NCBI RefSeq assembly: GCF_016785945.1
Contig: NZ_JAEMEF010000002.1
Span: 1 to 64,000 of the forward strand
From: Olleya sediminilitoris
GTDB taxonomy: Bacteria; Bacteroidota; Bacteroidia; Flavobacteriales; Flavobacteriaceae
Direction of reading: 5' to 3'
Length of the DNA stretch: 64,000 nt
Of the stretch, positions 1 to 64,000 are shown in pieces; the first letter of the stretch is position 1, and each line of letters begins with the position of its first letter. Made by a program: the position numbers and the translations under genes. The notes under the pieces were generated by a model that was not told the origin of the DNA, ran no database searches, and was given only the letters and a program-made list of their open reading frames with translations.

Positions 1-108
1 GTTGTTTGAAATCTGCCTATTTAAGATTTGGTCAACGACTAAAAGTTTGGTTTCTAAAGTGGCTTTTTGGTAGCTTTTTTTTCGCCAGTGTTCATTTTGT
101 GTTTTCAT
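1..108 (-). CDS. N-terminal fragment of a probable IS3-family transposase OrfA (runs off the window)
   Basis: An open frame starts at ATG 108 and reads leftward through the window edge, giving only 36 residues (MKTQNEHWRKKSYQKATLET...). A basic start followed by a helix that runs into DQILN-QIS resembles the helix-turn-helix opening of flavobacterial IS3-type OrfA proteins. An apparent element end lies 54 bases upstream, as expected for the first gene of an insertion sequence. The catalytic OrfB is outside the window, so family assignment rests on this short N-terminus and the end sequence. It could instead be another small HTH protein. Confidence 0.45.
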   Translation of the reverse strand, partial: MKTQNEHWRKKSYQKATLETKLLVVDQILNRQISNN

Positions 109-162
109 AAGTGACTGTAATTAATTGCTTAATTTTTAGTCAACCTATTTCAGGAAAGTTCA
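1..162 (-). mobile_element. One end of a putative IS3-like insertion sequence
   Basis: Read on the minus strand from 162, the sequence starts TGAACTTTCCTGAAATAGG and continues TTGACTAAAAA, then reaches the OrfA-like start at 108. A 5'-TG terminus and an IR of this type fit IS3-family elements. The other end and the target duplication cannot be seen. The element ends about 14 bp from the attC-like site at 176-307. Confidence 0.45.
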
Positions 163-175
163 GAGTTTTAATATT

Positions 176-307
176 GCCTAACGTGATTGTATAAGATTAG
201 TTGCGTGTTTTAAGCGCTAAAGTTAGCAAATAAATCACAGATAGAAAGTCCGAGAGGACTTTCGTAAGTAGGCTAGAACTAGCAATTAATTTTATACGGT
301 GTTAGCC
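176..307 (-). other. attC-like recombination site
   Basis: On the plus strand the site runs from GCCTAAC (176-182) to GTTAGCC (301-307) and is 132 bp long. It is an imperfect palindrome: the outer arms (about 180-206 and 281-303) pair over roughly 20 bases, and the centre holds a perfect 8-bp hairpin with a GAGA loop (244-263). In the orientation of the adjacent nuclease gene the boxes read R''=GGCTAAC and R'=GTTAGGC. R' fits the GTTRRRY consensus and R'' has one deviation from RYYYAAC. The gene's stop codon is 5 bp away, as is usual in integron cassettes. Confidence 0.6.
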
Positions 308-312
308 ACTGA

Positions 313-1278
313 TTATTTATCGTTAAATTTTTTTGTTTTCGGATTGTAAGTAAATAAAGTTTTCAATTTTTTAGATTCACCTTTTTCATTTGTTGCGAAA
401 AATGTTAATTCCTCATTTTTGTCTATTATAATGTCACTTTTTATGTTACCTCCAACGTCTATTGTTACTGATTTTGTAATATCATTTTCTTTTGAACCTT
501 TGACAATTCTTCCGCTTAAAATTGTAGCATCTCTTTTCACGAATTTTACATATACACTTGATGTTAATCCAAAAAGCTTGATTTTTTCTATATCTGTCGA
601 TTTTATATAATAATCATTAAAGTCAAGTTTGAATTGTATAGGGAAAGATTCGTCTTTTTTCGTTTCTTCCAATTTTATCCATTCAAGAATAGCAAGGTTC
701 ATTATTACCCTTTTATTATTTTCAATAGCCTCAATTAAAAGCATTTCTATTTTAATAGGTTCATTAATGTTCTCTCTGTAAACAATTCCATTAAACTCTT
801 TTAAAATAGTGTCTAATATTTCCTTTGTAGTATCTAAATATAGAGTTGGTGAGATAAATTTTGACTCAATTTGAAGTCCCATTTGTTTTATTGGAAACCA
901 ACTTTGAATATCTTCTTTTTTGAGTTTATTTGCGGTATGTAATTCAATTCCGTAATATTTTGCTGTATTTATTGCGTCAGTCTGATATCCGTTTGTACTA
1001 ACAAAAACTTTCTTATTAATTTGTTTAATTCTATCACATTTCGATTCAAATGCTTCAATTTCTTTAACGGGAACTTTTTTATTATAATCTTTACATTCAA
1101 TCGCAATTTTAATGTCAAAGTCATTTATTGAGGAAACGATTAATATGTCAATTTCTCGCTTCTGACCACTTTCGTTTTCGATTTTATAATTATTGAAAAT
1201 TTTTGTGTTTTCAGAATCTTTTAAAGTCTCTTGGATAAGTCGGATAGTTTTTTCTAACGATTTTCCATTGTTCTTCAT
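313..1278 (-). CDS. Mrr-like PD-(D/E)xK restriction endonuclease-type protein
   Basis: A 321-residue soluble protein. The N-terminal ~115 residues carry a PD-(D/E)xK nuclease core: Asp44 in REIDILIV, then Glu61-Cys-Lys63 in IAIECKDY, followed by KVFVSTNGYQTDAINTAK, the arrangement of Mrr-type type IV restriction nucleases. The C-terminal ~200 residues are not recognised and may sense a target. No methyltransferase partner is adjacent, which favours a stand-alone nuclease or defence role. It is carried in what looks like an integron cassette, so it was probably acquired. Fold assignment is good; target and activity are inference. Confidence 0.7.
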   Translation of the reverse strand: MKNNGKSLEKTIRLIQETLKDSENTKIFNNYKIENESGQKREIDILIVSSINDFDIKIAIECKDYNKKVPVKEIEAFESKCDRIKQINKKVFVSTNGYQTDAINTAKYYGIELHTANKLKKEDIQSWFPIKQMGLQIESKFISPTLYLDTTKEILDTILKEFNGIVYRENINEPIKIEMLLIEAIENNKRVIMNLAILEWIKLEETKKDESFPIQFKLDFNDYYIKSTDIEKIKLFGLTSSVYVKFVKRDATILSGRIVKGSKENDITKSVTIDVGGNIKSDIIIDKNEELTFFATNEKGESKKLKTLFTYNPKTKKFNDK

Positions 1279-1543
1279 AGTTTCTGGTAATTTGTGGCTA
1301 ACTGGTTATATGACAACTAATATAGTTGTTTTTGGGGTTATATTTCCCGTTATGACAACTTTTAGTAACTTATATCAAATAAGTTTCATTTTATTAAAGC
1401 TGTTTTATTAATAAGCTAAACTACAATAATGTACTTGGAGGTACAATACGTATTATTACGTATTTTTATAAAAAAAACAATAGTACAGTCTTTAACTATA
1501 TAATAGTTATATGTTGAAAGCGTTAGATTTGAACTTGCAGAAA

Positions 1544-1939
1544 TTACATTTTTGCTGGCCAATTATTTGTATAGGTTGTTCCTTTTACACTAATTTCTTT
1601 AGCAGAAATTATAACTCTTGTTTTTAAGGGTTGTGCGCTAACAGCATCAAAATCTTCCATATAATCTAAGCAATATGCTTCGTTAAATGCTATGGTTTTA
1701 AGGCTGGACATATTATCTCTTTTGTAAAAGATAATATCACCATTTTTGGTCATGTTATGAGAGATCATCCACTCTAAAAAGTCTGTTTTGTTAGTAGATT
1801 CGATCAAGATAGTTATTTGTCCTCCACGAGGTTTTTGAGATGGTCGACCTGTAGTATCAGCGCCTTGGTGAAAACCAAAGGAGCATTCTAATACATTCAT
1901 TTCGTTATCATCAATATTAAGTTTTGCTAAAAATGACAT
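1544..1939 (-). CDS. tssD: T6SS-iii Hcp tube protein TssD (second copy)
   Basis: A 131-residue Hcp-family protein with the Bacteroidetes signature FGFHQGADTTGRPSQKPRGG near the N-terminus, aligning with the ELHQETDATGRPSS region of the neighbouring copy. Hcp rings stack into the inner tube of the contractile type VI apparatus and can carry effectors. It is the last gene of the minus-strand unit and is separated from the other tssD by a strong hairpin, so it probably has lower or independent expression. Divergence from the neighbour suggests an effector-specific tube protein, which is inference. Confidence 0.88.
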   Translation of the reverse strand: MSFLAKLNIDDNEMNVLECSFGFHQGADTTGRPSQKPRGGQITILIESTNKTDFLEWMISHNMTKNGDIIFYKRDNMSSLKTIAFNEAYCLDYMEDFDAVSAQPLKTRVIISAKEISVKGTTYTNNWPAKM

Positions 1940-1977
1940 AATGAATTAATAGGTTTAAAAAATGAGAATAAAGAAAT

Positions 1978-2004
1978 AAAGGGAGTGCATACGCAACTCC
2001 CTTT
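1978..2004 (-). terminator. Hairpin terminator between the two tssD genes
   Basis: The 9-bp arms AAAGGGAGT and ACTCCCTTT flank a 9-base loop and, on the minus strand, are followed by a T-rich stretch. It lies just downstream of the 2035-2421 tssD gene. Confidence 0.75.
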
Positions 2005-2034
2005 AAATTGATAAAATATTAATAATGTGAGTTG

Positions 2035-2421
2035 TTATACCCAGTCATTAGTGTGTTCTCCGTTACCTATACCAATACCTTTAGCAGATATAACAAAAGA
2101 TTCTGACATTGGATTTTTACCTGTAGAGTCAAAGTTTTCTAGATACTTAACCATGTATCCTTCTGTAAACTTTAATTCTTTAGAAGTAGACTCGCTATCT
2201 CTTTTTAAGAATACGATAGATCCGTCTTTACGCTCAAAGTTGTTAAACATCCAGTCAGAAAGACTTGTGTCTGCAGTAGACTCAACAGTTAATTTAATTT
2301 TTCCACCTCTAGTAATAGAAGAAGGTCTTCCTGTTGCATCAGTTTCTTGGTGTAATTCGTAAGATGAATTTAATACGTTGTACTCTTGTCCTCCTACTTT
2401 AAGTTTTGCTTTAAAAGCCAT
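2035..2421 (-). CDS. tssD: T6SS-iii Hcp tube protein TssD (major copy)
   Basis: A 128-residue Hcp-like protein (MAFKAKLKVGGQEYNVLNSS...) with the family's ELHQETDATGRPSS and FVISAKGIGIGNGEHTNDW segments. It should form the hexameric rings of the secreted T6SS inner tube. It sits downstream of tssN with a 135-bp gap that holds a possible own promoter (TAGCTTTA on the minus strand, 2482-2475), and is followed by a terminator. This pattern suggests strong monocistronic expression as the structural copy, since tube protein is needed in bulk. Confidence 0.9.
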   Translation of the reverse strand: MAFKAKLKVGGQEYNVLNSSYELHQETDATGRPSSITRGGKIKLTVESTADTSLSDWMFNNFERKDGSIVFLKRDSESTSKELKFTEGYMVKYLENFDSTGKNPMSESFVISAKGIGIGNGEHTNDWV

Positions 2422-2556
2422 AATAATAAGTATTTAATTAATAAAAAAGTTTAAAAGCCATTAGTGGCATACTGTAAAGCTATTAATGCAAATGAACAAG
2501 ATAGCTTTTTTTCGGTAAAATGCTTTTTTATTAGTTAAACCGCAGTTGGGTAACTT

Positions 2557-3435
2557 TTAGTTAACATTAGTACGTTGACATACAATGACATAATCTTCTT
2601 TTATGTCGTTATTTAATACTGTTTTTGAGAAGTTAATATGTCTTAAAGAGGATATCCAAGTCGGTTTTTTGTAAAAAATCCAACCATTTGGTTCTTTAGT
2701 GTTTTGATCTAAGTAATCTATTTGGCTTTCAGGATGTCTTTCATTGTAATCATTAATAAAAAAATAAAATAATTTACCAAACTCCATATTTTCTGGAGCT
2801 TTAACCCTGAAGTTAGTTATATCAGGTAAGTTTTCATTTTTCTTAAATTCAAAACTTATAACTAATGGGTTTTGAAGTTCTTTTTTTGTAGGTTCTTTTA
2901 CATCAACTTCTAATGGGTAAAACCAGTTTTTGTATTCAGGAACAGGTATTAGTAATGAAAATTCATATAATTTATATACCATAAAAGGGAAAATAAATGG
3001 TATTGATGCAGCTAGAAAGGTGTAGTTAATACCTTCTCTAAAATTTGTTACAACATTTAAAAAAGCAAATAACCCAATTAGTGTAATAGCTATAGTAAAT
3101 AAAAATTCTGAAAAGTAATCAGATTTATCTTCAGATAGAGCTGGAAAAAATTTTCTTAATATATATAGGTGTAATAAACCTAAAATTAGAAATACAATTT
3201 GCATCCCTATAAAACTATTTACAGCTGTGTCGTTTAAAATTTTACTAGAACTAATAAATCCCACTAAACCAAAAGTAATTAATATAAATATGGCATATAG
3301 TATAGATTGCTTTTTTTGTTTTGAAAATGTTTTTCTTATTTTGGTAAATAGCATCATTATTATAGAGCCTACTAAAAATAGCAAAATGCTAATTTTAAAA
3401 GCGTTACCGTTTAATAAACTTGAAAGAGAACCCAT
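2557..3435 (-). CDS. tssN: T6SS-iii membrane protein TssN
   Basis: A 292-residue protein with about six hydrophobic segments in the first ~165 residues, then a soluble C-terminal domain containing VSFEFKKNENLPDITNFRVKAPENMEFG. This topology and its place between tssD and tssG fit TssN, a membrane component specific to the Bacteroidetes T6SS that stands in for the TssJLM complex of other subtypes. It lies 12 bp downstream of tssG, so both are in one transcript. No standard catalytic motif is seen. Confidence 0.82.
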   Translation of the reverse strand: MGSLSSLLNGNAFKISILLFLVGSIIMMLFTKIRKTFSKQKKQSILYAIFILITFGLVGFISSSKILNDTAVNSFIGMQIVFLILGLLHLYILRKFFPALSEDKSDYFSEFLFTIAITLIGLFAFLNVVTNFREGINYTFLAASIPFIFPFMVYKLYEFSLLIPVPEYKNWFYPLEVDVKEPTKKELQNPLVISFEFKKNENLPDITNFRVKAPENMEFGKLFYFFINDYNERHPESQIDYLDQNTKEPNGWIFYKKPTWISSLRHINFSKTVLNNDIKEDYVIVCQRTNVN

Positions 3436-3447
3436 TTTTTTTCTTTA

Positions 3448-4359
3448 TTATAATGTTGTTGAAATCCCTAAAGAGGAACTGTTATTGTTGTCCAATGAAA
3501 ATACTGAAGGACCTTTAACTTGATATTTTGTAGTTACATCCAGCTCTAAAGGTAAAAAATAACTGTAAAATACCTTTAAAAAATTTGAAATTCCCTTGTT
3601 TGAAATGTAACTATCTATTTCGTTTTTATCTTTTAACCAAATAGTAACTTCTAAATTTAAGTATGATATAGGGTTATCAATATTATCTAAAACAGCATTT
3701 ATACCTAGTTTTAGGTCTGTATTTTTATGATTAGATTTAAAACTGTTGTTTTCGTATTTTTTTTGAAACGTGACGTCTGTTTTAAGTATTTTTTCTAAAC
3801 TTAATCTTGTTAATTCTAGGTTACCAGCTATTTTAAAGCAATGTGGTAGTAGTTTGACAAGTTTTAGTAAATATGCTTTTGGCATATCTTGATTAAGGTT
3901 CCAGAAGTCTATTAAGTAATCATCTTTTAAACTGTAAAAGTTGTTTAATAGTATGCGTTCGTTTTTTTCAATATTTAATCTTTGTTCAAAAAATTCGTTT
4001 TCAATAGGAGAGAAGAAAGATCTGGCATCTGCTTCTTCTTTTTTTGTTTTAATTCTGTTAGATGAAAACGAGTTTGATCGATTGTTTTTTTGAGTATGAA
4101 AAAAACCTTCTGGTAAATAATCATAAAGACCACTTCTAGATATATCCATGCTTAATAAGTTGTCTTCAAGCTTGGATACATCTATATTTAGTAAATCACG
4201 TCTGTATGGTCTTTGAAAAGTACTTTTATTATTGACAATAATGTGTTCAGACTTTAGGTCTGTACGCTCTTGTACTTCTGCAATTAAAACTTCAGTTTTT
4301 AAGTTTTGATACACAGATAATAATTCACTAAAAATATCTTTTATTTGGGACGTATTCAT
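3448..4359 (-). CDS. tssG: T6SS-iii baseplate protein TssG
   Basis: A 303-residue soluble protein. The N-terminal third holds SRSGLYDYLPEGFFHTQ, which matches the start of TssG/VasB baseplate wedge proteins. The middle holds LPHCFKIAGNLELTRLSLEKIL and the C-terminus SYLNLEVTIWLKD. TssG binds TssF and TssE to form the baseplate wedge, and both partners are encoded divergently at 5609-7880. It is 12 bp downstream of the NlpC/P60 gene. Similarity is modest but the context makes the call firm. Confidence 0.8.
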   Translation of the reverse strand: MNTSQIKDIFSELLSVYQNLKTEVLIAEVQERTDLKSEHIIVNNKSTFQRPYRRDLLNIDVSKLEDNLLSMDISRSGLYDYLPEGFFHTQKNNRSNSFSSNRIKTKKEEADARSFFSPIENEFFEQRLNIEKNERILLNNFYSLKDDYLIDFWNLNQDMPKAYLLKLVKLLPHCFKIAGNLELTRLSLEKILKTDVTFQKKYENNSFKSNHKNTDLKLGINAVLDNIDNPISYLNLEVTIWLKDKNEIDSYISNKGISNFLKVFYSYFLPLELDVTTKYQVKGPSVFSLDNNNSSSLGISTTL

Positions 4360-4371
4360 TGTAATAAGGAC

Positions 4372-5400
4372 TTAGTTTTCTGGTAATAGTCGTCCTGCTG
4401 CAACAAATTTTGTTTTCCAGTATTTATCATTTAAGTTACTTATTTGAACACCGTTTTTTCCGTTAGCATCCAAATTACTTGTAGAATGAACAAACATACC
4501 ATTATAAAGGTATAATCCAACATGGTTTAAAGCGTCATTATCTTTACCAACACCTGTAAAAAAGATTAGGTCTCCTTCAAAAAGCGCTTCTTTTTGTTTA
4601 AACTCGTCTATAAAGTCTGATTCATATTGTTCTCTGGCAGTTCTTTCAATTCTTACATCGTAAATTTTAGAGGCAATTAATTGTGTAAAAGAGGAGCAGT
4701 CGATCCCTTTTTTTGTAACTCCAGCATATTTATAAGTTACATTATCCCATTCTTCAATTAGGTTGTATAATTCCACATTTGTTAGATCTAATGGGTCAAC
4801 ATTCAAAATTTCTGCATATTTTTTTTGTACTTCTGTAATCTCAAAAGTATCAGTTCCTATAGCTGGTTCAGGTTCTGGCTCTTTATAGTCAACAACAGGT
4901 TCATCTTTTCCTGTTTTTCCTTTACGATGTAGTTTTTCTAATTTTTTAAGTTCTTTAGAATAAGCTTTATCTTTTTTACGTAATTCTTTCTCTATTGATG
5001 CAATTCGTTCGGCTTCTTCTTTTTCTGCGATTTTTTCTAATTTTTTAGCTTCTCTAGCAGCCACTTTACGATTGTAAAGTTCTTTTTTTGTAGGTTCCAG
5101 TTTTACTTCTTTAGCTTCAATTTTTTTAGTCCCTTTGACATCAATTAAAAAGATTTCATGTTCAAATTCCTTCTTTTCAATGATTATAGCATACTGACCT
5201 TCTGGTAGCCTGTTAGTGAAGATAAATTTACCTTCAGCATCTGTAGCTTCAGTGTATTCGGTATCTTTAATCGTTACGATAGCGCCTTCTATAGGAGTCG
5301 ATAATTGCTCGTCAAAAACAACGCCTTCAAAAAATATTTCTTGAGCATTACTTACTAAACACAATAAGATTAAAAATGGAGTTAAAAGTAGTTTTTTCAT
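4372..5400 (-). CDS. Secreted carboxypeptidase-regulatory-like plus NlpC/P60 cell wall hydrolase
   Basis: A 342-residue protein with a signal peptide (MKKLLLTPFLILLCLVSNAQ). Residues ~23-100 form a carboxypeptidase-regulatory-like beta-sandwich, ~100-165 a Lys/Glu-rich charged helix, and ~205-340 an NlpC/P60 domain. Catalytic Cys235 (GIDCSSF), His293 (NHVGLYL) and His305 are present. The enzyme should cut peptide stems of periplasmic peptidoglycan. As first gene of the tssG-tssN unit it probably opens the wall for T6SS assembly; a secreted effector is less likely because of the Sec signal. The charged helical linker is unusual for this family. Confidence 0.82.
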   Translation of the reverse strand: MKKLLLTPFLILLCLVSNAQEIFFEGVVFDEQLSTPIEGAIVTIKDTEYTEATDAEGKFIFTNRLPEGQYAIIIEKKEFEHEIFLIDVKGTKKIEAKEVKLEPTKKELYNRKVAAREAKKLEKIAEKEEAERIASIEKELRKKDKAYSKELKKLEKLHRKGKTGKDEPVVDYKEPEPEPAIGTDTFEITEVQKKYAEILNVDPLDLTNVELYNLIEEWDNVTYKYAGVTKKGIDCSSFTQLIASKIYDVRIERTAREQYESDFIDEFKQKEALFEGDLIFFTGVGKDNDALNHVGLYLYNGMFVHSTSNLDANGKNGVQISNLNDKYWKTKFVAAGRLLPEN

Positions 5401-5608
5401 TTAACTAAGTATTATTTTTTTGGTTATTTTATTATTGAAAAATTTGATTTATAAAAGTAGATAAAAAAAATATCGTAGACTTCATATATCGACAAAATAC
5501 ATTAAAATAAGTATGAAATGAATTTAATTTTAAAAGTAATAAAATTATATTTAATTTCAGCTTTTTTATTTGAATGATACACTTATCTTAGTACTGTAAC
5601 AATATTTA

Positions 5609-6040
5609 ATGAACAACAATTACTATAAATTACCGATAAACGCCGAATCGCTTATTAAAAGCAGAATTCATCAAACCTGTGGATTGTCAGATTCCATAGC
5701 TAATAATATTCATTTAATAGCAACATCCTACTTTGGAGAGTGTACTTTTGATGATAGTTATGGATGCTCTATTTGGAATATAGATTTTGATAATTTAAAA
5801 AGCACCAACAAATTAAAGTCTTTAATTGAAGAGTCTTTAATAGACTCGTTAAAAATTCATGAAAAAAGATTAACTCATGTAAGAGTTTCAGTAAGAATTA
5901 AACAAGAAGAATTAAATCTAAACGAACAAAGTAATAGGATTAAAAAAAGAGTAGATATTAACGTTAAAGGAAAAATTAAAAAAATTGATGAAGATTTTTC
6001 TTATATCGAACACTTTTTTATCGGACCATTATCATATTAA
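5609..6040 (+). CDS. tssE: T6SS-iii baseplate protein TssE (gp25-like)
   Basis: A 143-residue gp25/GPW-like protein. The segment LIEESLIDSLKIHEKRLTHVRVSVRI is the conserved core that links the sheath to the baseplate in phage gp25 and TssE. It is the first gene of the plus-strand unit and is 7 bp from tssF. The 208-bp divergent region upstream, shared with the NlpC/P60 gene, holds a weak -7-like box TATCTTAG at 5584-5591, 17 bp before the start. Confidence 0.82.
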   Translation: MNNNYYKLPINAESLIKSRIHQTCGLSDSIANNIHLIATSYFGECTFDDSYGCSIWNIDFDNLKSTNKLKSLIEESLIDSLKIHEKRLTHVRVSVRIKQEELNLNEQSNRIKKRVDINVKGKIKKIDEDFSYIEHFFIGPLSY

Positions 6041-6047
6041 ACAGTAA

Positions 6048-7880
6048 ATGAATAATACCAAAGAACAGATTAAAAATAGGATGCTTAAAAAGGCAGCAAC
6101 ACTTTGGGGTGTTCCTGCTAATGAGATAGAGATGTCCTTTGACCCATTGGTGGCTTTGTTAATAAGTGCTTGCGCTAGTGAAATTGAAAAAATTAGTGGA
6201 GAAATAAACGAGTCTCAAACTAGGATTACAGAAAAAATAATCCAGTTAATGACGCCAGAAACTATTTATGGTCCAAAACCGGCTCATGCAGTTATGGTAA
6301 GTCATCCAATTGATGCTAAAGCAATAGTTATGCCTGAAACCTTATTTTATTACAAAAAAAAGGTTACACAAAAAAAGACAACCCAAAATTTTAAAAATTT
6401 ATACTTTACGCCAGTATCAGAGTCTACTTTGATTGATGCAAAGATAGATTATATAGCAGCAGGCAAAACCATAAAACAAATTGAGGGTAAAAATGACGAC
6501 CTAGTTTTGCATGACTCTGGATCTAGAAACAGCTTGCCAAACTCTACATTATATATAGGTTTGTCTAGTGATTTAGAAGTTTTAGACTTAAATGATGTTT
6601 CTTTTTATTTTGAATTATTAGATTTAGATGACAAAACATTATTTTATCACCATTTAAAATTTGCCGAATGGTACGTGGATGGTAAAAAAATTAATACAGA
6701 ATCAGGTTTTATAACTAATCAAAAAAGTGCAGCACTGGATTTAGATGCTATTTTTGAAGATGCACCTAATAAAACCAACAACATTGTACAACAGACTTGT
6801 AAATTTTACGATAAACATTTTGTTAAGATTCAGCCTAATAAGCAAAATCCAACATTTAGCGACTCAAAATTTGAAGAATTAGAACATGTAATATCTGAAA
6901 ACAAAGTAAAAATTGCAGATAATGTTAAGTGGATTAAAATTGTATTTCCTAGAGTCATTTCTAACGCTACATTGTCTAATATATTTGTGACTGTAAATGC
7001 ATTTCCTGTTTTAAATAGAGAAATTAATAATTTTTCATACAGACTAAAAGAGTTTATTAGTATTGTACCAATTAAAACAGATGATTTGTTTTTAGATGTT
7101 AATAGTATATCCAATACTAGTGGAAAAGAATATAAGCCACAAAGTAAAGACAATTCTTACGAAGAAAAAGGAACTTATATTACAAGAACAGAAAATGTAG
7201 GTAAATTAGGTTACAGAAAAGCTAAAGAGTATGTTGTTTATCTTTTAGAGTTATTAAAAGATGAAAGTGCGTCTTTCTCTATGTTTAATAACGATTTTTT
7301 ACAAGCTAACCTTAAGGAGCTAAATCAACTAATAGCGCGCTTAGAAAAAAAGGTGTCAGAAATAACAAATGATGTTTCAGAAACCACATACTTAAGTCTT
7401 AAACCAATAAAACCTAAAGAGTCTTTAATAGTGGAATACTGGACAACAAATGGTGCACAGGCAAATAATATAAAAACAGGTAGCGAACTAGAAATATATA
7501 AAGGAATAGGTATAAAACAAAAAAGTAGTAAGTTGTTGTCTCCAACCTTTGGAGGTAAGGACCATCTTACTATGGAAGAGCGTTTAAACGCTTACAGACG
7601 CTCTTTATTATCAAGAGACAGAATTGTAACTAAAGAAGATGTTAAGGCGTTATGTTATGAGATATATAATGATAAAATTGTTGATGTAAAAATTAAAAAA
7701 AGTTATATAAAAGATATAGCATTAAACAAAGGATTAGTAAATTGTATCGAAATTGAACTTTTAGCCAACCCAGAAAACAATACAAATGTAGAAGAATGGG
7801 AGGCTTTAAATAGTAATTTATTGTTATTTTTGGAAAATCATTCGGTAAGTGTTTTTCCTTACAAAATCAAAATATCTTAA
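6048..7880 (+). CDS. tssF: T6SS-iii baseplate protein TssF
   Basis: A 610-residue TssF/VasA-type protein. The N-terminus (KKAATLWGVP, then DPLVALLISACASEIEKI and a TPETIYGPKPAHAV segment) and the C-terminal EERLNAYRRSLLSRDRIVTKEDVKALC region match the family, which forms the clamp around TssG in the baseplate wedge. Its length is usual for T6SS-iii. It is 7 bp after tssE and 11 bp before the PKD membrane protein, so it is part of one operon. Confidence 0.87.
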   Translation: MNNTKEQIKNRMLKKAATLWGVPANEIEMSFDPLVALLISACASEIEKISGEINESQTRITEKIIQLMTPETIYGPKPAHAVMVSHPIDAKAIVMPETLFYYKKKVTQKKTTQNFKNLYFTPVSESTLIDAKIDYIAAGKTIKQIEGKNDDLVLHDSGSRNSLPNSTLYIGLSSDLEVLDLNDVSFYFELLDLDDKTLFYHHLKFAEWYVDGKKINTESGFITNQKSAALDLDAIFEDAPNKTNNIVQQTCKFYDKHFVKIQPNKQNPTFSDSKFEELEHVISENKVKIADNVKWIKIVFPRVISNATLSNIFVTVNAFPVLNREINNFSYRLKEFISIVPIKTDDLFLDVNSISNTSGKEYKPQSKDNSYEEKGTYITRTENVGKLGYRKAKEYVVYLLELLKDESASFSMFNNDFLQANLKELNQLIARLEKKVSEITNDVSETTYLSLKPIKPKESLIVEYWTTNGAQANNIKTGSELEIYKGIGIKQKSSKLLSPTFGGKDHLTMEERLNAYRRSLLSRDRIVTKEDVKALCYEIYNDKIVDVKIKKSYIKDIALNKGLVNCIEIELLANPENNTNVEEWEALNSNLLLFLENHSVSVFPYKIKIS

Positions 7881-7891
7881 AAATTATAATC

Positions 7892-8896
7892 ATGTCAGAA
7901 AAAAATATTACACATTATCACATGGATAAAATGGTAAAATATTTATTCATTTTTGTATTTTTAATTTCAGCATCAGTATTAGGCTATCATTACAATAATC
8001 AATCAGGATGTAATATTGTAGTTTTTGAAACCGAGGCTCAAAATTTTACAGTAAAAGAAGCCATTATATTTAATGATAAAACAATTGATGCCGAAAAATG
8101 GCAATGGGATTTTGGAGATAATACCTCTTCGTTTCAAAAAAATCCTGCACATTATTTTGAAAAACCAGGTAGCTATGATGTACAACTTATAGTAAATGGT
8201 AAATGTACTGCTATACAAACAGTCCAGATAAATGAAGCTATTAAAATTGTTGATTCTACAAAATTTCCTGTTTTTAACTTACCAGAATCTATTAGAGCAG
8301 GAGAAAAACTAGTGTTAAATGATGAAACTGAAAACGCTAGCGCATGGGAATGGCGTTTTGGTGAAAGTCCAAATGTAGATGATAATAACAAAATAGCAAG
8401 TTATGTTTATAAAGAGCCAGGTTTGTATACTATCAAGCTTGTTGTAAATAATGAGTATGATTATATTTCTAAAAAGAAAATTAAAGTATTAGAACCAGAA
8501 AAAGGCGTTTCTATTTTGGATCAAGAATTACCAAGTGTTAAACCAATAAAAAATTGGAATGTAAAGGATTATCCAATTGGTTATAAATCAGGAGATGATG
8601 AGGATAAACCAGAAGATGTTAAGCCAATGACTGCACCTAATATTACAGATAAAAACTTTTCTAGAATGCTAATTCAGGTCTCTAACGGAACCAAAACAGC
8701 TTTAGATTTTAAGATGTATTTCTGTGGTGATATAAACAAAACAGTAGTAGTAAATAAAAGTACAATGTCATTTTCTGTTTTATGTCAAAAAATAGCAAAC
8801 AAAAACATTAAAATTAAATCTCTAGAGTTAGATAAGCAAAAAGGGACCAATTGTATTGAAAATGTATCTTTAATATATAAAAGAACCATTTTTTAA
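7892..8896 (+). CDS. PKD-domain membrane-anchored protein of the T6SS-iii operon
   Basis: A 334-residue protein. A single N-terminal membrane segment (residues ~14-30) is followed by a periplasmic region with one clear PKD fold (WQWDFGDNTSSF...YDVQLIV, ~68-105) and a second degenerate PKD-like unit (WEWRFGESPNVDD...YTIKLVV, ~150-190). The C-terminal ~80 residues form a separate domain with three Cys. It lies between tssF and tssK, so it probably belongs to the periplasmic part of the Bacteroidetes apparatus and may correspond to one of TssP-TssR. I cannot assign which. Confidence 0.65.
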   Translation: MSEKNITHYHMDKMVKYLFIFVFLISASVLGYHYNNQSGCNIVVFETEAQNFTVKEAIIFNDKTIDAEKWQWDFGDNTSSFQKNPAHYFEKPGSYDVQLIVNGKCTAIQTVQINEAIKIVDSTKFPVFNLPESIRAGEKLVLNDETENASAWEWRFGESPNVDDNNKIASYVYKEPGLYTIKLVVNNEYDYISKKKIKVLEPEKGVSILDQELPSVKPIKNWNVKDYPIGYKSGDDEDKPEDVKPMTAPNITDKNFSRMLIQVSNGTKTALDFKMYFCGDINKTVVVNKSTMSFSVLCQKIANKNIKIKSLELDKQKGTNCIENVSLIYKRTIF

Positions 8897-8926
8897 TATA
8901 GTTTTACCCAAATAATATAATATAAA

Positions 8927-10084
8927 ATGAAAGCAGAACACACACATCATAAAATCAATTGGGTTGATGGCATGAAGATTAATAAAAATCATTTTATTGG
9001 TATGGAAAATGCCATGATGAGTGCCTTGCATAATAGTAATGCTAATAATGTTACACCAGTAAATTTTGGTTTGTTACCGTCCAGTAGTTTGGCTCAAAAC
9101 TCTATTGATTTAGTAATGTCAATGGATGGCCAATCAACAATTCATGTTGAAGTAAATACATGTAGAGCTATAACATTAGGTGGTTTTGAAATTAATATAA
9201 CAGAACATACAAAAACACTATTAGAGCAGTCAGGTCAAATACTTAAACATCAATACGATCTTGATACTAATGATCAAGAATGGTTTATAGTATTATATGT
9301 TAATCCGTTTAATAAAATTCCTGTTGGAGACGCAGATCCGCAAGAAGATCCACCACGCCATCCTTTTGTGTTATCAGATTATAAAATAGATATCATTCCA
9401 AAAAATGAATCCTCTGACAATGAAATGGGATTATATCATATTACCATTGGTAAGGTTGAAATGGTAGGAGATACACCTACATTAGTAGAAGATTTTATAC
9501 CACCATGTCGATCAATTCAAAGTCATCCTGATTTAAAATTTACATATTCTGAGATTGGTGCTTTTCTGAATCAAATGGAGCATTTTTCAATGCATATTGT
9601 TCAAAAAATATATCAAAAAAAGCAAACTAATGACCTTGCGCATATGGTTTTGCATTTAGCTCAAAAAACAGGCGAATATCTAAATTCAATAATACCAGAA
9701 TTTAGACTGAAAGATAAATATGAAGCTCCAGTAGCCATGTTAACAAAATTAGTAAGTTTATCTAGAGTTATTAAAAGTGCCTTAGACGTCTATGTAGGAA
9801 CAGGTAAAGAAGAACTTTTAAATTACTTAACCGATTGGTGTGATTTAAATCAAGGTGCATTTGAAAACGTTTTAATAGAAATGATAGAACTAGACTATGT
9901 TCATACTAATATTAACGAATCATTATATAAAACTTCTGCATTTACTAGATTAATGTTATCCTTGTATAAAAAATTAAATGAGTTAGATTATATTGGAAAA
10001 AAATCAGATTCTAATATATTTGTAAAAGAAGAAGTTGTAGATAATACAGAAGTTAAAAGTAGAAGAAGCTTTTTATTAGATTAA
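8927..10084 (+). CDS. tssK: T6SS-iii baseplate-membrane connector TssK
   Basis: A 385-residue protein starting MKAEHTHHKINWVDGMKINKNHFIG..., the conserved opening of Bacteroidetes TssK, with a C-terminal helical half. TssK trimers, related to phage receptor-binding proteins, dock the baseplate on the inner-membrane complex. It is 30 bp after the PKD gene and 27 bp before tssO. Family assignment is strong from the N-terminal motif and order. Confidence 0.87.
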   Translation: MKAEHTHHKINWVDGMKINKNHFIGMENAMMSALHNSNANNVTPVNFGLLPSSSLAQNSIDLVMSMDGQSTIHVEVNTCRAITLGGFEINITEHTKTLLEQSGQILKHQYDLDTNDQEWFIVLYVNPFNKIPVGDADPQEDPPRHPFVLSDYKIDIIPKNESSDNEMGLYHITIGKVEMVGDTPTLVEDFIPPCRSIQSHPDLKFTYSEIGAFLNQMEHFSMHIVQKIYQKKQTNDLAHMVLHLAQKTGEYLNSIIPEFRLKDKYEAPVAMLTKLVSLSRVIKSALDVYVGTGKEELLNYLTDWCDLNQGAFENVLIEMIELDYVHTNINESLYKTSAFTRLMLSLYKKLNELDYIGKKSDSNIFVKEEVVDNTEVKSRRSFLLD

Positions 10085-10111
10085 TCAACCATAATTATGT
10101 CCATATAAATA

Positions 10112-10618
10112 ATGAAACCAAAAAATAGTAAAGAAAGAAGAAATAGCTTTTTAAAATTCCTTTTAATTTTTTTAGTAACCGTAGGTACAATAGTTGGTGC
10201 TGTATATTTTAATTTTCAAATTTCTAATAAAGAAAATGAAGTTTTAAAAGAACAAGCCTCTTTGGTTAAAGAAGAACTTAAATTTCAGGCCAGTTTTGCT
10301 AACAAAATGGAAGAAGTTTCGGTAATAATAGACTCTTTAACAGCTCCTGGAGCAACAGTCTCTTTTGATAATGCAGAAATTGGAAAAAGATTATCAGAAC
10401 TTCAGAATTCGATTCCTAAAAAAGATTCTACTCAAAATTATGATCTTTATGAAAACATAGTTAGTACATTTATGAAGCTTCAAAAAGCTCAAAATAGATT
10501 AATTAAGGTTAGAGAAACAGAGCAAAAAATTGATGAATATGAATTAAAACTTGAAGAATGCTTTGAAAGTGTTAAAGACCTACAAAGAGATGTTCAGTTT
10601 TACAGCAGAAATAATTAG
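10112..10618 (+). CDS. tssO: T6SS-iii membrane protein TssO
   Basis: A 168-residue protein with one N-terminal membrane helix (residues ~14-34) followed by an almost uninterrupted coiled coil (NKENEVLKEQASLVKEELKF... and LKLEECFESVKDLQRDVQF). This topology matches TssO, one of the Bacteroidetes-specific core T6SS membrane components. It is the last gene of the plus-strand unit and is followed by a strong terminator. Confidence 0.8.
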   Translation: MKPKNSKERRNSFLKFLLIFLVTVGTIVGAVYFNFQISNKENEVLKEQASLVKEELKFQASFANKMEEVSVIIDSLTAPGATVSFDNAEIGKRLSELQNSIPKKDSTQNYDLYENIVSTFMKLQKAQNRLIKVRETEQKIDEYELKLEECFESVKDLQRDVQFYSRNN

Positions 10619-10640
10619 ATATTAAAATTATCATAAGTTT

Positions 10641-10680
10641 AAAAGCCTGATTACTTAAATAGAAGTAATCAGGCTTTTTT
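10641..10680 (+). terminator. Rho-independent terminator after tssO
   Basis: A 16-bp stem (10641-10656 pairing with 10663-10678, core GCCTGATTACTT) with a 6-base loop is followed by a T tract. It closes the tssE-tssO unit. Confidence 0.9.
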
Positions 10681-10768
10681 TGTGCTAGAGTAATAAGCTA
10701 ATAATTATTGGCTTATCTTGCAGCGTTTTATTTGTAGTTAATGCAAATATAAAAAGTAAACTATAAAT

Positions 10769-11530
10769 ATGGAAAGAAGTCTTAAAGCAGAAGATAAAAT
10801 TGCACAAATAAATAAAGTAGTACAGGCCTACTTTGATAATAATTCAAACATCGATTGGATACCAGCAAAACAAATTATGCCTGAATTAGTTAAGGAAGGA
10901 GTATTTGCAAAGGATCAAAAAAAAGGATTACCACTTCGAAAAGTTTTACGTGATTTAGATCAAAAAAATGTTTTAGACACAATACCGTTACTACATGTAG
11001 AGCGAACGGATAAAGCAATTTATTGGTATTTTGTAAAAGAAGGAGCTAAATTTCCTGAGAATACAGCTATAAGTACTGTGTCTAAAAAAGAAAAAGCTAA
11101 AACCATAAGAGAAAACACAGATGAGTTTTATATTATAAACCTTTGTGATGAAATTTTAAAACAAAAAGCCTCACGTAAACATACTTTTTCATGGTTATTT
11201 GGAGACTTACACAAAAAAGGAAAAACAAGGACTTTACTACCCTTAGCAGCATTTTATGAAGATTTAAACTTGGTTATAGAATTTGCAGATAATAAAAATA
11301 AAACAGAAGCACAACAAGTAAAACTAGAAGCATTAACAGCAAGTGGTGTGACTAGAGGTGTTCAGATAGAAAAGTATAATAAGAGGAGAAAAGACATGTT
11401 AGCAAAAAAAGCTATCAATTTATCTGTAATTGATTATTCTTTATTTGAAACGAATAATAAAAACAGACTAGTTCGTAGCAAAACTGAAGATGTTATTGTG
11501 TTAAAAAAAATATTGAAAAAATATCTTTAG
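10769..11530 (+). CDS. Predicted nuclease-fold protein of unknown role
   Basis: A 253-residue soluble protein. Residues ~1-95 look like a winged-helix-type domain. Residues ~120-235 contain the pattern LLPLAAFYEDLNLVIEFADNK, then QIEKYNKRRKDMLAKKAINLSVIDYSLF, which resembles Vsr/DUF559-like PD-(D/E)xK nucleases that have an acidic strand, a KYDxRR helix and a final L-V-I-x-YSDF strand. Acidic residues sit on the first strand (E-D-L...I-E-F). It stands alone between the T6SS terminator and the PUL regulator. Function is unknown; a DNA-repair or defence role is only a possibility. Confidence 0.5.
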   Translation: MERSLKAEDKIAQINKVVQAYFDNNSNIDWIPAKQIMPELVKEGVFAKDQKKGLPLRKVLRDLDQKNVLDTIPLLHVERTDKAIYWYFVKEGAKFPENTAISTVSKKEKAKTIRENTDEFYIINLCDEILKQKASRKHTFSWLFGDLHKKGKTRTLLPLAAFYEDLNLVIEFADNKNKTEAQQVKLEALTASGVTRGVQIEKYNKRRKDMLAKKAINLSVIDYSLFETNNKNRLVRSKTEDVIVLKKILKKYL

Positions 11531-11565
11531 AATATTATTTTCAATTTTACTGATTTTTAGTCAAT

Positions 11566-11573
11566 TAGGTTTG
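11566..11573 (+). promoter_or_regulatory. Candidate -7 promoter box of the PUL regulator gene
   Basis: TAGGTTTG matches the Bacteroidetes TAnnTTTG box and lies 67 bp upstream of the start codon at 11641. No Crp/Fnr-type operator lies at the position seen in the respiratory region. Confidence 0.5.
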
Positions 11574-11640
11574 TAGCAATATTGCTTGTATAGTTTGATT
11601 TCTCTTTATAATTTAACCATACAATGTTGTATATTGCTAT

Positions 11641-14472
11641 ATGCTTAAATTGAAAATTCTATCTTTTAGAAAAGTAATTAAAACCTTGATATTTATAGGT
11701 TTATGTTTTTTTTGTGGTAATTTGCTATCTCAAAACTTACCACCTATACAATATTTTTCTCCCAAACATTACAAAGCCGAAAATCAAAATTGGGCACTTT
11801 CACAAAGTGATGATAAACATATTTATGTAGCAAACTCAAAAGGACTTTTAGAGTTTAATGGTGCAGAATGGACCTTGTATCCTTCGTCTAATAAAACTAT
11901 ATTAAGATCTGTAAAGGTTTTTAAAGATAAGATTTATACAGGTAGTTATATGCAATTTGGTTTTTGGTCAAAAACCCCTAAAGGCGCATTAAGTTATACT
12001 TCACTTTCGGATAAAATAAAAGATAAGTTATTAGAAGATGAGCAGTTTTGGAAAATCACCAATCTAGATAATTGGTTACTATTTCAGTCCTTAAACAGGA
12101 TTTACGTTTATAATTTAAAAACTAAAACATTTAAAATATTGTCCTCAGACGCTGGTATTATTAAGATGTTTAAAGTTAATAATACTATTTATTATCAGGA
12201 TAGAGCAAAAGGGATTTTAAAGTTAGAAAATGGTGAGCCCACTGTTGTTGGTGGTAGTACTTTTTTTAATCAAAAAGTGATTTCTGGTTTATATCTTTTG
12301 GATAATAACTTGATGGTTGTAACCCAAAATAATGGAATTTATAAAGTTAGTGGTAATGTAATTTCAGTTTGGTCTCAAAATTTAAATCAAAAATTATTAA
12401 AGTATTCAATTTATAGCAGTATTAAAACTAAGGATAATAGTTTGCTATTGGGTACCATTAGTAATGGTCTAATTAAAGTAAATTCTGATGGAGTTATAAA
12501 ACAACATATAAATCAGGTCAATGGGTTAGGTAATAATACCGTATTATCATTATTTCAAGATTTGGATGATAATTTATGGTTGGGTTTAGATAATGGTATT
12601 AATTTTATCAATAGCAATTCTCCTTTTAAGATATTTAATGATGATGAAGGAGCTTTAGGTTCAGTTTACGCTTCAATTGTTTATGATGATATCTTATATC
12701 TAGGCACAAATCAAGGGTTATTTTATAAAAAGGAAAATCAAACTAAATTTTATCCAGTTGATAACACTAAAGGACAAGTTTGGGTTTTAAAAATTATTAA
12801 TAACCAATTATTTTGTGGCCATAATTCGGGTACTTTTTTAGTAAAAAAGGATCAAGCTGAAAGAATTGCAAGTATAGATGGAACTTGGGACTTAAAAACA
12901 ATTAAAGGCAAATCTAATTTATTGCTTCAGGGTAATTATAATGGATTAAATGTTTTAGAGAATAAAAAAGGTGCCTGGCAATTAAGAAATAAAATTGAAG
13001 GTTTTGATAACTCATCCAGATTTTTTGTAATGCCAAAGACTAATCAAATTTTTGTTAGTCATGAGTATAAAGGTGTTTTTAAATTAGAAGTTGATGCTGA
13101 TTTACAAAAGGTTTTAAAAGTTTCAAAGGTCAAAAATTTAGAAAAAGGTTTGTTCTCTTCGTTAGTAGAGTACAATGGGATTTTATACTATGCTTCGGAT
13201 CAGGGAATTTATAAAAAATCAGCAACTGATACTAATTTTATTAAAGACTCGTTATTAACTAGTTTGTATGATGTTCAAGGATATTCATCAGGTAAATTAA
13301 TAACAGACCAAGCAACTAATTCATTATGGATTATTACTCAAAAAGGCATTAACTATATTAGTCCAGGTAAATTAAGTAAGGTTCCTAAAGTATCATTTAT
13401 ACCTTTGCCTAGTGCTTTAAGAGAGGGGATTTCTGGTTATGAAAGTATATTTAGTGTAAAACCCGACACTTTTTTATTTGGAACTTCAAAAGGTTATATT
13501 CTAATTGATGTTACTCAAATTTTAGCAAAAGATTACCATGTTTCTATAAATGCTATTAATAAATCACCTCTAGGGAACACTAAAAACTTAATAGACTTAA
13601 ACCAAGACGTTATTTTAAATAATAAAGAGAATAACCTAGATATTGGCTACAGTATAGCTGAGTTTGATAAGTATTTAGAAGCAGAATATTCTCATAAATT
13701 AGAAGGTTTATATGATTCTTGGAGCGATTGGACCACACAGTCAAATGTCTTATATAAAAACTTATCCTATGGAGAGTATAATTTTAAAGTTAGAGCCAGA
13801 GTAGGAGAGCAAGTAGTGCCAAATCAAGCTTCTTTTAAATTTACAATCCAAAAGCCTTGGTATATATCAAATTTAATGATTGTAGTGTATGTGTTATTTG
13901 GGGTGTTAATCGTTATATTAATCAATTTCCTTTATAAACAGTATTACAAAAAACAAAAACAAAAATTAGTAATTAAAGCAAACCGTGAGTTAGAACTTAA
14001 AGATTTTGAGACAAAACAACAGTTAATGGCTTTAAATAACGAAAAACTTAGACAAGAAATTGAAAATAAAAATCGAGAATTAGCAATTTCTACAATGAGT
14101 TTGATTAAAAAGAATGAATTTTTAAATACTATTAAATCTGAGCTTAATGAGAAGGTAAGCGATTCTAATTTAAAATCAGTTATTAGAATTATTGATAAAA
14201 ATATTAATAATAAAGACGATTGGAATTTATTTGAGGAGGCTTTTAATAACGCAGATAAAGATTTTCTAAAAAAGGTAAAGTCTAAACATGCAACACTAAC
14301 TCCAAACGATTTAAGATTGTGTGCATATCTTAGATTAAACTTATCTTCTAAAGAGATTGCTCCACTACTTAACATTTCTCCAAGAAGTGTAGAAGTTAAG
14401 CGATATCGTTTGCGTAAAAAAATGAATTTAGAGCATAATGTTAATCTAACAGACTATATTCTTAGTATTTAA
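11641..14472 (+). CDS. Beta-propeller sensor with Y_Y_Y domain and LuxR-type HTH, regulator of the glucan locus
   Basis: A 943-residue protein: signal or anchor (residues ~12-30), a periplasmic beta-propeller of Reg_prop-like repeats (e.g. LGLDNGINFINS, LYLGTNQGLFYKK), a Y_Y_Y domain around ~670-735 (YSHKLEGLYDSWSDWT), one membrane helix (~740-762), a cytoplasmic coiled coil and a C-terminal LuxR-type HTH (SSKEIAPLLNISPRSVEVKRYRLRKK). No kinase or receiver domain is present, so it is a one-protein transmembrane regulator as found next to flavobacterial PULs. It lies directly upstream of susC on the same strand and should sense glucan oligosaccharides in the periplasm. Confidence 0.85.
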   Translation: MLKLKILSFRKVIKTLIFIGLCFFCGNLLSQNLPPIQYFSPKHYKAENQNWALSQSDDKHIYVANSKGLLEFNGAEWTLYPSSNKTILRSVKVFKDKIYTGSYMQFGFWSKTPKGALSYTSLSDKIKDKLLEDEQFWKITNLDNWLLFQSLNRIYVYNLKTKTFKILSSDAGIIKMFKVNNTIYYQDRAKGILKLENGEPTVVGGSTFFNQKVISGLYLLDNNLMVVTQNNGIYKVSGNVISVWSQNLNQKLLKYSIYSSIKTKDNSLLLGTISNGLIKVNSDGVIKQHINQVNGLGNNTVLSLFQDLDDNLWLGLDNGINFINSNSPFKIFNDDEGALGSVYASIVYDDILYLGTNQGLFYKKENQTKFYPVDNTKGQVWVLKIINNQLFCGHNSGTFLVKKDQAERIASIDGTWDLKTIKGKSNLLLQGNYNGLNVLENKKGAWQLRNKIEGFDNSSRFFVMPKTNQIFVSHEYKGVFKLEVDADLQKVLKVSKVKNLEKGLFSSLVEYNGILYYASDQGIYKKSATDTNFIKDSLLTSLYDVQGYSSGKLITDQATNSLWIITQKGINYISPGKLSKVPKVSFIPLPSALREGISGYESIFSVKPDTFLFGTSKGYILIDVTQILAKDYHVSINAINKSPLGNTKNLIDLNQDVILNNKENNLDIGYSIAEFDKYLEAEYSHKLEGLYDSWSDWTTQSNVLYKNLSYGEYNFKVRARVGEQVVPNQASFKFTIQKPWYISNLMIVVYVLFGVLIVILINFLYKQYYKKQKQKLVIKANRELELKDFETKQQLMALNNEKLRQEIENKNRELAISTMSLIKKNEFLNTIKSELNEKVSDSNLKSVIRIIDKNINNKDDWNLFEEAFNNADKDFLKKVKSKHATLTPNDLRLCAYLRLNLSSKEIAPLLNISPRSVEVKRYRLRKKMNLEHNVNLTDYILSI

Positions 14473-14640
14473 ACACCATACATTTGCTTATTTTACCTAT
14501 ACATAACCTATACAAACCTTGATTTACAACGTTTTAGTAGTGTTAATATAGTGTCATTAAATAAACGTTAACGCTTTATAGATATAAGATTAACAAGTTT
14601 TATTGTGATTTTTTTTGTCATGTATGTTTTTTGTAGCGGT

Positions 14641-14648
14641 TAATTTTG
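14641..14648 (+). promoter_or_regulatory. Probable -7 promoter box of the susC operon
   Basis: TAATTTTG fits TAnnTTTG and lies 54 bp upstream of the chosen susC start (14703). Upstream TTTG elements occur at 14615-14618. The 230-bp gap after the regulator gene (14473-14702) also holds repeated AACGTT-type words (around 14527 and 14565) that could be regulator sites. Nothing else was recognised there. Confidence 0.55.
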
Positions 14649-14702
14649 TCAAATTATCATTATATCTCAATAATTTTGATAAAAGCACAAAAACTTTATC
14701 AT

Positions 14703-17700
14703 ATGAAAAAAACTATTTTCTCATTTCTACTAATATTATTTACTCTATTTGTTTCCGCTCAAGAGTATACAATATCCGGAAATGTTACTGGTCTTCAGGA
14801 TGGTTTTCCCATTCCTACCGTTAACATTATAGTAAAAAACACCTCCAATGGTGTGACCTCAGATTTTGACGGAAACTATAGTATTAATAATGTTCAAAAA
14901 AATGCAACTTTAGTATTCTCTTATGTAGGATACAAAACAAAAGAAGTTGTAATTACTAATGGTAACACATTAAATGTACAATTAACTGAAGACATTGAAG
15001 CTTTAGAAGAAGTTGTCGTAATTGGTTATGGTACTCAAAAACGTAAAGAAGTAACAGGAGCTGTAGCTACTGTTTCAAGTGAAACTATTGAAGCTTTAAA
15101 ACCTACACGTATAGAGCAAGCTTTACAAGGTCAAGTAGCAGGTGTTAATATAACAGCTCAATCTGGTGCTCCAGGAAGTGCTTCAGATATTAGAATTAGA
15201 GGTATTTCTACTAATGGAGATAATAAACCTTTAATTTTAGTTGATGGAAACGTGATTGAAGACTTAAGTGTAATTAATCCAAATGATATTGAAAGTTATA
15301 CTGTTTTAAAAGATGCTACAGCTGGTATTTATGGTGTAAGAGCAGCAAATGGTGTTATTTTAATTACTACTAAAACTGGTCGTAAAAATAAAAGTATGAC
15401 ATTTAGTTATGACTCTTACGTTGGTTTTCAACAAACAACTAGAAAAATACCTTTATTAAACGCGACAGAATATGCTTTAATTAAAAATGAAGCTGCAACA
15501 GCAAGTGGTGACGACTTAATATTTTCAGATGTTTATGGTTTAAATAGAGGTACAGATTGGCAAGATGAAATTTTTCAAACAGCACCAATTTTTAGTAATG
15601 CATTAACAGCTAGTGGTGGTACTGAAAAATCTACTTATTCATTTGGAGCGTCATTATTAACTCAAGACGGAATAATTGGAGGAAGTAAAGCTAATTTTAC
15701 AAGATATACGACTCGTGCTAATTACGGTTTAGAAATTATTGAAGATTTAAACTTTAAAGCTAACTTAATTTATACAGGTACAATTAGAAAAGCATTGTCA
15801 GAAGGTGGTTTAGGTTCGGTTTTATTTAATGCTGTCAACTTTGCTCCGACTGACACTCCAAGAGACGAAAATGGAGAATATACTTCGTCAGAGGGTTATC
15901 CAATAGAAGTTGTTAATCCATTAAAACAAATAGAAAATACTTATAATAGGACTAAAGTAGATAAGATTAGTGGTGTATTTGGCTTAAATTATAAATTTTT
16001 GAATGGTTTTTCAGCTGAAACAAATTATCAATGGAACTATTCTGAAGTTAGAACAAGAGGACTTAATCCTCTAGTAGAGTATGGTAATGGTTCTGTATTT
16101 GACAATACTAGTAATCTTCAATTTACTGAAGGGATATCTTTTTTTAGAGATTATACTTTTGATGCTTTTATTAATTATGAAACGTCCCTTAATGATGATA
16201 CACATAATATAAAAGCAACTTTAGGTACCTCAGTTTTTAAAACAACAGGAGATTATTATTTAGCAATTGGAGACGGTATGCCAATTAATACTGCTTTTAG
16301 TGATGCAGATATTAATGATGCAACCACAATTACGGACCCTTATTCACAAATTAGTAACCGTTTTTACGACTCTAGATTATTATCTTATTTTGGTAGATTA
16401 CAATACAATTATAAAGGGAAGTATTTGTTTTCAGCAGTAGTAAGACGTGATGGTTCTACTGCATTTGGGCCTGAAAATAAGTTTGGTGTTTTCCCTTCTG
16501 GATCTGTTGGCTGGGTTGTTTCAGATGAAGATTTTTTATCAAAAAATAATACAATCAACTTTTTAAAACTTAGAAGCTCTTATGGAATTTTGGGTAATGA
16601 CAGGATCCCAGCATTTGCATTTGAATCTCTGTTAGATGGAGAAGGCGTCTATGTTTTTGAAGATCAATTAGCTTTGGGTAATGCTATAGGTCGTATTTCA
16701 AACCCAGAAGTTAAATGGGAAGAACAAAAAGCATTTGATATTGGATTTGAAACTAGACTATTTAATAACAAAATTGATATTTCTGCAGATTATTTTAATC
16801 GCAAAACCGAAAACCTATTACTTCAAGTAGAAAGTTCTACTATTTTAGGTGTTGCAGCTCCAGGTTCAGGTAATCCAATTGTAAATGCAGGAACAGTTCA
16901 AAACAGCGGATTAGAATTTCAGATTAGTTATAAAGAGCAATTATCCGATGATTTTAAATTTAATATTAGTTATAATTTTGCAACTCTTAAAAATGAAGTT
17001 CTACAAGTAGATAATAGTATAGGTTATGTAACTGGTGGAAGTTTCGGTATTGGACAACTACCGCCTTCAAGAATGCAAGAAGGGCAACCAATAGGTGTAT
17101 TTTATGGATTACAGACTGATGGAGTATTTCAATCACAAGAAGAGGTTGATGCACATCCGTCACAATTAGCTTTGGGTGCAAATGCTGAAGCTGGAGATTT
17201 ACGTTTTGTAGATGTTAATCAAGATGGTGTTATAGACGATAGTGATAGAACATTTATTGGAGATCCAATTCCAGATGTAACTATGGGATTAAATATTACA
17301 TTTGATTATAAAAACTTTGATTTTCAATCTTATTTCTTTGCATCAATAGGTAATGATATAGTAAGGAATTATGACCGTAATAGTTCCAAAACAAATTTAA
17401 CATCATATGTATTAGACAGATGGACAGGTCCAGGAAGTACTAATAGTGATCCTAGAGTAACAAATAGTGCAACTTCTAATAGTGTTTTTTCTGATTACTT
17501 TGTAGAAGATGGATCATTTTTAAGAGCTCAAAACATGCAATTGGGCTATACCTTTGATAAAAATAAAATGGATAGTATAGGGTTAGATAACATCAGATTA
17601 TATGTGTCTGTTAGTAATGTTTTTACACTGACTAAATATAGAGGTTTTGATCCAACGACTTCAAATGGAGCACCAATTGGAGGAGGTATAGATTATGGGT

Positions 17701-17750
17701 TTTATCCAAATCCAAGAACATTTTTAATTGGAACAAACGTAAAATTTTAA
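14703..17750 (+). CDS. susC: SusC/RagA-type TonB-dependent glucan transporter
   Basis: A 1015-residue outer-membrane protein. I chose ATG 14703, which gives a clean signal peptide (MKKTIFSFLLILFTLFVSAQ); an upstream start at 14646 adds a 19-residue extension with no support. Order: carboxypeptidase-like N-terminal extension (~20-100), TonB-box-like VVVIGYGTQ, plug (AVATVSSETIEAL...ILVDG), then the 22-strand barrel ending in a terminal Phe. It imports oligosaccharides together with the SusD lid encoded 3 bp downstream. Downstream GH16 and GH3 enzymes point to beta-1,3-glucan as substrate. Confidence 0.93.
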   Translation: MKKTIFSFLLILFTLFVSAQEYTISGNVTGLQDGFPIPTVNIIVKNTSNGVTSDFDGNYSINNVQKNATLVFSYVGYKTKEVVITNGNTLNVQLTEDIEALEEVVVIGYGTQKRKEVTGAVATVSSETIEALKPTRIEQALQGQVAGVNITAQSGAPGSASDIRIRGISTNGDNKPLILVDGNVIEDLSVINPNDIESYTVLKDATAGIYGVRAANGVILITTKTGRKNKSMTFSYDSYVGFQQTTRKIPLLNATEYALIKNEAATASGDDLIFSDVYGLNRGTDWQDEIFQTAPIFSNALTASGGTEKSTYSFGASLLTQDGIIGGSKANFTRYTTRANYGLEIIEDLNFKANLIYTGTIRKALSEGGLGSVLFNAVNFAPTDTPRDENGEYTSSEGYPIEVVNPLKQIENTYNRTKVDKISGVFGLNYKFLNGFSAETNYQWNYSEVRTRGLNPLVEYGNGSVFDNTSNLQFTEGISFFRDYTFDAFINYETSLNDDTHNIKATLGTSVFKTTGDYYLAIGDGMPINTAFSDADINDATTITDPYSQISNRFYDSRLLSYFGRLQYNYKGKYLFSAVVRRDGSTAFGPENKFGVFPSGSVGWVVSDEDFLSKNNTINFLKLRSSYGILGNDRIPAFAFESLLDGEGVYVFEDQLALGNAIGRISNPEVKWEEQKAFDIGFETRLFNNKIDISADYFNRKTENLLLQVESSTILGVAAPGSGNPIVNAGTVQNSGLEFQISYKEQLSDDFKFNISYNFATLKNEVLQVDNSIGYVTGGSFGIGQLPPSRMQEGQPIGVFYGLQTDGVFQSQEEVDAHPSQLALGANAEAGDLRFVDVNQDGVIDDSDRTFIGDPIPDVTMGLNITFDYKNFDFQSYFFASIGNDIVRNYDRNSSKTNLTSYVLDRWTGPGSTNSDPRVTNSATSNSVFSDYFVEDGSFLRAQNMQLGYTFDKNKMDSIGLDNIRLYVSVSNVFTLTKYRGFDPTTSNGAPIGGGIDYGFYPNPRTFLIGTNVKF

Positions 17751-17753
17751 GAC

Positions 17754-19220
17754 ATGAAAAATATAAAATATACAATACTATTTATAGCTACAGTTATGAT
17801 GACTGTGTCTTGTAGTGACGATTTTGTTGATGTCGAATCACAAAATGAAAGTTCAGAAAATTATTTTAATTCAGAACAAGATTATCAAGATGCCTTAATA
17901 GGTGCTTATGACTTATTACAGTCCACTTATTTAAATGTTATGTTAGGAGAAATTGCTTCAGATAATACTTTGGCAGGAGGGGAAAGCGCAACTGATGTGC
18001 CAGGTTTTCAACAAATTGATGATATGATTCATACTCCCAATAACGAACAACTAAGGTCTATTTGGGGTTGGATGTTTGCAGGTGTTAATCGTGCAAATTA
18101 CATTTTAGAATTTCAAAATAAAACTGATTTTCCAGGTAAAGAAAACGTATTAGCTCAAGCTAGATTTTTAAGAGCATATTATTATTTTGAATTAGTAAAA
18201 TGGTTTGGTGATGTGCCATTAATTGTAGATCAACGTTTCTTATTTGGAGATCAATTTGAAGTTGACAGAACACCAAAAGAAAATGTTTACGCTCAAATCG
18301 AGTTAGATTTAATGTATGCTTCAGATAATTTACCTTATATGCAATCTCAAATAGGACGTATAACCAAAGGTGCAGCACAAGCACTATTGGGTAAAGTCTA
18401 TTTATATCAAGAAAAATTTGGTGATGCAGCTTTAGTATTAGAAGACCTAATTACTTCAGGTCCTTATGATTTAGTAGCAGATTATTCAACCATTTTTGAA
18501 AATGATAATGAAAATAACATAGAGTCCGTTTTTGAAGTGCAATATTCAGATTTAGAAGGTGCAGGTTTTGCTTGTTTACAATGTAGTGAAGGTAATGTCG
18601 CTGTAGGTTTTAATGGTATTCGAAACTATAATGGTCCAGAGTTTGATTCTGGTTTTAGTTTTAACGTTCCAACTCAAGAGGTCGTAGATCAGTTTGAAAG
18701 TGATGATCCAAGAATTGATACAGCAATATTAGATATAGAAGCTTGGTCAGCATCAACAGGAGCTACATATGGTACAGGATATGAGCACACAGGATATTAT
18801 AATAGAAAATATATTGCGCGTCAAGGAGATTCAAATATTGGAGATCAAAACTTGACTAATCCTAATAACTATAGAGCTATTCGTTATGCAGATGTTTTAT
18901 TAATGGCTGCTGAAGCTTTAAACAGAGGGTCTATTGCAGACGATAGAGCCCAAAATTATCTTAACTTAGTAAGACAACGTGCTTTTGGAGATATGGATCA
19001 TAATATAACGTCAACAGGAAGTACATTAACTCAAGCTATTTATCATGAGCGTCGTGTAGAGTTAGTAGGAGAAGGACATCACTTTTTTGATTTAGTAAGA
19101 ACAGGTCGTGCTGCTTCAGAAATAGATGGTTTTGTAACAGGAAAAAATGAAATATTTCCTATTCCTCAAATCGAAATAGAATTAACAGGTAATCGCTGGG
19201 CACAAAACCCTGGTTATTAA
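17754..19220 (+). CDS. susD: SusD/RagB-type glycan-binding lipoprotein
   Basis: A 488-residue lipoprotein (lipobox at Cys20, TVSCSDDF) with the SusD fold: the N-terminal SENYFNSEQDYQDALIGAY segment, TPR-like helices (QARFLRAYYYFELVKWFGDVP), and the C-terminal YHERRVELVGEGHHFFDLVRTG and IPQIEIELT segments. It forms the lid of the SusC transporter at the cell surface and binds glucan chains. It is translated right after susC. Confidence 0.93.
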   Translation: MKNIKYTILFIATVMMTVSCSDDFVDVESQNESSENYFNSEQDYQDALIGAYDLLQSTYLNVMLGEIASDNTLAGGESATDVPGFQQIDDMIHTPNNEQLRSIWGWMFAGVNRANYILEFQNKTDFPGKENVLAQARFLRAYYYFELVKWFGDVPLIVDQRFLFGDQFEVDRTPKENVYAQIELDLMYASDNLPYMQSQIGRITKGAAQALLGKVYLYQEKFGDAALVLEDLITSGPYDLVADYSTIFENDNENNIESVFEVQYSDLEGAGFACLQCSEGNVAVGFNGIRNYNGPEFDSGFSFNVPTQEVVDQFESDDPRIDTAILDIEAWSASTGATYGTGYEHTGYYNRKYIARQGDSNIGDQNLTNPNNYRAIRYADVLLMAAEALNRGSIADDRAQNYLNLVRQRAFGDMDHNITSTGSTLTQAIYHERRVELVGEGHHFFDLVRTGRAASEIDGFVTGKNEIFPIPQIEIELTGNRWAQNPGY

Positions 19221-19250
19221 AAAGTATATAAATTAAAAACTCAATAGAAT

Positions 19251-21377
19251 ATGAAAAATTTCAAATACATTCTTAGTTTATTCATGATTATTTCAGCCTT
19301 TATTGGTTGTGAAAAAGATGATGACTTACCAGATGTTAGTGCTCTACCAGCACCAACTAATGTAGCAGCAGTAGTAACAATTACTCAAGATAATTCAGGA
19401 GTAGTTACAATTACACCTACAGGAGAAAATGTAGCTAAATTCAGAGTTAATTATGGTGATGGTTCTGGTACAGATTCAGGCGAATTAAATCCTGGAGAAA
19501 GTACACAACATACCTATGCAGAAGGTACCTATGAAATAGTTATTGCTGCTTCTGGTATTAACGGAAAAACAACTACAGTAGCTCAAACAATTGTGGTGTC
19601 TTTTCAAGCTCCTGAAAACCTATTAGTAACAATTGAGAATGATTTAGGAGTATCTAGACAAGTTAATGTAATAGCTACTGCAGATTTCGCAATATCTTAT
19701 GATGTAGATTTTGGTGATGTTGCAGGTACAGTTATTACTAATACTATTGGTGAAACAACCTCTTTCGTATACGATGCTGCAGGTGTTTACACCATAACAG
19801 TCACAGCAAGTAGTGGTGCAATTGAAACCATATCATATACAGAGGATTTTGAAGTCACAGAAATTTTAGCACCTTTAGTAGCAGCACCAACTGCTCCTGC
19901 TAGACAACCTGAAGATGTTATTTCAATTTATTCAGGTGCTTATGCAAACATTGCAGGAACAGATTTTTATCCAAATTGGGGACAACAAACAACATTTGAA
20001 GAGGTTGATGTTGCTGGTGATTTAGCTATTAAATATGGTAATTTAAATTATCAAGGTATTCAATACGGAGAAGAAGTAGACGCGTCTGCAATGGAAATGT
20101 TACACATTGACATATGGACTCCTGATGCAACCCAAGTAGAAATTTATCCTATAAGTGTTGCTTCAGGTGAGCAACAGGTTACTAAATTATTAGAATCAAA
20201 CCAATGGAATAGTTTTGATATTCCGTTGTCAGATTTTACAGACCAAGGTTTAAGTATAAATGATTTACATCAGTTTAAATTTGTAGGTTCAGGAACTTTA
20301 TTTTTAGATAATATTTATTTCTATAAAGAACCGGAGGTTTCTACATTACCAAGTTTGCCTGTGGATTTTGAATCTTCTAGTTTAGTTTATGAATGGACAG
20401 GTTTTGGTGATGCTAGTTTTGGACCAATTCCTGCTTCAGTAGTTTCAAATCCTGATGCTTCAGGTATTAATACAAGTGCAAATGTTGTACAAATTGAAAA
20501 AACTGCTGGAGCGCAAGTTTGGGCAGGTGCATCAATGGATTTAGACGGAGCAGTAGACTTTACTAACGGTACAACTATGTACATGAAAGTTTGGTCTCCA
20601 GTAGCTGGATCTACCATTAGATTTAAAATGGAAGATTCAAACTCTACTCAAGATGCTAACGGTAATCCAACAGTTGTTGTAGAGGTAGATGCAGTTTCAA
20701 CTGTAACAAATGCTTGGGAGGTTTTAGCTTTTGATTTGACAACATGGGCAGGATTTACTACAACTGCGTCTTATGACAGGGTTGTGATTTTTCCAAACTT
20801 TAATACTGGAGGAAATGGAGAAATCTTTTACTTTGATGATATCCAGTTAACTAATACAACAAACAATAATCAAATACCAGTTAATTTTGAAAACTCAAAT
20901 TTAACTTACACTTGGACTGGATTTGGTGACGCAGGATTTGGACCAATTCCAGCTGCTGTCATTACTAATCCAGATGCTTCAGGAATAAATACTAGTGCAA
21001 ATGTTTTAGAATTAATTAAAACTGCTGGAGCGCAAGTTTGGGCAGGTGCATCAATGGATTTAGATGGAGCAGTGGATTTCTCAAACGGAACAACTGTTAA
21101 AATGAAAGTTTGGTCTTCAACAGCAGGTGCAACTTTTAGATTTAAATTAGAAGACTCATCTTCAACTCCAGATGCAAATGGAAATCCAACTATTGTAGTC
21201 GAAGTAGACGCTGTATCAACTGTAACAAATGGTTGGGAAGAGCTTACTTTCGATTTAACAACAGGAGTTGGATTTAGTGCTTCAGAGTCGTATGATACTA
21301 TTGTTATTTTTCCAAATTTTGGAGCTAATGGTAATGATGATGCATATTACTTTGATGATATAATGCTAACAAACTAA
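19251..21377 (+). CDS. Modular surface glycan-binding lipoprotein with PKD domains and tandem C-terminal modules
   Basis: A 708-residue lipoprotein (lipobox at Cys20, FIGCEKDDD). Order: two PKD-like domains (FRVNYGDGSG, YDVDFGDVAG; ~30-205), a beta-sandwich carbohydrate-binding-like module (~225-365), then two very similar ~165-residue modules (~369-535 and ~542-707). It has no glycoside hydrolase signature. Its SusE-like place after susD suggests a surface glycan-binding protein that holds laminarin for SusCD. The tandem modules are almost identical in places at the DNA level, pointing to a recent duplication or gene conversion. Confidence 0.78.
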   Translation: MKNFKYILSLFMIISAFIGCEKDDDLPDVSALPAPTNVAAVVTITQDNSGVVTITPTGENVAKFRVNYGDGSGTDSGELNPGESTQHTYAEGTYEIVIAASGINGKTTTVAQTIVVSFQAPENLLVTIENDLGVSRQVNVIATADFAISYDVDFGDVAGTVITNTIGETTSFVYDAAGVYTITVTASSGAIETISYTEDFEVTEILAPLVAAPTAPARQPEDVISIYSGAYANIAGTDFYPNWGQQTTFEEVDVAGDLAIKYGNLNYQGIQYGEEVDASAMEMLHIDIWTPDATQVEIYPISVASGEQQVTKLLESNQWNSFDIPLSDFTDQGLSINDLHQFKFVGSGTLFLDNIYFYKEPEVSTLPSLPVDFESSSLVYEWTGFGDASFGPIPASVVSNPDASGINTSANVVQIEKTAGAQVWAGASMDLDGAVDFTNGTTMYMKVWSPVAGSTIRFKMEDSNSTQDANGNPTVVVEVDAVSTVTNAWEVLAFDLTTWAGFTTTASYDRVVIFPNFNTGGNGEIFYFDDIQLTNTTNNNQIPVNFENSNLTYTWTGFGDAGFGPIPAAVITNPDASGINTSANVLELIKTAGAQVWAGASMDLDGAVDFSNGTTVKMKVWSSTAGATFRFKLEDSSSTPDANGNPTIVVEVDAVSTVTNGWEELTFDLTTGVGFSASESYDTIVIFPNFGANGNDDAYYFDDIMLTN
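20356..21372 (+). repeat. Tandem in-frame module duplication in the glycan-binding protein gene
   Basis: Copy one starts at about 20356 and copy two at about 20875, an offset of 519 bp (173 codons). The stretch around 20504-20562 recurs at about 21023-21081 with very few changes, while other parts of the copies differ more, so identity is patchy. Confidence 0.85.
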
Positions 21378-21389
21378 AATAGAGTTACA

Positions 21390-23027
21390 ATGAAAAAAAG
21401 AATAACATATAATTTTAGTCTACTAGTCTTAATGTTGACGGTTATTTTTGCTTGTCAAGAAGAAGATCAAACCTTTGGAGAGATAGTAGAGCCAAGTAAC
21501 CTTGTTGTTACGGCAACAATTGTTGGTCAAGATGCCTCTAACCCTAATGGAGATGGTAGTGGACTGGTACATTTTAATGCAACAGCAGACAATGCTTTAA
21601 GTTATAAGTATAATTTTGGAACAAGTCAATTAAATGCACCTTCAGGTTCAACTTCATTTACATTTTCAGATTTAGGAGTTAACACATACACTGTAGCTGT
21701 AGTCGCTTATGGTACAGCTGGTGTATCTACAACAAGTACGATTGAAGTAGAAGTTTTAGCAACTTATTCTCCTCCTGCAGATTTATTAGATGCTTTAGTT
21801 GGTGATGGTTCTAAAACTTGGAGGATTAAATCCGAAAAAAATGGACACTTTGGTTTAGGTCCTGTTGGCGGAACCGTAGCAGCAGAATGGTATGGAGCAG
21901 CTCCAGGAGAAAAATCGGCAACTGGAATGTATGACGATCGTTTTATTTTTAACGAAGATGGTACATTTACCCACATTGTTAATAGTACCAACGATGATCC
22001 TGCTACTGATACTTCAGGAACTATTTTTGGACGTGATCCATTAGTTAATGAGTTAGGTCCACACAGTGAAACACCAAATGGAGCAGACATTGAAAATTAT
22101 CCTTACCAAGATTATTCTGAAACATGGGTAATCACAGCTCCAGGAGGAGTTGAAACCATTAATATATCTAATTTAGGTTTTATTGGATATTATACAGGTG
22201 GTAATCATAGATATGAAATTTTTGCGCGTGACATTCCTAATGAGTTAACTATAAGAACTACTGACGGAAATAGCGAATTTGATTGGTGGTTTATAATAAC
22301 TTCAGAAGAAGAAGGTGCTTCAAACGAACTTCAAACTATATATAATACTTTAGCTTGGTCAGATGAATTTGATGTAGATGGAGCCCCAAATTCAGCAAAT
22401 TGGACCTATGATTTAGGAACAGGAGATAATGGTTGGGGAAACAATGAATTACAAACTTATACTAACAGCTCAGAGAATGTTATTGTAGAAGGTGGTAATT
22501 TAAAAATTACAGCTAAAGCTGAAAATGGTTCTTATACTTCAACTAGAATTAAATCTCAAAATTTATTTCAGTTCACCTATGGTAGAGTAGAGGTTAGAGC
22601 TAAATTACCAGTAGCACAAGGGACTTGGCCTGCAATATGGATGTTAGGATCTAATTTTGAAACTGTTGGATGGCCAAATTCTGGAGAGATTGATATTATG
22701 GAACAAACAGGTCAAGATAAAAACACAACTTTAGGTACTTTACATTATCCAGGTATGTCAGGTGGTAATGCAAATGGTGGATCTACTACAGTGCCAACAT
22801 CTACATCAGAATTCCATAATTATACTGTAGAATGGACACCAGATGTAATAAAAATAGCAGTTGATAATGAGGTGTTTCATACAGTCATTAACTCAGACGC
22901 ATTACCTTTTAACGATAATTTCTTCTTCATTTTAAATGTAGCAATGGGAGGAAGCCTAGGAGGAGATGTTGATCCTGCATTTACAGAAGATTCAATGGAA
23001 ATTGATTATATAAGACTTTATCAATAA
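21390..23027 (+). CDS. Surface GH16 family laminarinase with PKD-like N-terminus
   Basis: A 545-residue lipoprotein (VIFACQEED). A PKD-like domain (~40-125) is followed by a Bacteroidetes accessory module (~130-305, starting LVGDGSKTWRIKSEKNGHFG) and a GH16 catalytic domain (~315-545). The retaining-enzyme motif GEIDIMEQ is at about residue 431, with the nucleophile and acid/base as the two Glu. WNNELQTY-like and WPAIWML segments match GH16_3 beta-1,3-glucanases. It should cut laminarin-type glucan at the surface. It lies 12 bp after the binding-protein gene. Confidence 0.9.
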   Translation: MKKRITYNFSLLVLMLTVIFACQEEDQTFGEIVEPSNLVVTATIVGQDASNPNGDGSGLVHFNATADNALSYKYNFGTSQLNAPSGSTSFTFSDLGVNTYTVAVVAYGTAGVSTTSTIEVEVLATYSPPADLLDALVGDGSKTWRIKSEKNGHFGLGPVGGTVAAEWYGAAPGEKSATGMYDDRFIFNEDGTFTHIVNSTNDDPATDTSGTIFGRDPLVNELGPHSETPNGADIENYPYQDYSETWVITAPGGVETINISNLGFIGYYTGGNHRYEIFARDIPNELTIRTTDGNSEFDWWFIITSEEEGASNELQTIYNTLAWSDEFDVDGAPNSANWTYDLGTGDNGWGNNELQTYTNSSENVIVEGGNLKITAKAENGSYTSTRIKSQNLFQFTYGRVEVRAKLPVAQGTWPAIWMLGSNFETVGWPNSGEIDIMEQTGQDKNTTLGTLHYPGMSGGNANGGSTTVPTSTSEFHNYTVEWTPDVIKIAVDNEVFHTVINSDALPFNDNFFFILNVAMGGSLGGDVDPAFTEDSMEIDYIRLYQ

Positions 23028-23029
23028 TT

Positions 23030-25333
23030 ATGAAATTTAATAAATATATTATTTTAGTCATAGCAGGTCTTCTCATTTTTTCTTGTAAAGAAAACAATGG
23101 GAAAGACTTAGCTATAAAAGACGCTAATACATCACAACAGGCTTCAGATATTGAAGATAAAGTTTCAGAATTACTGTCTAAAATGACCCTTGAAGAAAAA
23201 ATAGGTCAAATGAATCAGTATAACGGATTTTGGGACGTTACTGGACCAGTTCCTGAAAATGGTGATCAAGCAAAAAAATATGAGCATTTACGTAAAGGTT
23301 ATGTAGGATCAATGCTTAATGTTAGAGGAGTTAAAGATGTTAAAGCAGTTCAAAAAATAGCAGTTGAAGAAACGCGTTTAGGTATTCCTTTAATTATTGG
23401 CTTTGATGTTATTCATGGTTATGAAACCTTAAGTCCAATACCATTAGCAGAGTCTGCAAGTTGGGATTTAGAAGCTATCAAAAAATCAGCAGAAGTAGCA
23501 GCTAAAGAAGCCTCTGCAGCTGGAATAAACTGGACATTTGCACCAATGGTTGATGTTTCAAGAGACGCACGTTGGGGACGTGTAATGGAAGGTGCAGGAG
23601 AGGATACTTATCTAGGGTCAAAAATTGCAGTTGCCAGAGTTAAAGGGTTTCAAAGTGATGATTTGTCAACACATTATTCAATAGCTGCTTGTGCAAAACA
23701 TTTTGCGGCTTATGGTTTTGCAGAAGCTGGTCGTGATTACAATACTGCAGATGTAGGTACTTCAACTTTAAACAATATAATTTTCCCGCCTTTTAAAGCT
23801 GCTAAAGACGCTGGTGTAAGGACGTTTATGAACTCGTTTAACGAACTTAACGGGATTCCTGCAACTGGAGATAAATATTTACAACGTGATATTTTAAAAA
23901 AACAATGGGAATTTGATGGTTTTGTTGTTTCAGATTGGGGATCAATAACAGAAATGATTGCTCATGGTTACGCTAAAGATGGTAAGCATGCAGCAGAACT
24001 TGCTGTTAATGCTGGTTCTGATATGGATATGGAATCTTATTTATATGTTGAAGAATTAGCTAATTTAGTAAATGAAGGCAAAGTAGATCCTAAACTTATT
24101 GATGATGCTGCACGTCGTATTTTACGCGTAAAATTTGAGTTAGGCCTTTTTGAAAATCCTTATAAATATTTGGATGAAAGTAGAGAAAAGGAAGTTATAG
24201 GGAGTCAGACTATTCATGATGCGGTTTTAGATATGGCTAAAAAGTCTATAGTATTACTAAAAAATGAAAATAAACTTTTACCACTAAAAAAGGAAGGACA
24301 AAAAATTGCTTTAATTGGTGACTTGGCTGCAGATAAGACTAGCCCTTTGGGTAGCTGGCGTATAGCTGCAAAAGACGAAACTGCTGTGTCTGTTTTAGAA
24401 GGTTTAAATAAATATACAGGTAATACTGTTTCTTATGCAAAAGGAGCAGATGTTTCTATTGGTAAAAATGAGTTTGCGTTTGAAGTAAAAATTAATACCA
24501 AAGACACTTCGGGATTTGATAAAGCTATTCAAACAGCAAAACAAGCTGATGTTGTTGTAATGGTTTTAGGAGAACATGGTTTTCAAAGTGGAGAGGGTAG
24601 AAGTCGAACAGATTTAGGTTTACCAGGTGTTCAGCAAGAGCTTTTAGAAGCTATTTATAAAGTCAATAAAAACATTGTACTAGTTTTAAATAATGGAAGA
24701 CCTTTAGCTATTAATTGGGCAGATAAAAACATTCCTGCAATTGTTGAGGCTTGGCAATTAGGTACCCAAAGCGGTAATGCTATAGCGCAAGTGTTGTATG
24801 GTGATTATAATCCTAGTGGTAAATTGCCAATGACATTTCCAAGACATGTAGGTCAAGTACCAATTTATTACAATTATAAAAACACAGGTCGTCCAACCTT
24901 ACCAGCAAAAGATATTGTGTTCTGGTCTCATTACCAAGATGTAGCGAACACACCATTATATCCGTTTGGTTATGGATTAAGTTACACAACCTTTGACTAT
25001 GCTAACTTAAAAGTATCTAATACTTATGGTAAAGATAAAAAAGTAACTATCAGTGTTGATGTAACCAATACTGGTGATGTTAAAGGTAAAGAAGTTGTTC
25101 AATTATACGTTAAAGATAATTTTGCAAGCATTACTAGACCTGTAAGAGAGCTTAAAGGCTTTGAATTATTAGAATTAAAACCAAAAGAAACTAAAACTGT
25201 ACAGTTAACCTTAACTGAAGCAGAGCTTGGTTTTTTTGATAATCAAGGACAATATTTAGTAGAAGAAGGTGATTTTGAAGTCTTTGTTGGTGGTGATTCT
25301 TATGCGGATTTAACCTCTAAATTTAAGTTATAA
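23030..25333 (+). CDS. GH3 family beta-glucosidase (BglX-like)
   Basis: A 767-residue enzyme with a lipoprotein-type N-terminus (LLIFSCKENN). It holds the GH3 N-terminal barrel (MTLEEKIGQMNQ, IIGFDVIHGY, MVDVSRDARWGRVMEGAGED), the nucleophile Asp in GFVVSDWGS at about residue 303, the alpha/beta sandwich (VLLKNENKLLPL) and a C-terminal fibronectin III-like domain. It releases glucose from beta-gluco-oligosaccharides in the periplasm. It starts 2 bp after the GH16 stop and overlaps the next gene by one base, so translation is coupled. Confidence 0.93.
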   Translation: MKFNKYIILVIAGLLIFSCKENNGKDLAIKDANTSQQASDIEDKVSELLSKMTLEEKIGQMNQYNGFWDVTGPVPENGDQAKKYEHLRKGYVGSMLNVRGVKDVKAVQKIAVEETRLGIPLIIGFDVIHGYETLSPIPLAESASWDLEAIKKSAEVAAKEASAAGINWTFAPMVDVSRDARWGRVMEGAGEDTYLGSKIAVARVKGFQSDDLSTHYSIAACAKHFAAYGFAEAGRDYNTADVGTSTLNNIIFPPFKAAKDAGVRTFMNSFNELNGIPATGDKYLQRDILKKQWEFDGFVVSDWGSITEMIAHGYAKDGKHAAELAVNAGSDMDMESYLYVEELANLVNEGKVDPKLIDDAARRILRVKFELGLFENPYKYLDESREKEVIGSQTIHDAVLDMAKKSIVLLKNENKLLPLKKEGQKIALIGDLAADKTSPLGSWRIAAKDETAVSVLEGLNKYTGNTVSYAKGADVSIGKNEFAFEVKINTKDTSGFDKAIQTAKQADVVVMVLGEHGFQSGEGRSRTDLGLPGVQQELLEAIYKVNKNIVLVLNNGRPLAINWADKNIPAIVEAWQLGTQSGNAIAQVLYGDYNPSGKLPMTFPRHVGQVPIYYNYKNTGRPTLPAKDIVFWSHYQDVANTPLYPFGYGLSYTTFDYANLKVSNTYGKDKKVTISVDVTNTGDVKGKEVVQLYVKDNFASITRPVRELKGFELLELKPKETKTVQLTLTEAELGFFDNQGQYLVEEGDFEVFVGGDSYADLTSKFKL

Positions 25334-26115
25334 TGAAGTATTTAAAATTTTTATTAATTGTACTTCTATTTTGGTCATGTAAAGAGGCTAAAAAAGAGAT
25401 TGATACAACCGAAGTTTTTAGCTTTACAGAGCAATTTGAAGGCGAACAATTAAATTTGGACCATTGGAATTATGATCTTGGAGATGGATGTCCTAATTTA
25501 TGTGGATGGGGAAATAACGAAAGACAAGTCTATACCAAACAAAATGTACAAGTAAAGGATGGTAAGCTTTTTATAACCGCAACTAAAGATTCTACTGGAT
25601 ATTATTCTGGTAAAATTACGACTAAAGATAAAATCCAATTCCAATATGGTACAGTAGAGGTTAGAGCAAAATTAGCTTTAGGTAAAGGTTTGTGGCCAGC
25701 ATTTTGGATGTTGGGTAGTGATATTGACACCAATACTTGGCCTGCTTGTGGTGAGATTGATATTTTAGAATACGTAGGTAAAATGCCTAATCAAATTCAT
25801 ACTACATTACACACGCCAGACAGTCATGGTCAGTCTGTAAATACCAAAATTTCTAAAATAGAAAATATAGAAGAAGGTTTTCATAACTATAAAACTAAAT
25901 GGACAAAAGATGCTATTACATTTTATGTAGATGATGTTTTAGTGTATACGTTTTCTCCTGAAATTAAAAATGATCAAACATGGCCTTTTGATAAACCTTT
26001 TTATCTAATTTTAAACTTAGCTATTGGCGGAAATTTTGGTGGTCCAGAAGTGGATGATTCTGTTTTTCCTGAAGAGTTTGTAATAGATTATATAAAGGTA
26101 TCTAGCCCAAAATAG
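25333..26115 (+). CDS. Second GH16 beta-glucanase, lipoprotein
   Basis: A 260-residue protein: lipobox (LLFWSCKEA) and one GH16 domain only, with catalytic GEIDILEY at about residue 140 and the conserved WNNERQVY-type and WPAFWMLGS segments. The compact form without PKD or binding modules suggests a different site of action from the 545-residue GH16, perhaps on shorter glucans. Its start codon overlaps the GH3 stop (TAATG). It is the last gene of the locus and is followed by a terminator. Confidence 0.9.
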   Translation: MKYLKFLLIVLLFWSCKEAKKEIDTTEVFSFTEQFEGEQLNLDHWNYDLGDGCPNLCGWGNNERQVYTKQNVQVKDGKLFITATKDSTGYYSGKITTKDKIQFQYGTVEVRAKLALGKGLWPAFWMLGSDIDTNTWPACGEIDILEYVGKMPNQIHTTLHTPDSHGQSVNTKISKIENIEEGFHNYKTKWTKDAITFYVDDVLVYTFSPEIKNDQTWPFDKPFYLILNLAIGGNFGGPEVDDSVFPEEFVIDYIKVSSPK

Positions 26116-26143
26116 TCCTACCCTAAGAACTATAAATAGAAGA

Positions 26144-26172
26144 GGATGTAATATTATATTACATCCTTTTTT
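26144..26172 (+). terminator. Terminator closing the glucan utilisation locus
   Basis: The arms GGATGTAAT (26144-26152) and ATTACATCC (26158-26166) are followed by TTTTTT. It lies between convergent genes (GH16 and crp1), so it may act in one or both directions. Confidence 0.85.
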
Positions 26173-26184
26173 GCTTTGAAGATG

Positions 26185-26862
26185 TTATTCAATATGTTTT
26201 AAAGCCTCTAAATTTTCAATTTTTATTAGTTTCCCTTTAGTACTTATTAAACCTTCCTTTTTAAACTGAGATAAAATTCTAATTGCACTTTCGGTAGCAG
26301 TACCAACAATACTTGCATAATCATCTCTAGATAGTGTTAAGGATAAATACCCATTGTTATCTATTCCAAATTTATTATTGACATATATTAAAGTTTCAGC
26401 TAAACGTTGTTTTACAGATTTTTGTGCCATATCTACAATACTATTATCTGCATTCTTTAAATCTAAAGCCATTCTTTTTAATACGTCCATACTAAAATCA
26501 ACATTAGTATGTAAATCATGTAAGATTTCTTGTTTAGGTATAAAACAGACTTGCATATCGTTAATTGCCACAGCTTTTAAATTAGAAGACTGACCACTAA
26601 CTAAAGTGCGTTGTCCCATCATACCTCCTTTAATTACTAATTTTACAACTTGATCCTTACCATTTTTGCTTAATTTAGTCATTTTACAAACGCCTTCTCT
26701 CACGCAATAAATACCATTTAAAATATCACCTTCATCAAAAATAACATCTCCTTTTTTTATGAATTTTGTTATTTTACATGCAGAGACTCGCATTAATTCT
26801 TCTTTAGTTAAGGTCTTTAAACTATTAAATTGCCTAACAATACATTGTTCACATTTACTCAT
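26185..26862 (-). CDS. Crp/Fnr-family regulator Crp1 (Fnr-like)
   Basis: A 225-residue Crp/Fnr protein: N-terminal Cys pair (Cys4, Cys7, then Cys29), cyclic-nucleotide-type beta-roll (~30-120), dimer helix, and C-terminal winged helix (LSRDDYASIVGTATESAIRILSQF). Ungapped alignment with the E. coli CRP recognition helix puts Thr190, Glu191 and Arg195 at CRP positions 180, 181 and 185. Glu plus Arg fits a TGA half-site, and lack of Arg180 fits no need for G at position 5. The Cys cluster might hold an Fe-S or redox centre, which is unproven. It is divergent from ccoI and is the inferred reader of the nATGA-N6-TCATn operators. Confidence 0.85.
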   Translation of the reverse strand: MSKCEQCIVRQFNSLKTLTKEELMRVSACKITKFIKKGDVIFDEGDILNGIYCVREGVCKMTKLSKNGKDQVVKLVIKGGMMGQRTLVSGQSSNLKAVAINDMQVCFIPKQEILHDLHTNVDFSMDVLKRMALDLKNADNSIVDMAQKSVKQRLAETLIYVNNKFGIDNNGYLSLTLSRDDYASIVGTATESAIRILSQFKKEGLISTKGKLIKIENLEALKHIE

Positions 26863-26906
26863 ACCTTAATTTGTTGGAAGTTTACCAAAAGTTTGTAATA
26901 TCTAAC

Positions 26907-26950
26907 ATGACAAATATCATATAATAAAAGCGCTTAAAATGTAACCTTTG
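26907..26950 (+). promoter_or_regulatory. ccoI promoter: Crp1-type operator plus -7 box
   Basis: Operator ATGACAAATATCAT (26907-26920, centre 26913.5); box AACCTTTG (26943-26950, one mismatch in TA). The centre-to-box distance is 29.5 bp, as at the other respiratory promoters. The start codon is 22 bp beyond the box. Confidence 0.7.
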
Positions 26951-26955
26951 TTACA
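26940..26955. promoter_or_regulatory. Perfect Crp2-type palindrome covering the ccoI core promoter
   Basis: TGTAACCTTTGTTACA has perfect 6-bp arms in the TGTAA-N6-TTACA pattern. It is centred on the -7 box rather than upstream of it, so binding would block RNA polymerase. Repression is inference. Confidence 0.55.
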
Positions 26956-26972
26956 GGTAAAAAGAGCAAATT

Positions 26973-29345
26973 ATGGATTATAAAGTATGTTATCATTGTG
27001 GAGATAATTGTACAGAAACCACTATTATTTTAGAAGATAAACCCTTTTGTTGTCAAGGTTGTAAAACAGTTTATGAGATTTTGTCAGAAAGCGATTTAAC
27101 GTGTTATTATGACCTACAGTCTTCTCCAGGCGCTATTCCAAAAGAAATTGAAGGTAAATACGATTTTTTATCTCAAGAAAAAATTATTGAAAAGTTAGTC
27201 GAGTTTTCAGATGATAAAACTCAGATTGTAACACTTTATATTCCGCATATACATTGTAGTTCTTGTATTTGGATTTTAGAAAACCTCAATAAATTAAATA
27301 CAGCCATAACTTTATCGCAAGTTAATTTTGGAAAAAAAACAGTAAGAGTTTCTTACAATACCGAAGCATTTTCGCTTAAACAATTGGTCCTTCTATTAAG
27401 CTCAGTTGGTTATGAGCCATATATTAGTTTAGACGATTATGAAACAGGTCAAGAAAACGTAAATCGTAGTTTAATTTACAAACTAGGTGTCGCAGGATTT
27501 GCTTTTGGAAATGTTATGTTTTTGTCGTTTCCGGAGTATTTTGAGGTTAACGAGTTTTGGTTAGAACAATACAAACATGTTTTTAGATGGGTAATGTTTG
27601 CGTTTTCATTACCTGTAGTGTTTTATGCTGCACAGGATTATTTTGTATCAGCTTACAAAGCAATAAAAACTAAAATATTAAACATTGATATTCCTATAGC
27701 TCTTGGTATAGTTGTTTTATTTATAAGAAGTACTGCCGAAATAGCTTTAGACCTTGGTTCTGGTTTTTTTGATAGTCTAACAGGATTAGTTTTCTTTTTA
27801 TTATTAGGAAAGTTTTTTCAGCAAAAAACCTATTCTTTTTTATCCTTTGAGCGTGACTACAAGTCCTATTTTCCTATTGCAATTACTAAAATAACCAATG
27901 GTTTAGAAACACCTGTTCAGGTATATGATATCCAAAAAGGAGATCGACTTTTAATAAGAAATCAAGAGTTGATACCTGTTGATGGTATTTTAATTAACGG
28001 AAACGCTAAAATAGATTACAGCTTTGTAACAGGAGAGTCTGAAGCTGTAAAAAAACAATCTGGAGATAAGTTATTTGCTGGTGGTAAGCAAACCTCAGGA
28101 GTTATTGAAATGGAAGCTATTAAGTCTGTTGAACAAAGTTATTTAACGCAATTATGGAGTAATGATGTATTTAATAAAAACAAAGAGGATGGATTTACAA
28201 CGTTAACTAATGCTATTAGTAAACGTTTTACAATAGCAGTTTTAAGTATTGCATTTATTGCTACAATAGTATGGTTATTTTTAGATAGTAGTAAAGCTTT
28301 AAATGTATTTACAGCGGTTTTAATTATTGCATGTCCTTGTGCAATTGCTTTATCTGCACCTTTTACTTTTGGGAATTTATTACGAATTTTAGGAAAGAAA
28401 AAATTCTACTTAAAAAATGCATCAGTTTTAGAGCAATTAGCACATGTTGATACATTAATTTTTGATAAAACAGGAACTATAACTTCTAACAAAAAAAGTG
28501 ATGCTCAATATGAAGGTTTACCATTAAACCAAACGGAAGAAACATTACTTAAAAATACTTTAAGAGGATCTAATCATCCTTTAAGTAGAAGTTTATATGA
28601 TATTTTAAAGGAAAATGCTATTGTTACTTTAGATAGTTTTGAAGAACACTTAGGACAAGGTATTGAAGCGACTCATAATACTAACCACATTAAAATAGGG
28701 TCTGCTAAATTTGTAGGTTTTAAAACCGAAACAGCTATACTAAATACAGCTGTACATATTAGTACTAATGATAGTTATAAAGGTAAATTTACTTTTTATA
28801 ACAGTTATCGTAAAGGCTTATCAAAGTTGTTTAATACTTTAAAAAAGCATTATGATTTAGTGATTCTTTCGGGAGATAATGAAGGCGAATTAGAAAACTT
28901 GAAAAAACTACTTCCAGCAAAAACAAAGTTACTTTTTAATCAAAAACCAGATGATAAGCTAGAGTATATTAAATACCATCAATCTGAAGGAGCTAAAGTG
29001 TTAATGGTTGGAGACGGTTTAAACGATGCTGGAGCTTTGGCACAAAGTAATGTTGGTATAGCAATATCCGAAAATGTTAATGTGTTTTCGCCTGCTTGTG
29101 ATGCCATTTTAGATGCAAGTAAGTTTAATCAGTTAGATCAATATATTAAGGCTTCTAAAAGTGCTATAAAAATTATAAAATGGAGCTTTGTATTGTCTTT
29201 TTGTTACAATGTTGTGGGATTATATTTTGCGGTTACTGGTCAATTAGCTCCTGTTATAGCTGCTATTTTAATGCCTTTAAGTTCTATTAGTATTGTAGTG
29301 TTTACAACATTAGCTACAAATTTGATTGGACGACGATTGCAGTAG
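26973..29345 (+). CDS. ccoI: Copper-transporting P1B-type ATPase CcoI for cbb3 oxidase assembly
   Basis: A 790-residue P-type ATPase. It starts with a Cys-rich metal-binding domain (CYHCGDNC, CCQGCK), then a degenerate HMA domain (IPHIHCSSCIWILENL, ~89-150), membrane helices, a TGES loop, the CPC ion-transfer motif (ACPCAIALSAP, ~453), phosphorylation DKTGT (~497) and GDGLNDAGAL. It supplies copper for the CuB centre of cbb3 oxidase. It is next to the cco operon but has its own operator-bearing promoter. Confidence 0.9.
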   Translation: MDYKVCYHCGDNCTETTIILEDKPFCCQGCKTVYEILSESDLTCYYDLQSSPGAIPKEIEGKYDFLSQEKIIEKLVEFSDDKTQIVTLYIPHIHCSSCIWILENLNKLNTAITLSQVNFGKKTVRVSYNTEAFSLKQLVLLLSSVGYEPYISLDDYETGQENVNRSLIYKLGVAGFAFGNVMFLSFPEYFEVNEFWLEQYKHVFRWVMFAFSLPVVFYAAQDYFVSAYKAIKTKILNIDIPIALGIVVLFIRSTAEIALDLGSGFFDSLTGLVFFLLLGKFFQQKTYSFLSFERDYKSYFPIAITKITNGLETPVQVYDIQKGDRLLIRNQELIPVDGILINGNAKIDYSFVTGESEAVKKQSGDKLFAGGKQTSGVIEMEAIKSVEQSYLTQLWSNDVFNKNKEDGFTTLTNAISKRFTIAVLSIAFIATIVWLFLDSSKALNVFTAVLIIACPCAIALSAPFTFGNLLRILGKKKFYLKNASVLEQLAHVDTLIFDKTGTITSNKKSDAQYEGLPLNQTEETLLKNTLRGSNHPLSRSLYDILKENAIVTLDSFEEHLGQGIEATHNTNHIKIGSAKFVGFKTETAILNTAVHISTNDSYKGKFTFYNSYRKGLSKLFNTLKKHYDLVILSGDNEGELENLKKLLPAKTKLLFNQKPDDKLEYIKYHQSEGAKVLMVGDGLNDAGALAQSNVGIAISENVNVFSPACDAILDASKFNQLDQYIKASKSAIKIIKWSFVLSFCYNVVGLYFAVTGQLAPVIAAILMPLSSISIVVFTTLATNLIGRRLQ

Positions 29346-29436
29346 GTTTTAAAGTAGAAAAACAGTCTCCATTAGTAGAAGAAACGTTTAGAGTTAGGGC
29401 ATAAGTTTCGGTATGAAAAAACGACTTATGGCTGTA

Positions 29437-29450
29437 TTTCCGCGAAAGCG
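29437..29450 (+). repeat. 14-bp motif TTTCCGCGAAAGCG, inverted copy at 35727
   Basis: The motif recurs in opposite orientation at 35727-35740, so one copy lies on each side of the cco operon. The core CGCGAAAGCG is itself partly palindromic. The surrounding 220-bp gap (29346-29565) otherwise holds only the ccoS promoter. Confidence 0.6.
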
Positions 29451-29500
29451 AAAAACAATCTTAAAATAATCTTAATTTTTTTTGATAAATCTGCTTAAAC

Positions 29501-29544
29501 ATGATAAATGTCATCTTTTAAAAAGCCCTTCTAATTTACTTTTG
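29501..29544 (+). promoter_or_regulatory. cco operon promoter: Crp1-type operator plus -7 box
   Basis: Operator ATGATAAATGTCAT (29501-29514, centre 29507.5); box TACTTTTG (29537-29544). Spacing is 29.5 bp and the ccoS start is 21 bp beyond the box. Confidence 0.85.
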
Positions 29545-29565
29545 TAACATAACTTCTTAATAGGT

Positions 29566-29760
29566 ATGAGTGTTATTTATATTTTACTTACGGTCAGTGT
29601 CATAGTGGCAATAGGCTTTTTTGCAGCGTTTATTCTGGCTGTTAAAAATGGACAATTTGATGATGGGTATACACCATCTGTACGTATGCTTTTTGATGAC
29701 GAATTGGTTAAAAGCAAACACACACTAACAAAAAACAATAAAAAGACTAATCACAATTAA
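29566..29760 (+). CDS. ccoS: cbb3 oxidase assembly protein CcoS
   Basis: A 64-residue protein with one membrane helix (residues ~3-25) and the CcoS/FixS signature AVKNGQFDDGYTPSVRML. It is needed for cofactor insertion into cbb3 oxidase. It is the first gene of the cco operon and ends 2 bp before ccoN. Confidence 0.9.
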   Translation: MSVIYILLTVSVIVAIGFFAAFILAVKNGQFDDGYTPSVRMLFDDELVKSKHTLTKNNKKTNHN

Positions 29761-29762
29761 TT

Positions 29763-31961
29763 ATGGAAATGCAGCAATTTTATTACGATAACAAGATCGT
29801 TAAAAAGTTTCTTTATGCTACTATGCTCTGGGGAGTTGTAGGTATGCTTGTAGGGCTTATTTTAGCGTTCATGTTTTTATTCCCAAACATGACTGATGGG
29901 ATTTCATGGCTAAGCTTTGGTCGTTTAAGACCGTTACACACTAATGCAGTAATTTTTGCATTTGTTGGTAATGCTATTTTTGCAGGAGTGTATTACTCGA
30001 CGCAACGTTTACTTAAGGCTAGAATGTATAGCGATTTATTAAGTAATATTAATTTTTGGGGTTGGCAGTTAATTATTGTTGGTGCTGCTATTACATTACC
30101 TTTAGGTTATTCTACTTCAAAAGAATATGCAGAACTTGAATGGCCTTTTGATATTGCTATTGCTTTAATTTGGGTAGCTTTTGGAGCTAATTTAATTGGT
30201 ACAATGCTAAAACGTCGTCAACGTCATTTATATGTTGCGATTTGGTTTTACATAGCAACGTTTGTAACGGTTGCAGTTTTACATATTTTTAATAGTTTAG
30301 AGATGCCTGTAAGTTTTACAGGAATGAAAAGTTACTCGGTTTACGCAGGTGTACAAGATGCCTTAGTACAATGGTGGTATGGTCATAATGCGGTTGCGTT
30401 TTTCTTAACGACTCCATTTTTAGGGTTAATGTACTACTTTGTGCCTAAAGCAGCAAACAGACCTGTTTACTCTTACAGATTATCTATTGTACACTTTTGG
30501 TCTTTAATATTTATATATATATGGGCTGGACCACACCATTTATTATATACCGCTTTACCAGAATGGGCTCAGAATTTAGGAGTTGCATTTTCAGTAATGC
30601 TACTAATGCCATCTTGGGGAGGAATGATAAATGGGTTATTAACACTTCGTGGTGCTTGGGATAAAGTACGTGTTGATCCTGTACTTAAATTTATGGTAGT
30701 AGCTATTACTGGTTATGGTATGGCAACCTTTGAAGGACCAATGTTATCGCTTAAAAATGTAAATGCAATTGCACACTTTACAGATTGGATTATTGCACAC
30801 GTACACGTTGGTGCATTAGCATGGAATGGGTTTTTAACTTTTGGTATGATTTATTATCTAGTACCAAAATTATTTAAAACTAAATTATACTCTTTAGCAT
30901 TGGCTAACCTTCACTTTTGGATAGGAACTTTAGGTATTATCATGTATGCATTACCAATGTACGTAGCTGGATTTACACAAGCTAGTATGTGGAAGCAATT
31001 TAATCCAGATGGAAATATAAAATACGGTAATTTCCTTGAAACAGTAACCGAGATTATGCCAATGTATTGGATGCGTGCTATTGGAGGAACATTGTATTTA
31101 ACAGGAATGCTAATTTTAGTATTTAACGTTATTCAAACTATAAGAAAAGGAAGCACTGTTGAAGATGAACTAGCAGAAGCTGCTGCATTACAACGTGTGT
31201 CTAAAAAACGTGTCGCTGGAGAAGGATGGCACACCTGGTTAGAACGTAAACCAATTAGATTAACAATTGGAGCAACTATAGCTATTTTAATTGGTGGTGT
31301 AGTGCAAATTGTACCAACTATAATGGTTAAGTCTAATATTCCAACAATTAGTAGTGTTCAACCTTATTCGCCTTTAGAATTAGAAGGTCGTGATATTTAT
31401 ATACGTGAAGGTTGTGTTGGGTGTCACTCGCAAATGGTACGTCCTTTTAGAAGTGAGGTAGAGCGTTATGGCGAGTACAGTAAAGCAGGAGAGTTTGTCT
31501 ATGATCATCCATTTTTATGGGGAAGTAAACGTACTGGACCAGATTTACATCGTGTAGGAGGAAAGTACTCAGATAACTGGCACTTTAACCACATGTACGA
31601 TCCTCAAGCGATGAATAAAAAGTCAATTATGCCAAGATATCAATGGTTAATTGAAGATGAACTTGATAAATCTCAAATTGAAGATAAAATGAGAGTTATG
31701 GTGTCGTTAGGTGTACCATATACAGAAGAAGATATTGCTAATGCTAAAGCAGAAATGTTAGCACAAGGAACACAAATAGAGAAAAACCTATACACAGATC
31801 CTGATTTTGCAAAGTCTTATGAAGCTAGTAAGAAAAAAGGTGGAGATGATTTTGTAGAAATGAGAAACAGAGAGATTGTTGCTGTAATAGCTTACCTGCA
31901 ACGTCTGGGAACAGATATTAAAGTAGAACAAACAGAAGAAGAAACAACAGTACAAAACTAA
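29763..31961 (+). CDS. ccoN: Fused cbb3 cytochrome oxidase subunits CcoN-CcoO
   Basis: A 732-residue fusion. The first ~470 residues are the 12-helix heme-copper subunit I (RPLHTNAVIFAFVGN, WWYGHNAVAFFLT, HVHVGALAWNGF). After a short linker the CcoO part follows: one membrane helix and a membrane-bound cytochrome c domain with CVGCHSQMVRPF at about residue 550. The complex reduces O2 at low tension. The N-O fusion is usual in Bacteroidetes, while separate genes are the rule in Proteobacteria. Confidence 0.93.
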   Translation: MEMQQFYYDNKIVKKFLYATMLWGVVGMLVGLILAFMFLFPNMTDGISWLSFGRLRPLHTNAVIFAFVGNAIFAGVYYSTQRLLKARMYSDLLSNINFWGWQLIIVGAAITLPLGYSTSKEYAELEWPFDIAIALIWVAFGANLIGTMLKRRQRHLYVAIWFYIATFVTVAVLHIFNSLEMPVSFTGMKSYSVYAGVQDALVQWWYGHNAVAFFLTTPFLGLMYYFVPKAANRPVYSYRLSIVHFWSLIFIYIWAGPHHLLYTALPEWAQNLGVAFSVMLLMPSWGGMINGLLTLRGAWDKVRVDPVLKFMVVAITGYGMATFEGPMLSLKNVNAIAHFTDWIIAHVHVGALAWNGFLTFGMIYYLVPKLFKTKLYSLALANLHFWIGTLGIIMYALPMYVAGFTQASMWKQFNPDGNIKYGNFLETVTEIMPMYWMRAIGGTLYLTGMLILVFNVIQTIRKGSTVEDELAEAAALQRVSKKRVAGEGWHTWLERKPIRLTIGATIAILIGGVVQIVPTIMVKSNIPTISSVQPYSPLELEGRDIYIREGCVGCHSQMVRPFRSEVERYGEYSKAGEFVYDHPFLWGSKRTGPDLHRVGGKYSDNWHFNHMYDPQAMNKKSIMPRYQWLIEDELDKSQIEDKMRVMVSLGVPYTEEDIANAKAEMLAQGTQIEKNLYTDPDFAKSYEASKKKGGDDFVEMRNREIVAVIAYLQRLGTDIKVEQTEEETTVQN

Positions 31962-31967
31962 ACTATC

Positions 31968-32159
31968 ATGTTAAAATTTGTAAAAAATCATTTAGAAAGT
32001 ATTACTGGTGTAGAGATATATCCAATCCTTTCATTACTTATATTCTTTGGCTTTTTTGTAGTACTTTTTTGGTGGGTTATTACTGCCAAAAAAGACTACA
32101 TCACTAAAGTAAGTAATATTCCATTAGAATTAGATAACCAAAACGAAACCGAAATATGA
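31968..32159 (+). CDS. ccoQ: cbb3 oxidase subunit CcoQ
   Basis: A 63-residue protein with one membrane helix (IYPILSLLIFFGFFVVLFWW) and a KKDYITKVSNIPLE tail typical of flavobacterial CcoQ. It stabilises the oxidase. It overlaps ccoP by 4 bp. Confidence 0.82.
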   Translation: MLKFVKNHLESITGVEIYPILSLLIFFGFFVVLFWWVITAKKDYITKVSNIPLELDNQNETEI

Positions 32160-33124
32160 AAAATTTATTCCCATCATACATCAGAGTTCCTGTAGTGTTT
32201 TTTATCATCTTCGGAATGGTAGAGTATTTTGTTGACTCTGGTGATAAACCTGCTTTTTTAGAGTACCCAATAATAATGTTGTTTTTATTATTAATACTAT
32301 TTGTATTAATAGCAATTGAAGGTATTGTTGGAGCTATTGAAAGTGTTTTGTTTCAAAGTTTAGACGAAGCTGGTAAAGCACGTTACATAGCAAATGCTTC
32401 AAAAGTACCACAGTTTAAAAAACTTAAAGCATTATATGCTAAACTTAAAGGAGATGAAACACCTATTGAGGAAGAACACGAAATTATTTTAGATCATAAT
32501 TATGACGGAATAAAGGAGTTAGATAATAATTTACCACCTTGGTGGCTATATTCTTGGTATGCTTCAATGGTTTTTGCTGCAATTTATTTATTCAATTTTC
32601 ATGTTACAGGAAGCTCAGATACTCAGTATGAAGAATTAGATAATGAGTATGCTCAAGCTAAAATTGAAATTGAAGCTTATAAAAAGACTGCCAAAAACTT
32701 AGTTGATGTAAACTCGGTTGTTTTACTAACAGATGCTGCAGATTTATCAAATGGTAAGAAAATATTTGGAGCTAACTGTGTGGCATGTCACATGGCTGAT
32801 GGAGGAGGAGGAATTGGACCAAATCTAACAGATAAATATTGGATATTAGGAGGAGACATTAAAAGTGTGTTTAGAACAATATCTGAAGGAGGTCGATCTG
32901 GAAAAGGAATGATCTCTTGGAAAAAAGAAGGTTTAAAACCAGTCGAAATGGCTCAAGTAGCAAGTTATGTATTGTCTTTACAAGGTACAACGCCTGCAAG
33001 TCCTAAAGATCCAGAAGGAGACATTTGGCAACCAGAAGATACAGAGGATACAACAACACCAACTGAAACAATTGAAACTACTGAAGATTTAGAAATAGAA
33101 GAGTCTGTTTCAATGAATAATTAA
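32156..33124 (+). CDS. ccoP: cbb3 oxidase cytochrome c subunit CcoP
   Basis: A 322-residue protein: two N-terminal membrane helices, a third helix (~125-145, PPWWLYSWYASMVFAAIYLF) and a periplasmic cytochrome c domain with a single heme motif, CVACH, at about residue 207 and axial Met in GKGMISW. Proteobacterial CcoP carries two hemes; the mono-heme form with an extra N-terminal membrane region is the Bacteroidetes type. The acidic Thr/Glu-rich tail (from ~285) is low complexity. Confidence 0.9.
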   Translation: MKNLFPSYIRVPVVFFIIFGMVEYFVDSGDKPAFLEYPIIMLFLLLILFVLIAIEGIVGAIESVLFQSLDEAGKARYIANASKVPQFKKLKALYAKLKGDETPIEEEHEIILDHNYDGIKELDNNLPPWWLYSWYASMVFAAIYLFNFHVTGSSDTQYEELDNEYAQAKIEIEAYKKTAKNLVDVNSVVLLTDAADLSNGKKIFGANCVACHMADGGGGIGPNLTDKYWILGGDIKSVFRTISEGGRSGKGMISWKKEGLKPVEMAQVASYVLSLQGTTPASPKDPEGDIWQPEDTEDTTTPTETIETTEDLEIEESVSMNN

Positions 33125-33134
33125 ATAAAAACAA

Positions 33135-34559
33135 ATGGAAGCTCCAGATAACGAGAGTTTTAGAGACTCGATTGCAACAATTAATGAAGACGGTAAACGC
33201 GCTTGGATTTTTCCTAAAAAACCAAGTGGTAAGTTTTATGACTACAGGAAAATTGTAAGTTATGTTTTATTAGCCTTTTTATTTGCAGCTCCATTTGTTA
33301 AAATTAATGGTAATCAGTTTTTGCTATTCAATGTATTAGAGCGTCGTTTTAATATTTTTGGATTTCCGTTTTGGCCTCAAGATTTTCACTTGTTTGTCAT
33401 CTCAATGATTATTGGTGTTGTTTTTATAACCTTATTTACAGTTGCTTTTGGTCGTATATTTTGTGGATGGATTTGTCCTCAAACTATATTTCTAGAAATG
33501 GTATTTAGACGTATAGAATATTGGATAGATGGAGACAGAGGTGCACAAATGAAGCTTAAACGCTCTAAATGGACACCACAAAAAATAAGAAAACGCCTTT
33601 TAAAACATACTATTTTTGTAATTATTTCATTTTTAATAGCTAATGTGTTTTTAGCGTATTTAATTGGTAGTGATAAATTATTAAATTATGTAACAGAAGG
33701 TCCTTTTAAGCACTTATCTACATTATTTCCATTATTAATATTTACTGGATTATTCTACTTTGTGTTTTCATGGTTTAGAGAGCAAGTCTGTATTATAGCT
33801 TGTCCTTATGGACGTTTACAAGGTGTACTTTTAGATAACAAATCAATAATAGTAGCTTATGACCATAAAAGAGGAGAAGGAGAAAACGGTCGAAAAAAAT
33901 TCCGTAAAAACGAAGACAGAGCAGCTTTAGGACATGGAGATTGTATAGATTGTATGCAATGTGTAAATGTCTGTCCAACTGGTATAGATATTAGAAATGG
34001 AACACAGTTAGAATGCGTTAATTGTACAGCTTGTATTGACGAGTGTGATACAATTATGGATAAAGTTGGGTTGCCTAAAGGGCTAATCCGTTATGCTAGC
34101 GAGGACAATATAGAGAAAAAAGAACCTTTTAAACTCACAACACGTCTTAAAGCATATATCGTAGTTTTAGTCATATTAACAGGCGTTTTATTTGCAATGC
34201 TTCAATTACGTAATGATGTAGAAGCAAGAGTACTTAGATTGCCTGGTCAATTATACGAGCATAAAGAGAATAACATTATAAGTAACGTGTTTACCTATAA
34301 ATTGGTTAATAAAACAACACAACAAATTGAAAATGTTAGCTTCAAATTGCAAGATTATCAAGGTACTATCAAATTGGTGTCTGCCGACCATAGTTTTGTG
34401 GTTCCTGAGCAAGGATTAGCAGAAGGAACGTTGTTTATAGAGTTAAATGAAAACGATTTAAAAGGAGATAAAACCAAATTAACTATACAAGTTTATAGTG
34501 GACAGAAATTAATAGAAACCACAACAGTTAACTTTTTAGGACCAAGAAGCTATAATTAA
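33135..34559 (+). CDS. ccoG: Ferredoxin-like cbb3 accessory protein CcoG
   Basis: A 474-residue membrane protein with about five helices and two 4Fe-4S clusters (GDCIDCMQCVNVCPTGID and LECVNCTACIDECD, ~265-305), plus an upstream GWICPQTIF and CIIACPYGRLQG. The C-terminal domain is an Ig-like fold (~370-470). This is the CcoG/RdxA/FixG family, linked to copper reduction during cbb3 assembly. It is 10 bp after ccoP. Confidence 0.92.
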   Translation: MEAPDNESFRDSIATINEDGKRAWIFPKKPSGKFYDYRKIVSYVLLAFLFAAPFVKINGNQFLLFNVLERRFNIFGFPFWPQDFHLFVISMIIGVVFITLFTVAFGRIFCGWICPQTIFLEMVFRRIEYWIDGDRGAQMKLKRSKWTPQKIRKRLLKHTIFVIISFLIANVFLAYLIGSDKLLNYVTEGPFKHLSTLFPLLIFTGLFYFVFSWFREQVCIIACPYGRLQGVLLDNKSIIVAYDHKRGEGENGRKKFRKNEDRAALGHGDCIDCMQCVNVCPTGIDIRNGTQLECVNCTACIDECDTIMDKVGLPKGLIRYASEDNIEKKEPFKLTTRLKAYIVVLVILTGVLFAMLQLRNDVEARVLRLPGQLYEHKENNIISNVFTYKLVNKTTQQIENVSFKLQDYQGTIKLVSADHSFVVPEQGLAEGTLFIELNENDLKGDKTKLTIQVYSGQKLIETTTVNFLGPRSYN

Positions 34560-34570
34560 AACACAGTATT

Positions 34571-35017
34571 ATGAAATTAAATTGGGGAACAGCAGTCGTA
34601 ATAGCATTTATATTATTTATAAGCTTTATCATGTACTTTGTAATAGCCATGAATACAGACAAAAGTCTAGATCATGACTTGGTAAATGATAATTATTACA
34701 AACAAGAGTTAGAATATCAAAACGATATTAATAAAGAAAAAAATGCTAAAACTTTAGCATCTAAATTAACTTGGGAAAAAACACCAGAAGGTATGCAAAT
34801 ACACTTCCCTAAAGAGTTGGATTATAAAACAATAAAAGGACAAGTGTTCCTATACAGACCATCTAATAAGCAATTAGACTTCAATACCACAATTTTGTTG
34901 TCTAACCACACTTTGCTCATACCTGACAATCGTTTGTTAGATGGTCGTTGGAACCTTAAAATAGATTGGTCTTATAACAACAATAACTACATGTTTAAAG
35001 ATCAAATACAATACTAA
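34571..35017 (+). CDS. ccoH: cbb3 assembly protein CcoH/FixH-like
   Basis: A 148-residue protein with one N-terminal membrane helix (residues ~5-27), the NYYKQELEYQNDI motif of FixH and a periplasmic beta domain. It overlaps the next gene by one base. It acts in copper delivery or assembly of cbb3 oxidase. Confidence 0.85.
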   Translation: MKLNWGTAVVIAFILFISFIMYFVIAMNTDKSLDHDLVNDNYYKQELEYQNDINKEKNAKTLASKLTWEKTPEGMQIHFPKELDYKTIKGQVFLYRPSNKQLDFNTTILLSNHTLLIPDNRLLDGRWNLKIDWSYNNNNYMFKDQIQY

Positions 35018-35718
35018 TGTTATTAACAGCATTCATATTTGGATTATTAGGAAGCTTTCACTGCGTTGGTATGTGTGGTCCAATAGCCTTTATGTTGCCT
35101 GTTGACAGAAGTAATTCAATTAAAAAAATATCACAAATAACAGCTTATCACATTGGTCGTTTATTAGCCTATACTATTATTGGTCTAATTTTCGGGCTAA
35201 TAGGTAAAAGCTTGTATATATTTGGATTACAACAAAAATTGTCCATCATAATTGGTGTGTTAATGATTGTTGTTATTGTGTTTCCATATAAAAAAATAGG
35301 TCAAAACTTTATAGTAAAACCTATTTATAAAGCAGTAGGTTTTGTAAAAAAACAAATGGGACAAGCCTTAAAAAAGAAAACAGCAGACACATTTTTAACC
35401 ATTGGTTTTTTAAACGGATTTTTACCCTGTGGATTAGTTTATATGGCAGTTTTTGGAGCCATAGCTACAGGTACAGCTTGGCAAGGAGGTCTGTACATGT
35501 CTTTTTTTGGTCTAGGTACCATACCTTTAATGACCACAGCAATTTACTTAGGTAAATTTTTAAATGCACAAGTTAAACAACGTATTCAAAAAGCCATTCC
35601 TGTGTTTATAGTCGTTATTGGAATATTATTTATTTTACGTGGTTTAGGGTTAGGTATACCTTATATATCGCCAAAGCCTGTCGTAGAAATGGTTAGTAGC
35701 GCAATAGATTGCCATTAA
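35017..35718 (+). CDS. DsbD-like transmembrane protein of the cco operon (TauE/SafE superfamily)
   Basis: A 233-residue protein with about six membrane helices. It starts MLLTAFIFGLLGSFHCVGMCGP; the Cys pair in FHCVGMCGP and the FLNGFLPCGLVYMA motif in the middle are typical of the cytochrome c biogenesis/DsbD_2 family found at the end of cco operons. It may move electrons or copper across the membrane for oxidase maturation. It is the last gene of the operon. Confidence 0.8.
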   Translation: MLLTAFIFGLLGSFHCVGMCGPIAFMLPVDRSNSIKKISQITAYHIGRLLAYTIIGLIFGLIGKSLYIFGLQQKLSIIIGVLMIVVIVFPYKKIGQNFIVKPIYKAVGFVKKQMGQALKKKTADTFLTIGFLNGFLPCGLVYMAVFGAIATGTAWQGGLYMSFFGLGTIPLMTTAIYLGKFLNAQVKQRIQKAIPVFIVVIGILFILRGLGLGIPYISPKPVVEMVSSAIDCH

Positions 35719-35726
35719 AAAAATAA

Positions 35727-35740
35727 CGCTTTCGCGGAAA
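35727..35740 (-). repeat. Inverted copy of the 14-bp TTTCCGCGAAAGCG motif
   Basis: CGCTTTCGCGGAAA lies 9 bp after the last cco gene, in inverted orientation to 29437-29450. It might assist termination through its partial palindrome, but no T tract follows. Confidence 0.6.
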
Positions 35741-35816
35741 TTTTGCCAGGCAGCTAAAAACTTATAATTTAATTGTAAATTAGAGGAAGCTAAATAATTT
35801 TTAATTCTGTATTTAA

Positions 35817-36644
35817 ATGAAAAACATAATATTACTTACCGATTTTTCCAATAGTTCAAAAAATGCAATGCACTACGCATTACAGTTATTTGCCAACCAA
35901 ACCATAAATTTTCATTTGGTATACGTGCATAAAGCTTCTGCATTTACTTCAGCAGATTTAATGACTACAGGTAATGATAATTTATATGCTTCAATAGTAA
36001 AATCACCAAAAGAAGATTTAGAAGATTTAGTCGTAAGGCTTAAAAATTCATTTAAAAATAAAAAACATACATATACAACACATATAGATTTTGATGTGTT
36101 TACAGATGCAGTCAATCAATTAGTAGACACTAAAAAGATAGATTTAATTGTAATGGGTACTAATGGTGTAACAGGTGCAGATGAGGTTGTTTTTGGTAGT
36201 CATACGCTAAACGTTATTAGAAAAGTGATTTGTCCTACATTAATAATACCTAAAGATTTTAAATTTATTAAACCTAATAATGTATTATTACCTTTAGATT
36301 TAAAAGACCAATTAACAGCGCAACGTTTAAAAAATATTGTAAATGTAATAGGTGAAGGTAATGGACATTTTCATGTATTACGCATCAATCAAGATAATAC
36401 AGATGTAACCTTTGATGATCAAGCAGTTTTAAAGCAATTATTACAAGATAGTCTTTACAATTATTACAATATATCAAATGTGCCAATGCATTACGTAATC
36501 GATACATATGTGCAAACAAATACTATAGATTTAGAAGTGTTTATAATCCAAAAAACAAGCTTTTTAGAACGCCTGTTTTCTGGATCACCAATTACTAAAC
36601 ACAGTAAGATTGCAGTAGTACCACTTTTTATATTACACGATTAA
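35817..36644 (+). CDS. Two-domain universal stress protein
   Basis: A 275-residue protein with a complete N-terminal Usp domain (ILLTDFSNSSKNAMHYAL start, ATP-loop-like VMGTNGVTGADEVVFGSHT at ~120-140) and a degenerate C-terminal Usp domain that lacks the glycine-rich loop. It follows the cco operon on the same strand with a 98-bp gap and has no Crp-type operator that I can see. A role in low-oxygen survival is likely from context. Confidence 0.82.
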   Translation: MKNIILLTDFSNSSKNAMHYALQLFANQTINFHLVYVHKASAFTSADLMTTGNDNLYASIVKSPKEDLEDLVVRLKNSFKNKKHTYTTHIDFDVFTDAVNQLVDTKKIDLIVMGTNGVTGADEVVFGSHTLNVIRKVICPTLIIPKDFKFIKPNNVLLPLDLKDQLTAQRLKNIVNVIGEGNGHFHVLRINQDNTDVTFDDQAVLKQLLQDSLYNYYNISNVPMHYVIDTYVQTNTIDLEVFIIQKTSFLERLFSGSPITKHSKIAVVPLFILHD

Positions 36645-36649
36645 ATAAT

Positions 36650-37279
36650 TTAATTTAATGTCGGTATTATTTGGTCTTCTTCTAAAACGGAAAGTAATAA
36701 TTTTGCGTATTGATTTATAATTTTACTGCTATTTTCAGGGTCAATAATATCTATATAACCTTTCCAAACTAAGGTTCTGTCTTTTGTTGGACATAAACAG
36801 TACACTGATGTTTCTGCATTGTATACTTGATATTCTTTATAATTATCAGGATTAAAATATTGATCTTGATACATTAAATAATCATCCTTAAACTTGTTAT
36901 GATTTAACATTTGAAAATTTTTCTTGTATTGTATTTTGTTTTTTATAGCAGCTACTTTAGTAAATATGACAGCATCATAACCTTGGGTTAAAAGTTGATT
37001 TTCTATGACTTTTAACTCAGTTTCTGTACGTTCTTTTTCTAAAAAAGCAGTATCAAATTTAGTTAAGCTTGTATTAGCCTCTAAGCCTCTTAAAGTTAAT
37101 TGAGTTTGTATTTTTTTTTCAAATTTTTCTCTGACTTCAGTATCTTTTGTAAGCCCTATAACTAAAACTTTGTTTAAGCTATAGTCATTGGCTTCGGGAC
37201 TAATCCAATGTTCTTTTAACTTAGTAGATGCACAATTTAAAAAAGTTAAGCTAAGTAAAACTATAATTAATTTTCTCAT
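36650..37279 (-). CDS. Lipoprotein of unknown function (DUF4136-like)
   Basis: A 209-residue lipoprotein (lipobox LTFLNCAST). The core NKVLVIGLTKDTEVREKFEKKIQTQL, then QGYDAVIFTKVAAI, resembles DUF4136/curli-assembly-like alpha-beta folds, followed by a C-terminal strand-rich part (TLVWKGYIDI). It is the last gene of a three-gene unit with a coiled protein (5 bp upstream) and a Usp gene. Function unknown. Confidence 0.6.
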   Translation of the reverse strand: MRKLIIVLLSLTFLNCASTKLKEHWISPEANDYSLNKVLVIGLTKDTEVREKFEKKIQTQLTLRGLEANTSLTKFDTAFLEKERTETELKVIENQLLTQGYDAVIFTKVAAIKNKIQYKKNFQMLNHNKFKDDYLMYQDQYFNPDNYKEYQVYNAETSVYCLCPTKDRTLVWKGYIDIIDPENSSKIINQYAKLLLSVLEEDQIIPTLN

Positions 37280-37284
37280 GTTTT

Positions 37285-37716
37285 TTACAATTTAGGATCT
37301 TGTTTATCAGTTTTCATTAAGTCTTTTACTAATTTAAAAATTTCAAATTTCACAGCTTTATAATCGTAAAAAAACTGACTTATGGTTTTAGTAAATTCAA
37401 CATGATTTGTTTTGTATTGTTGTTCTTTATCAAGCTGGTCAATACCATCAACCATTATACTTAGTTGATTTTCATGGGTTGTTAAGTCTGTAATTAATTT
37501 GTGATTACCTCTTTTAGTACGTTGTAAAGCAGTTGCTGCATTTTGTGCTTTAATATAAATGTCATCGTTGCTTATTTTTTGAGAGTAATCTGATATTAGA
37601 TCTTCTAAAAAAAGTTGTTCATCTTTAATAAAATGTAATTCAGATAACCATGTTTTTGTCATTTCGTGCATACGATCTGCACTATACCATTGTGTTGTTG
37701 TGTGTTGTGTTTTCAT
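37285..37716 (-). CDS. Small helical protein of unknown function
   Basis: A 143-residue, mostly helical, charged, soluble protein with no signal peptide, Cys or catalytic motif. Its start overlaps the end of the upstream Usp gene by 35 bp, indicating translational coupling and a stress-linked role. It is followed by the lipoprotein gene after 5 bp. I do not recognise the family. Confidence 0.6.
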   Translation of the reverse strand: MKTQHTTTQWYSADRMHEMTKTWLSELHFIKDEQLFLEDLISDYSQKISNDDIYIKAQNAATALQRTKRGNHKLITDLTTHENQLSIMVDGIDQLDKEQQYKTNHVEFTKTISQFFYDYKAVKFEIFKLVKDLMKTDKQDPKL

Positions 37717-38581
37717 GATGTATAGGTGTTTTAGGATTAGTGTTAATTTTTATTATTTCAGGAATTATTAAAAACGGAATATGAGGCTTAATTCCTATTT
37801 TTTTTATAACAGGTTCATGTATTATTCGTTTAACAATGTTGTGTTTATAGTTTACCATTATAAGTAGATCTATACTTAGTTTTTCAATACACTCGTTAAT
37901 TATGGTTTCTTTTTTATTGTAATTATTAATAGAGTGGTAATGGGTTTCAATACTATTAAATCCTTGTTTTAGGACAGATAAATTATACTTCTGAATTTTA
38001 TTTAAAGATTTGTTTCCCTTAATATTTAAAACTCTTAAAGTAGCACTATGCTCGATGGTTATTTGTTTGATTAAGTTAATTTCATTTTCACTATAAAACC
38101 TATTTAAATCAGTAGGAAATAACACTTCTTTTATAGGTTGATGATTATAATTATCAGGTATTATAAATATTGGACTGTTGGTTATTGTATCCATTATATA
38201 TTTGGTAGTAGTTCCAAATAAATTTGGTTTATGCTTACAAGTCTGTTTTGTACCCATAATAATTTTATGAATAGGATACTTTTTTAAGCAAGATTTAATG
38301 GCTTTTGGTAAGCTTAAAAACTCGTTTAACGTTTCAAAACTGTGTAGTTTGTTTGAGTAGTTTTTTAAAATTTGTTCTTTAAAATCTTGTAATTGAATAC
38401 TTGATTGTTCAATGATGCTTTTTAAAGTGAACGTAGGTATGTTTTCAATTGTTGAGGGCTTTAAAGGGTGTGTATGTAATAAATAAAATTTACAGACTTG
38501 AGTCTTATAGTATTGTAATATATATACAATAGCATTCCATGAATTTTTAGAAAAATCTGTAGGTATTAATATATGTTTCAT
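37682..38581 (-). CDS. Two-domain universal stress protein with a Crp1-type promoter
   Basis: About 299 residues. I chose ATG 38581 (MKHILIPTDFSKN) rather than the TTG at 38590, because MKHIL is the family's normal start. Both halves are Usp-like: the N-terminal half ends with the KIIMGTKQTCKHKPNLFGTTT loop, and the C-terminal half (EVLFPTDLNRFYSENEIN) lacks a clear ATP loop. It heads a unit with two unknown genes. Confidence 0.8.
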   Translation of the reverse strand: MKHILIPTDFSKNSWNAIVYILQYYKTQVCKFYLLHTHPLKPSTIENIPTFTLKSIIEQSSIQLQDFKEQILKNYSNKLHSFETLNEFLSLPKAIKSCLKKYPIHKIIMGTKQTCKHKPNLFGTTTKYIMDTITNSPIFIIPDNYNHQPIKEVLFPTDLNRFYSENEINLIKQITIEHSATLRVLNIKGNKSLNKIQKYNLSVLKQGFNSIETHYHSINNYNKKETIINECIEKLSIDLLIMVNYKHNIVKRIIHEPVIKKIGIKPHIPFLIIPEIIKINTNPKTPIHHENTTHNNTMV

Positions 38582-38604
38582 AACTATCAATTTTAAGGTT
38601 TACT

Positions 38605-38648
38605 TAAAGTTAATAGATTAATATCTTAAAAAACATGATATATATTAG
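38605..38648 (-). promoter_or_regulatory. usp promoter: weaker Crp1-type operator plus -7 box
   Basis: On the minus strand the operator reads CTAATATATATCAT (38648-38635, centre 38641.5), with one good TCAT half. The box is TAACTTTA (38612-38605). Spacing is 29.5 bp and the start codon is 23 bp beyond the box. Confidence 0.55.
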
Positions 38649-38653
38649 GTTTA

Positions 38654-38690
38654 ATAAAAAAGCCTCTTACAATTTAATTGCAAGAGGCTT
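38654..38690 (-). terminator. Terminator after the 38714-39550 universal stress gene
   Basis: The arms AAGCCTCTT and AAGAGGCTT, with further inner pairing (CAAT/ATTG), are followed on the minus strand by TTTTTT. It isolates this gene from the operator of the next unit. Confidence 0.85.
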
Positions 38691-38713
38691 AGGGTTTTAT
38701 ATGTAATAGGTTT

Positions 38714-39550
38714 TTAATCTATTCTAAATGTGATAACAGGTAATGCTGCATGATTTGCAATATCCTCAGAGATGCTTCCACTTAAAAAGTGACTAAATCC
38801 TGTACGTCCATGTGTTGCAATAGCTATGGCGTCCGCTCCAGTAACGTTAGCGTAACTAAGCACACCTTTTTCAACGCTATAATCTGAAATAAAATCTACT
38901 TCTGATAATTTATCTAAATTACCATCTGCTTTTTGTAAAAAGTTAACGACAATTTGTTCCATTTCTGAAGTACTGTTAAAGTTTTCTCCAGGAGTGTTAA
39001 TATATACTAGGTGCATGTTTGAACCTAATGTGTCAAATAATTGACTAGCCTTTAAATATGGATTGATACTACTTTCTGTAAAGTCTGATGCAAATACAAC
39101 GTTATCAAAACTTAAAGCTGTTGGTTTGTTTTTTATTACAAGAACAGGTACTTCTGCATTTCTAACAACTTTTTCTGTGTTAGAACCAACAAAGATTTCT
39201 TTTAAACCGCTTGAACCATGAGATCCCATAACAATTAAGTCAGCACTATGCTCTTTAGCAACCTCGTTAACTTCGCTAAAAACTTTAAAATGTTTAACAA
39301 TTGGTACAACTGTAACGTCTTTCAAAAAATCTTGCTCTAAAAATTCATTAAAACGTTTTTCGGCTAATTTTAATAAGAATAATGTTTCAGATTCTATTTC
39401 AGACTCACCTTGTGTTAATATAGTTTCAGAAATTTCTAACATATGTAAAGCTAAAATTTCTGCATTATATTTTTTGGCTAGTATTGCAGCAGTTTCTAAT
39501 GCAAAATTTGAGTGATCAGAAAAGTCTACTGGTACAATTATTTTTTTCAT
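38714..39550 (-). CDS. Two-domain universal stress protein
   Basis: A 278-residue tandem Usp protein (MKKIIVPVDFSDHSNFAL). Both halves carry the ATP-binding loop: VMGSHGSSGLKEIFVGSNTEKV (about 108-129) and ATHGRTGFSHFLSGSISEDI. It is therefore the most complete of the three Usp proteins here. Transcribed alone and ended by a terminator. A -7-like TAAATTTA (39591-39584) lies upstream, but the expected operator position holds no palindrome. Confidence 0.87.
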   Translation of the reverse strand: MKKIIVPVDFSDHSNFALETAAILAKKYNAEILALHMLEISETILTQGESEIESETLFLLKLAEKRFNEFLEQDFLKDVTVVPIVKHFKVFSEVNEVAKEHSADLIVMGSHGSSGLKEIFVGSNTEKVVRNAEVPVLVIKNKPTALSFDNVVFASDFTESSINPYLKASQLFDTLGSNMHLVYINTPGENFNSTSEMEQIVVNFLQKADGNLDKLSEVDFISDYSVEKGVLSYANVTGADAIAIATHGRTGFSHFLSGSISEDIANHAALPVITFRID

Positions 39551-39636
39551 ATTAAGTTGTTTTTTTGGTTTTGTATTATATCTTAAATTTAATAAATCTA
39601 AAGTCCAATGATTAGTTTTTATAATTACTTTAACAG

Positions 39637-41001
39637 CTAAACTGTCATTGAAAATAGTTGTGTTTCTGGTTTGTTACGTTGCAACAGTACATCAAAAGCC
39701 ATACAGATATTACGTACAAAAGGTTTCCCTTTTTCTGTAATTATTATTTGTTGTGATTCAAAAATTAATAAACCGTCGTCTTGCATTTCTTTTAACTTAT
39801 AAATAATTTCTGGTAAGTCTTTAAAATTTAAGTCTTCAGCAATCCAATTTGTTTCAAAATTACACATTAAATTTAAAATGTGTTGTCTAATTATTAAGTC
39901 TTCTTGATTTAAAATATGACCTCTATATACAGGTATGCAGTTGTTTTCCAATAGGTCGTAATAAGACTCAATACTTTTTACATTTTGTGCAAAAGCATAC
40001 CAACTATCACTTATAGAAGACACTCCAAGACCAATCATTACTTTAGTTTTAGAGGCAGTGTAACCCATAAAATTGCGATGCATGGTTTTGGATTGGCTAG
40101 CTTTATAAAGTGCGTCTGTTGGTAAAGCAAAATGATCCATACCAATATCATGATAGCCAGCTTCTGTTAATAATTGTTTTCCTAATTGGTATTGGTTTTG
40201 TTTGCTTTCAGCTGAAGGTAAATCGTTGTCATTAAAACCACGCTGACCATTGCCTTTAATCCAAGGGACATGTGCATAACTATAAAATGCAATGCGATCT
40301 GGTAGTAGTGCTTTAGTTTTAGTAATAGTTTCTTTTACATGGGCTTCTGTTTGAAAAGGTAACCCAAAAATAATATCATGACTAATGGATGTATAACCAA
40401 TCTCACGTGCTAATTGTGTGACTTGTTTTACATTTTCAAATGGTTGAACACGATGTATTGCTTTTTGTACTTTTGGATTATAATCTTGTACACCAAAACT
40501 AACACGATTAAAACCTAGATTATATAAAGTTTGTAAATGATTTTTAGTTGTATTATTAGGATGACCTTCAAAACTAAACTCATAATTTTCAGCAAGAATA
40601 GCATGATGTTTTATACTATTAATTAATAGTTTTAAATTTTCTGAAGCAAAAAAAGTAGGAGTTCCACCTCCAAGATGAAGCTCTTTTATTACAGGTTTTT
40701 CAACCAATAAATCACAATATAATTGCCACTCTTTTATAATTGCTTTTATGTATGGTATTTCTACATCGTGACGTTTAGTTATTCGTTTGTTACAACCACA
40801 AAACGTACAAAGACTTTCGCAAAAAGGAAGGTGTATGTATAAACTAATACCTTCAGTGCTATTGCTTTGGTCAAATGCTTTTTTTAAATTTTGTTTCCAT
40901 TGTTTTAATGAAAAAGCTTCTGGATCCCAATACGGAACTGTCGGATAGCTAGTATATCTAGGACCAGAAACATTATATTTATTGACTAACGAGACGCACA
41001 T
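39637..41001 (-). CDS. hemN: Oxygen-independent coproporphyrinogen III oxidase HemN
   Basis: A 454-residue radical-SAM enzyme. It has the N-terminal YNVSGPRYTSYPT motif specific for HemN, the 4Fe-4S triad Cys61-x3-Cys65-x2-Cys68 (CESLCTFCGC) and the HLGGGTPTFF SAM-binding segment. It decarboxylates coproporphyrinogen III to protoporphyrinogen without O2 and so supplies heme for the oxidases under low oxygen. A Crp1-type operator controls it. Confidence 0.95.
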   Translation of the reverse strand: MCVSLVNKYNVSGPRYTSYPTVPYWDPEAFSLKQWKQNLKKAFDQSNSTEGISLYIHLPFCESLCTFCGCNKRITKRHDVEIPYIKAIIKEWQLYCDLLVEKPVIKELHLGGGTPTFFASENLKLLINSIKHHAILAENYEFSFEGHPNNTTKNHLQTLYNLGFNRVSFGVQDYNPKVQKAIHRVQPFENVKQVTQLAREIGYTSISHDIIFGLPFQTEAHVKETITKTKALLPDRIAFYSYAHVPWIKGNGQRGFNDNDLPSAESKQNQYQLGKQLLTEAGYHDIGMDHFALPTDALYKASQSKTMHRNFMGYTASKTKVMIGLGVSSISDSWYAFAQNVKSIESYYDLLENNCIPVYRGHILNQEDLIIRQHILNLMCNFETNWIAEDLNFKDLPEIIYKLKEMQDDGLLIFESQQIIITEKGKPFVRNICMAFDVLLQRNKPETQLFSMTV

Positions 41002-41020
41002 ATATTTTTTATTTATACTT

Positions 41021-41064
41021 CAAAATTAGGTGGTTTTAATAAAGTAGTATATGACAAATATCAT
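41021..41064 (-). promoter_or_regulatory. hemN promoter: Crp1-type operator plus -7 box
   Basis: Operator ATGACAAATATCAT on the plus strand (41051-41064, centre 41057.5), identical to the ccoI site. Minus-strand box TAATTTTG (41028-41021). Spacing is 29.5 bp and the start codon is 19 bp beyond the box. Confidence 0.87.
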
Positions 41065-41205
41065 GTCTTTAAATTTTGTCTTTTCAATTTGAAATAGCTT
41101 TTCAAAGTCTATTAATGTTAATTTAAAACTAATTAGATTGCTGTTATAACGATAATTCTTACATTTATTTTATTCAAAAAAAATAACAATAAGACTCCCA
41201 AACAT

Positions 41206-42369
41206 TTGAAAACTAAAAAACCAGCATACAAGAAAAAAAGATACCTTTTACCTTTACTAGTTTTATTAATATTATTAGCAGTAAGACTGTACTTACCAAC
41301 GTATGTGAAAAATTATGTAAACAAAGTTTTAGCCGATATACCAGGTTATTATGGAGAGGTAAAAAGTATAGATATTTCACTTATAAGAGGTGCTTATGTT
41401 ATTAACGGATTGTACTTAAATAAAGTAGATGCCAATACACAAGTTCCGTTTTTAAATTTCCCAAAATCAGATATTTCAGTAGAGTGGAAGTCTATTTTTG
41501 ATGGTAAAGTAGTTGCTGAAATTATTATGAGTAATCCAGAGGTTATTTATGTTTTTGAAGACCAGCAATCCACACCAAAAGATGGATTACCAGAAGTAGA
41601 AGATTGGACAAAAGCTTTAACAGACTTGGTGCCATTAAAGATTAATCATTTTCAAGTGCATAATGGTAAAGTTGCTTTTGTACAATTATCTGCAGAGCCT
41701 AATGTAGATTTATCCATAAGTAAACTAGAGTTATCAGCAGATAATTTACGTAATGTTATAGAGAAGGAGCGCATACTACCGTCACCAATTACTGCAACAG
41801 GAGTATCCTTTGGAGGAGGACAAGTCCAATTAAACGGAAATGTAAACATTATAAAAGAAATTCCTGATATGGATTTAGCATTTTCACTTGAAAAAGCTAA
41901 TGCTACAGCATTAAATGATTTTACAAATTATTATGCAGGAATTGATTTTGAAAGTGGCACAGTAGAGCTGTTTAGTGAAGTCGCTATTGCAGATGGATAC
42001 ATAAAAGGTTATATGAAACCACTATTAACAGATAGTAAATTAATAGGAAAAGAAGATGGGTTTTTGGAAACCCTTTGGGAAGGTTTAGTAGGCTTTTTTA
42101 AGTTTGCCCTTAAAAATCAAAAAACTGATACATTAGCAACCCAAATACCAATTGAAGGAGATTTAAATAATGTAGAAACTGGTGTTTGGACAACTATTGG
42201 TGGTATTTTTAAAAATGCTTGGATTAAAGCTTTTAAAGGTGAAACTGACGATACAATTAATTTTGATGATGCTATTGATGGTGCAGATCAATTAACCAAA
42301 GAAGAAAAAAGAGAAGCACGACAAGCAGCTAGAGAAGAAAGACGTCAGGCACCTAAAAATGAAGACTAA
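41206..42369 (+). CDS. AsmA/DUF748-like membrane-anchored protein with TTG start
   Basis: A 387-residue protein: basic N-terminus, one membrane helix (~13-30) and a beta-rich region of AsmA/DUF748 type (IPGYYGEVKSIDISLIRGAYVINGLYL; MSNPEVIYVFEDQQ). The C-terminal ~25 residues are highly charged (KEEKREARQAAREERRQ). The only in-frame start that gives the membrane helix is TTG at 41206. Such proteins bridge the periplasm or affect outer-membrane lipids; the exact role is unknown. It converges with the HAD gene. Confidence 0.68.
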   Translation: MKTKKPAYKKKRYLLPLLVLLILLAVRLYLPTYVKNYVNKVLADIPGYYGEVKSIDISLIRGAYVINGLYLNKVDANTQVPFLNFPKSDISVEWKSIFDGKVVAEIIMSNPEVIYVFEDQQSTPKDGLPEVEDWTKALTDLVPLKINHFQVHNGKVAFVQLSAEPNVDLSISKLELSADNLRNVIEKERILPSPITATGVSFGGGQVQLNGNVNIIKEIPDMDLAFSLEKANATALNDFTNYYAGIDFESGTVELFSEVAIADGYIKGYMKPLLTDSKLIGKEDGFLETLWEGLVGFFKFALKNQKTDTLATQIPIEGDLNNVETGVWTTIGGIFKNAWIKAFKGETDDTINFDDAIDGADQLTKEEKREARQAAREERRQAPKNED

Positions 42370-42377
42370 TTAAAGTC

Positions 42378-43037
42378 TTACAATTTTAAATTTTTTAAAT
42401 AGTCAGAATCTATAATATTAAGGTCGTTAACTACAACATCAGCTTGACTGTAATCTTGGTTTTTAGAGTGTAAACTATTATATCCTATACAAAAACTACC
42501 AGCAGCTTTAGCAGCTTTAATTCCGTTTGTAGAGTCTTCAATAACAATACATTTGTCTTGACTATAACCAGCTAATTTAGCAGCTTTTTCAAATATTTCA
42601 GGATGAGGTTTAGAGGCTTTTAAATCTGCTCCACTAATTTTAGCTTTAAAATATTGGTCTAATTCAAAACGTGTAAAGACTTTGTTTATAGTTCCCATGG
42701 AAGCTGATGAGGCTAAAACTAAGGTAATTCCGTTATGGTGATAATCCTTAATAATATTTAAAACACCATCAATTAATTTTAAACTGGGATCACTATGGAA
42801 CAATCCCGAAAAAATGTCACGTTTACAAAGCATTAATTCTTTTGGGTCGTTTTTTAAACCAAAAACATCACATAATTTTTTACAAACATTAATAGTAGAT
42901 TGTCCTGTTGTAGACTCGTATAATGCTTTTGAAACTTCAATATTAAATTGATCAAACATTAAAAAATAGGCTTTTTTATGTAAAGGTTCAGTGTCCACAA
43001 TAACACCATCCATATCAAATAATACTGCTTTAACCAT
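42378..43037 (-). CDS. HAD-family phosphatase (beta-phosphoglucomutase-like subfamily)
   Basis: A 219-residue HAD hydrolase with motif I DMDGVIVDTEP (residues 8-18), motif II LASSAS (~109), motif III Lys in KPHPEIF and motif IV VIEDSTNGIKAA. The helical cap between motifs I and II is of the PGMB type, so sugar phosphates are the likely substrates. It is a lone gene, converging with the AsmA-like gene 8 bp away. Confidence 0.87.
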   Translation of the reverse strand: MVKAVLFDMDGVIVDTEPLHKKAYFLMFDQFNIEVSKALYESTTGQSTINVCKKLCDVFGLKNDPKELMLCKRDIFSGLFHSDPSLKLIDGVLNIIKDYHHNGITLVLASSASMGTINKVFTRFELDQYFKAKISGADLKASKPHPEIFEKAAKLAGYSQDKCIVIEDSTNGIKAAKAAGSFCIGYNSLHSKNQDYSQADVVVNDLNIIDSDYLKNLKL

Positions 43038-43139
43038 TTGTTTTTTTATTTAATGCGAATATACTTATTATCAGCTTTTTTACACACTATATTTTTTTCT
43101 AAGTCGTAATTGCAATATTTTGCAGTACAATTTTAAAAT

Positions 43140-43919
43140 ATGATCTACTTATTTGTTTTTATAGTATTTGTTGGACTAGTTGCGTACGCATTTTATCTAA
43201 TGAAGCCTAAAGCTCTCAAACAATTCCCTAAACATTGGCATAAATTATTGTTAGACAATGTCTTGTTTTATAAAAAGCTATCTGCTAAAAATCAAGCAGT
43301 TTTTAGACAACGTATGTTATTGTTTTTGAGCGAGGTAAATATAGATGCAGTTAACACAACTATTGAAGATATAGATAAAGTATTATTAGCCTCAAGTGCT
43401 ATCATACCAGTATTTGGATTTAAGGAGTGGAGTTACAATAATCTATCTGGTATCATTGTTTACCCAGATAAGTTTAATGCAGATTTACAATTTTCCAACC
43501 AAGACAAGGATAAAAAAATATTAGGTATGGTTGGGAATGGTCGTTTTGATAAACAAATGATTTTATCCCAAAAAGCCATCAGACATGCTTTTTTAAATAA
43601 AACAGATAAACATAATACTCCAATTCACGAATTTGTGCATCTTTTAGACAAAATGGATGGAGATACAGACGGAATTCCAGAGTATTTTTTAGGTAAAGCA
43701 TACATACAACCTTGGTTAACTTTAATGCATAAAGAAATGGAAGCAATTAATAATGATCAATCTGATATCAGAAAATATGGAGGAACAAGCCAAGCAGAAT
43801 TTTTTGCTGTAGCTTCAGAGTATTTTTTTGAAAGACCCAAATTATTTAAACAAAAACATCCAGAGTTATTTAATATGCTTTCCATGTGTTTTCAGCAATC
43901 TAAAGCTGTTAAAAATTGA
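43140..43919 (+). CDS. mtfA: MtfA-like zinc metallopeptidase
   Basis: A 259-residue protein with an N-terminal membrane helix (residues 1-20) and the M90/MtfA zinc site: HEFVHLLDKMDGD at about residue 163 and a downstream Glu in the AEFFAVASEYFF helix. In E. coli MtfA binds Mlc and cleaves small peptides. The membrane anchor is a flavobacterial feature. Its stop codon overlaps the palindrome upstream of crp2. Confidence 0.82.
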   Translation: MIYLFVFIVFVGLVAYAFYLMKPKALKQFPKHWHKLLLDNVLFYKKLSAKNQAVFRQRMLLFLSEVNIDAVNTTIEDIDKVLLASSAIIPVFGFKEWSYNNLSGIIVYPDKFNADLQFSNQDKDKKILGMVGNGRFDKQMILSQKAIRHAFLNKTDKHNTPIHEFVHLLDKMDGDTDGIPEYFLGKAYIQPWLTLMHKEMEAINNDQSDIRKYGGTSQAEFFAVASEYFFERPKLFKQKHPELFNMLSMCFQQSKAVKN

Positions 43920-43958
43920 TTTATCAAGCAGTTTTACTATAACTATTGGTTAACTTTA
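43915..43958 (+). promoter_or_regulatory. Candidate crp2 promoter with a compact Fnr-like palindrome
   Basis: TTGATTTATCAA (43916-43927, centre 43921.5) lies 29.5 bp upstream of box TAACTTTA (43951-43958), like the other promoters. Its TGA and TCA halves are only 4 bp apart instead of 6, so it is not a standard member. It overlaps the mtfA stop codon. Confidence 0.4.
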
Positions 43959-43975
43959 CAATTAAAATTATTAAT

Positions 43976-44608
43976 ATGTTAGAGCAGTTACAGCAACACT
44001 ATGGGTATTTGTTTGAAGATGAATTGATTCAAGAAATAAATAATGTTGGGACATATAAAGATATATCTGAAGGTTTTAAATTAATTGAAATTGGAGACTA
44101 CATCAAGTCTATGCCACTTTTAGTTAGTGGAGCAATTAAAATTTTAAGAGAAGATAAAGATGGTGACGAGTTAATTTTGTACTTTATAGAACAAGGTGAT
44201 ACCTGTGCTATGACATTATCTTGCTGTTTAGGAAATTCTAAAAGTGAAATAAGAGCTATTGCAGAAACAGACACCAAATTAATTATGGTTCCGGTAGCTA
44301 AAATGGAGGAGTGGTTAGGTAAGTACAAAAGTTGGAGACAATTTGTATTGCAAAGCTATCATAATCGTATGTCAGAACTGCTTGAGGCTATTGATACTAT
44401 TGCATTTTTGAAAATGGACAAACGTCTGTTTAAATATCTAAAAGACAAAGCAATGGTTAATCATAACGAGTTAATACACGTTACACATCAAGAAATTGCT
44501 AGAGATTTACATACCTCTAGAGTTGTTATTTCTAGGCTTTTAAAAACATTAGAGCTTGAGGGTAAAATTGAATTACATCGAAATAATATCAAAGTTATAG
44601 ATTTATAA
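43976..44608 (+). CDS. Crp/Fnr-family regulator Crp2, inferred activator of the sulfur/cytochrome bd regulon
   Basis: A 210-residue Crp/Fnr protein. I chose ATG 43976 (MLEQLQQHYGY) because a -7 box at 43951-43958 falls inside the longer TTG-started frame from 43946. It has a beta-roll sensor domain with Cys77 and a vicinal Cys83-Cys84 (TCAMTLSCCLG), then a winged helix whose sequence aligns without gaps to CRP residues ~169-208. Arg182, Val183 and Arg187 match CRP R180, E181 and R185. Val at 181 predicts a TGTAA half-site, which is what the downstream promoters carry. The vicinal Cys may sense persulfide or redox state, which is inference. Confidence 0.85.
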   Translation: MLEQLQQHYGYLFEDELIQEINNVGTYKDISEGFKLIEIGDYIKSMPLLVSGAIKILREDKDGDELILYFIEQGDTCAMTLSCCLGNSKSEIRAIAETDTKLIMVPVAKMEEWLGKYKSWRQFVLQSYHNRMSELLEAIDTIAFLKMDKRLFKYLKDKAMVNHNELIHVTHQEIARDLHTSRVVISRLLKTLELEGKIELHRNNIKVIDL

Positions 44609-44611
44609 TTA

Positions 44612-44656
44612 TGTAACTTATGTTACTATATATGCTAATTAGGATAATTACTTTTG
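44612..44656 (+). promoter_or_regulatory. tauE promoter: Crp2-type operator plus -7 box
   Basis: Operator TGTAACTTATGTTACT (44612-44627, centre 44619.5), starting 4 bp after the crp2 stop; box TACTTTTG (44649-44656). Spacing is 29.5 bp. Confidence 0.87.
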
Positions 44657-44677
44657 ACTAAATAAATTATAAAATTA

Positions 44678-45475
44678 ATGGATTTACAGCAAGTAGTTAC
44701 CTATCTAGGAGCCTTTATAATTGGAGGTATACTAGGATTGATTGGTGGTGGTGGTTCTATCTTAACAGTACCATTATTGGTATATTTTTTAGGATTTAAC
44801 CCAATAATAGCCACTGCATATTCATTATTTGTAGTAGGATCCTCTTCTTTGGTAGGTGTTATACAAAAACACCAAAAAAAATTAGTAGATTTTAAAACAG
44901 GCTTAGCATTTTCTTTTCCATCCTTTTTAGCAGTATATTTATCTAGACGTTTTTTAGTACCTGCTATACCAGAAAACCTTTTTACAATAGGTGGTTTTAT
45001 AGTAACAAAAGCTATGGCTATCATGATATTTTTTGCTTTAATTATGTTTATAGCAGCTTTTTCAATGATTAAAACCAAAAAAGAAGTTGTAAATCATAAA
45101 GCATCTCAACCATATTATAAAACTTTTATTCAAGGTATAATAATAGGTTTAATTACAGGCTTAATTGGTGCTGGAGGAGGGTTTTTATACGTGCCAGCAT
45201 TAGTGCTTTGGGCTAATTTGGACATGAAAAAAGCGGTAGGTACATCTTTGGTAATAGTTGCAATAAACTCATTAATAGGATTTACAGGAGATGCTCAAAC
45301 TTTGGATATTGATTGGTATTTTTTATTAAGTTTTTCATTATTAACAATTATTGGTATTTTAATAGGAGGCTATTTCTCTAAATTTGTATCAGGAAAAAAA
45401 TTAAAAAAGAGTTTTGGTTGGTTTGTTTTAGTAATGTCTATTTACATTATTCTAAAAGAGCTAGTTTTAAAATAA
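44678..45475 (+). CDS. TauE/SafE-family sulfur-compound exporter
   Basis: A 265-residue protein with about eight membrane helices and two family repeats: GGILGLIGGGGSILTVPLL near the N-terminus and GLITGLIGAGGGFLYVPALV in the second half. The family exports sulfite, thiosulfate or organosulfur anions. Its place between crp2 and the persulfide dioxygenase gene suggests it removes sulfite made by that enzyme. Confidence 0.85.
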   Translation: MDLQQVVTYLGAFIIGGILGLIGGGGSILTVPLLVYFLGFNPIIATAYSLFVVGSSSLVGVIQKHQKKLVDFKTGLAFSFPSFLAVYLSRRFLVPAIPENLFTIGGFIVTKAMAIMIFFALIMFIAAFSMIKTKKEVVNHKASQPYYKTFIQGIIIGLITGLIGAGGGFLYVPALVLWANLDMKKAVGTSLVIVAINSLIGFTGDAQTLDIDWYFLLSFSLLTIIGILIGGYFSKFVSGKKLKKSFGWFVLVMSIYIILKELVLK

Positions 45476-45520
45476 TGTAACAAAAGTTGCTGTACAAACT
45501 TAAAAACATTAGTAAATTTG
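45476..45520 (+). promoter_or_regulatory. Persulfide dioxygenase promoter: Crp2-type operator plus -7 box
   Basis: Operator TGTAACAAAAGTTGCT (45476-45491, centre 45483.5), starting directly after the tauE stop; box TAAATTTG (45513-45520). Spacing is 29.5 bp. The leader of about 70 bp is longer than at the other promoters of the set. Confidence 0.87.
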
Positions 45521-45591
45521 AATAAATAAAGTAAAAAAGGGTTTGCTTTTTTAGATGCAAAACACTTTAATTACTATAAAATATAATCACA

Positions 45592-47007
45592 ATGAAGGTA
45601 GAACAAATATATACAGGTTGCTTAGCACACGCTGCATATTATATAGAAAGTAACGGTGAAGCAGCAATAATAGACCCATTAAGAGAAGTACAGCCATATA
45701 TTAACAAAGCTGAAGCAGATAATGCTAAAATCAAATATATTTTTGAAACACATTTTCATGCAGATTTTGTGTCTGGTCATTTAGATTTAAAAGCTAAATC
45801 TGGAGCTCAAATTGTATTTGGTCCAACAGCAAACCCATCTTATGATGCAATAATAGCAGAAGATGGTCAAATATTTGAAATAGGAGATTATAAAATAAAA
45901 GTAATACATACTCCAGGTCATACTATGGAAAGTACGACGTACCTTTTGATAGATGAAAATAATAAAGAACACGGAATCATAACAGGTGACACCTTATTTA
46001 TTGGTGATGTTGGTCGTCCTGATTTAGCACAGAAAATAGCCTCAGATTTAACCCAAGAAAAGTTGGCAGGTTTTTTATACGATTCGCTTCGTAATAAAAT
46101 CATGCCTTTAAGCGACGATTTAATCGTATATCCAAATCATGGCGCAGGTTCTGCTTGCGGTAAAAACATGAGTAAAGAAACTACAGATACTTTAGGCAAT
46201 CAGAAAAAGGTTAATTATGCTTTACGTGCAAACATGAGTAAAGATGAATTTATTGCTGAGTTATTAGATGGTTTATCAGAGCCTCCAGCATACTTTCCTC
46301 AAAACGTTATGATGAATATTCAAGGTTATGAAAGCTTTGATAAAGTCATGACAAAATCACAAACACCATTAGCTCCAAAAGCTTTTGAAGCTGCAGCAAA
46401 CGAAACAGAAGCCATTGTTTTAGATGTGCGCCACCAATCAGAATTTATTAAAGGTCACATACCACGATCTATTTTTATAGGTATTGATGGTGGATTTGCA
46501 CCTTGGGTTGGTGCATTAATTGCAGACGTTAGTCAACCTATTTTACTAGTGGCTCCTGAAGGTAGAGAAGAAGAAGTTATTACACGTTTATCTCGTGTAG
46601 GTTTTGATAATGTTATTGGTTATTTAGAAGGTAGTTTTAAAGCATGGAAAGATTCTGGAATGGAGTATGATACCTTAACATCTATTTCTGCAGAAGAGTT
46701 TGCAAACAGATACCAAGAGAATAAAGACGTCATTTTTGATGTTAGAAAAGATGGAGAGTTTACAGCCGAACATGTTGATGGAGCTAAACATACTGCTTTA
46801 GACAATATTAATAGTCATTTAAGCCAGTTTCCTGAAGATAAACCTTTTTATGTACATTGTGCAGGTGGTTATCGATCTGTAATTGCTGCGTCAATTTTAA
46901 AAAGTAGAGGTATACATAATTTAATAGATGTAGCTGGTGGTTATGGAGCTATTAAAACAACAAATATTCCTAGAACAGACTTTGTTTGTCCATCTACATT
47001 AAAATAA
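45592..47007 (+). CDS. Persulfide dioxygenase fused to two rhodanese domains (CstB-like)
   Basis: A 471-residue three-domain enzyme. The metallo-beta-lactamase persulfide dioxygenase domain (~1-245) has THFHADFVSGH at ~53 and TPGHTMESTTYL. Rhodanese 1 (~265-360) has LLVAPEGREEE where the active Cys should be, so it is probably non-catalytic. Rhodanese 2 (~370-460) keeps the Cys in HCAGGYRS at about 422. The dioxygenase turns persulfide into sulfite and the rhodanese can form thiosulfate. With the SQR at 56660 it completes a sulfide-oxidation route. Confidence 0.92.
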   Translation: MKVEQIYTGCLAHAAYYIESNGEAAIIDPLREVQPYINKAEADNAKIKYIFETHFHADFVSGHLDLKAKSGAQIVFGPTANPSYDAIIAEDGQIFEIGDYKIKVIHTPGHTMESTTYLLIDENNKEHGIITGDTLFIGDVGRPDLAQKIASDLTQEKLAGFLYDSLRNKIMPLSDDLIVYPNHGAGSACGKNMSKETTDTLGNQKKVNYALRANMSKDEFIAELLDGLSEPPAYFPQNVMMNIQGYESFDKVMTKSQTPLAPKAFEAAANETEAIVLDVRHQSEFIKGHIPRSIFIGIDGGFAPWVGALIADVSQPILLVAPEGREEEVITRLSRVGFDNVIGYLEGSFKAWKDSGMEYDTLTSISAEEFANRYQENKDVIFDVRKDGEFTAEHVDGAKHTALDNINSHLSQFPEDKPFYVHCAGGYRSVIAASILKSRGIHNLIDVAGGYGAIKTTNIPRTDFVCPSTLK

Positions 47008-47029
47008 AAAACTTAGTTTTTTTAGTTAG

Positions 47030-47067
47030 AAAAAGCGCGTATTACAATCTTGTAATACGCGCTTTTT
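47030..47067 (+). terminator. Long hairpin terminator after the persulfide dioxygenase gene
   Basis: A perfect 18-bp stem (47030-47047 with 47050-47067, core GCGCGTATTACAA) has a two-base gap at the top and ends in TTTTT. The next operator begins 2 bp later. Confidence 0.9.
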
Positions 47068-47068
47068 A

Positions 47069-47113
47069 TGTAACAAAAGTTACTAATAATACGTCCTGTA
47101 TTTATTAATTTTA
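47069..47113 (+). promoter_or_regulatory. Rhodanese operon promoter: Crp2-type operator plus -7 box
   Basis: Operator TGTAACAAAAGTTACT (47069-47084, centre 47076.5); box TAATTTTA (47106-47113). Spacing is 29.5 bp and the start codon is 17 bp beyond the box. Confidence 0.87.
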
Positions 47114-47130
47114 TAGTAAATAAATTATAA

Positions 47131-47490
47131 ATGAAACACATAATTATCATGTCAATATTTACAGCCCTTTTTGGTTCTAAAACATCAAATAACAATTATA
47201 TTAAAGTATTAAGCGCTCAAGAGTTTAGAGCACAAATCACAAACAAAAATGTGCAGTTAATAGATGTTAGAACTCCAAAAGAATACAATTCAGGACATAT
47301 TAAAAATGCAAAAAACATTGACTTTTTTTCAAGTAAATTTAATGCTCAATTCGATAAGTTAGATAAAGATAAAGCAATATATGTATACTGTAGAAGTGGT
47401 AGTAGAAGTAAGCAGGCTTCTAAAAAAATAGTTACCTTAGGTTTTAAAGAAATTTACGACTTAAAAGGAGGTTTTTTAAATTATAATTAG
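47131..47490 (+). CDS. Single-domain rhodanese sulfurtransferase
   Basis: A 119-residue protein with a short hydrophobic N-terminus and one rhodanese domain: VQLIDVRTPKEYNSGHIKNA, then the active-site loop YCRSGSRSKQA (Cys near residue 90). It transfers sulfane sulfur. It is the first gene of a five-gene unit with HMA, cytochrome c, thioredoxin and methyltransferase genes. Confidence 0.88.
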   Translation: MKHIIIMSIFTALFGSKTSNNNYIKVLSAQEFRAQITNKNVQLIDVRTPKEYNSGHIKNAKNIDFFSSKFNAQFDKLDKDKAIYVYCRSGSRSKQASKKIVTLGFKEIYDLKGGFLNYN

Positions 47491-47520
47491 TTTCAAAAAA
47501 AAAATCAAAATACATAAAAA

Positions 47521-47790
47521 ATGAAAACATCAATAATAGTACAAAATTTAAAATGTGGTGGTTGTGCAAACACAATTCAAACTAAATTATCTGAAATTGA
47601 AAATATATCAGATATTAAAGTAGATGTAGAGGCAAGTAAAGTTCAATTTAATTATACTAAAGAGGAAGATGCTTTTGCAGTGCAAGACAAATTAAAAGTT
47701 TTGGGCTACCCTTCAATAGAAGATACAAATAATATACTATCAAAAGCTAAATCTTTTGTTAGCTGTGCAACTGGCAAGCTTTCAAAATAA
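47521..47790 (+). CDS. Heavy-metal-associated (HMA) domain protein
   Basis: An 89-residue protein with an HMA-like beta-alpha-beta-beta-alpha-beta fold and the CxxC metal motif in NLKCGGCANTIQ (Cys13, Cys16). A C-terminal tail has another Cys (FVSCATGKLSK). It is probably a small copper chaperone or thiol carrier. It lies 30 bp after the rhodanese gene, so a link between copper and sulfur handling is likely. Confidence 0.78.
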   Translation: MKTSIIVQNLKCGGCANTIQTKLSEIENISDIKVDVEASKVQFNYTKEEDAFAVQDKLKVLGYPSIEDTNNILSKAKSFVSCATGKLSK

Positions 47791-47801
47791 TAAAAGTTAA
47801 A

Positions 47802-48800
47802 ATGAAAAAAGTAATTGCATTTGGAGTATTAATAGTTGTGTTTTTTGGTTGTAAAAACACAAAAAATGAAGCTTATTCTGTATTTGACAAGCAAATGGAA
47901 GCTAATAAGCATCCAGAAAAAAAATTAATGGAAATTAATTGTTATACCTGTCACAGTCTATCTGCTAGTCAATCAGATAGGATTGGACCACCAATGATTG
48001 CTATTAAAAAGCATTACATTGACGAAAATACAACTAAAACACAATTTGTAGAAAATATGCAATCATGGATTAAAAATCCAAATGCACAAGATGCTAAAAT
48101 GTATGGTGCAGTAAAACGTTTTGGTGTTATGCCTAAACAGTCCTTTCCAGAAGAAACTATTGCTAAAATTGCCGAGTATATGTTTGACTATGAAATTGAT
48201 CAGCCAGAATGGTTTGAAAAACATTATAATGAAGAAAAAGGTGATTTTAAAAGTAATGGAAAAGGAAAAAAAAGTACTATTGATCAACAACAAGTCGAAA
48301 ATAGTATAGAAGAGTTACCATACGCAGAAAGAGGTTTAAAATACGCCTTAACAACAAAAGCGGTATTAGGAAAAAATCTAATGGGTACTATTCAAAAAAA
48401 AGGAACTTTAGAAGCATTAGCTTTTTGTAATGAAAAAGCCTATCCATTAACGGATAGTATGTCTGTAGTGCATAATGCATCAATTAAAAGAGTGTCTGAT
48501 AAACCAAGAAATCAAAATAATTTAGCAAATAAAAAAGAATTAACGTATATTAATTCTTTTAAAAACGATATTAAAAATAATACAGAACCAAAACCAATAG
48601 TTGATGTTTTAGAAGATAAAGTACAGGTTTATTATCCAATAAAAACAAACGCAATGTGCTTGCAATGTCATGGTAAACCAAATCAAGATATAAAAAGACC
48701 TATATTAAAGAGCCTTGCTAATTTATATCCTGATGATAAGGCTGTAGGTTATGATTTAAATCAAGTTAGAGGGATTTGGAGTATTAGTTTTGATAAATAA
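47802..48800 (+). CDS. Lipoprotein with cytochrome c domain fused to a DUF3365 (Tll0287-like) heme domain
   Basis: A 332-residue lipoprotein (lipobox Cys17). Residues ~30-135 form a class I cytochrome c (heme motif Cys47-Tyr-Thr-Cys50-His51, axial Met in FGVMPKQSF). A Gly/Lys-rich linker leads to a DUF3365 domain (~165-330; KRVSDKPRNQNN, then heme motif CLQCHG at about 286). DUF3365 proteins bind heme c and are thought to sense redox state or small ligands. It is probably a periplasmic two-heme carrier or sensor within the sulfur operon. Confidence 0.82.
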   Translation: MKKVIAFGVLIVVFFGCKNTKNEAYSVFDKQMEANKHPEKKLMEINCYTCHSLSASQSDRIGPPMIAIKKHYIDENTTKTQFVENMQSWIKNPNAQDAKMYGAVKRFGVMPKQSFPEETIAKIAEYMFDYEIDQPEWFEKHYNEEKGDFKSNGKGKKSTIDQQQVENSIEELPYAERGLKYALTTKAVLGKNLMGTIQKKGTLEALAFCNEKAYPLTDSMSVVHNASIKRVSDKPRNQNNLANKKELTYINSFKNDIKNNTEPKPIVDVLEDKVQVYYPIKTNAMCLQCHGKPNQDIKRPILKSLANLYPDDKAVGYDLNQVRGIWSISFDK

Positions 48801-48812
48801 ATGATATAAATA

Positions 48813-49109
48813 ATGAGTAAATTTTCAGAAATAATCAATCAAGATCAACCAGTTTTAGTAGATTTTTATGCAGAGTGGTGTGGACCTTGTAAAACTATGA
48901 GTCCTATTTTAAAGGATGTAAAAGACAATTTAAAAGACCGAGTTTCGATTATTAAAATTGATGTAGATAAAAATCAAGAATTAGCATCTAAATATCAAGT
49001 TAGAGGAGTGCCAACATTATTACTATTTAAAAAAGGAAAACAAGTTTGGAGACAATCAGGTGTGCTTCAAAAAAAACAATTAATTGACGTTATAACTGCT
49101 ACCTATTAA
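48813..49109 (+). CDS. Thioredoxin
   Basis: A 98-residue thioredoxin with no signal peptide and the classic active site WCGPCK (Cys23, Cys26) plus cis-Pro in RGVPTLLLF. It probably reduces protein persulfides or regenerates the rhodaneses of the same operon. Its stop overlaps the next start by one base. Confidence 0.9.
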   Translation: MSKFSEIINQDQPVLVDFYAEWCGPCKTMSPILKDVKDNLKDRVSIIKIDVDKNQELASKYQVRGVPTLLLFKKGKQVWRQSGVLQKKQLIDVITATY

Positions 49110-49690
49110 TGGATTTAAGTGCAGATTTTTGGGATAATAGATATCAGTCCGATGATATTGGTTGGGATTTAGGAGAAGTTTCACCTCCTTTAAAAGCTTA
49201 TTTTGACCAATTAACCAATTTGGATTTGAAAATTTTAATTCCTGGAGGAGGCAATAGCTATGAAGCAGAATACCTTTATGAAAAAGGTTTCAAAAATGTA
49301 TATGTTGTAGATTTATCTAAAACAGCTTTAGAGAATTTTAAAAAAAGAGTGCCATCGTTTCCTACTTCAAATTTAATTTTAAATAATTTTTTTGATTTAA
49401 ATCAGACGTTTGATCTAATTATAGAGCAAACCTTTTTTTGTGCTATTAATCCCAGTTTAAGAGCTGATTACGCAAAAAAAGTTTCAGAATTATTAAATGT
49501 TAATGGTAAAGTTGCAGGTTTATTATTTGATGCAGTTTTAAATACAACTCATCCACCATTTGGAGGTGATAAAACAGAGTATTTAGGCTATTTTAAACCT
49601 TATTTTAATATAAAGGTTATGAAGGAAGCGCATAACTCTATAAAACCAAGAGCTGGTCGAGAATTGTTCTTTATTTTTCAGAAAAAATAA
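49109..49690 (+). CDS. TPMT-family SAM-dependent S-methyltransferase
   Basis: A 193-residue protein starting with the thiopurine methyltransferase signature FWDNRYQSDDIGWDLGEVSPPL, followed by the SAM-binding ILIPGGGNSYEAEYL and the EQTFFCAI motif. The family methylates thiols, thiopurines or reduced selenium and tellurium. Its translational coupling with thioredoxin in a sulfide-linked operon suggests methylation of sulfide or small thiols, which is inference. Confidence 0.85.
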   Translation: MDLSADFWDNRYQSDDIGWDLGEVSPPLKAYFDQLTNLDLKILIPGGGNSYEAEYLYEKGFKNVYVVDLSKTALENFKKRVPSFPTSNLILNNFFDLNQTFDLIIEQTFFCAINPSLRADYAKKVSELLNVNGKVAGLLFDAVLNTTHPPFGGDKTEYLGYFKPYFNIKVMKEAHNSIKPRAGRELFFIFQKK

Positions 49691-49714
49691 AGGTCTAAAA
49701 AAGGTGTCACAAAA

Positions 49715-49758
49715 CTGATATATGTCATATTAATTATGAAAGTACAGTAGTAATTTTA
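49715..49758 (+). promoter_or_regulatory. Small membrane protein promoter: Crp1-type operator plus -7 box
   Basis: Operator CTGATATATGTCAT (49715-49728, centre 49721.5); box TAATTTTA (49751-49758). Spacing is 29.5 bp and the start codon at 49790 is 31 bp beyond the box. Confidence 0.78.
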
Positions 49759-49789
49759 CAGTATTAAATAACGATACAATTTTTACACT

Positions 49790-49939
49790 ATGATACTTCA
49801 AAACATTGCATTATATAATTGGAACAACGGAGTAATTATGATTGCTATATTTGCTCTTGTTTGTTTAGGGCTTATTGGTTTATTAGTAAGCTCTATGACA
49901 AATAGTGACAGAGATAAAGAAGAGCCTAAAGAAAGGTAA
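49790..49939 (+). CDS. 49-residue single-pass membrane protein, probable respiratory accessory
   Basis: The frame runs from ATG 49790 to TAA 49937-49939 and gives 49 residues: a short N-terminus (MILQNIALYNWNNG), one hydrophobic helix (residues ~15-35) and a charged tail ending DRDKEEPKER. A Crp1-type operator with correctly spaced -7 box lies upstream and a strong terminator downstream, so it is a real single-gene transcript. Its size and control resemble small oxidase subunits such as CcoQ, CcoS or CydX, but it lacks their motifs. Confidence 0.72.
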   Translation: MILQNIALYNWNNGVIMIAIFALVCLGLIGLLVSSMTNSDRDKEEPKER

Positions 49940-49980
49940 ATTAAAGGCTGAATAATATTTTTTATAAATAGATTAATTAA

Positions 49981-50020
49981 ACTAAAAGGCTCGATAATTA
50001 TTAAATCGAGCCTTTTTAGT
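49981..50020. terminator. Bidirectional terminator
   Basis: A stem of about 15 bp (49981-49995 with 50005-50020, core AAAAGGCTCGAT) has T-rich flanks on both strands. It separates the convergent small membrane protein and phosphatase genes. Confidence 0.9.
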
Positions 50021-50021
50021 T

Positions 50022-50585
50022 TTAATTGGTAGTTTTTAACTGCTTTTTGATGTCCTCAACATTTAAATGTTCTAGTAAATAAAGCAGATTTGGATACTTG
50101 TTTTCATGATAACCAAATTTTTTATTTCTAAATTCCTTAATTGCTTTTTCTTTACTCCAGTTTTCTATAACTATTCTGTATGCAGCAACCATTACTCCTG
50201 TTCGGTCAGAGCCATGCCAACAATGAATTAAAAGTGGTTTTTCAGCATTGTCAATATGTTGAATAACTTCTAAAATATCCTGTTCTGTAATTTGCTTTGT
50301 AGCTAATGGTATATGTTCTAATTGCAAATCAGTGCCTTTAGCTTTTTTAATGTCATTTCGTAATCTTCGTAAATTAACAATGGTTTTTATTCCTGAAGTA
50401 TCTAATTCTATAAAACCTTTTTTACTTGGTTGTTCTGAACGATAAATAGAATCGTTGATACGATATAAATTGTCAAAGTTTTTAGATTTAATTTCAATAT
50501 TATCATCTTGTTTTTCTCTGTCGTTTGTATTTTGTGCATAGCCAAAACTCACAAAAAGTGTAAATACAATTATTAATTTATTCAT
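50022..50585 (-). CDS. Secreted dual-specificity/tyrosine phosphatase-like protein
   Basis: A 187-residue protein with a signal peptide ending at GYAQ and a cysteine-phosphatase loop HCWHGSDRTG (HCx5R) at about residue 120, preceded by the WPD-like region and KTIVNLRRLRND. Such periplasmic proteins (DSP/DUF442-like) are common in Bacteroidetes; the substrate is unknown. It lies 55 bp downstream of the TonB receptor gene on the same strand. Confidence 0.82.
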   Translation of the reverse strand: MNKLIIVFTLFVSFGYAQNTNDREKQDDNIEIKSKNFDNLYRINDSIYRSEQPSKKGFIELDTSGIKTIVNLRRLRNDIKKAKGTDLQLEHIPLATKQITEQDILEVIQHIDNAEKPLLIHCWHGSDRTGVMVAAYRIVIENWSKEKAIKEFRNKKFGYHENKYPNLLYLLEHLNVEDIKKQLKTTN

Positions 50586-50640
50586 TCTTTTTTATTTTAT
50601 AGTTTCGAATTAAAAAGAGTACTTTCTTCATTTTTTTCTA

Positions 50641-52743
50641 TTAAAAAACATACTGTAAAAATGCTGAAAAGTTACGTCCAGGTTCTGTAATAGGTGTACG
50701 TCCAAAATCTGCTTGATTAGTAAAAGAGAAGTTTAAATGATTATTATAAGCTTCATCTAAAGCATTAATTACAGCAACACCTAAAGTAATATTCTTAACT
50801 GGCTTAACGCCAAAACGGATGTCTAAAGTTTGATAACCATGCGTTTCGGTTTCTCCAAAACTTCTAGAAATATTATCCTGTTTAGATACGATGTTATATT
50901 GTGCATTTCCCCAAAATTTTTCTTTCTGAAATCCTAAAACTAATTTGGTGTTAAAAGGAGGCGTTAAGGGTAATGACTCTGCTAAATCTTTGTTTTTAGC
51001 ATAGACATAAGCAAATTCAGTTTTGAAGTAATAATCGTCTAAAAAATCGATTTCAGCCATAGCTTCAAATCCTGTTTTATAAGCTTCATTTATATTTTTA
51101 AATACTTTTACATTAGTTGGGTCTGAAGTAGGATTAAACTTTCTTGTTAATGTTGGATCTATAGCACCAACAATATAGTTTTCAAAAAAGGAATAATAAA
51201 AAGACGTTTCGTATTTAAAGCTATTAAATCCATTTTTTAATGGTTGTTTTCCTTTAAAGCCAATTTCAAATTGATTATTTACTTCAGCTTTTAAATTAGG
51301 GTTTCCTACATATTCATAAGGGTCTTGACCAACAGTAAAATGGTTAATAAAACGCTCAATCATATTAGCAGATCGCACACCACGTCCATAAGCAGTTTCC
51401 AGTGTAAAATTATTGGTTACTCTTTTTTTAATTGAAATGGTTCCGCTAACATTGTGTTCCGTTCGTCTTTTTAAGTCGTATAAAGCTTCAAAATCGGCTT
51501 CTGGATCTTGTATGTCTGAAGTTACATTGTCATAACGTAAACCTGCTGTAATAATGGTTTTAGGGTTAATTGAATACTTAGCTTCTGTAAAAATACCCAA
51601 ATCTGTAATGTACGAATCTTGCCAAACCTTATCGTTAAACGTTATTGGAGTAGCTAGCATATTCCCATTCATAATTTTAATAATTCTAGTTCTGCCACCA
51701 TCTCTAGCAACATGCATAGCATCTAAACCAGAAAATATATTTAGTTTTTCAAGCGGTTTCCAATTTAATTCTAATTTACCACCAATAGTTGTTGCATCTA
51801 CCGCAGACGACGCTTCCATCATCATAAAGGACGGTCTGTTATTGTTTGTCATTAAGTGATCAACATAGCTATAATATCCTTTTGCAGTAAAAGATTTAAG
51901 GACGTTACCAATGTTATCCAATTTATAGTCTAAAGATAAAATACTGCTGTTATCAAAGTCAGTATCCATTGGTAAAGCTGCGTGTAAGACATCACGACCA
52001 AAAGATTGTCTCCAATGTGCTTGTAAACGTTGGTCTTCAGTAAAATTATACCCTAATTTGATGCCGTAATCTGTACTTTTAAAGGACGAGGGGATTTCTG
52101 TTCCATTACCGTCTTCATAATTTCCAAAATCTCTGTAACCAGCATTAGCTACAATATCATATTTTTCTTGAATGTATTGTAATTGTGCTAAATTGACTAA
52201 TGAGCTTCCGTTGCTTTCATAACCACCAGATACTTTTCCGTGTATGCCATAATCTTCATAATCTGGTTTTTGTGTTACTAGATTAACAATACCTCCAAAT
52301 GTAGCGCCATAACGCACAGTGTAAGGTCCTTTTATAATTTCAATTTTAGAAATTTCTTCAGGAATAATATGTGTTGTAATGGGATCCATTCTATTTGGAC
52401 AAGCATGCATTGCTTTGGTGCCACCATCATATTGGATGTTTAATTGCTCATATTGAGATGCTCTAAACGATGGGTCTATAGCATAGTTACCTCTTTTTAT
52501 TACCGAAAAACCATTGATGTTGTTAAACAAATCAGCAACATTTTTAGGTTGTACAATGTCTTTTTCATAATTATTAGAAACAATTGTTAATACAGGATCT
52601 GTGTTTAATTTTCCAGTAACAATAACTTCGTCTAATTTGTGTACTTTTTGATTTGTAGTGTCTTTTTTAGTTTCGTTTTGATCTTGACTAAAAGACATAG
52701 CTGTAATTAGCATGCATAAAAGCACGCTATATATTTTCTTCAT
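50641..52743 (-). CDS. TonB-dependent copper receptor (OprC/NosA-like)
   Basis: A 700-residue outer-membrane receptor: signal peptide, TonB box (KLDEVIVTG), plug with KGPYTVRYG and the motif MHACPNRMDPITTH at about residue 112-125, and a barrel ending FLQYVF. The CPNRMDP segment is diagnostic of the OprC/NosA copper-receptor family, in which these residues bind Cu. Copper import would feed CuB of cbb3 oxidase. It follows a Cys-rich small gene that has an operator, and the two are probably co-transcribed (65-bp gap). Confidence 0.88.
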   Translation of the reverse strand: MKKIYSVLLCMLITAMSFSQDQNETKKDTTNQKVHKLDEVIVTGKLNTDPVLTIVSNNYEKDIVQPKNVADLFNNINGFSVIKRGNYAIDPSFRASQYEQLNIQYDGGTKAMHACPNRMDPITTHIIPEEISKIEIIKGPYTVRYGATFGGIVNLVTQKPDYEDYGIHGKVSGGYESNGSSLVNLAQLQYIQEKYDIVANAGYRDFGNYEDGNGTEIPSSFKSTDYGIKLGYNFTEDQRLQAHWRQSFGRDVLHAALPMDTDFDNSSILSLDYKLDNIGNVLKSFTAKGYYSYVDHLMTNNNRPSFMMMEASSAVDATTIGGKLELNWKPLEKLNIFSGLDAMHVARDGGRTRIIKIMNGNMLATPITFNDKVWQDSYITDLGIFTEAKYSINPKTIITAGLRYDNVTSDIQDPEADFEALYDLKRRTEHNVSGTISIKKRVTNNFTLETAYGRGVRSANMIERFINHFTVGQDPYEYVGNPNLKAEVNNQFEIGFKGKQPLKNGFNSFKYETSFYYSFFENYIVGAIDPTLTRKFNPTSDPTNVKVFKNINEAYKTGFEAMAEIDFLDDYYFKTEFAYVYAKNKDLAESLPLTPPFNTKLVLGFQKEKFWGNAQYNIVSKQDNISRSFGETETHGYQTLDIRFGVKPVKNITLGVAVINALDEAYNNHLNFSFTNQADFGRTPITEPGRNFSAFLQYVF

Positions 52744-52808
52744 TTATAGTAGTATTATATTTAACTTCTGTGTTTGGGGTAGATCAACTACCTATACTAA
52801 AAGATAAA

Positions 52809-53186
52809 TTATACCTGTGGAGGATGGAAACAATCGTTAATACTGCTAAACGAATACAGGTTTTGGTAAATCGAAGTATTTTGTTTTTTTAGATCGTTTT
52901 TGTGTTTAAATGCTAATTTTTCTGTGGTTAGCGTAAATAAAAGAAGCTCTTTAAAATCGACTATATTTTCTGGTGTATTTTGCTCTTTATCTAATGATTT
53001 TGAAACCTTTTTTAAATGACATTTACCATTACATTGTAACTCAGGTTTATCTTTATTAACACACAAAGCTTCAATAAAACCTATAGGATCTAGTTTATAA
53101 TAGGCATAAGTTAAGGAGACTCTTGTACTATTAAATAGTATAAGAGTGGTTACACTTAAAGTGAATATATAAGTACTCATTTTCAT
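52809..53186 (-). CDS. Small Cys-rich protein encoded with the copper receptor
   Basis: About 125 residues from ATG 53186 (MKMSTYIF; 53180 is the alternative). It has one N-terminal membrane or signal helix, then CVNKDKPELQCNGKCHLKK, a C-x8-C-x3-C-H cluster suited to binding copper, and a C-terminal CFHPPQV. Similar short proteins sit beside TonB receptors in Flavobacteria; I recall no proven function. The predicted -7 box is 6-12 bp from the start, so the mRNA may be almost leaderless or the start may lie further in. A role as periplasmic copper acceptor is inference. Confidence 0.65.
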   Translation of the reverse strand: MKMSTYIFTLSVTTLILFNSTRVSLTYAYYKLDPIGFIEALCVNKDKPELQCNGKCHLKKVSKSLDKEQNTPENIVDFKELLLFTLTTEKLAFKHKNDLKKQNTSIYQNLYSFSSINDCFHPPQV

Positions 53187-53191
53187 TAGTG

Positions 53192-53235
53192 TAAAAATAA
53201 AATAACAGTGTGTCATAAAAGGTGACATTTGTTAC
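53192..53235 (-). promoter_or_regulatory. Copper-receptor unit promoter: hybrid Crp operator plus -7 box
   Basis: GTGACATTTGTTAC on the plus strand (53222-53235, centre 53228.5) has one TGA half and one TTACA half. The minus-strand box is TATTTTTA (53199-53192). Spacing is 29.5 bp. Confidence 0.7.
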
Positions 53236-53298
53236 ATTACAGCAGATTTTAGTTGATAGCTAAATCTTATTTTAATATAAGCTTAAGATATTGTTTAA

Positions 53299-53342
53299 GT
53301 GACAAATGTTACACATAGCCACAGCCTTCTAAAGTAATTTTA
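53299..53342 (+). promoter_or_regulatory. Peroxiredoxin promoter: hybrid Crp operator plus -7 box
   Basis: GTGACAAATGTTAC (53299-53312, centre 53305.5) combines a TGA left half with a TTACA right half. Box TAATTTTA (53335-53342). Spacing is 29.5 bp and the start codon is 29 bp beyond the box. Confidence 0.83.
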
Positions 53343-53371
53343 CAGTATCAATAAATTAAAATATATATACT

Positions 53372-54094
53372 ATGAATACATTAGAAACAACACAACAAGA
53401 AGTTTTCGCAATGCCAAGAATTGGTGACAAAGCACCAGAATTTAAAGCAGTAACAACACAAGGAGATATTAATTACCCATCGGATTATAAAGGAAAATGG
53501 TCTATACTATTTAGTCATCCAGCAGATTTTACGCCTGTTTGTACCTCTGAGTTTATGACATTTGCGCATTTAGAAGAAAAATTTGAAAAAGCAAATTGTA
53601 GTTTAATAGGATTGTCTATTGACGGTCTGTACAGTCATATTGCTTGGTTAAGAACGATTAAAGATAAAATTGAATTTAATGGGATGAAAGACATTGAAGT
53701 TAAATTTCCTTTAATAGAAGATATCTCCATGGAAGTTGCTAAAAAATACGGAATGATTCAACCAGGAGAAAGTAAAACACAAGCCGTAAGAGCTGTCTTT
53801 TTTGTTGATCCAAATGAAACTGTTAGAGCTATCATTTATTATCCATTAAGCTTAGGACGTAACTTTGATGAACTTTACAGAGCATTAATAGCTATGCAAA
53901 CCTCAGACAAATTTAATGTAGCCACTCCTGCAGATTGGAATCCTGGAGATGATGTTATTGTATCACCAGCAGGTTCTTGTGGTGTTGCAGAAGAGCGTAT
54001 GACGTCTACAGAAGATCTAGATTGTAAAGACTGGTTTTTCTGTACTAAAAAATTAGATAAAGATTTAGTATTGGATTCAATCTTAAAAAAGTAA
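53372..54094 (+). CDS. Peroxiredoxin (Prx6/AhpC-TSA type)
   Basis: A 240-residue peroxiredoxin. The peroxidatic Cys is in DFTPVCTSEF (about residue 57) and the Arg in the AVRAVFFVDP region. The long C-terminal domain of the Prx6 group is present, with extra Cys in SPAGSCGVAEE, DLDCKDWFFCTKK. It reduces H2O2, peroxynitrite or persulfides. Its promoter carries a hybrid Crp1/Crp2 operator and it ends before a terminator. Confidence 0.9.
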   Translation: MNTLETTQQEVFAMPRIGDKAPEFKAVTTQGDINYPSDYKGKWSILFSHPADFTPVCTSEFMTFAHLEEKFEKANCSLIGLSIDGLYSHIAWLRTIKDKIEFNGMKDIEVKFPLIEDISMEVAKKYGMIQPGESKTQAVRAVFFVDPNETVRAIIYYPLSLGRNFDELYRALIAMQTSDKFNVATPADWNPGDDVIVSPAGSCGVAEERMTSTEDLDCKDWFFCTKKLDKDLVLDSILKK

Positions 54095-54107
54095 GTCAAT
54101 TACATTT

Positions 54108-54136
54108 AAAAAGAGCCTTTTATTAAGGCTCTTTTT
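54108..54136 (+). terminator. Terminator after the peroxiredoxin gene
   Basis: The arms AAAAAGAGCC (54108-54117) and GGCTCTTTTT (54127-54136) enclose a 9-base loop and end in T. It abuts the cydA operator. Confidence 0.9.
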
Positions 54137-54181
54137 TGTAATATAAGTTACATAATAATTAAGCGTTGTGTCGTATTTTTG
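54137..54181 (+). promoter_or_regulatory. cydAB promoter: Crp2-type operator plus -7 box
   Basis: Operator TGTAATATAAGTTACA (54137-54152, centre 54144.5); box TATTTTTG (54174-54181). Spacing is 29.5 bp and the start codon is 18 bp beyond the box. Confidence 0.88.
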
Positions 54182-54199
54182 TATTAAAATAAATAAGCT

Positions 54200-55546
54200 A
54201 TGGATACCGAAATTTTAGCCAGAATTCAATTTGCCTTCACCATTGCCTTTCATTATATCTATCCTCCATTAAGTATTGGTATAGGTTTGATCATGGTTAT
54301 TATGGAAGGACTATATCTTAAAACAGGAAATAAGCATTATGAAGTATTAACTCGCTTTTGGTTAAAAATCTTTGCTATAACTTTTGGTATTGGTGTCGCA
54401 ACAGGTATTATTATGGAGTTTGAGTTTGGTACCAATTGGGCAGTATATTCAAGATATGTTGGTGATATTTTTGGAAGCGCTTTAGCAGCCGAAGGTTTAT
54501 TTGCATTTGGATTAGAAAGTGCCTTTTTAGGAGTTTTAATTTTTGGATGGAATCGTGTATCTCCTAGAGTACATTTTATATCTACAATTGGTGTTTTTCT
54601 TGGTTCCATGTTTTCGGCAGTTTGGATTGTAGTAGCTAATAGTTGGCAACAAACACCAGCTGGTTATCATATAGTTGGCGAAGGATTTAATGCTAGAGCA
54701 GAAGTGACAGACTTTTGGGCAATGGTTTTTAATCCATCTAGTGTAGATAGGATTATTCATGTTTGGCAAGGCGCATTTTTAGCAGGTGCGTTTTTAGTTT
54801 TAAGTGTGCATGCTTACTATTTACTTAAAGGTCGATATGTTGAAATTTCAAAAAAAGCATTTAAAATTGCTTTAGGTTTGGCAACTATTATATCATTAAC
54901 TCAATTACTTTCAGGGCATAGTTCGGCAGATGGTGTGGCTGTAAATCAGCCAGCAAAATTAGCTGCTATGGAAGGGCATTATGACAAATCTGCACCTGCT
55001 GATTTATACTTGTTTGGTTGGGTAAATGATAAAACGCAAGAAGTGACAGGTATTGGTATACCAGGAGGTTTGTCTTTTTTGGTACATCAAGATTTTGAAG
55101 CTCCAATTACTGGATTAAATGCTTTTCCAGAAGAGGATAGACCAGGTCAAGTAAATGCAGTGTTTCAATTTTATCATATTATGATTTCTATAGGTATGTT
55201 TTTAATTGGATTAACATTATATGCTTCGTTTTTATGGTGGAAAGGAACATTATTTGAAAAACGATGGTTATTAAAAATCTTTGCATTTTCAGTGTTACTA
55301 CCACAAATAGCAAATCAAGTCGGATGGTTTGCTGCAGAGATGGGACGTCAACCATGGATTGTTTATGGACATTTAAGAACAAACGAAGGATTTTCGCAAG
55401 AAGTGTCTTCTAATCAAATTTTATTCTCTTTAATTTTATTTTTAGTAGTCTATGCTATATTATTTTTGTTATTTATCTATTCTTTAAATAAAAAGATAAA
55501 ACACGGACCATATGATGAAGCTAATAATACACTAGACATTATTTAA
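54200..55546 (+). CDS. cydA: Cytochrome bd quinol oxidase subunit I
   Basis: A 448-residue membrane protein with nine helices. It starts with ARIQFAFTIAFHYIYPPLSIG, which holds the heme ligand His, and has the GRQPWIVYGHLRT region and a short Q-loop form (HSSADGVAVNQPAKLAAMEGHYD). It oxidises menaquinol and reduces O2 with high affinity without pumping protons. Cytochrome bd lacks copper and resists sulfide and NO. It is the first gene of the cydAB operon. Confidence 0.95.
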   Translation: MDTEILARIQFAFTIAFHYIYPPLSIGIGLIMVIMEGLYLKTGNKHYEVLTRFWLKIFAITFGIGVATGIIMEFEFGTNWAVYSRYVGDIFGSALAAEGLFAFGLESAFLGVLIFGWNRVSPRVHFISTIGVFLGSMFSAVWIVVANSWQQTPAGYHIVGEGFNARAEVTDFWAMVFNPSSVDRIIHVWQGAFLAGAFLVLSVHAYYLLKGRYVEISKKAFKIALGLATIISLTQLLSGHSSADGVAVNQPAKLAAMEGHYDKSAPADLYLFGWVNDKTQEVTGIGIPGGLSFLVHQDFEAPITGLNAFPEEDRPGQVNAVFQFYHIMISIGMFLIGLTLYASFLWWKGTLFEKRWLLKIFAFSVLLPQIANQVGWFAAEMGRQPWIVYGHLRTNEGFSQEVSSNQILFSLILFLVVYAILFLLFIYSLNKKIKHGPYDEANNTLDII

Positions 55547-55556
55547 ACAAACACTT

Positions 55557-56594
55557 ATGGAAACAATATTAGGTATAGATTATCCAACACTTTGGTATTT
55601 AGTTGTCGGCTTATTATTTTCGGGTTATGCTATTTTAGAAGGGTTTGATTATGGTGCTGGTGCTTGGCACTTATTTTTAAAAAAAGACTTAAGTCGTCGT
55701 ATTGCAATTAATGCTATTGGTCCATTGTGGGACGCAAATCAAGTGTGGTTAATTATTGGTGGAGGCGCCTTATTTGCAGGATTTCCTGTTATGTATGCTA
55801 CTATGTTATCGGCAATGTATATACCTTTTATGTTGTTTTTAATGCTTTTAGTGTTAAGATCTTCTGCTATAAAATTTAGAAGTGCTGAAGATATGACTTG
55901 GTGGCGAAAAACATGGGATATTATTTATTTTGTTTCCAACACGTTAATAGCTTTTTTATTAGGTGTTGTCTTAGGTAATGTTTTGCAAGGTTTTGAATTA
56001 GGAGAAAACTTGACCTATCAAGGTGGTATTTTCTTCTCATTTTTAAGTCCTTATGCTATTATGGTTGGTTTTACAACATTATCTATTTTTATGACACAAG
56101 GTGCAATTTTTTTATTACTAAAAACGGAAGGTCGTTTGCATGCTAGATTAACGTTTTTGCTAAAAAAAGGAATGATTTTCTTTATTATAAGTTTTGCAGT
56201 AACATCATTATATACTTTGACTTTTTTACACGGAGTTACAGATAAATTTAAAGAAAACCCTGTGTTTTTTGCATTACCTATTCTAGCTTTTTTAGCAGTA
56301 GCCAATGTACCTAGATTAGTGTCTAAGAAAAAATATGCTAATGCTTTAGTTTTTTCATCTTTAACTATGGCTTTTTTATTAATGTTAGTTGCTTTTCAAT
56401 TATATCCAGTATTATTACCTTCGACTATAGACCCTAAATACAGCGTAACTATATACAATGCAGCGTCTTCGCAAAAGTCACTGGGTATTATGTTAACTAT
56501 TGTGGCTATTGGAGCACCATTATTAGCTGGTTATTTCTTGTTTTTATATAAAACATTTCATGGTAAAGTAAAATTGGACGATACTAGTTACTAG
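55557..56594 (+). CDS. cydB: Cytochrome bd quinol oxidase subunit II
   Basis: A 345-residue CydB with about nine helices and the N-terminal signature LWYLVVGLLFSGYAILEGFDYGAG, followed by GPLWDANQVWLIIGGGALFAGFP. It forms the second half of cytochrome bd with CydA and starts 10 bp after it. No CydX-like gene follows directly; the next transcript is that of the SQR. Confidence 0.95.
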   Translation: METILGIDYPTLWYLVVGLLFSGYAILEGFDYGAGAWHLFLKKDLSRRIAINAIGPLWDANQVWLIIGGGALFAGFPVMYATMLSAMYIPFMLFLMLLVLRSSAIKFRSAEDMTWWRKTWDIIYFVSNTLIAFLLGVVLGNVLQGFELGENLTYQGGIFFSFLSPYAIMVGFTTLSIFMTQGAIFLLLKTEGRLHARLTFLLKKGMIFFIISFAVTSLYTLTFLHGVTDKFKENPVFFALPILAFLAVANVPRLVSKKKYANALVFSSLTMAFLLMLVAFQLYPVLLPSTIDPKYSVTIYNAASSQKSLGIMLTIVAIGAPLLAGYFLFLYKTFHGKVKLDDTSY

Positions 56595-56597
56595 TTA

Positions 56598-56642
56598 TGT
56601 AACATAAGTAGCTGTGCAGGTTTTAAGTATATAATATCTTTA
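56598..56642 (+). promoter_or_regulatory. SQR promoter: Crp2-type operator plus -7 box
   Basis: Operator TGTAACATAAGTAGCT (56598-56613, centre 56605.5; good left half, weaker right half) starts 3 bp after the cydB stop. Box TATCTTTA (56635-56642). Spacing is 29.5 bp. Confidence 0.8.
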
Positions 56643-56659
56643 TTTAAAATTCACAGATT

Positions 56660-58117
56660 ATGTCTAAAATCGTCATTTTAGGAGCCGGAATTTCTGGTCA
56701 TGTAGCAGCTTCTCATTTAAGAAGAAAACTATCTAAAGATCACGAAGTTGTTGTGGTATCTCCTAACACTAATTACCAATGGATTCCTTCCAATATTTGG
56801 GTTGGAATTGGTAGAATGAAATCAAAAAAAATCTTATTACCATTAGCTCCTTTATACAAAAAGAAAGGAATAGGTTATAAACAAGCTAAAGCAATTTCGT
56901 TTTTTCCTGAAGGCGATAAAAATGAGGATAAACCATATGTTTTATCAGAGTATGTCGCAGGAGCTAATAAAGGTCAACAAGAAAAAATAACTTACGATTA
57001 TTTAATTAATGCTACTGGACCAAAATTAAATTTTGAAGCGACAGAAGGCTTAATTCCGGGACAAAATAAAACCTATTCTGTTTGTACTTATACACATGCA
57101 GACCATGCTTGGGAAGGTTTAAATGAAGTTATTCAGCAAATGAAAGCTGGTAAAAAAGCTAAAATATTGATTGGTACAGGACACGCAAAATCAACTTGTC
57201 AAGGTGCTGCGTTTGAGTATATTTTAAATGTAGAACAGGAGTTGCGTAAGCACAATGTACGCGATATGGCAGAAGTCACTTGGATTTCTAACGAATACCA
57301 ATTAGGCGATTTTGGGATGGATGGTATGTTGTTAAGCTACGGAAGCATGACCATGAAATCTCATGAAATGGTCGAAATGATTTTTGAAGATAGAGACATC
57401 AAGTGGATATTAGGAGCAGGTGTTAATAAAATTGAAGATGGTATTGCCCATTATGAAAACTTGGAAGGAGAATATAAGACTGAAACTTATGATTTTGCAA
57501 TGTTAATTCCATCATTTTCTGGTCATGGTTTTAAAGCTTTTGATAAAAATGAAAATGACATCACAGAAAAACTATTTAAAGGGTTTATGATTGTAGATGC
57601 CGATTATACAACAAAACCATACGAAGAATGGTCTGTAAAAGATTGGCCAGAAACGTATCAAAACCCAAGTTATAAAAATATTTTTGCTCCAGGAATTGCA
57701 TTTGCGCCTCCACACGCCATTTCTAAGCCAAGAACTAGCAAAAACGGAACAGTTATTTCGCCAGCACCTCCACGTACAGGTATGCCCTCTGGTATTACTG
57801 CCAAATTGGTCGCAGATAATATTATTGACTCTATTAAAAGTGGATCAGAGTCATTACATCACAAGGGAAGTTTAGGTAATATGGGAGCAGCATGTATTGC
57901 TTCTGCTGGTTACGGAATGACAAAGGGAAGTGGCGTTAGTATTACCACGTTTCCTATTGTTCCTGACTACGAAAAATATCCAAAAACACAAGGTAGACAA
58001 TTAGGAAAAACTTTTGGAGAAATTGGTTTAGCAGGACATTGGTTAAAACTAGTATTGCACTATGCGTTTATCTATAAAGCAAAAATGAAACCTTTTTGGT
58101 GGTTGATTCCAGAATAA
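56660..58117 (+). CDS. sqr: Sulfide:quinone oxidoreductase-type flavoprotein
   Basis: A 485-residue FAD-dependent disulfide-reductase-family protein: N-terminal Rossmann motif VILGAGISGHVAASHL, NYQWIPSNIWVGIGRM, the DYLINATGPKLNFEAT segment, Cys in TYSVCTY and STCQGAAFEYI that are placed like SQR redox Cys, and a C-terminal amphipathic, Trp-rich anchor (YKAKMKPFWWLIPE). It moves electrons from sulfide to menaquinone and makes persulfide for the dioxygenase at 45592. Its length fits the longer SQR types. Confidence 0.85.
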   Translation: MSKIVILGAGISGHVAASHLRRKLSKDHEVVVVSPNTNYQWIPSNIWVGIGRMKSKKILLPLAPLYKKKGIGYKQAKAISFFPEGDKNEDKPYVLSEYVAGANKGQQEKITYDYLINATGPKLNFEATEGLIPGQNKTYSVCTYTHADHAWEGLNEVIQQMKAGKKAKILIGTGHAKSTCQGAAFEYILNVEQELRKHNVRDMAEVTWISNEYQLGDFGMDGMLLSYGSMTMKSHEMVEMIFEDRDIKWILGAGVNKIEDGIAHYENLEGEYKTETYDFAMLIPSFSGHGFKAFDKNENDITEKLFKGFMIVDADYTTKPYEEWSVKDWPETYQNPSYKNIFAPGIAFAPPHAISKPRTSKNGTVISPAPPRTGMPSGITAKLVADNIIDSIKSGSESLHHKGSLGNMGAACIASAGYGMTKGSGVSITTFPIVPDYEKYPKTQGRQLGKTFGEIGLAGHWLKLVLHYAFIYKAKMKPFWWLIPE

Positions 58118-58218
58118 GCAAAGTGCACTTTTTTTTTTGCTATATATCACTTATTGTGAAAATTTAAGAAGAGATGTAGGATTAAATGAAAATTTATAAG
58201 AATTAAATAATTACTAAA

Positions 58219-58356
58219 ATGACAGAAAGAATATCAAAATATCAAAGATTTAAAATGATGAATCCAATCATTCAGTTTTTTAAATTCATTTATTTAAGTA
58301 TAAAAATAATGGTTGTTGTAGCAGGAGGACATGGTGGTACTAGAAAAGTTAACTGA
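58219..58356 (+). CDS. 45-residue protein with a conserved-looking AGGHGGTR tail
   Basis: The frame runs from ATG 58219 to TGA 58354-58356. A basic N-terminus (MTERISKYQRFKMMNP) is followed by one amphipathic or membrane helix (IIQFFKFIYLSIKIMVVV) and the C-terminal AGGHGGTRKVN. The stop codon lies inside the stem of a terminator, a compact arrangement expected for a real gene. Similar short proteins seem familiar from Flavobacteria, but I know no function. It follows the SQR gene by 101 bp and may be in its transcript. Confidence 0.5.
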   Translation: MTERISKYQRFKMMNPIIQFFKFIYLSIKIMVVVAGGHGGTRKVN

Positions 58357-58375
58357 TTTGGTTATCAGTTTTTCC
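58351..58375 (+). terminator. Hairpin terminator overlapping the end of the 45-residue ORF
   Basis: The arms AACTGAT (58351-58357) and ATCAGTT (58364-58370) are followed by TTT and a T-rich stretch. It separates this ORF from the convergent YdjM-like gene. Confidence 0.65.
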
Positions 58376-58379
58376 TTTT

Positions 58380-59378
58380 TTAATTCCCTTTCACACGTTG
58401 CCAAAGTTCTGATAACAGCTTTTTACCGTCATTAGAATCTTTTGGAGCTTCAATAAATGAAACTTTACCAGAAGGATCAACATCTAATTTGTATTTAAAA
58501 ACAAAACTGTCTGATTTTGGTTTTAAACTTAATAATCCAAAACGTAAATCGTTAAAATAAAGGGTGTTTTCTGTTTTAGTAATTGTGTACCAACCTTCCG
58601 TAATGGCAATCATTTGCTTTACACTTTTATCTTCAACAAGACTACCTAATAAGTAGTGTTTTTTTGGATAGCTTTCAAAAGTGATTGGTTGGCTGTCAAA
58701 AAACGAATAATTCCCCAATAAATAAGCATCTTCAGTTTGCACATTAGCGCTCCAAAGTATGGTATTTAATGCAGATGGTCTAGTATCAATATCTAAATAA
58801 GCTATGTTTTGGTCTTTTAAAGCAGATTCAAATTTTGTGTAAGCTGCCCATTTTATAAGTAGCGTAATGGCTAAGTACGTCGTACTTATTATTAATCCCA
58901 TATTGTTATAAAAACGTCGTTTTGCAGTGGTCCGTTTTTGACGCATCGCCAAAATTAAAAATATCAGAAAAGGGACTGTGTACAATGGGTCAACTACAAA
59001 TATGTTTTTAAAGGCTAATCGTAAATCAAAAGGCCAAAATAGTTGTGTTCCCCAAGTAGTGTGTGCATCTAATATAGGATGAGTTACAAAAGCTAAAAAG
59101 AATAGCCAAGTCCAGTTTTTAAAGTTTTTATAGGTTTCGTAACGCGTGACAATCCAAGTTAAAATAGGGGCAAACAGCACAGAAAACACAATAGAATGCG
59201 TAAATCCACGATGTACATAAAGTGCTGTAACACTGTCCGTAAAAAAAGAGGCTAAAACATCTAAATCCGGAATGGTTCCTGCAATAGCACCATAAAGCAT
59301 GGCTTTATTTCCAATTTTTCTACCTAAAACAGCTTCGCCTACAGCTGCTCCTAATACTATTTGTGTTAATGAATCCAT
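58380..59378 (-). CDS. YdjM-like membrane-bound metal-dependent hydrolase
   Basis: A 332-residue protein with about five membrane helices. The start MDSLTQIVLGAAVGEAVLGRK and the motifs GTIPDLDVL, HRGFTHSI and FVTHPILDAHTTWG are those of the YdjM/DUF457 family with metal-binding His and Asp. The C-terminal ~130 residues form an extra periplasmic beta-domain. The substrate is not known, though the family is linked to phospholipase-type activity. It is alone on the minus strand; the 276-bp gap upstream (59379-59654) otherwise holds only the RND operon promoter. Confidence 0.8.
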   Translation of the reverse strand: MDSLTQIVLGAAVGEAVLGRKIGNKAMLYGAIAGTIPDLDVLASFFTDSVTALYVHRGFTHSIVFSVLFAPILTWIVTRYETYKNFKNWTWLFFLAFVTHPILDAHTTWGTQLFWPFDLRLAFKNIFVVDPLYTVPFLIFLILAMRQKRTTAKRRFYNNMGLIISTTYLAITLLIKWAAYTKFESALKDQNIAYLDIDTRPSALNTILWSANVQTEDAYLLGNYSFFDSQPITFESYPKKHYLLGSLVEDKSVKQMIAITEGWYTITKTENTLYFNDLRFGLLSLKPKSDSFVFKYKLDVDPSGKVSFIEAPKDSNDGKKLLSELWQRVKGN

Positions 59379-59590
59379 ATAGCATGCAAAAGTAAGAGAT
59401 ACTAATTTATTTATAACAAGACTTCGGTTTTATGTTGTTTTTTGGGTGCTTAATAAAAATTAATCATTAGTGTTGTTTGTGCAATTGTTTAACAGTCAGT
59501 GTTTTGTATGATAATTATCAGTGTGTATACTTTTCATTTATTCTAAATTTATAACTATTGAAGGTGTCTTATTTCAAATTACTTTTCTTA

Positions 59591-59635
59591 AGTAACCTAT
59601 GTTACTAACTAAAGTAAATTCCTGAACTATTTTTG
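59591..59635 (+). promoter_or_regulatory. RND efflux operon promoter: Crp2-type operator plus -7 box
   Basis: Operator AGTAACCTATGTTACT (59591-59606, centre 59598.5, perfect arms); box TATTTTTG (59628-59635). Spacing is 29.5 bp and the start codon is 19 bp beyond the box. Confidence 0.87.
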
Positions 59636-59654
59636 TACTGTAAATTATTGATAA

Positions 59655-60962
59655 ATGAAAAAACACATATATATAGTCGCTTTACTTTTTGTTTTCAGCA
59701 TGTCTGTAAAAGCACAAGACTTGGTGCCCATTGCAAAATCTGATGTTTTGTCAAAGGTATCTGAGAATAATACTAGTATAAAAATTTCTGAAGAAGATTT
59801 TAATGCAGCCAAAGCAGATTACAGGCAAACCAATGCAGTGTTTTTGCCAAACATTACAGCAAGTCACACTGCAATGGCGACGACTAATCCTTTGATGGCT
59901 TTTGGTTCTAAATTAAATCAGGAGATTTTAAGCTCAAACGATTTTAATCCTGCATTATTAAACGATCCTTCGAAGATTGAAAACTATGCTACTAAATTCG
60001 AAATTCAGCAACCATTAATTAATTTAGATGGTATTTACCAACGTAAAGCTGCTAAGTCAAAAATGGAAGCCATGTCTTTAAAGACAGAACGTACACAAGA
60101 GTATTTGGTGTTTGAAGTGGATAAAGCCTACATGCAATTACAATTAGCCTATAAAGCGGTAGACGTGTTAGAAAAAGCATTAGAAGCTGCAAATGCTAAT
60201 AAAAAATTAGCTGATGACAGTTTTAAACAAGGGTATTTACAACGTGCAGATGTACTGAATGTTGAAGTACGTGTTACTGAAGTTCTAAATCAATTACAAA
60301 CAGCTAAAAGTAATGTGCAAAATGCCTCTAATTATTTGTCTTTTTTAATGAATGATGATGCTTATGTTGTGTATATGCCAAGTGATGAATTGTCCATTGC
60401 AACGTTTACTTTAGACGATAATAAGGTTTCAGAAAATCGTTCTGACATTAAAGCCATGCAATTAGCAACCAATGCTTATGAAGCGATGAATAAAGCAGAT
60501 AAAATGGCGTTTTTACCACGTTTAAATGCGTTTGGAAGTTATGAGTTGTATGACGATCAAATTTTTCAAGGAAGCGCTAATGGTTATCTATTCGGAGCAC
60601 AATTAAGTTGGGATATATTTCAAGGGTCTAAACGTATTGGTAAAGCTCAAAAAAGTAAATCAGAATTCGAAAAATCTAAATTAGAATACAAGCAATATGT
60701 ATCTAAAAGTAAATTAGAATTAAACAAAGCTAAACGCGCTTTTATAGATGCTGATAATAAGTTGAAATTAAAAACTTTAGCATTGCAACAGTCAGAAGAA
60801 TCTTTACGTATTAGAACCAACAGATTTAAAGAAGGTCTAGAAAAAACATCCGATTTATTAATTGCCGAAACGCAATATGCACAAAAGCAATTGGAATATT
60901 ACCAAACCATTTTTGAATACAATTACACACAAGCATATTTACAATTTTTAACTAAAGAATAA
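59655..60962 (+). CDS. TolC-family outer-membrane efflux channel
   Basis: A 435-residue protein with a signal peptide (ending VKAQD) and two TolC-type helical repeats, including ADVLNVEVRVTEVLNQLQTAKSNV and TSDLLIAETQYAQKQLEYYQTIFEYNYTQAYLQFL. It forms the outer-membrane exit duct for the RND pump encoded downstream. It is the first gene of the operon and carries a Crp2-type operator. Confidence 0.9.
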   Translation: MKKHIYIVALLFVFSMSVKAQDLVPIAKSDVLSKVSENNTSIKISEEDFNAAKADYRQTNAVFLPNITASHTAMATTNPLMAFGSKLNQEILSSNDFNPALLNDPSKIENYATKFEIQQPLINLDGIYQRKAAKSKMEAMSLKTERTQEYLVFEVDKAYMQLQLAYKAVDVLEKALEAANANKKLADDSFKQGYLQRADVLNVEVRVTEVLNQLQTAKSNVQNASNYLSFLMNDDAYVVYMPSDELSIATFTLDDNKVSENRSDIKAMQLATNAYEAMNKADKMAFLPRLNAFGSYELYDDQIFQGSANGYLFGAQLSWDIFQGSKRIGKAQKSKSEFEKSKLEYKQYVSKSKLELNKAKRAFIDADNKLKLKTLALQQSEESLRIRTNRFKEGLEKTSDLLIAETQYAQKQLEYYQTIFEYNYTQAYLQFLTKE

Positions 60963-61027
60963 AAAAGATACAAGAATATAGAACCAAGAATCAAGATTAA
61001 TTTCCGAGAGTTCTTAATTATAAAAAT

Positions 61028-61053
61028 GTCACACTAAGCGCAGTCGAAGTGTC
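61028..61053 (+). repeat. Flavobacterial-type intergenic repeat (GTCACACTAAGCGCAGTCGA)
   Basis: This 26-bp stretch, which continues AGTGTC, resembles a short interspersed repeat (gtcacactgagcgcagtcgaagtg type) that I recall from many Flavobacteria. CACT and AGTG at its ends can pair. It lies in the 111-bp gap between tolC and the adaptor gene. Confidence 0.5.
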
Positions 61054-61073
61054 TTAAATAAAAAATAATAACC

Positions 61074-62150
61074 ATGAAAAAAATATATACAATTCTTACA
61101 CTTTCTATAGCGATATTTGTAGCCAGTTGTGGTAACGAAGACAAAAAACCAGTGGTAGATAATTCGCCAGCAATTAGTGTAAAAACTAGTCAAGTTACAG
61201 CAAATACCAACAGTCCTTTTTTATCGGTTAGCGGAAAAATTCAAGCTACAAATAGTGCAGATTTAAGTACTAGAATGATGGGTTATGTTAATAAAGTACA
61301 TGTTAACGTTGGCGATAAAGTGCGTAAAGGACAATTATTAGTCTCTATTAATAATAGCGATTTACAAGCTAAAAGAGCTCAGGTTAATGCAGGAATTACA
61401 GAAGCTAATGCAGCTTTAAATAATGCGGAAAAAGATTATAACCGTTTTAAAAACTTATTTGCAGACAATAGCGCCTCTCAAAAAGAAATGGATGATATGA
61501 CTGCAAATTACGAAATGGCTAAGGCTAGAGTAAAAGGTGCCAATCAAATGAAAAACGAGATTAACGCACAGTTTGCTTACAGTAATATTACTGCACCTTT
61601 TAGCGGAACCGTAACTAGTAAAAATGTAGAAGCTGGTAATATGTCAAATCCTGGTGTGCCATTAATAAGTATAGAAACACCTGGAAATTTTGAAGTGATG
61701 GCAATGGTACCTGAAACTGAAATTTTAGAGATTAAATCAGGAACTTCAGTAGATGTTTTGGTTAAATCGATTAACAAAACTTTAAAAGGAAAAGTAAAAG
61801 AAGTAAGTACATCAGCCAAAAATACTGGAGGACAGTATTTAGTGAAGATTGATTTAGATAAAACAGAAGCTAATATTTTATCAGGCATGTTTACAACAGT
61901 GCAATTTCCTGTAGAGAGAAAAGCAACGTCATCAATGGTTTTAATACCTACTGAAGCTATTGTTACAAACGGACAATTATCCGGAGTTTATACAGTAAGC
62001 CAAAGCAATACAGCATTATTACGATGGTTACGTTTAGGTAGAACTTTTGGAGATCAAGTGGAAGTGTTATCTGGTTTAAATGCAGACGAAGCATACATTG
62101 TTTCTGCTGAAGGAAAATTATTTAATGGCGCTAAAATTTCAATTCAATAA
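61074..62150 (+). CDS. RND efflux periplasmic adaptor, lipoprotein
   Basis: A 358-residue membrane-fusion protein with lipobox (FVASCGNED), a biotinyl-lipoyl hairpin (MGYVNKVHVNVGDKVRKGQLLVSINNSDL and YSNITAPFSGTVTSKNVEAGN), a short coiled coil (~100-170), beta-barrel and membrane-proximal domains. It links the TolC channel to the RND permease. It is the second gene of the operon. Confidence 0.92.
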   Translation: MKKIYTILTLSIAIFVASCGNEDKKPVVDNSPAISVKTSQVTANTNSPFLSVSGKIQATNSADLSTRMMGYVNKVHVNVGDKVRKGQLLVSINNSDLQAKRAQVNAGITEANAALNNAEKDYNRFKNLFADNSASQKEMDDMTANYEMAKARVKGANQMKNEINAQFAYSNITAPFSGTVTSKNVEAGNMSNPGVPLISIETPGNFEVMAMVPETEILEIKSGTSVDVLVKSINKTLKGKVKEVSTSAKNTGGQYLVKIDLDKTEANILSGMFTTVQFPVERKATSSMVLIPTEAIVTNGQLSGVYTVSQSNTALLRWLRLGRTFGDQVEVLSGLNADEAYIVSAEGKLFNGAKISIQ

Positions 62151-62154
62151 CTAA

Positions 62155-62300
62155 TAAGTCGCGTTAAGGATAGAAGTGGAAATCCTTTTTACGTCAGTTC
62201 GAGTGAATTTGCCTAAGCAAATTTGTATCGAGAACAAGTAAAAAGATTGCAACGGATAGCCTGTTAAAACGCCCAAAATATAAAGATTTCCATTGTCTTG
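62155..62300 (+). repeat. Structured intergenic repeat element within the RND operon
   Basis: Nested inverted repeats: outer CTTTTTAC (62185-62192) with GTAAAAAG (62238-62245), and an inner imperfect pairing of about 62198-62211 with 62218-62234 around CCTAAG. It resembles flavobacterial dispersed elements of the type ending ACGGATAGCC. Placed between adaptor and permease genes, it may affect mRNA stability or the relative dose of the pump. Confidence 0.55.
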
Positions 62301-62322
62301 GGAATGAAAAAAAGTAATAATT

Positions 62323-64000
62323 ATGAAAGAAGGAATCGCAGGTAAAATTGCCAAAGTCTTTATGCAATCGAAGCTTACAGTGCTTTTAATGATTGTATTT
62401 ATGGTAGTTGGTGTGTACAGTTCGTTTTTAATTCCGCGTGAAGAAGAACCGCAAATTGATGTGCCTATGGCAGACATTTTTGTGGGTTATCCTGGAGCAA
62501 GTCCTACCGAAGTGGAGTCGCGTGTAATAAAACCTTTAGAGCAATTAATTTCGAATATTAAAGGTGTAGAATATGTGTATTCTACGTCCATGAAAGAGCA
62601 AGGAATGGTCATCGTACAGTTTTATGTTGGCGAAGATATTGAGCGTAGTTTCGTTAAATTATACAACGAAATTAACAAGCATATGGATCAAATGCCTGAA
62701 GGTGTTACGTTTCCGTTAGTAAAAACGCGTGCGATTGATGATGTGCCAATGTTAGGGTTAACGTTGTGGAGTGAAAATTATGACGATTACCAATTAAACC
62801 AAATGGCTCAAGAGTTAGAAGCTGAAATTAAGAAGATAAACGATGTGGCTATTACGCATAAAATTGGTGGTAGAGATCGCCAATTACGTGTGGTTTTAGA
62901 TAAAGATAAATTGGCTGCAAGTGGTTTGGATTTCTTGTCGGTTTCGGAAATGATTAAAGCAAATAACAGCCAATTAAGTGCTGGTAGTTTTGATAAGAAT
63001 GATACTGAGTTTTTAGTAAATACAGGTGCTTTTTTAGCTTCGGTTACTGATGTTGAAAATCTGGTGGTTGGTGTGCAACAAAATCAACCAATATATTTAA
63101 AGCAAGTCGCTAAAATCATTGATGGACCAGAAGTACCACAAAATTATGTGAGTTTAGGTTACGGAAAAGGAAGTGTAAAATCGGCTGATTATAAGTCGGA
63201 ATATCCTGCAGTCACCATTTCGGTTGCTAAACGTAAAGGTGCAGATGCCATGAAAATTGCAGATGTGATTATTGATAAAGTAGATCACTTACGTAGCACT
63301 TTAATTCCGGATGATGTACATGTAGAAATTACAAGAAATTATGGTGAAACAGCGTCTCATAAAGTGTCAGAATTACTTTGGCACCTTATTGGGTCTATCT
63401 TTGCAGTTACACTTGTAGTGATGTTAGCCATGGGTTGGCGTGGTGGATTGGTCGTGTTTTTATCGGTTCCAATTACGTTTGCATTGACCTTACTAAGTTA
63501 CTACATGATGGATTACACGCTAAACCGAATTACTTTATTCGCGTTAGTATTTGTAACAGGAATTGTAGTGGATGATTCCATTATTATTGCAGAAAATATG
63601 CACCGACATTTTAAGATGAAACGTTTGCCATTTAAAGAGGCTGCTTTATATGCAATAAATGAAGTTGGAAACCCAACCATTTTAGCAACATTTACTGTAA
63701 TAGCATCAGTTTTACCTATGGCTTTTGTATCAGGATTAATGGGGCCATATATGGCACCAATGCCAATAGGAGCATCCATTGCTATGATATTATCCTTATT
63801 TGTAGCTTTAACTATTACACCTTATTTAGGTTATATTTTTTTAAGAGAAAAAGATAAAAAAGGCGCAGAAGAGAAACCGGAAAAACCAGTTGAAGACACA
63901 CTTATTTATAAGGTTTACAACAAGTTTGAACGTCCTTTATTAGAAAGTAAGAGCAAACGTTGGTTGTTTTTAGGATTGACTTTTATGGGTTTAATGTTAA
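62323..64000 (+). CDS. RND-family efflux permease (C-terminus beyond the window)
   Basis: An open frame runs from ATG 62323 to the window end (559 complete codons). It shows the AcrB/HAE fold start: membrane helix (LTVLLMIVFMVVGVYSSFLIPREEEP), porter domain (PGASPTEVESRVIKPLEQ) and membrane helices with GIVVDDSIIIAENMHRH, which carries the proton-relay Asp pair. The REEEP motif and the lone adaptor suggest a hydrophobic-compound exporter of the HAE-2/3-like group. The substrate is unknown; control by the sulfide-linked operator suggests export of a metabolite tied to that state. Confidence 0.9.
   Translation, partial: MKEGIAGKIAKVFMQSKLTVLLMIVFMVVGVYSSFLIPREEEPQIDVPMADIFVGYPGASPTEVESRVIKPLEQLISNIKGVEYVYSTSMKEQGMVIVQFYVGEDIERSFVKLYNEINKHMDQMPEGVTFPLVKTRAIDDVPMLGLTLWSENYDDYQLNQMAQELEAEIKKINDVAITHKIGGRDRQLRVVLDKDKLAASGLDFLSVSEMIKANNSQLSAGSFDKNDTEFLVNTGAFLASVTDVENLVVGVQQNQPIYLKQVAKIIDGPEVPQNYVSLGYGKGSVKSADYKSEYPAVTISVAKRKGADAMKIADVIIDKVDHLRSTLIPDDVHVEITRNYGETASHKVSELLWHLIGSIFAVTLVVMLAMGWRGGLVVFLSVPITFALTLLSYYMMDYTLNRITLFALVFVTGIVVDDSIIIAENMHRHFKMKRLPFKEAALYAINEVGNPTILATFTVIASVLPMAFVSGLMGPYMAPMPIGASIAMILSLFVALTITPYLGYIFLREKDKKGAEEKPEKPVEDTLIYKVYNKFERPLLESKSKRWLFLGLTFMGLML

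Follow-up and report, generated by a model that had tools for sequence, protein, structure and literature searches.

Crp2, a Crp/Fnr regulator of Olleya sediminilitoris, is likely a local activator that works through GTAAC-N4-GTTAC operators, its Val183 going with A:T, while Crp1, and with it Crp3, would go with ATGA sites. The genes that Crp2 would most likely activate are those for sulfide and persulfide disposal (tauE, pdo, a rhodanese gene and sqr), together with cydAB, prx and tolC, linked genes with oxidase and stress functions. We propose that it binds GTAAC-N4-GTTAC centred near -41.5, with the constant spacing to the Bacteroidota -7 box of class II activation. Val183, in the place of the Glu of CRP, goes with A:T rather than G:C at position 7 of the half-site. 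Crp1, which carries Thr-Glu, would be paired with ATGA-N6-TCAT at crp1 itself, at hemN and at the genes of the cbb3 oxidase. It probably shares these sites with Crp3, a receiver-domain protein that has the same contact residues. The residues, the sites, their fixed spacing and the covariation of residue and operator are direct observations. Below, the window is the whole stretch of DNA analysed, 64,000 nucleotides in length.

Both regulators of the window have cNMP_binding and HTH_Crp_2 domains above the Pfam cut-offs, which places them in the CRP/FNR superfamily. The FNR-like regulator gene crp1 (26185..26862, minus strand) encodes T190-E191...R195 at positions 180-181...185 of CRP, and crp2 (43976..44608, plus strand) encodes R182-V183...R187; gene positions and contact-residue numbers were as the first-pass annotation gave them. 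A TTG at 43946 is a possible alternative start of crp2. The recognition helix of Crp2 aligns without gaps with those of Vfr (SRE) and NtcA (TRV), and the closest named Crp2 that we found, at 95% identity, is from Olleya marilimosa. Thr-Glu occupies positions 180-181 in 27 of the 30 Crp1-type helices of relatives.

The 3.42 Mb genome has four HTH_Crp_2 matches. The third protein, Crp3 on contig C10, is a response regulator-Crp fusion of 349 aa with receiver, cNMP and HTH parts, and its helix, GIATETLIRTM, has a Thr-Glu-x3-Arg identical to that of Crp1. Two usp genes adjoin crp3, and both have perfect ATGATAAAAATCAT sites upstream, each with TAnnTT at 29 bp. The ATGA set therefore has at least two possible readers. 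Crp4, the fourth match, is of a truncated-wing type and keeps Arg-Glu.

Crp2 contains three cysteines, Cys77, Cys83 and Cys84, all of which are kept in the 18 aligned close relatives (18/18). Among 139 aligned homologues, the window included, Cys77 is present in every one, Cys83 in 91 and Cys84 in 78. Our guess, from the invariant Cys77 and the target genes, is that Crp2 might be a thiol or persulfide sensor. We infer sensing (perhaps through Cys77), as we do activation and the binding of the sites by the Crp proteins.

The core of the Crp2-type operator set is GTAAC-N4-GTTAC. Perfect copies lie upstream of tauE (44613..44626, with TACTTTTG at +29 from the centre), at the rhodanese gene (47070..47083, TAATTTTA at +29) and at the tolC-like gene (59592..59605, TATTTTTG at +29). 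There is one mismatch at pdo (45477..45490, TAAATTTG at +29), whose product is a persulfide dioxygenase-like protein with MBL fold and rhodanese parts, and at cydAB (54138..54151, TATTTTTG at +29), and there are two at the sqr-like gene (56599..56612, TATCTTTA at +29). Thus the TGTAA-type operators first described at tauE, the persulfide dioxygenase gene, the rhodanese gene, cydAB, SQR and tolC were all recovered, with zero to two mismatches. A hybrid operator, GTGAC-N4-GTTAC, lies upstream of the peroxiredoxin gene prx (53299..53312, TAATTTTA at +29); this site and a perfect GTAAC-N4-GTTAC at 26941 are additions to that set. The names pdo, sqr, tolC and ccoI follow below-cut-off or general family matches, and ccoS is named by its place only.

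These motifs exceed expectation in the window. With up to two mismatches, TGTAA-N6-TTACA occurs 138 times vs 108 in 100 dinucleotide shuffles, none of which was as high, and GTAAC-N4-GTTAC 47 times vs 31, with one shuffle of 100 as high. The whole genome holds eight exact copies of GTAAC-N4-GTTAC vs five for the reversed control. Four of the eight lie in the window, within 33 kb around crp2 and all upstream of genes (binomial 8e-6, calculated post hoc); three of the four outside it are inside ORFs.

The sites also share a promoter geometry. The -7 consensus of Bacteroidota is TAnnTTTG (PMC7366714). For tauE, pdo, rhodanese, prx, cydA, sqr and tolC, the distance from the site centre to the start of TAnnTT is exactly 29 bp (7/7). 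In these intergenic regions TA..TT matches 2.9% of positions, so that the chance of seven such boxes is ~2e-11 for genes chosen post hoc. The sites at ccoS, hemN and 49715 likewise have TAnnTT 29 bp from the centre. No TAnnTT was found at 29 for the GTAAC site-gene pairs of ccoI, crp1 and the 139-aa gene read from 53299; a further site, at 53222, has a box at 29 but overlaps the start codon of its gene. Among 133 site-gene pairs of relatives (window included), 55 have the start of the box at 29 bp. Of 159 exact sites from 80 named loci, 78 have it there, and no other offset accounts for more than six. Class II activators bind at -41.5. The Crp2-type sites, near -41.5, look like class II activator sites in their fixed distance to the -7 box, a distance that is absent at 26941.

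The ATGA-N6-TCAT set was found in part where it had been described. ATGAC-N4-ATCAT lies between crp1 and the ccoI-type P-ATPase gene (26907..26920, no TAnnTT at +29 on either side), and ATGAT-N4-GTCAT lies upstream of the ccoS-like small gene and ccoNO (29501..29514, TACTTTTG at +29) and of hemN (41051..41064, read on the minus strand, TAATTTTG at +29). A one-mismatch version, CTGAT-N4-GTCAT, precedes a 49-aa ORF at 49790-49939 (49715..49728, TAATTTTA at +29). We rejected usp in the window as a target, its best candidate site having three mismatches of eight.

ATGA-N6-TCAT with up to one mismatch occurs 59 times in the window vs 43 in 100 dinucleotide shuffles, none as high, and ATGAC-N4-GTCAT with up to two mismatches shows no excess there (25 vs 22.6; 36 of 100 shuffles as high). 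Across the genome, neither ATGAY-N4-RTCAT (30 vs 37 for the reversed control) nor its composite with a -7 box at up to one mismatch (19/13 vs 18/15) is enriched. What speaks for the ATGA set is therefore its position and conservation. In relatives, 25 of 29 crp1 loci have an exact ATGA-N6-TCAT in intergenic DNA, and TAnnTTTG at 29 from the crp1/ccoI site is rare (two forward and three reverse among 25 loci). Past the ATPase gene, an ATGA-type site with a -7 box at 29 is present in six of six relatives, one of these sites beginning CTGA. A half-site scan of the 29 crp1 loci at up to one mismatch gave ATGAC 21 times vs 1.0 in mononucleotide shuffles, a weak control since TTTTT (83 vs 15.7), GTAAA (35 vs 5.7) and AGGAA (17 vs 0.7) also exceeded it. 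The assignment of the ATGA set to Crp1 is favoured by the Thr-Glu genes beside ATGA sites, but Crp3, with the same contacts and sites, takes away its exclusiveness.

Both site types occur together at the ccoI promoter. The perfect GTAAC-N4-GTTAC in the ccoI/crp1 intergenic region (26941..26954) lacks a -7 box at +29 in both directions and overlies the putative -7 region of the ccoI-type P-ATPase promoter. It is conceivable, though doubtful, that this is a repressor site at which Crp2 would cover the -7 region and so link the two regulons. The missing box at +29, a centre that lies over TAACCTTTG, 34 bp away from the centre of the ATGA site, and retention of the site in the relative G599 would fit such a role. 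However, in the other 28 crp1 loci no perfect copy lies 260 bp or less from crp1, and the site could be a chance occurrence in two close relatives.

At E<=1e-15, 191 of 296 genomes of the order have a Crp2 homologue; in the phylum sample the figure is 117 of 296 (E<=1e-18). For comparison of residue 181 with operator position 7, we used 140 loci hand-picked among the score-ranked matches listed, which are therefore not a random sample. A Crp2 match was present in 138 of these fetched loci, with Val at 181 in 83, Glu in 54 and Ala in one; further named close relatives have Val in 80 of 80. Excluded from the counts were L142 and L229, which had no Crp2 match, L223 (Ala181), and L092 and L127, each with two Crp2-like genes in disagreement. 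The window was left out of the half-site scan, the position-7 counts and the counts filtered by -7 box, and was included in the per-promoter counts, the tree-based locus agreement and the cysteine and spacing counts. Genes of the fetched loci were called as longest ORFs, with distances to ATG approximate, and neighbours were named by BLAST to the genes of the window.

When, among the first 80 loci, all 1024 five-base half-sites were scanned in the intergenic DNA of 58 Val loci, GTAAC came out far ahead, with 55 exact hits in 34 loci and 0.0 in shuffles. The same scan of 21 Glu loci gave a single exact GTAAC and, at up to one mismatch, GTGAC eight and GTAAC seven times (shuffles 0.0), scores that arise largely from hybrid sites. 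We then left position 7 free (GT.AY-N4-RT.AC; shuffled totals 11.65 for Val and 7.05 for Glu). In 81 Val loci, 70 of 99 such sites have AA and 12 contain a G, whereas in 54 Glu loci AA is found in three of 48 sites, AG in 21 and GG in 19, so that G is present in 42 of 48 (Fisher 2e-19, with kinship ignored). Requiring a -7 box at 28-30 bp left G in seven of 68 Val sites vs 23 of 26 Glu sites. Across classes as well as families, Val at the CRP-181 place usually goes with A:T at position 7 and Glu with G:C.

By promoter, a site with up to one mismatch and position 7 free precedes pdo in 26 of 35, tauE in 13 of 29, rhodanese in three of 23 and tolC in eight of eight cases near Val-type crp2. Near Glu-type crp2 the counts are nine of ten for pdo and three of five for tauE, and none of five rhodanese promoters has a site. 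No site of this form was found nearby in 65 of 137 rows, including most of a second Val clade (TARVVVSR type), in which only L157 and L230 have sites, both A-type.

On a quick tree with the helix masked, residue 181 needs eight changes, three of them forced by supported branches. Residue and operator agree in 64 of the 72 loci with sites (window included) and disagree in eight, so the covariation that the first-pass annotation proposed to test holds for most loci but not for all. There are three independent Val/Glu pairs, on average 2.6 concordant and none opposite, and with only three pairs significance is out of reach (p 0.25). Val loci with operators other than A-type are L110, L114, L115, L119, L124, L179 and L187, and one Glu locus, L214, has A only. 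In L115, GTGACTAAAGTCAC lies upstream of pdo together with a -7 box; the sites of L110 and L124 are similar. The clade L109-L124 keeps the R-V helix and has mixed operators; IAED or ISED precedes the helix in all nine rows inspected. The description of Crp2 as an E181V-type reader of TGTAA gains from the Val/A:T covariation and is weakened by this Val181 clade, which has some GTGAC operators. A close Glu181 paralogue behind the exceptions was not found in a search of 12 genomes with Glu-type Crp2, including those of six of the seven exceptional Val loci (all except that of L119); beyond known Crp2-like matches, the search returned three weak ones (E 3e-8 to 6e-8) in G436 and G088.

Exceptions of the opposite kind are L125 and L197, Glu loci that have each retained a single perfect GTAAC-N4-GTTAC together with a -7 box. 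A genome with Glu in its only Crp2 orthologue and TGTAA sites kept had been named beforehand as evidence against the proposed code, and that of L125, where a search at E<=1e-15 gave a single Crp2-like match, is such a case with its one perfect site, although G is present in three further sites of this locus. Hybrids with GTAAC on one side and GTGAC on the other are frequent among Glu181 operators, and the trait is therefore graded. Where one genus has both Val and Glu types beside pdo, the two fall into deeply separated lineages on a tree with unsettled bootstrap, so more than one residue differs and other residues could matter. The idea that one or two residues insulate the two regulons is not supported by these comparisons: Crp3 shares the contacts of Crp1, the ccoI promoter carries both site types, the Val181 clade has GTGAC-type pdo sites, and L125 and L197 combine Glu with perfect GTAAC sites.

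Shared ancestry could also produce the covariation, if lineages inherited their operators, with residue 181 one of many differences and no more than a passenger. The tree shows strong clustering of Val and of Glu, with just those three independent pairs, and clade L109-L124 keeps its R-V helix despite mixed operators. Against this, separate Val clades have A-type sites, the Glu row L186 (GG) lies inside a Val group, and position 181 is a known contact for which PMC1274295 reports a correlation in other Crp/Fnr proteins. We consider this explanation unlikely. Still less probable is that Crp3 or Crp4 reads the operators and that the link to Crp2 is one of neighbourhood only. The genome does have four HTH_Crp_2 matches, Crp4 keeps R-E (L029), and seven of 45 Val loci have operators that are not A-type by the cut used. 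However, half of the perfect genome sites (4/8) fall within 33 kb around crp2, the Crp2 residue matches the operator type in 64 of 72 loci, and Crp1 and Crp3 have T-E helices with ATGA sites adjoining.

Local activation by Crp2 can be set beside known systems. E. coli CRP has Glu at 181, TGTGA sites and a class II position at -41.5. Crp2 resembles CRP and Vfr in domain make-up and helix frame and differs from CRP in its Val at 181; it scores 56.5 bits against the CRP NCBIfam equivalog (cut-off 266). NtcA of cyanobacteria, with sites of GTA-N8-TAC type, shares the R-V...R helix in an ungapped alignment, but its target genes are unlike those of Crp2, which scores 46.8 bits against the NtcA equivalog (cut-off 244.95). 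The best NCBIfam match of Crp1 is FNR at 92.9 bits, below the subfamily cut-off of 228. Like E. coli FNR, Crp1 lacks Arg at 180, has Glu at 181 and goes with TTGA-like (ATGA) sites and cbb3-type targets, although FNR sites have T at position 5 where the Crp1-associated sites have A. The 4Fe-4S site of FNR is an N-terminal C-x2-C-x5-C. Crp1 departs from it, having Cys4, Cys7 and then Asn13 where the third cysteine is expected.

According to PMC1274295 (2005), operator bases throughout the Crp/Fnr family correlate with residues 180 and 181, and the residue-operator code is therefore not new; PMC2908626 (2010) relates helix residues to motifs in alphaproteobacteria. The former also gives the HcpR2 motif as GTAACnnnnGTTAC, which the Crp2-type sites match. 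In that paper HcpR2 mostly has Pro181, with three species having Ser or Gln instead, and is linked to hcp, whereas Crp2 has Val183, not Pro, and lies beside sulfide and persulfide genes. It is well supported by these sequence comparisons that Crp2 is a new instance of a known code. As far as literature searches show, the additions are the Val case beside Bacteroidota sulfide genes, the hybrid operators and the fixed spacing; no paper on a sulfide/persulfide regulon of marine flavobacteria under a Crp-type protein was found in what was mainly open-access literature.

We tentatively suggest, as a possibility somewhat short of even, that one homologous link between a Crp protein and pdo/tauE in Bacteroidota has switched between Glu and Val several times, with hybrid GTAAC/GTGAC operators, readable by both types, as the bridge. 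If true, hybrid operators let the regulator and its operators change without losing the link. The loci form a large natural data set for testing the joint change of a transcription factor and its operators, in which the fixed promoter geometry helps to filter true sites. They also make it probable that marine flavobacteria have a sulfide/persulfide regulon governed by a Crp-type protein, one of whose cysteines is invariant.

The 26863-26972 intergenic region between crp1 and ccoI carries one ATGA site and one GTAAC site, 34 bp apart from centre to centre. This pair of sites is also present in the relative's genome G599 (locus L311). On contig C10 of the Olleya sediminilitoris genome (L028:1295-3481), the gene for the receiver-domain Crp adjoins a PAS histidine kinase gene, and two nearby usp genes possess ATGA-N6-TCAT sites, each with a TAnnTT box (the Bacteroidota -7 box) at +29 bp from the site centre to the start of the box.

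At 49715-49939, an ORF of 49 aa with a single hydrophobic stretch is preceded by an ATGA-like site and a -7 box. Two hybrid GTGAC/GTAAC sites lie at 53222-53312, where a peroxiredoxin gene and an uncharacterised gene of 139 aa diverge; one of these sites overlaps the start of the latter. Within the sulfur gene group, the gene at 47802-48800 encodes a Tll0287-like domain and a weak cytochrome c domain, and its relatives were found close to crp2 in several fetched loci.

Among the relatives, the promoters of the persulfide dioxygenase-like gene pdo in loci L110, L115, L120 and L124 have GTGAC-type sites, and the Crp2 of these loci has Val at the CRP-181 place. The Crp2 proteins of these four loci have a Glu a few residues ahead of the recognition helix.
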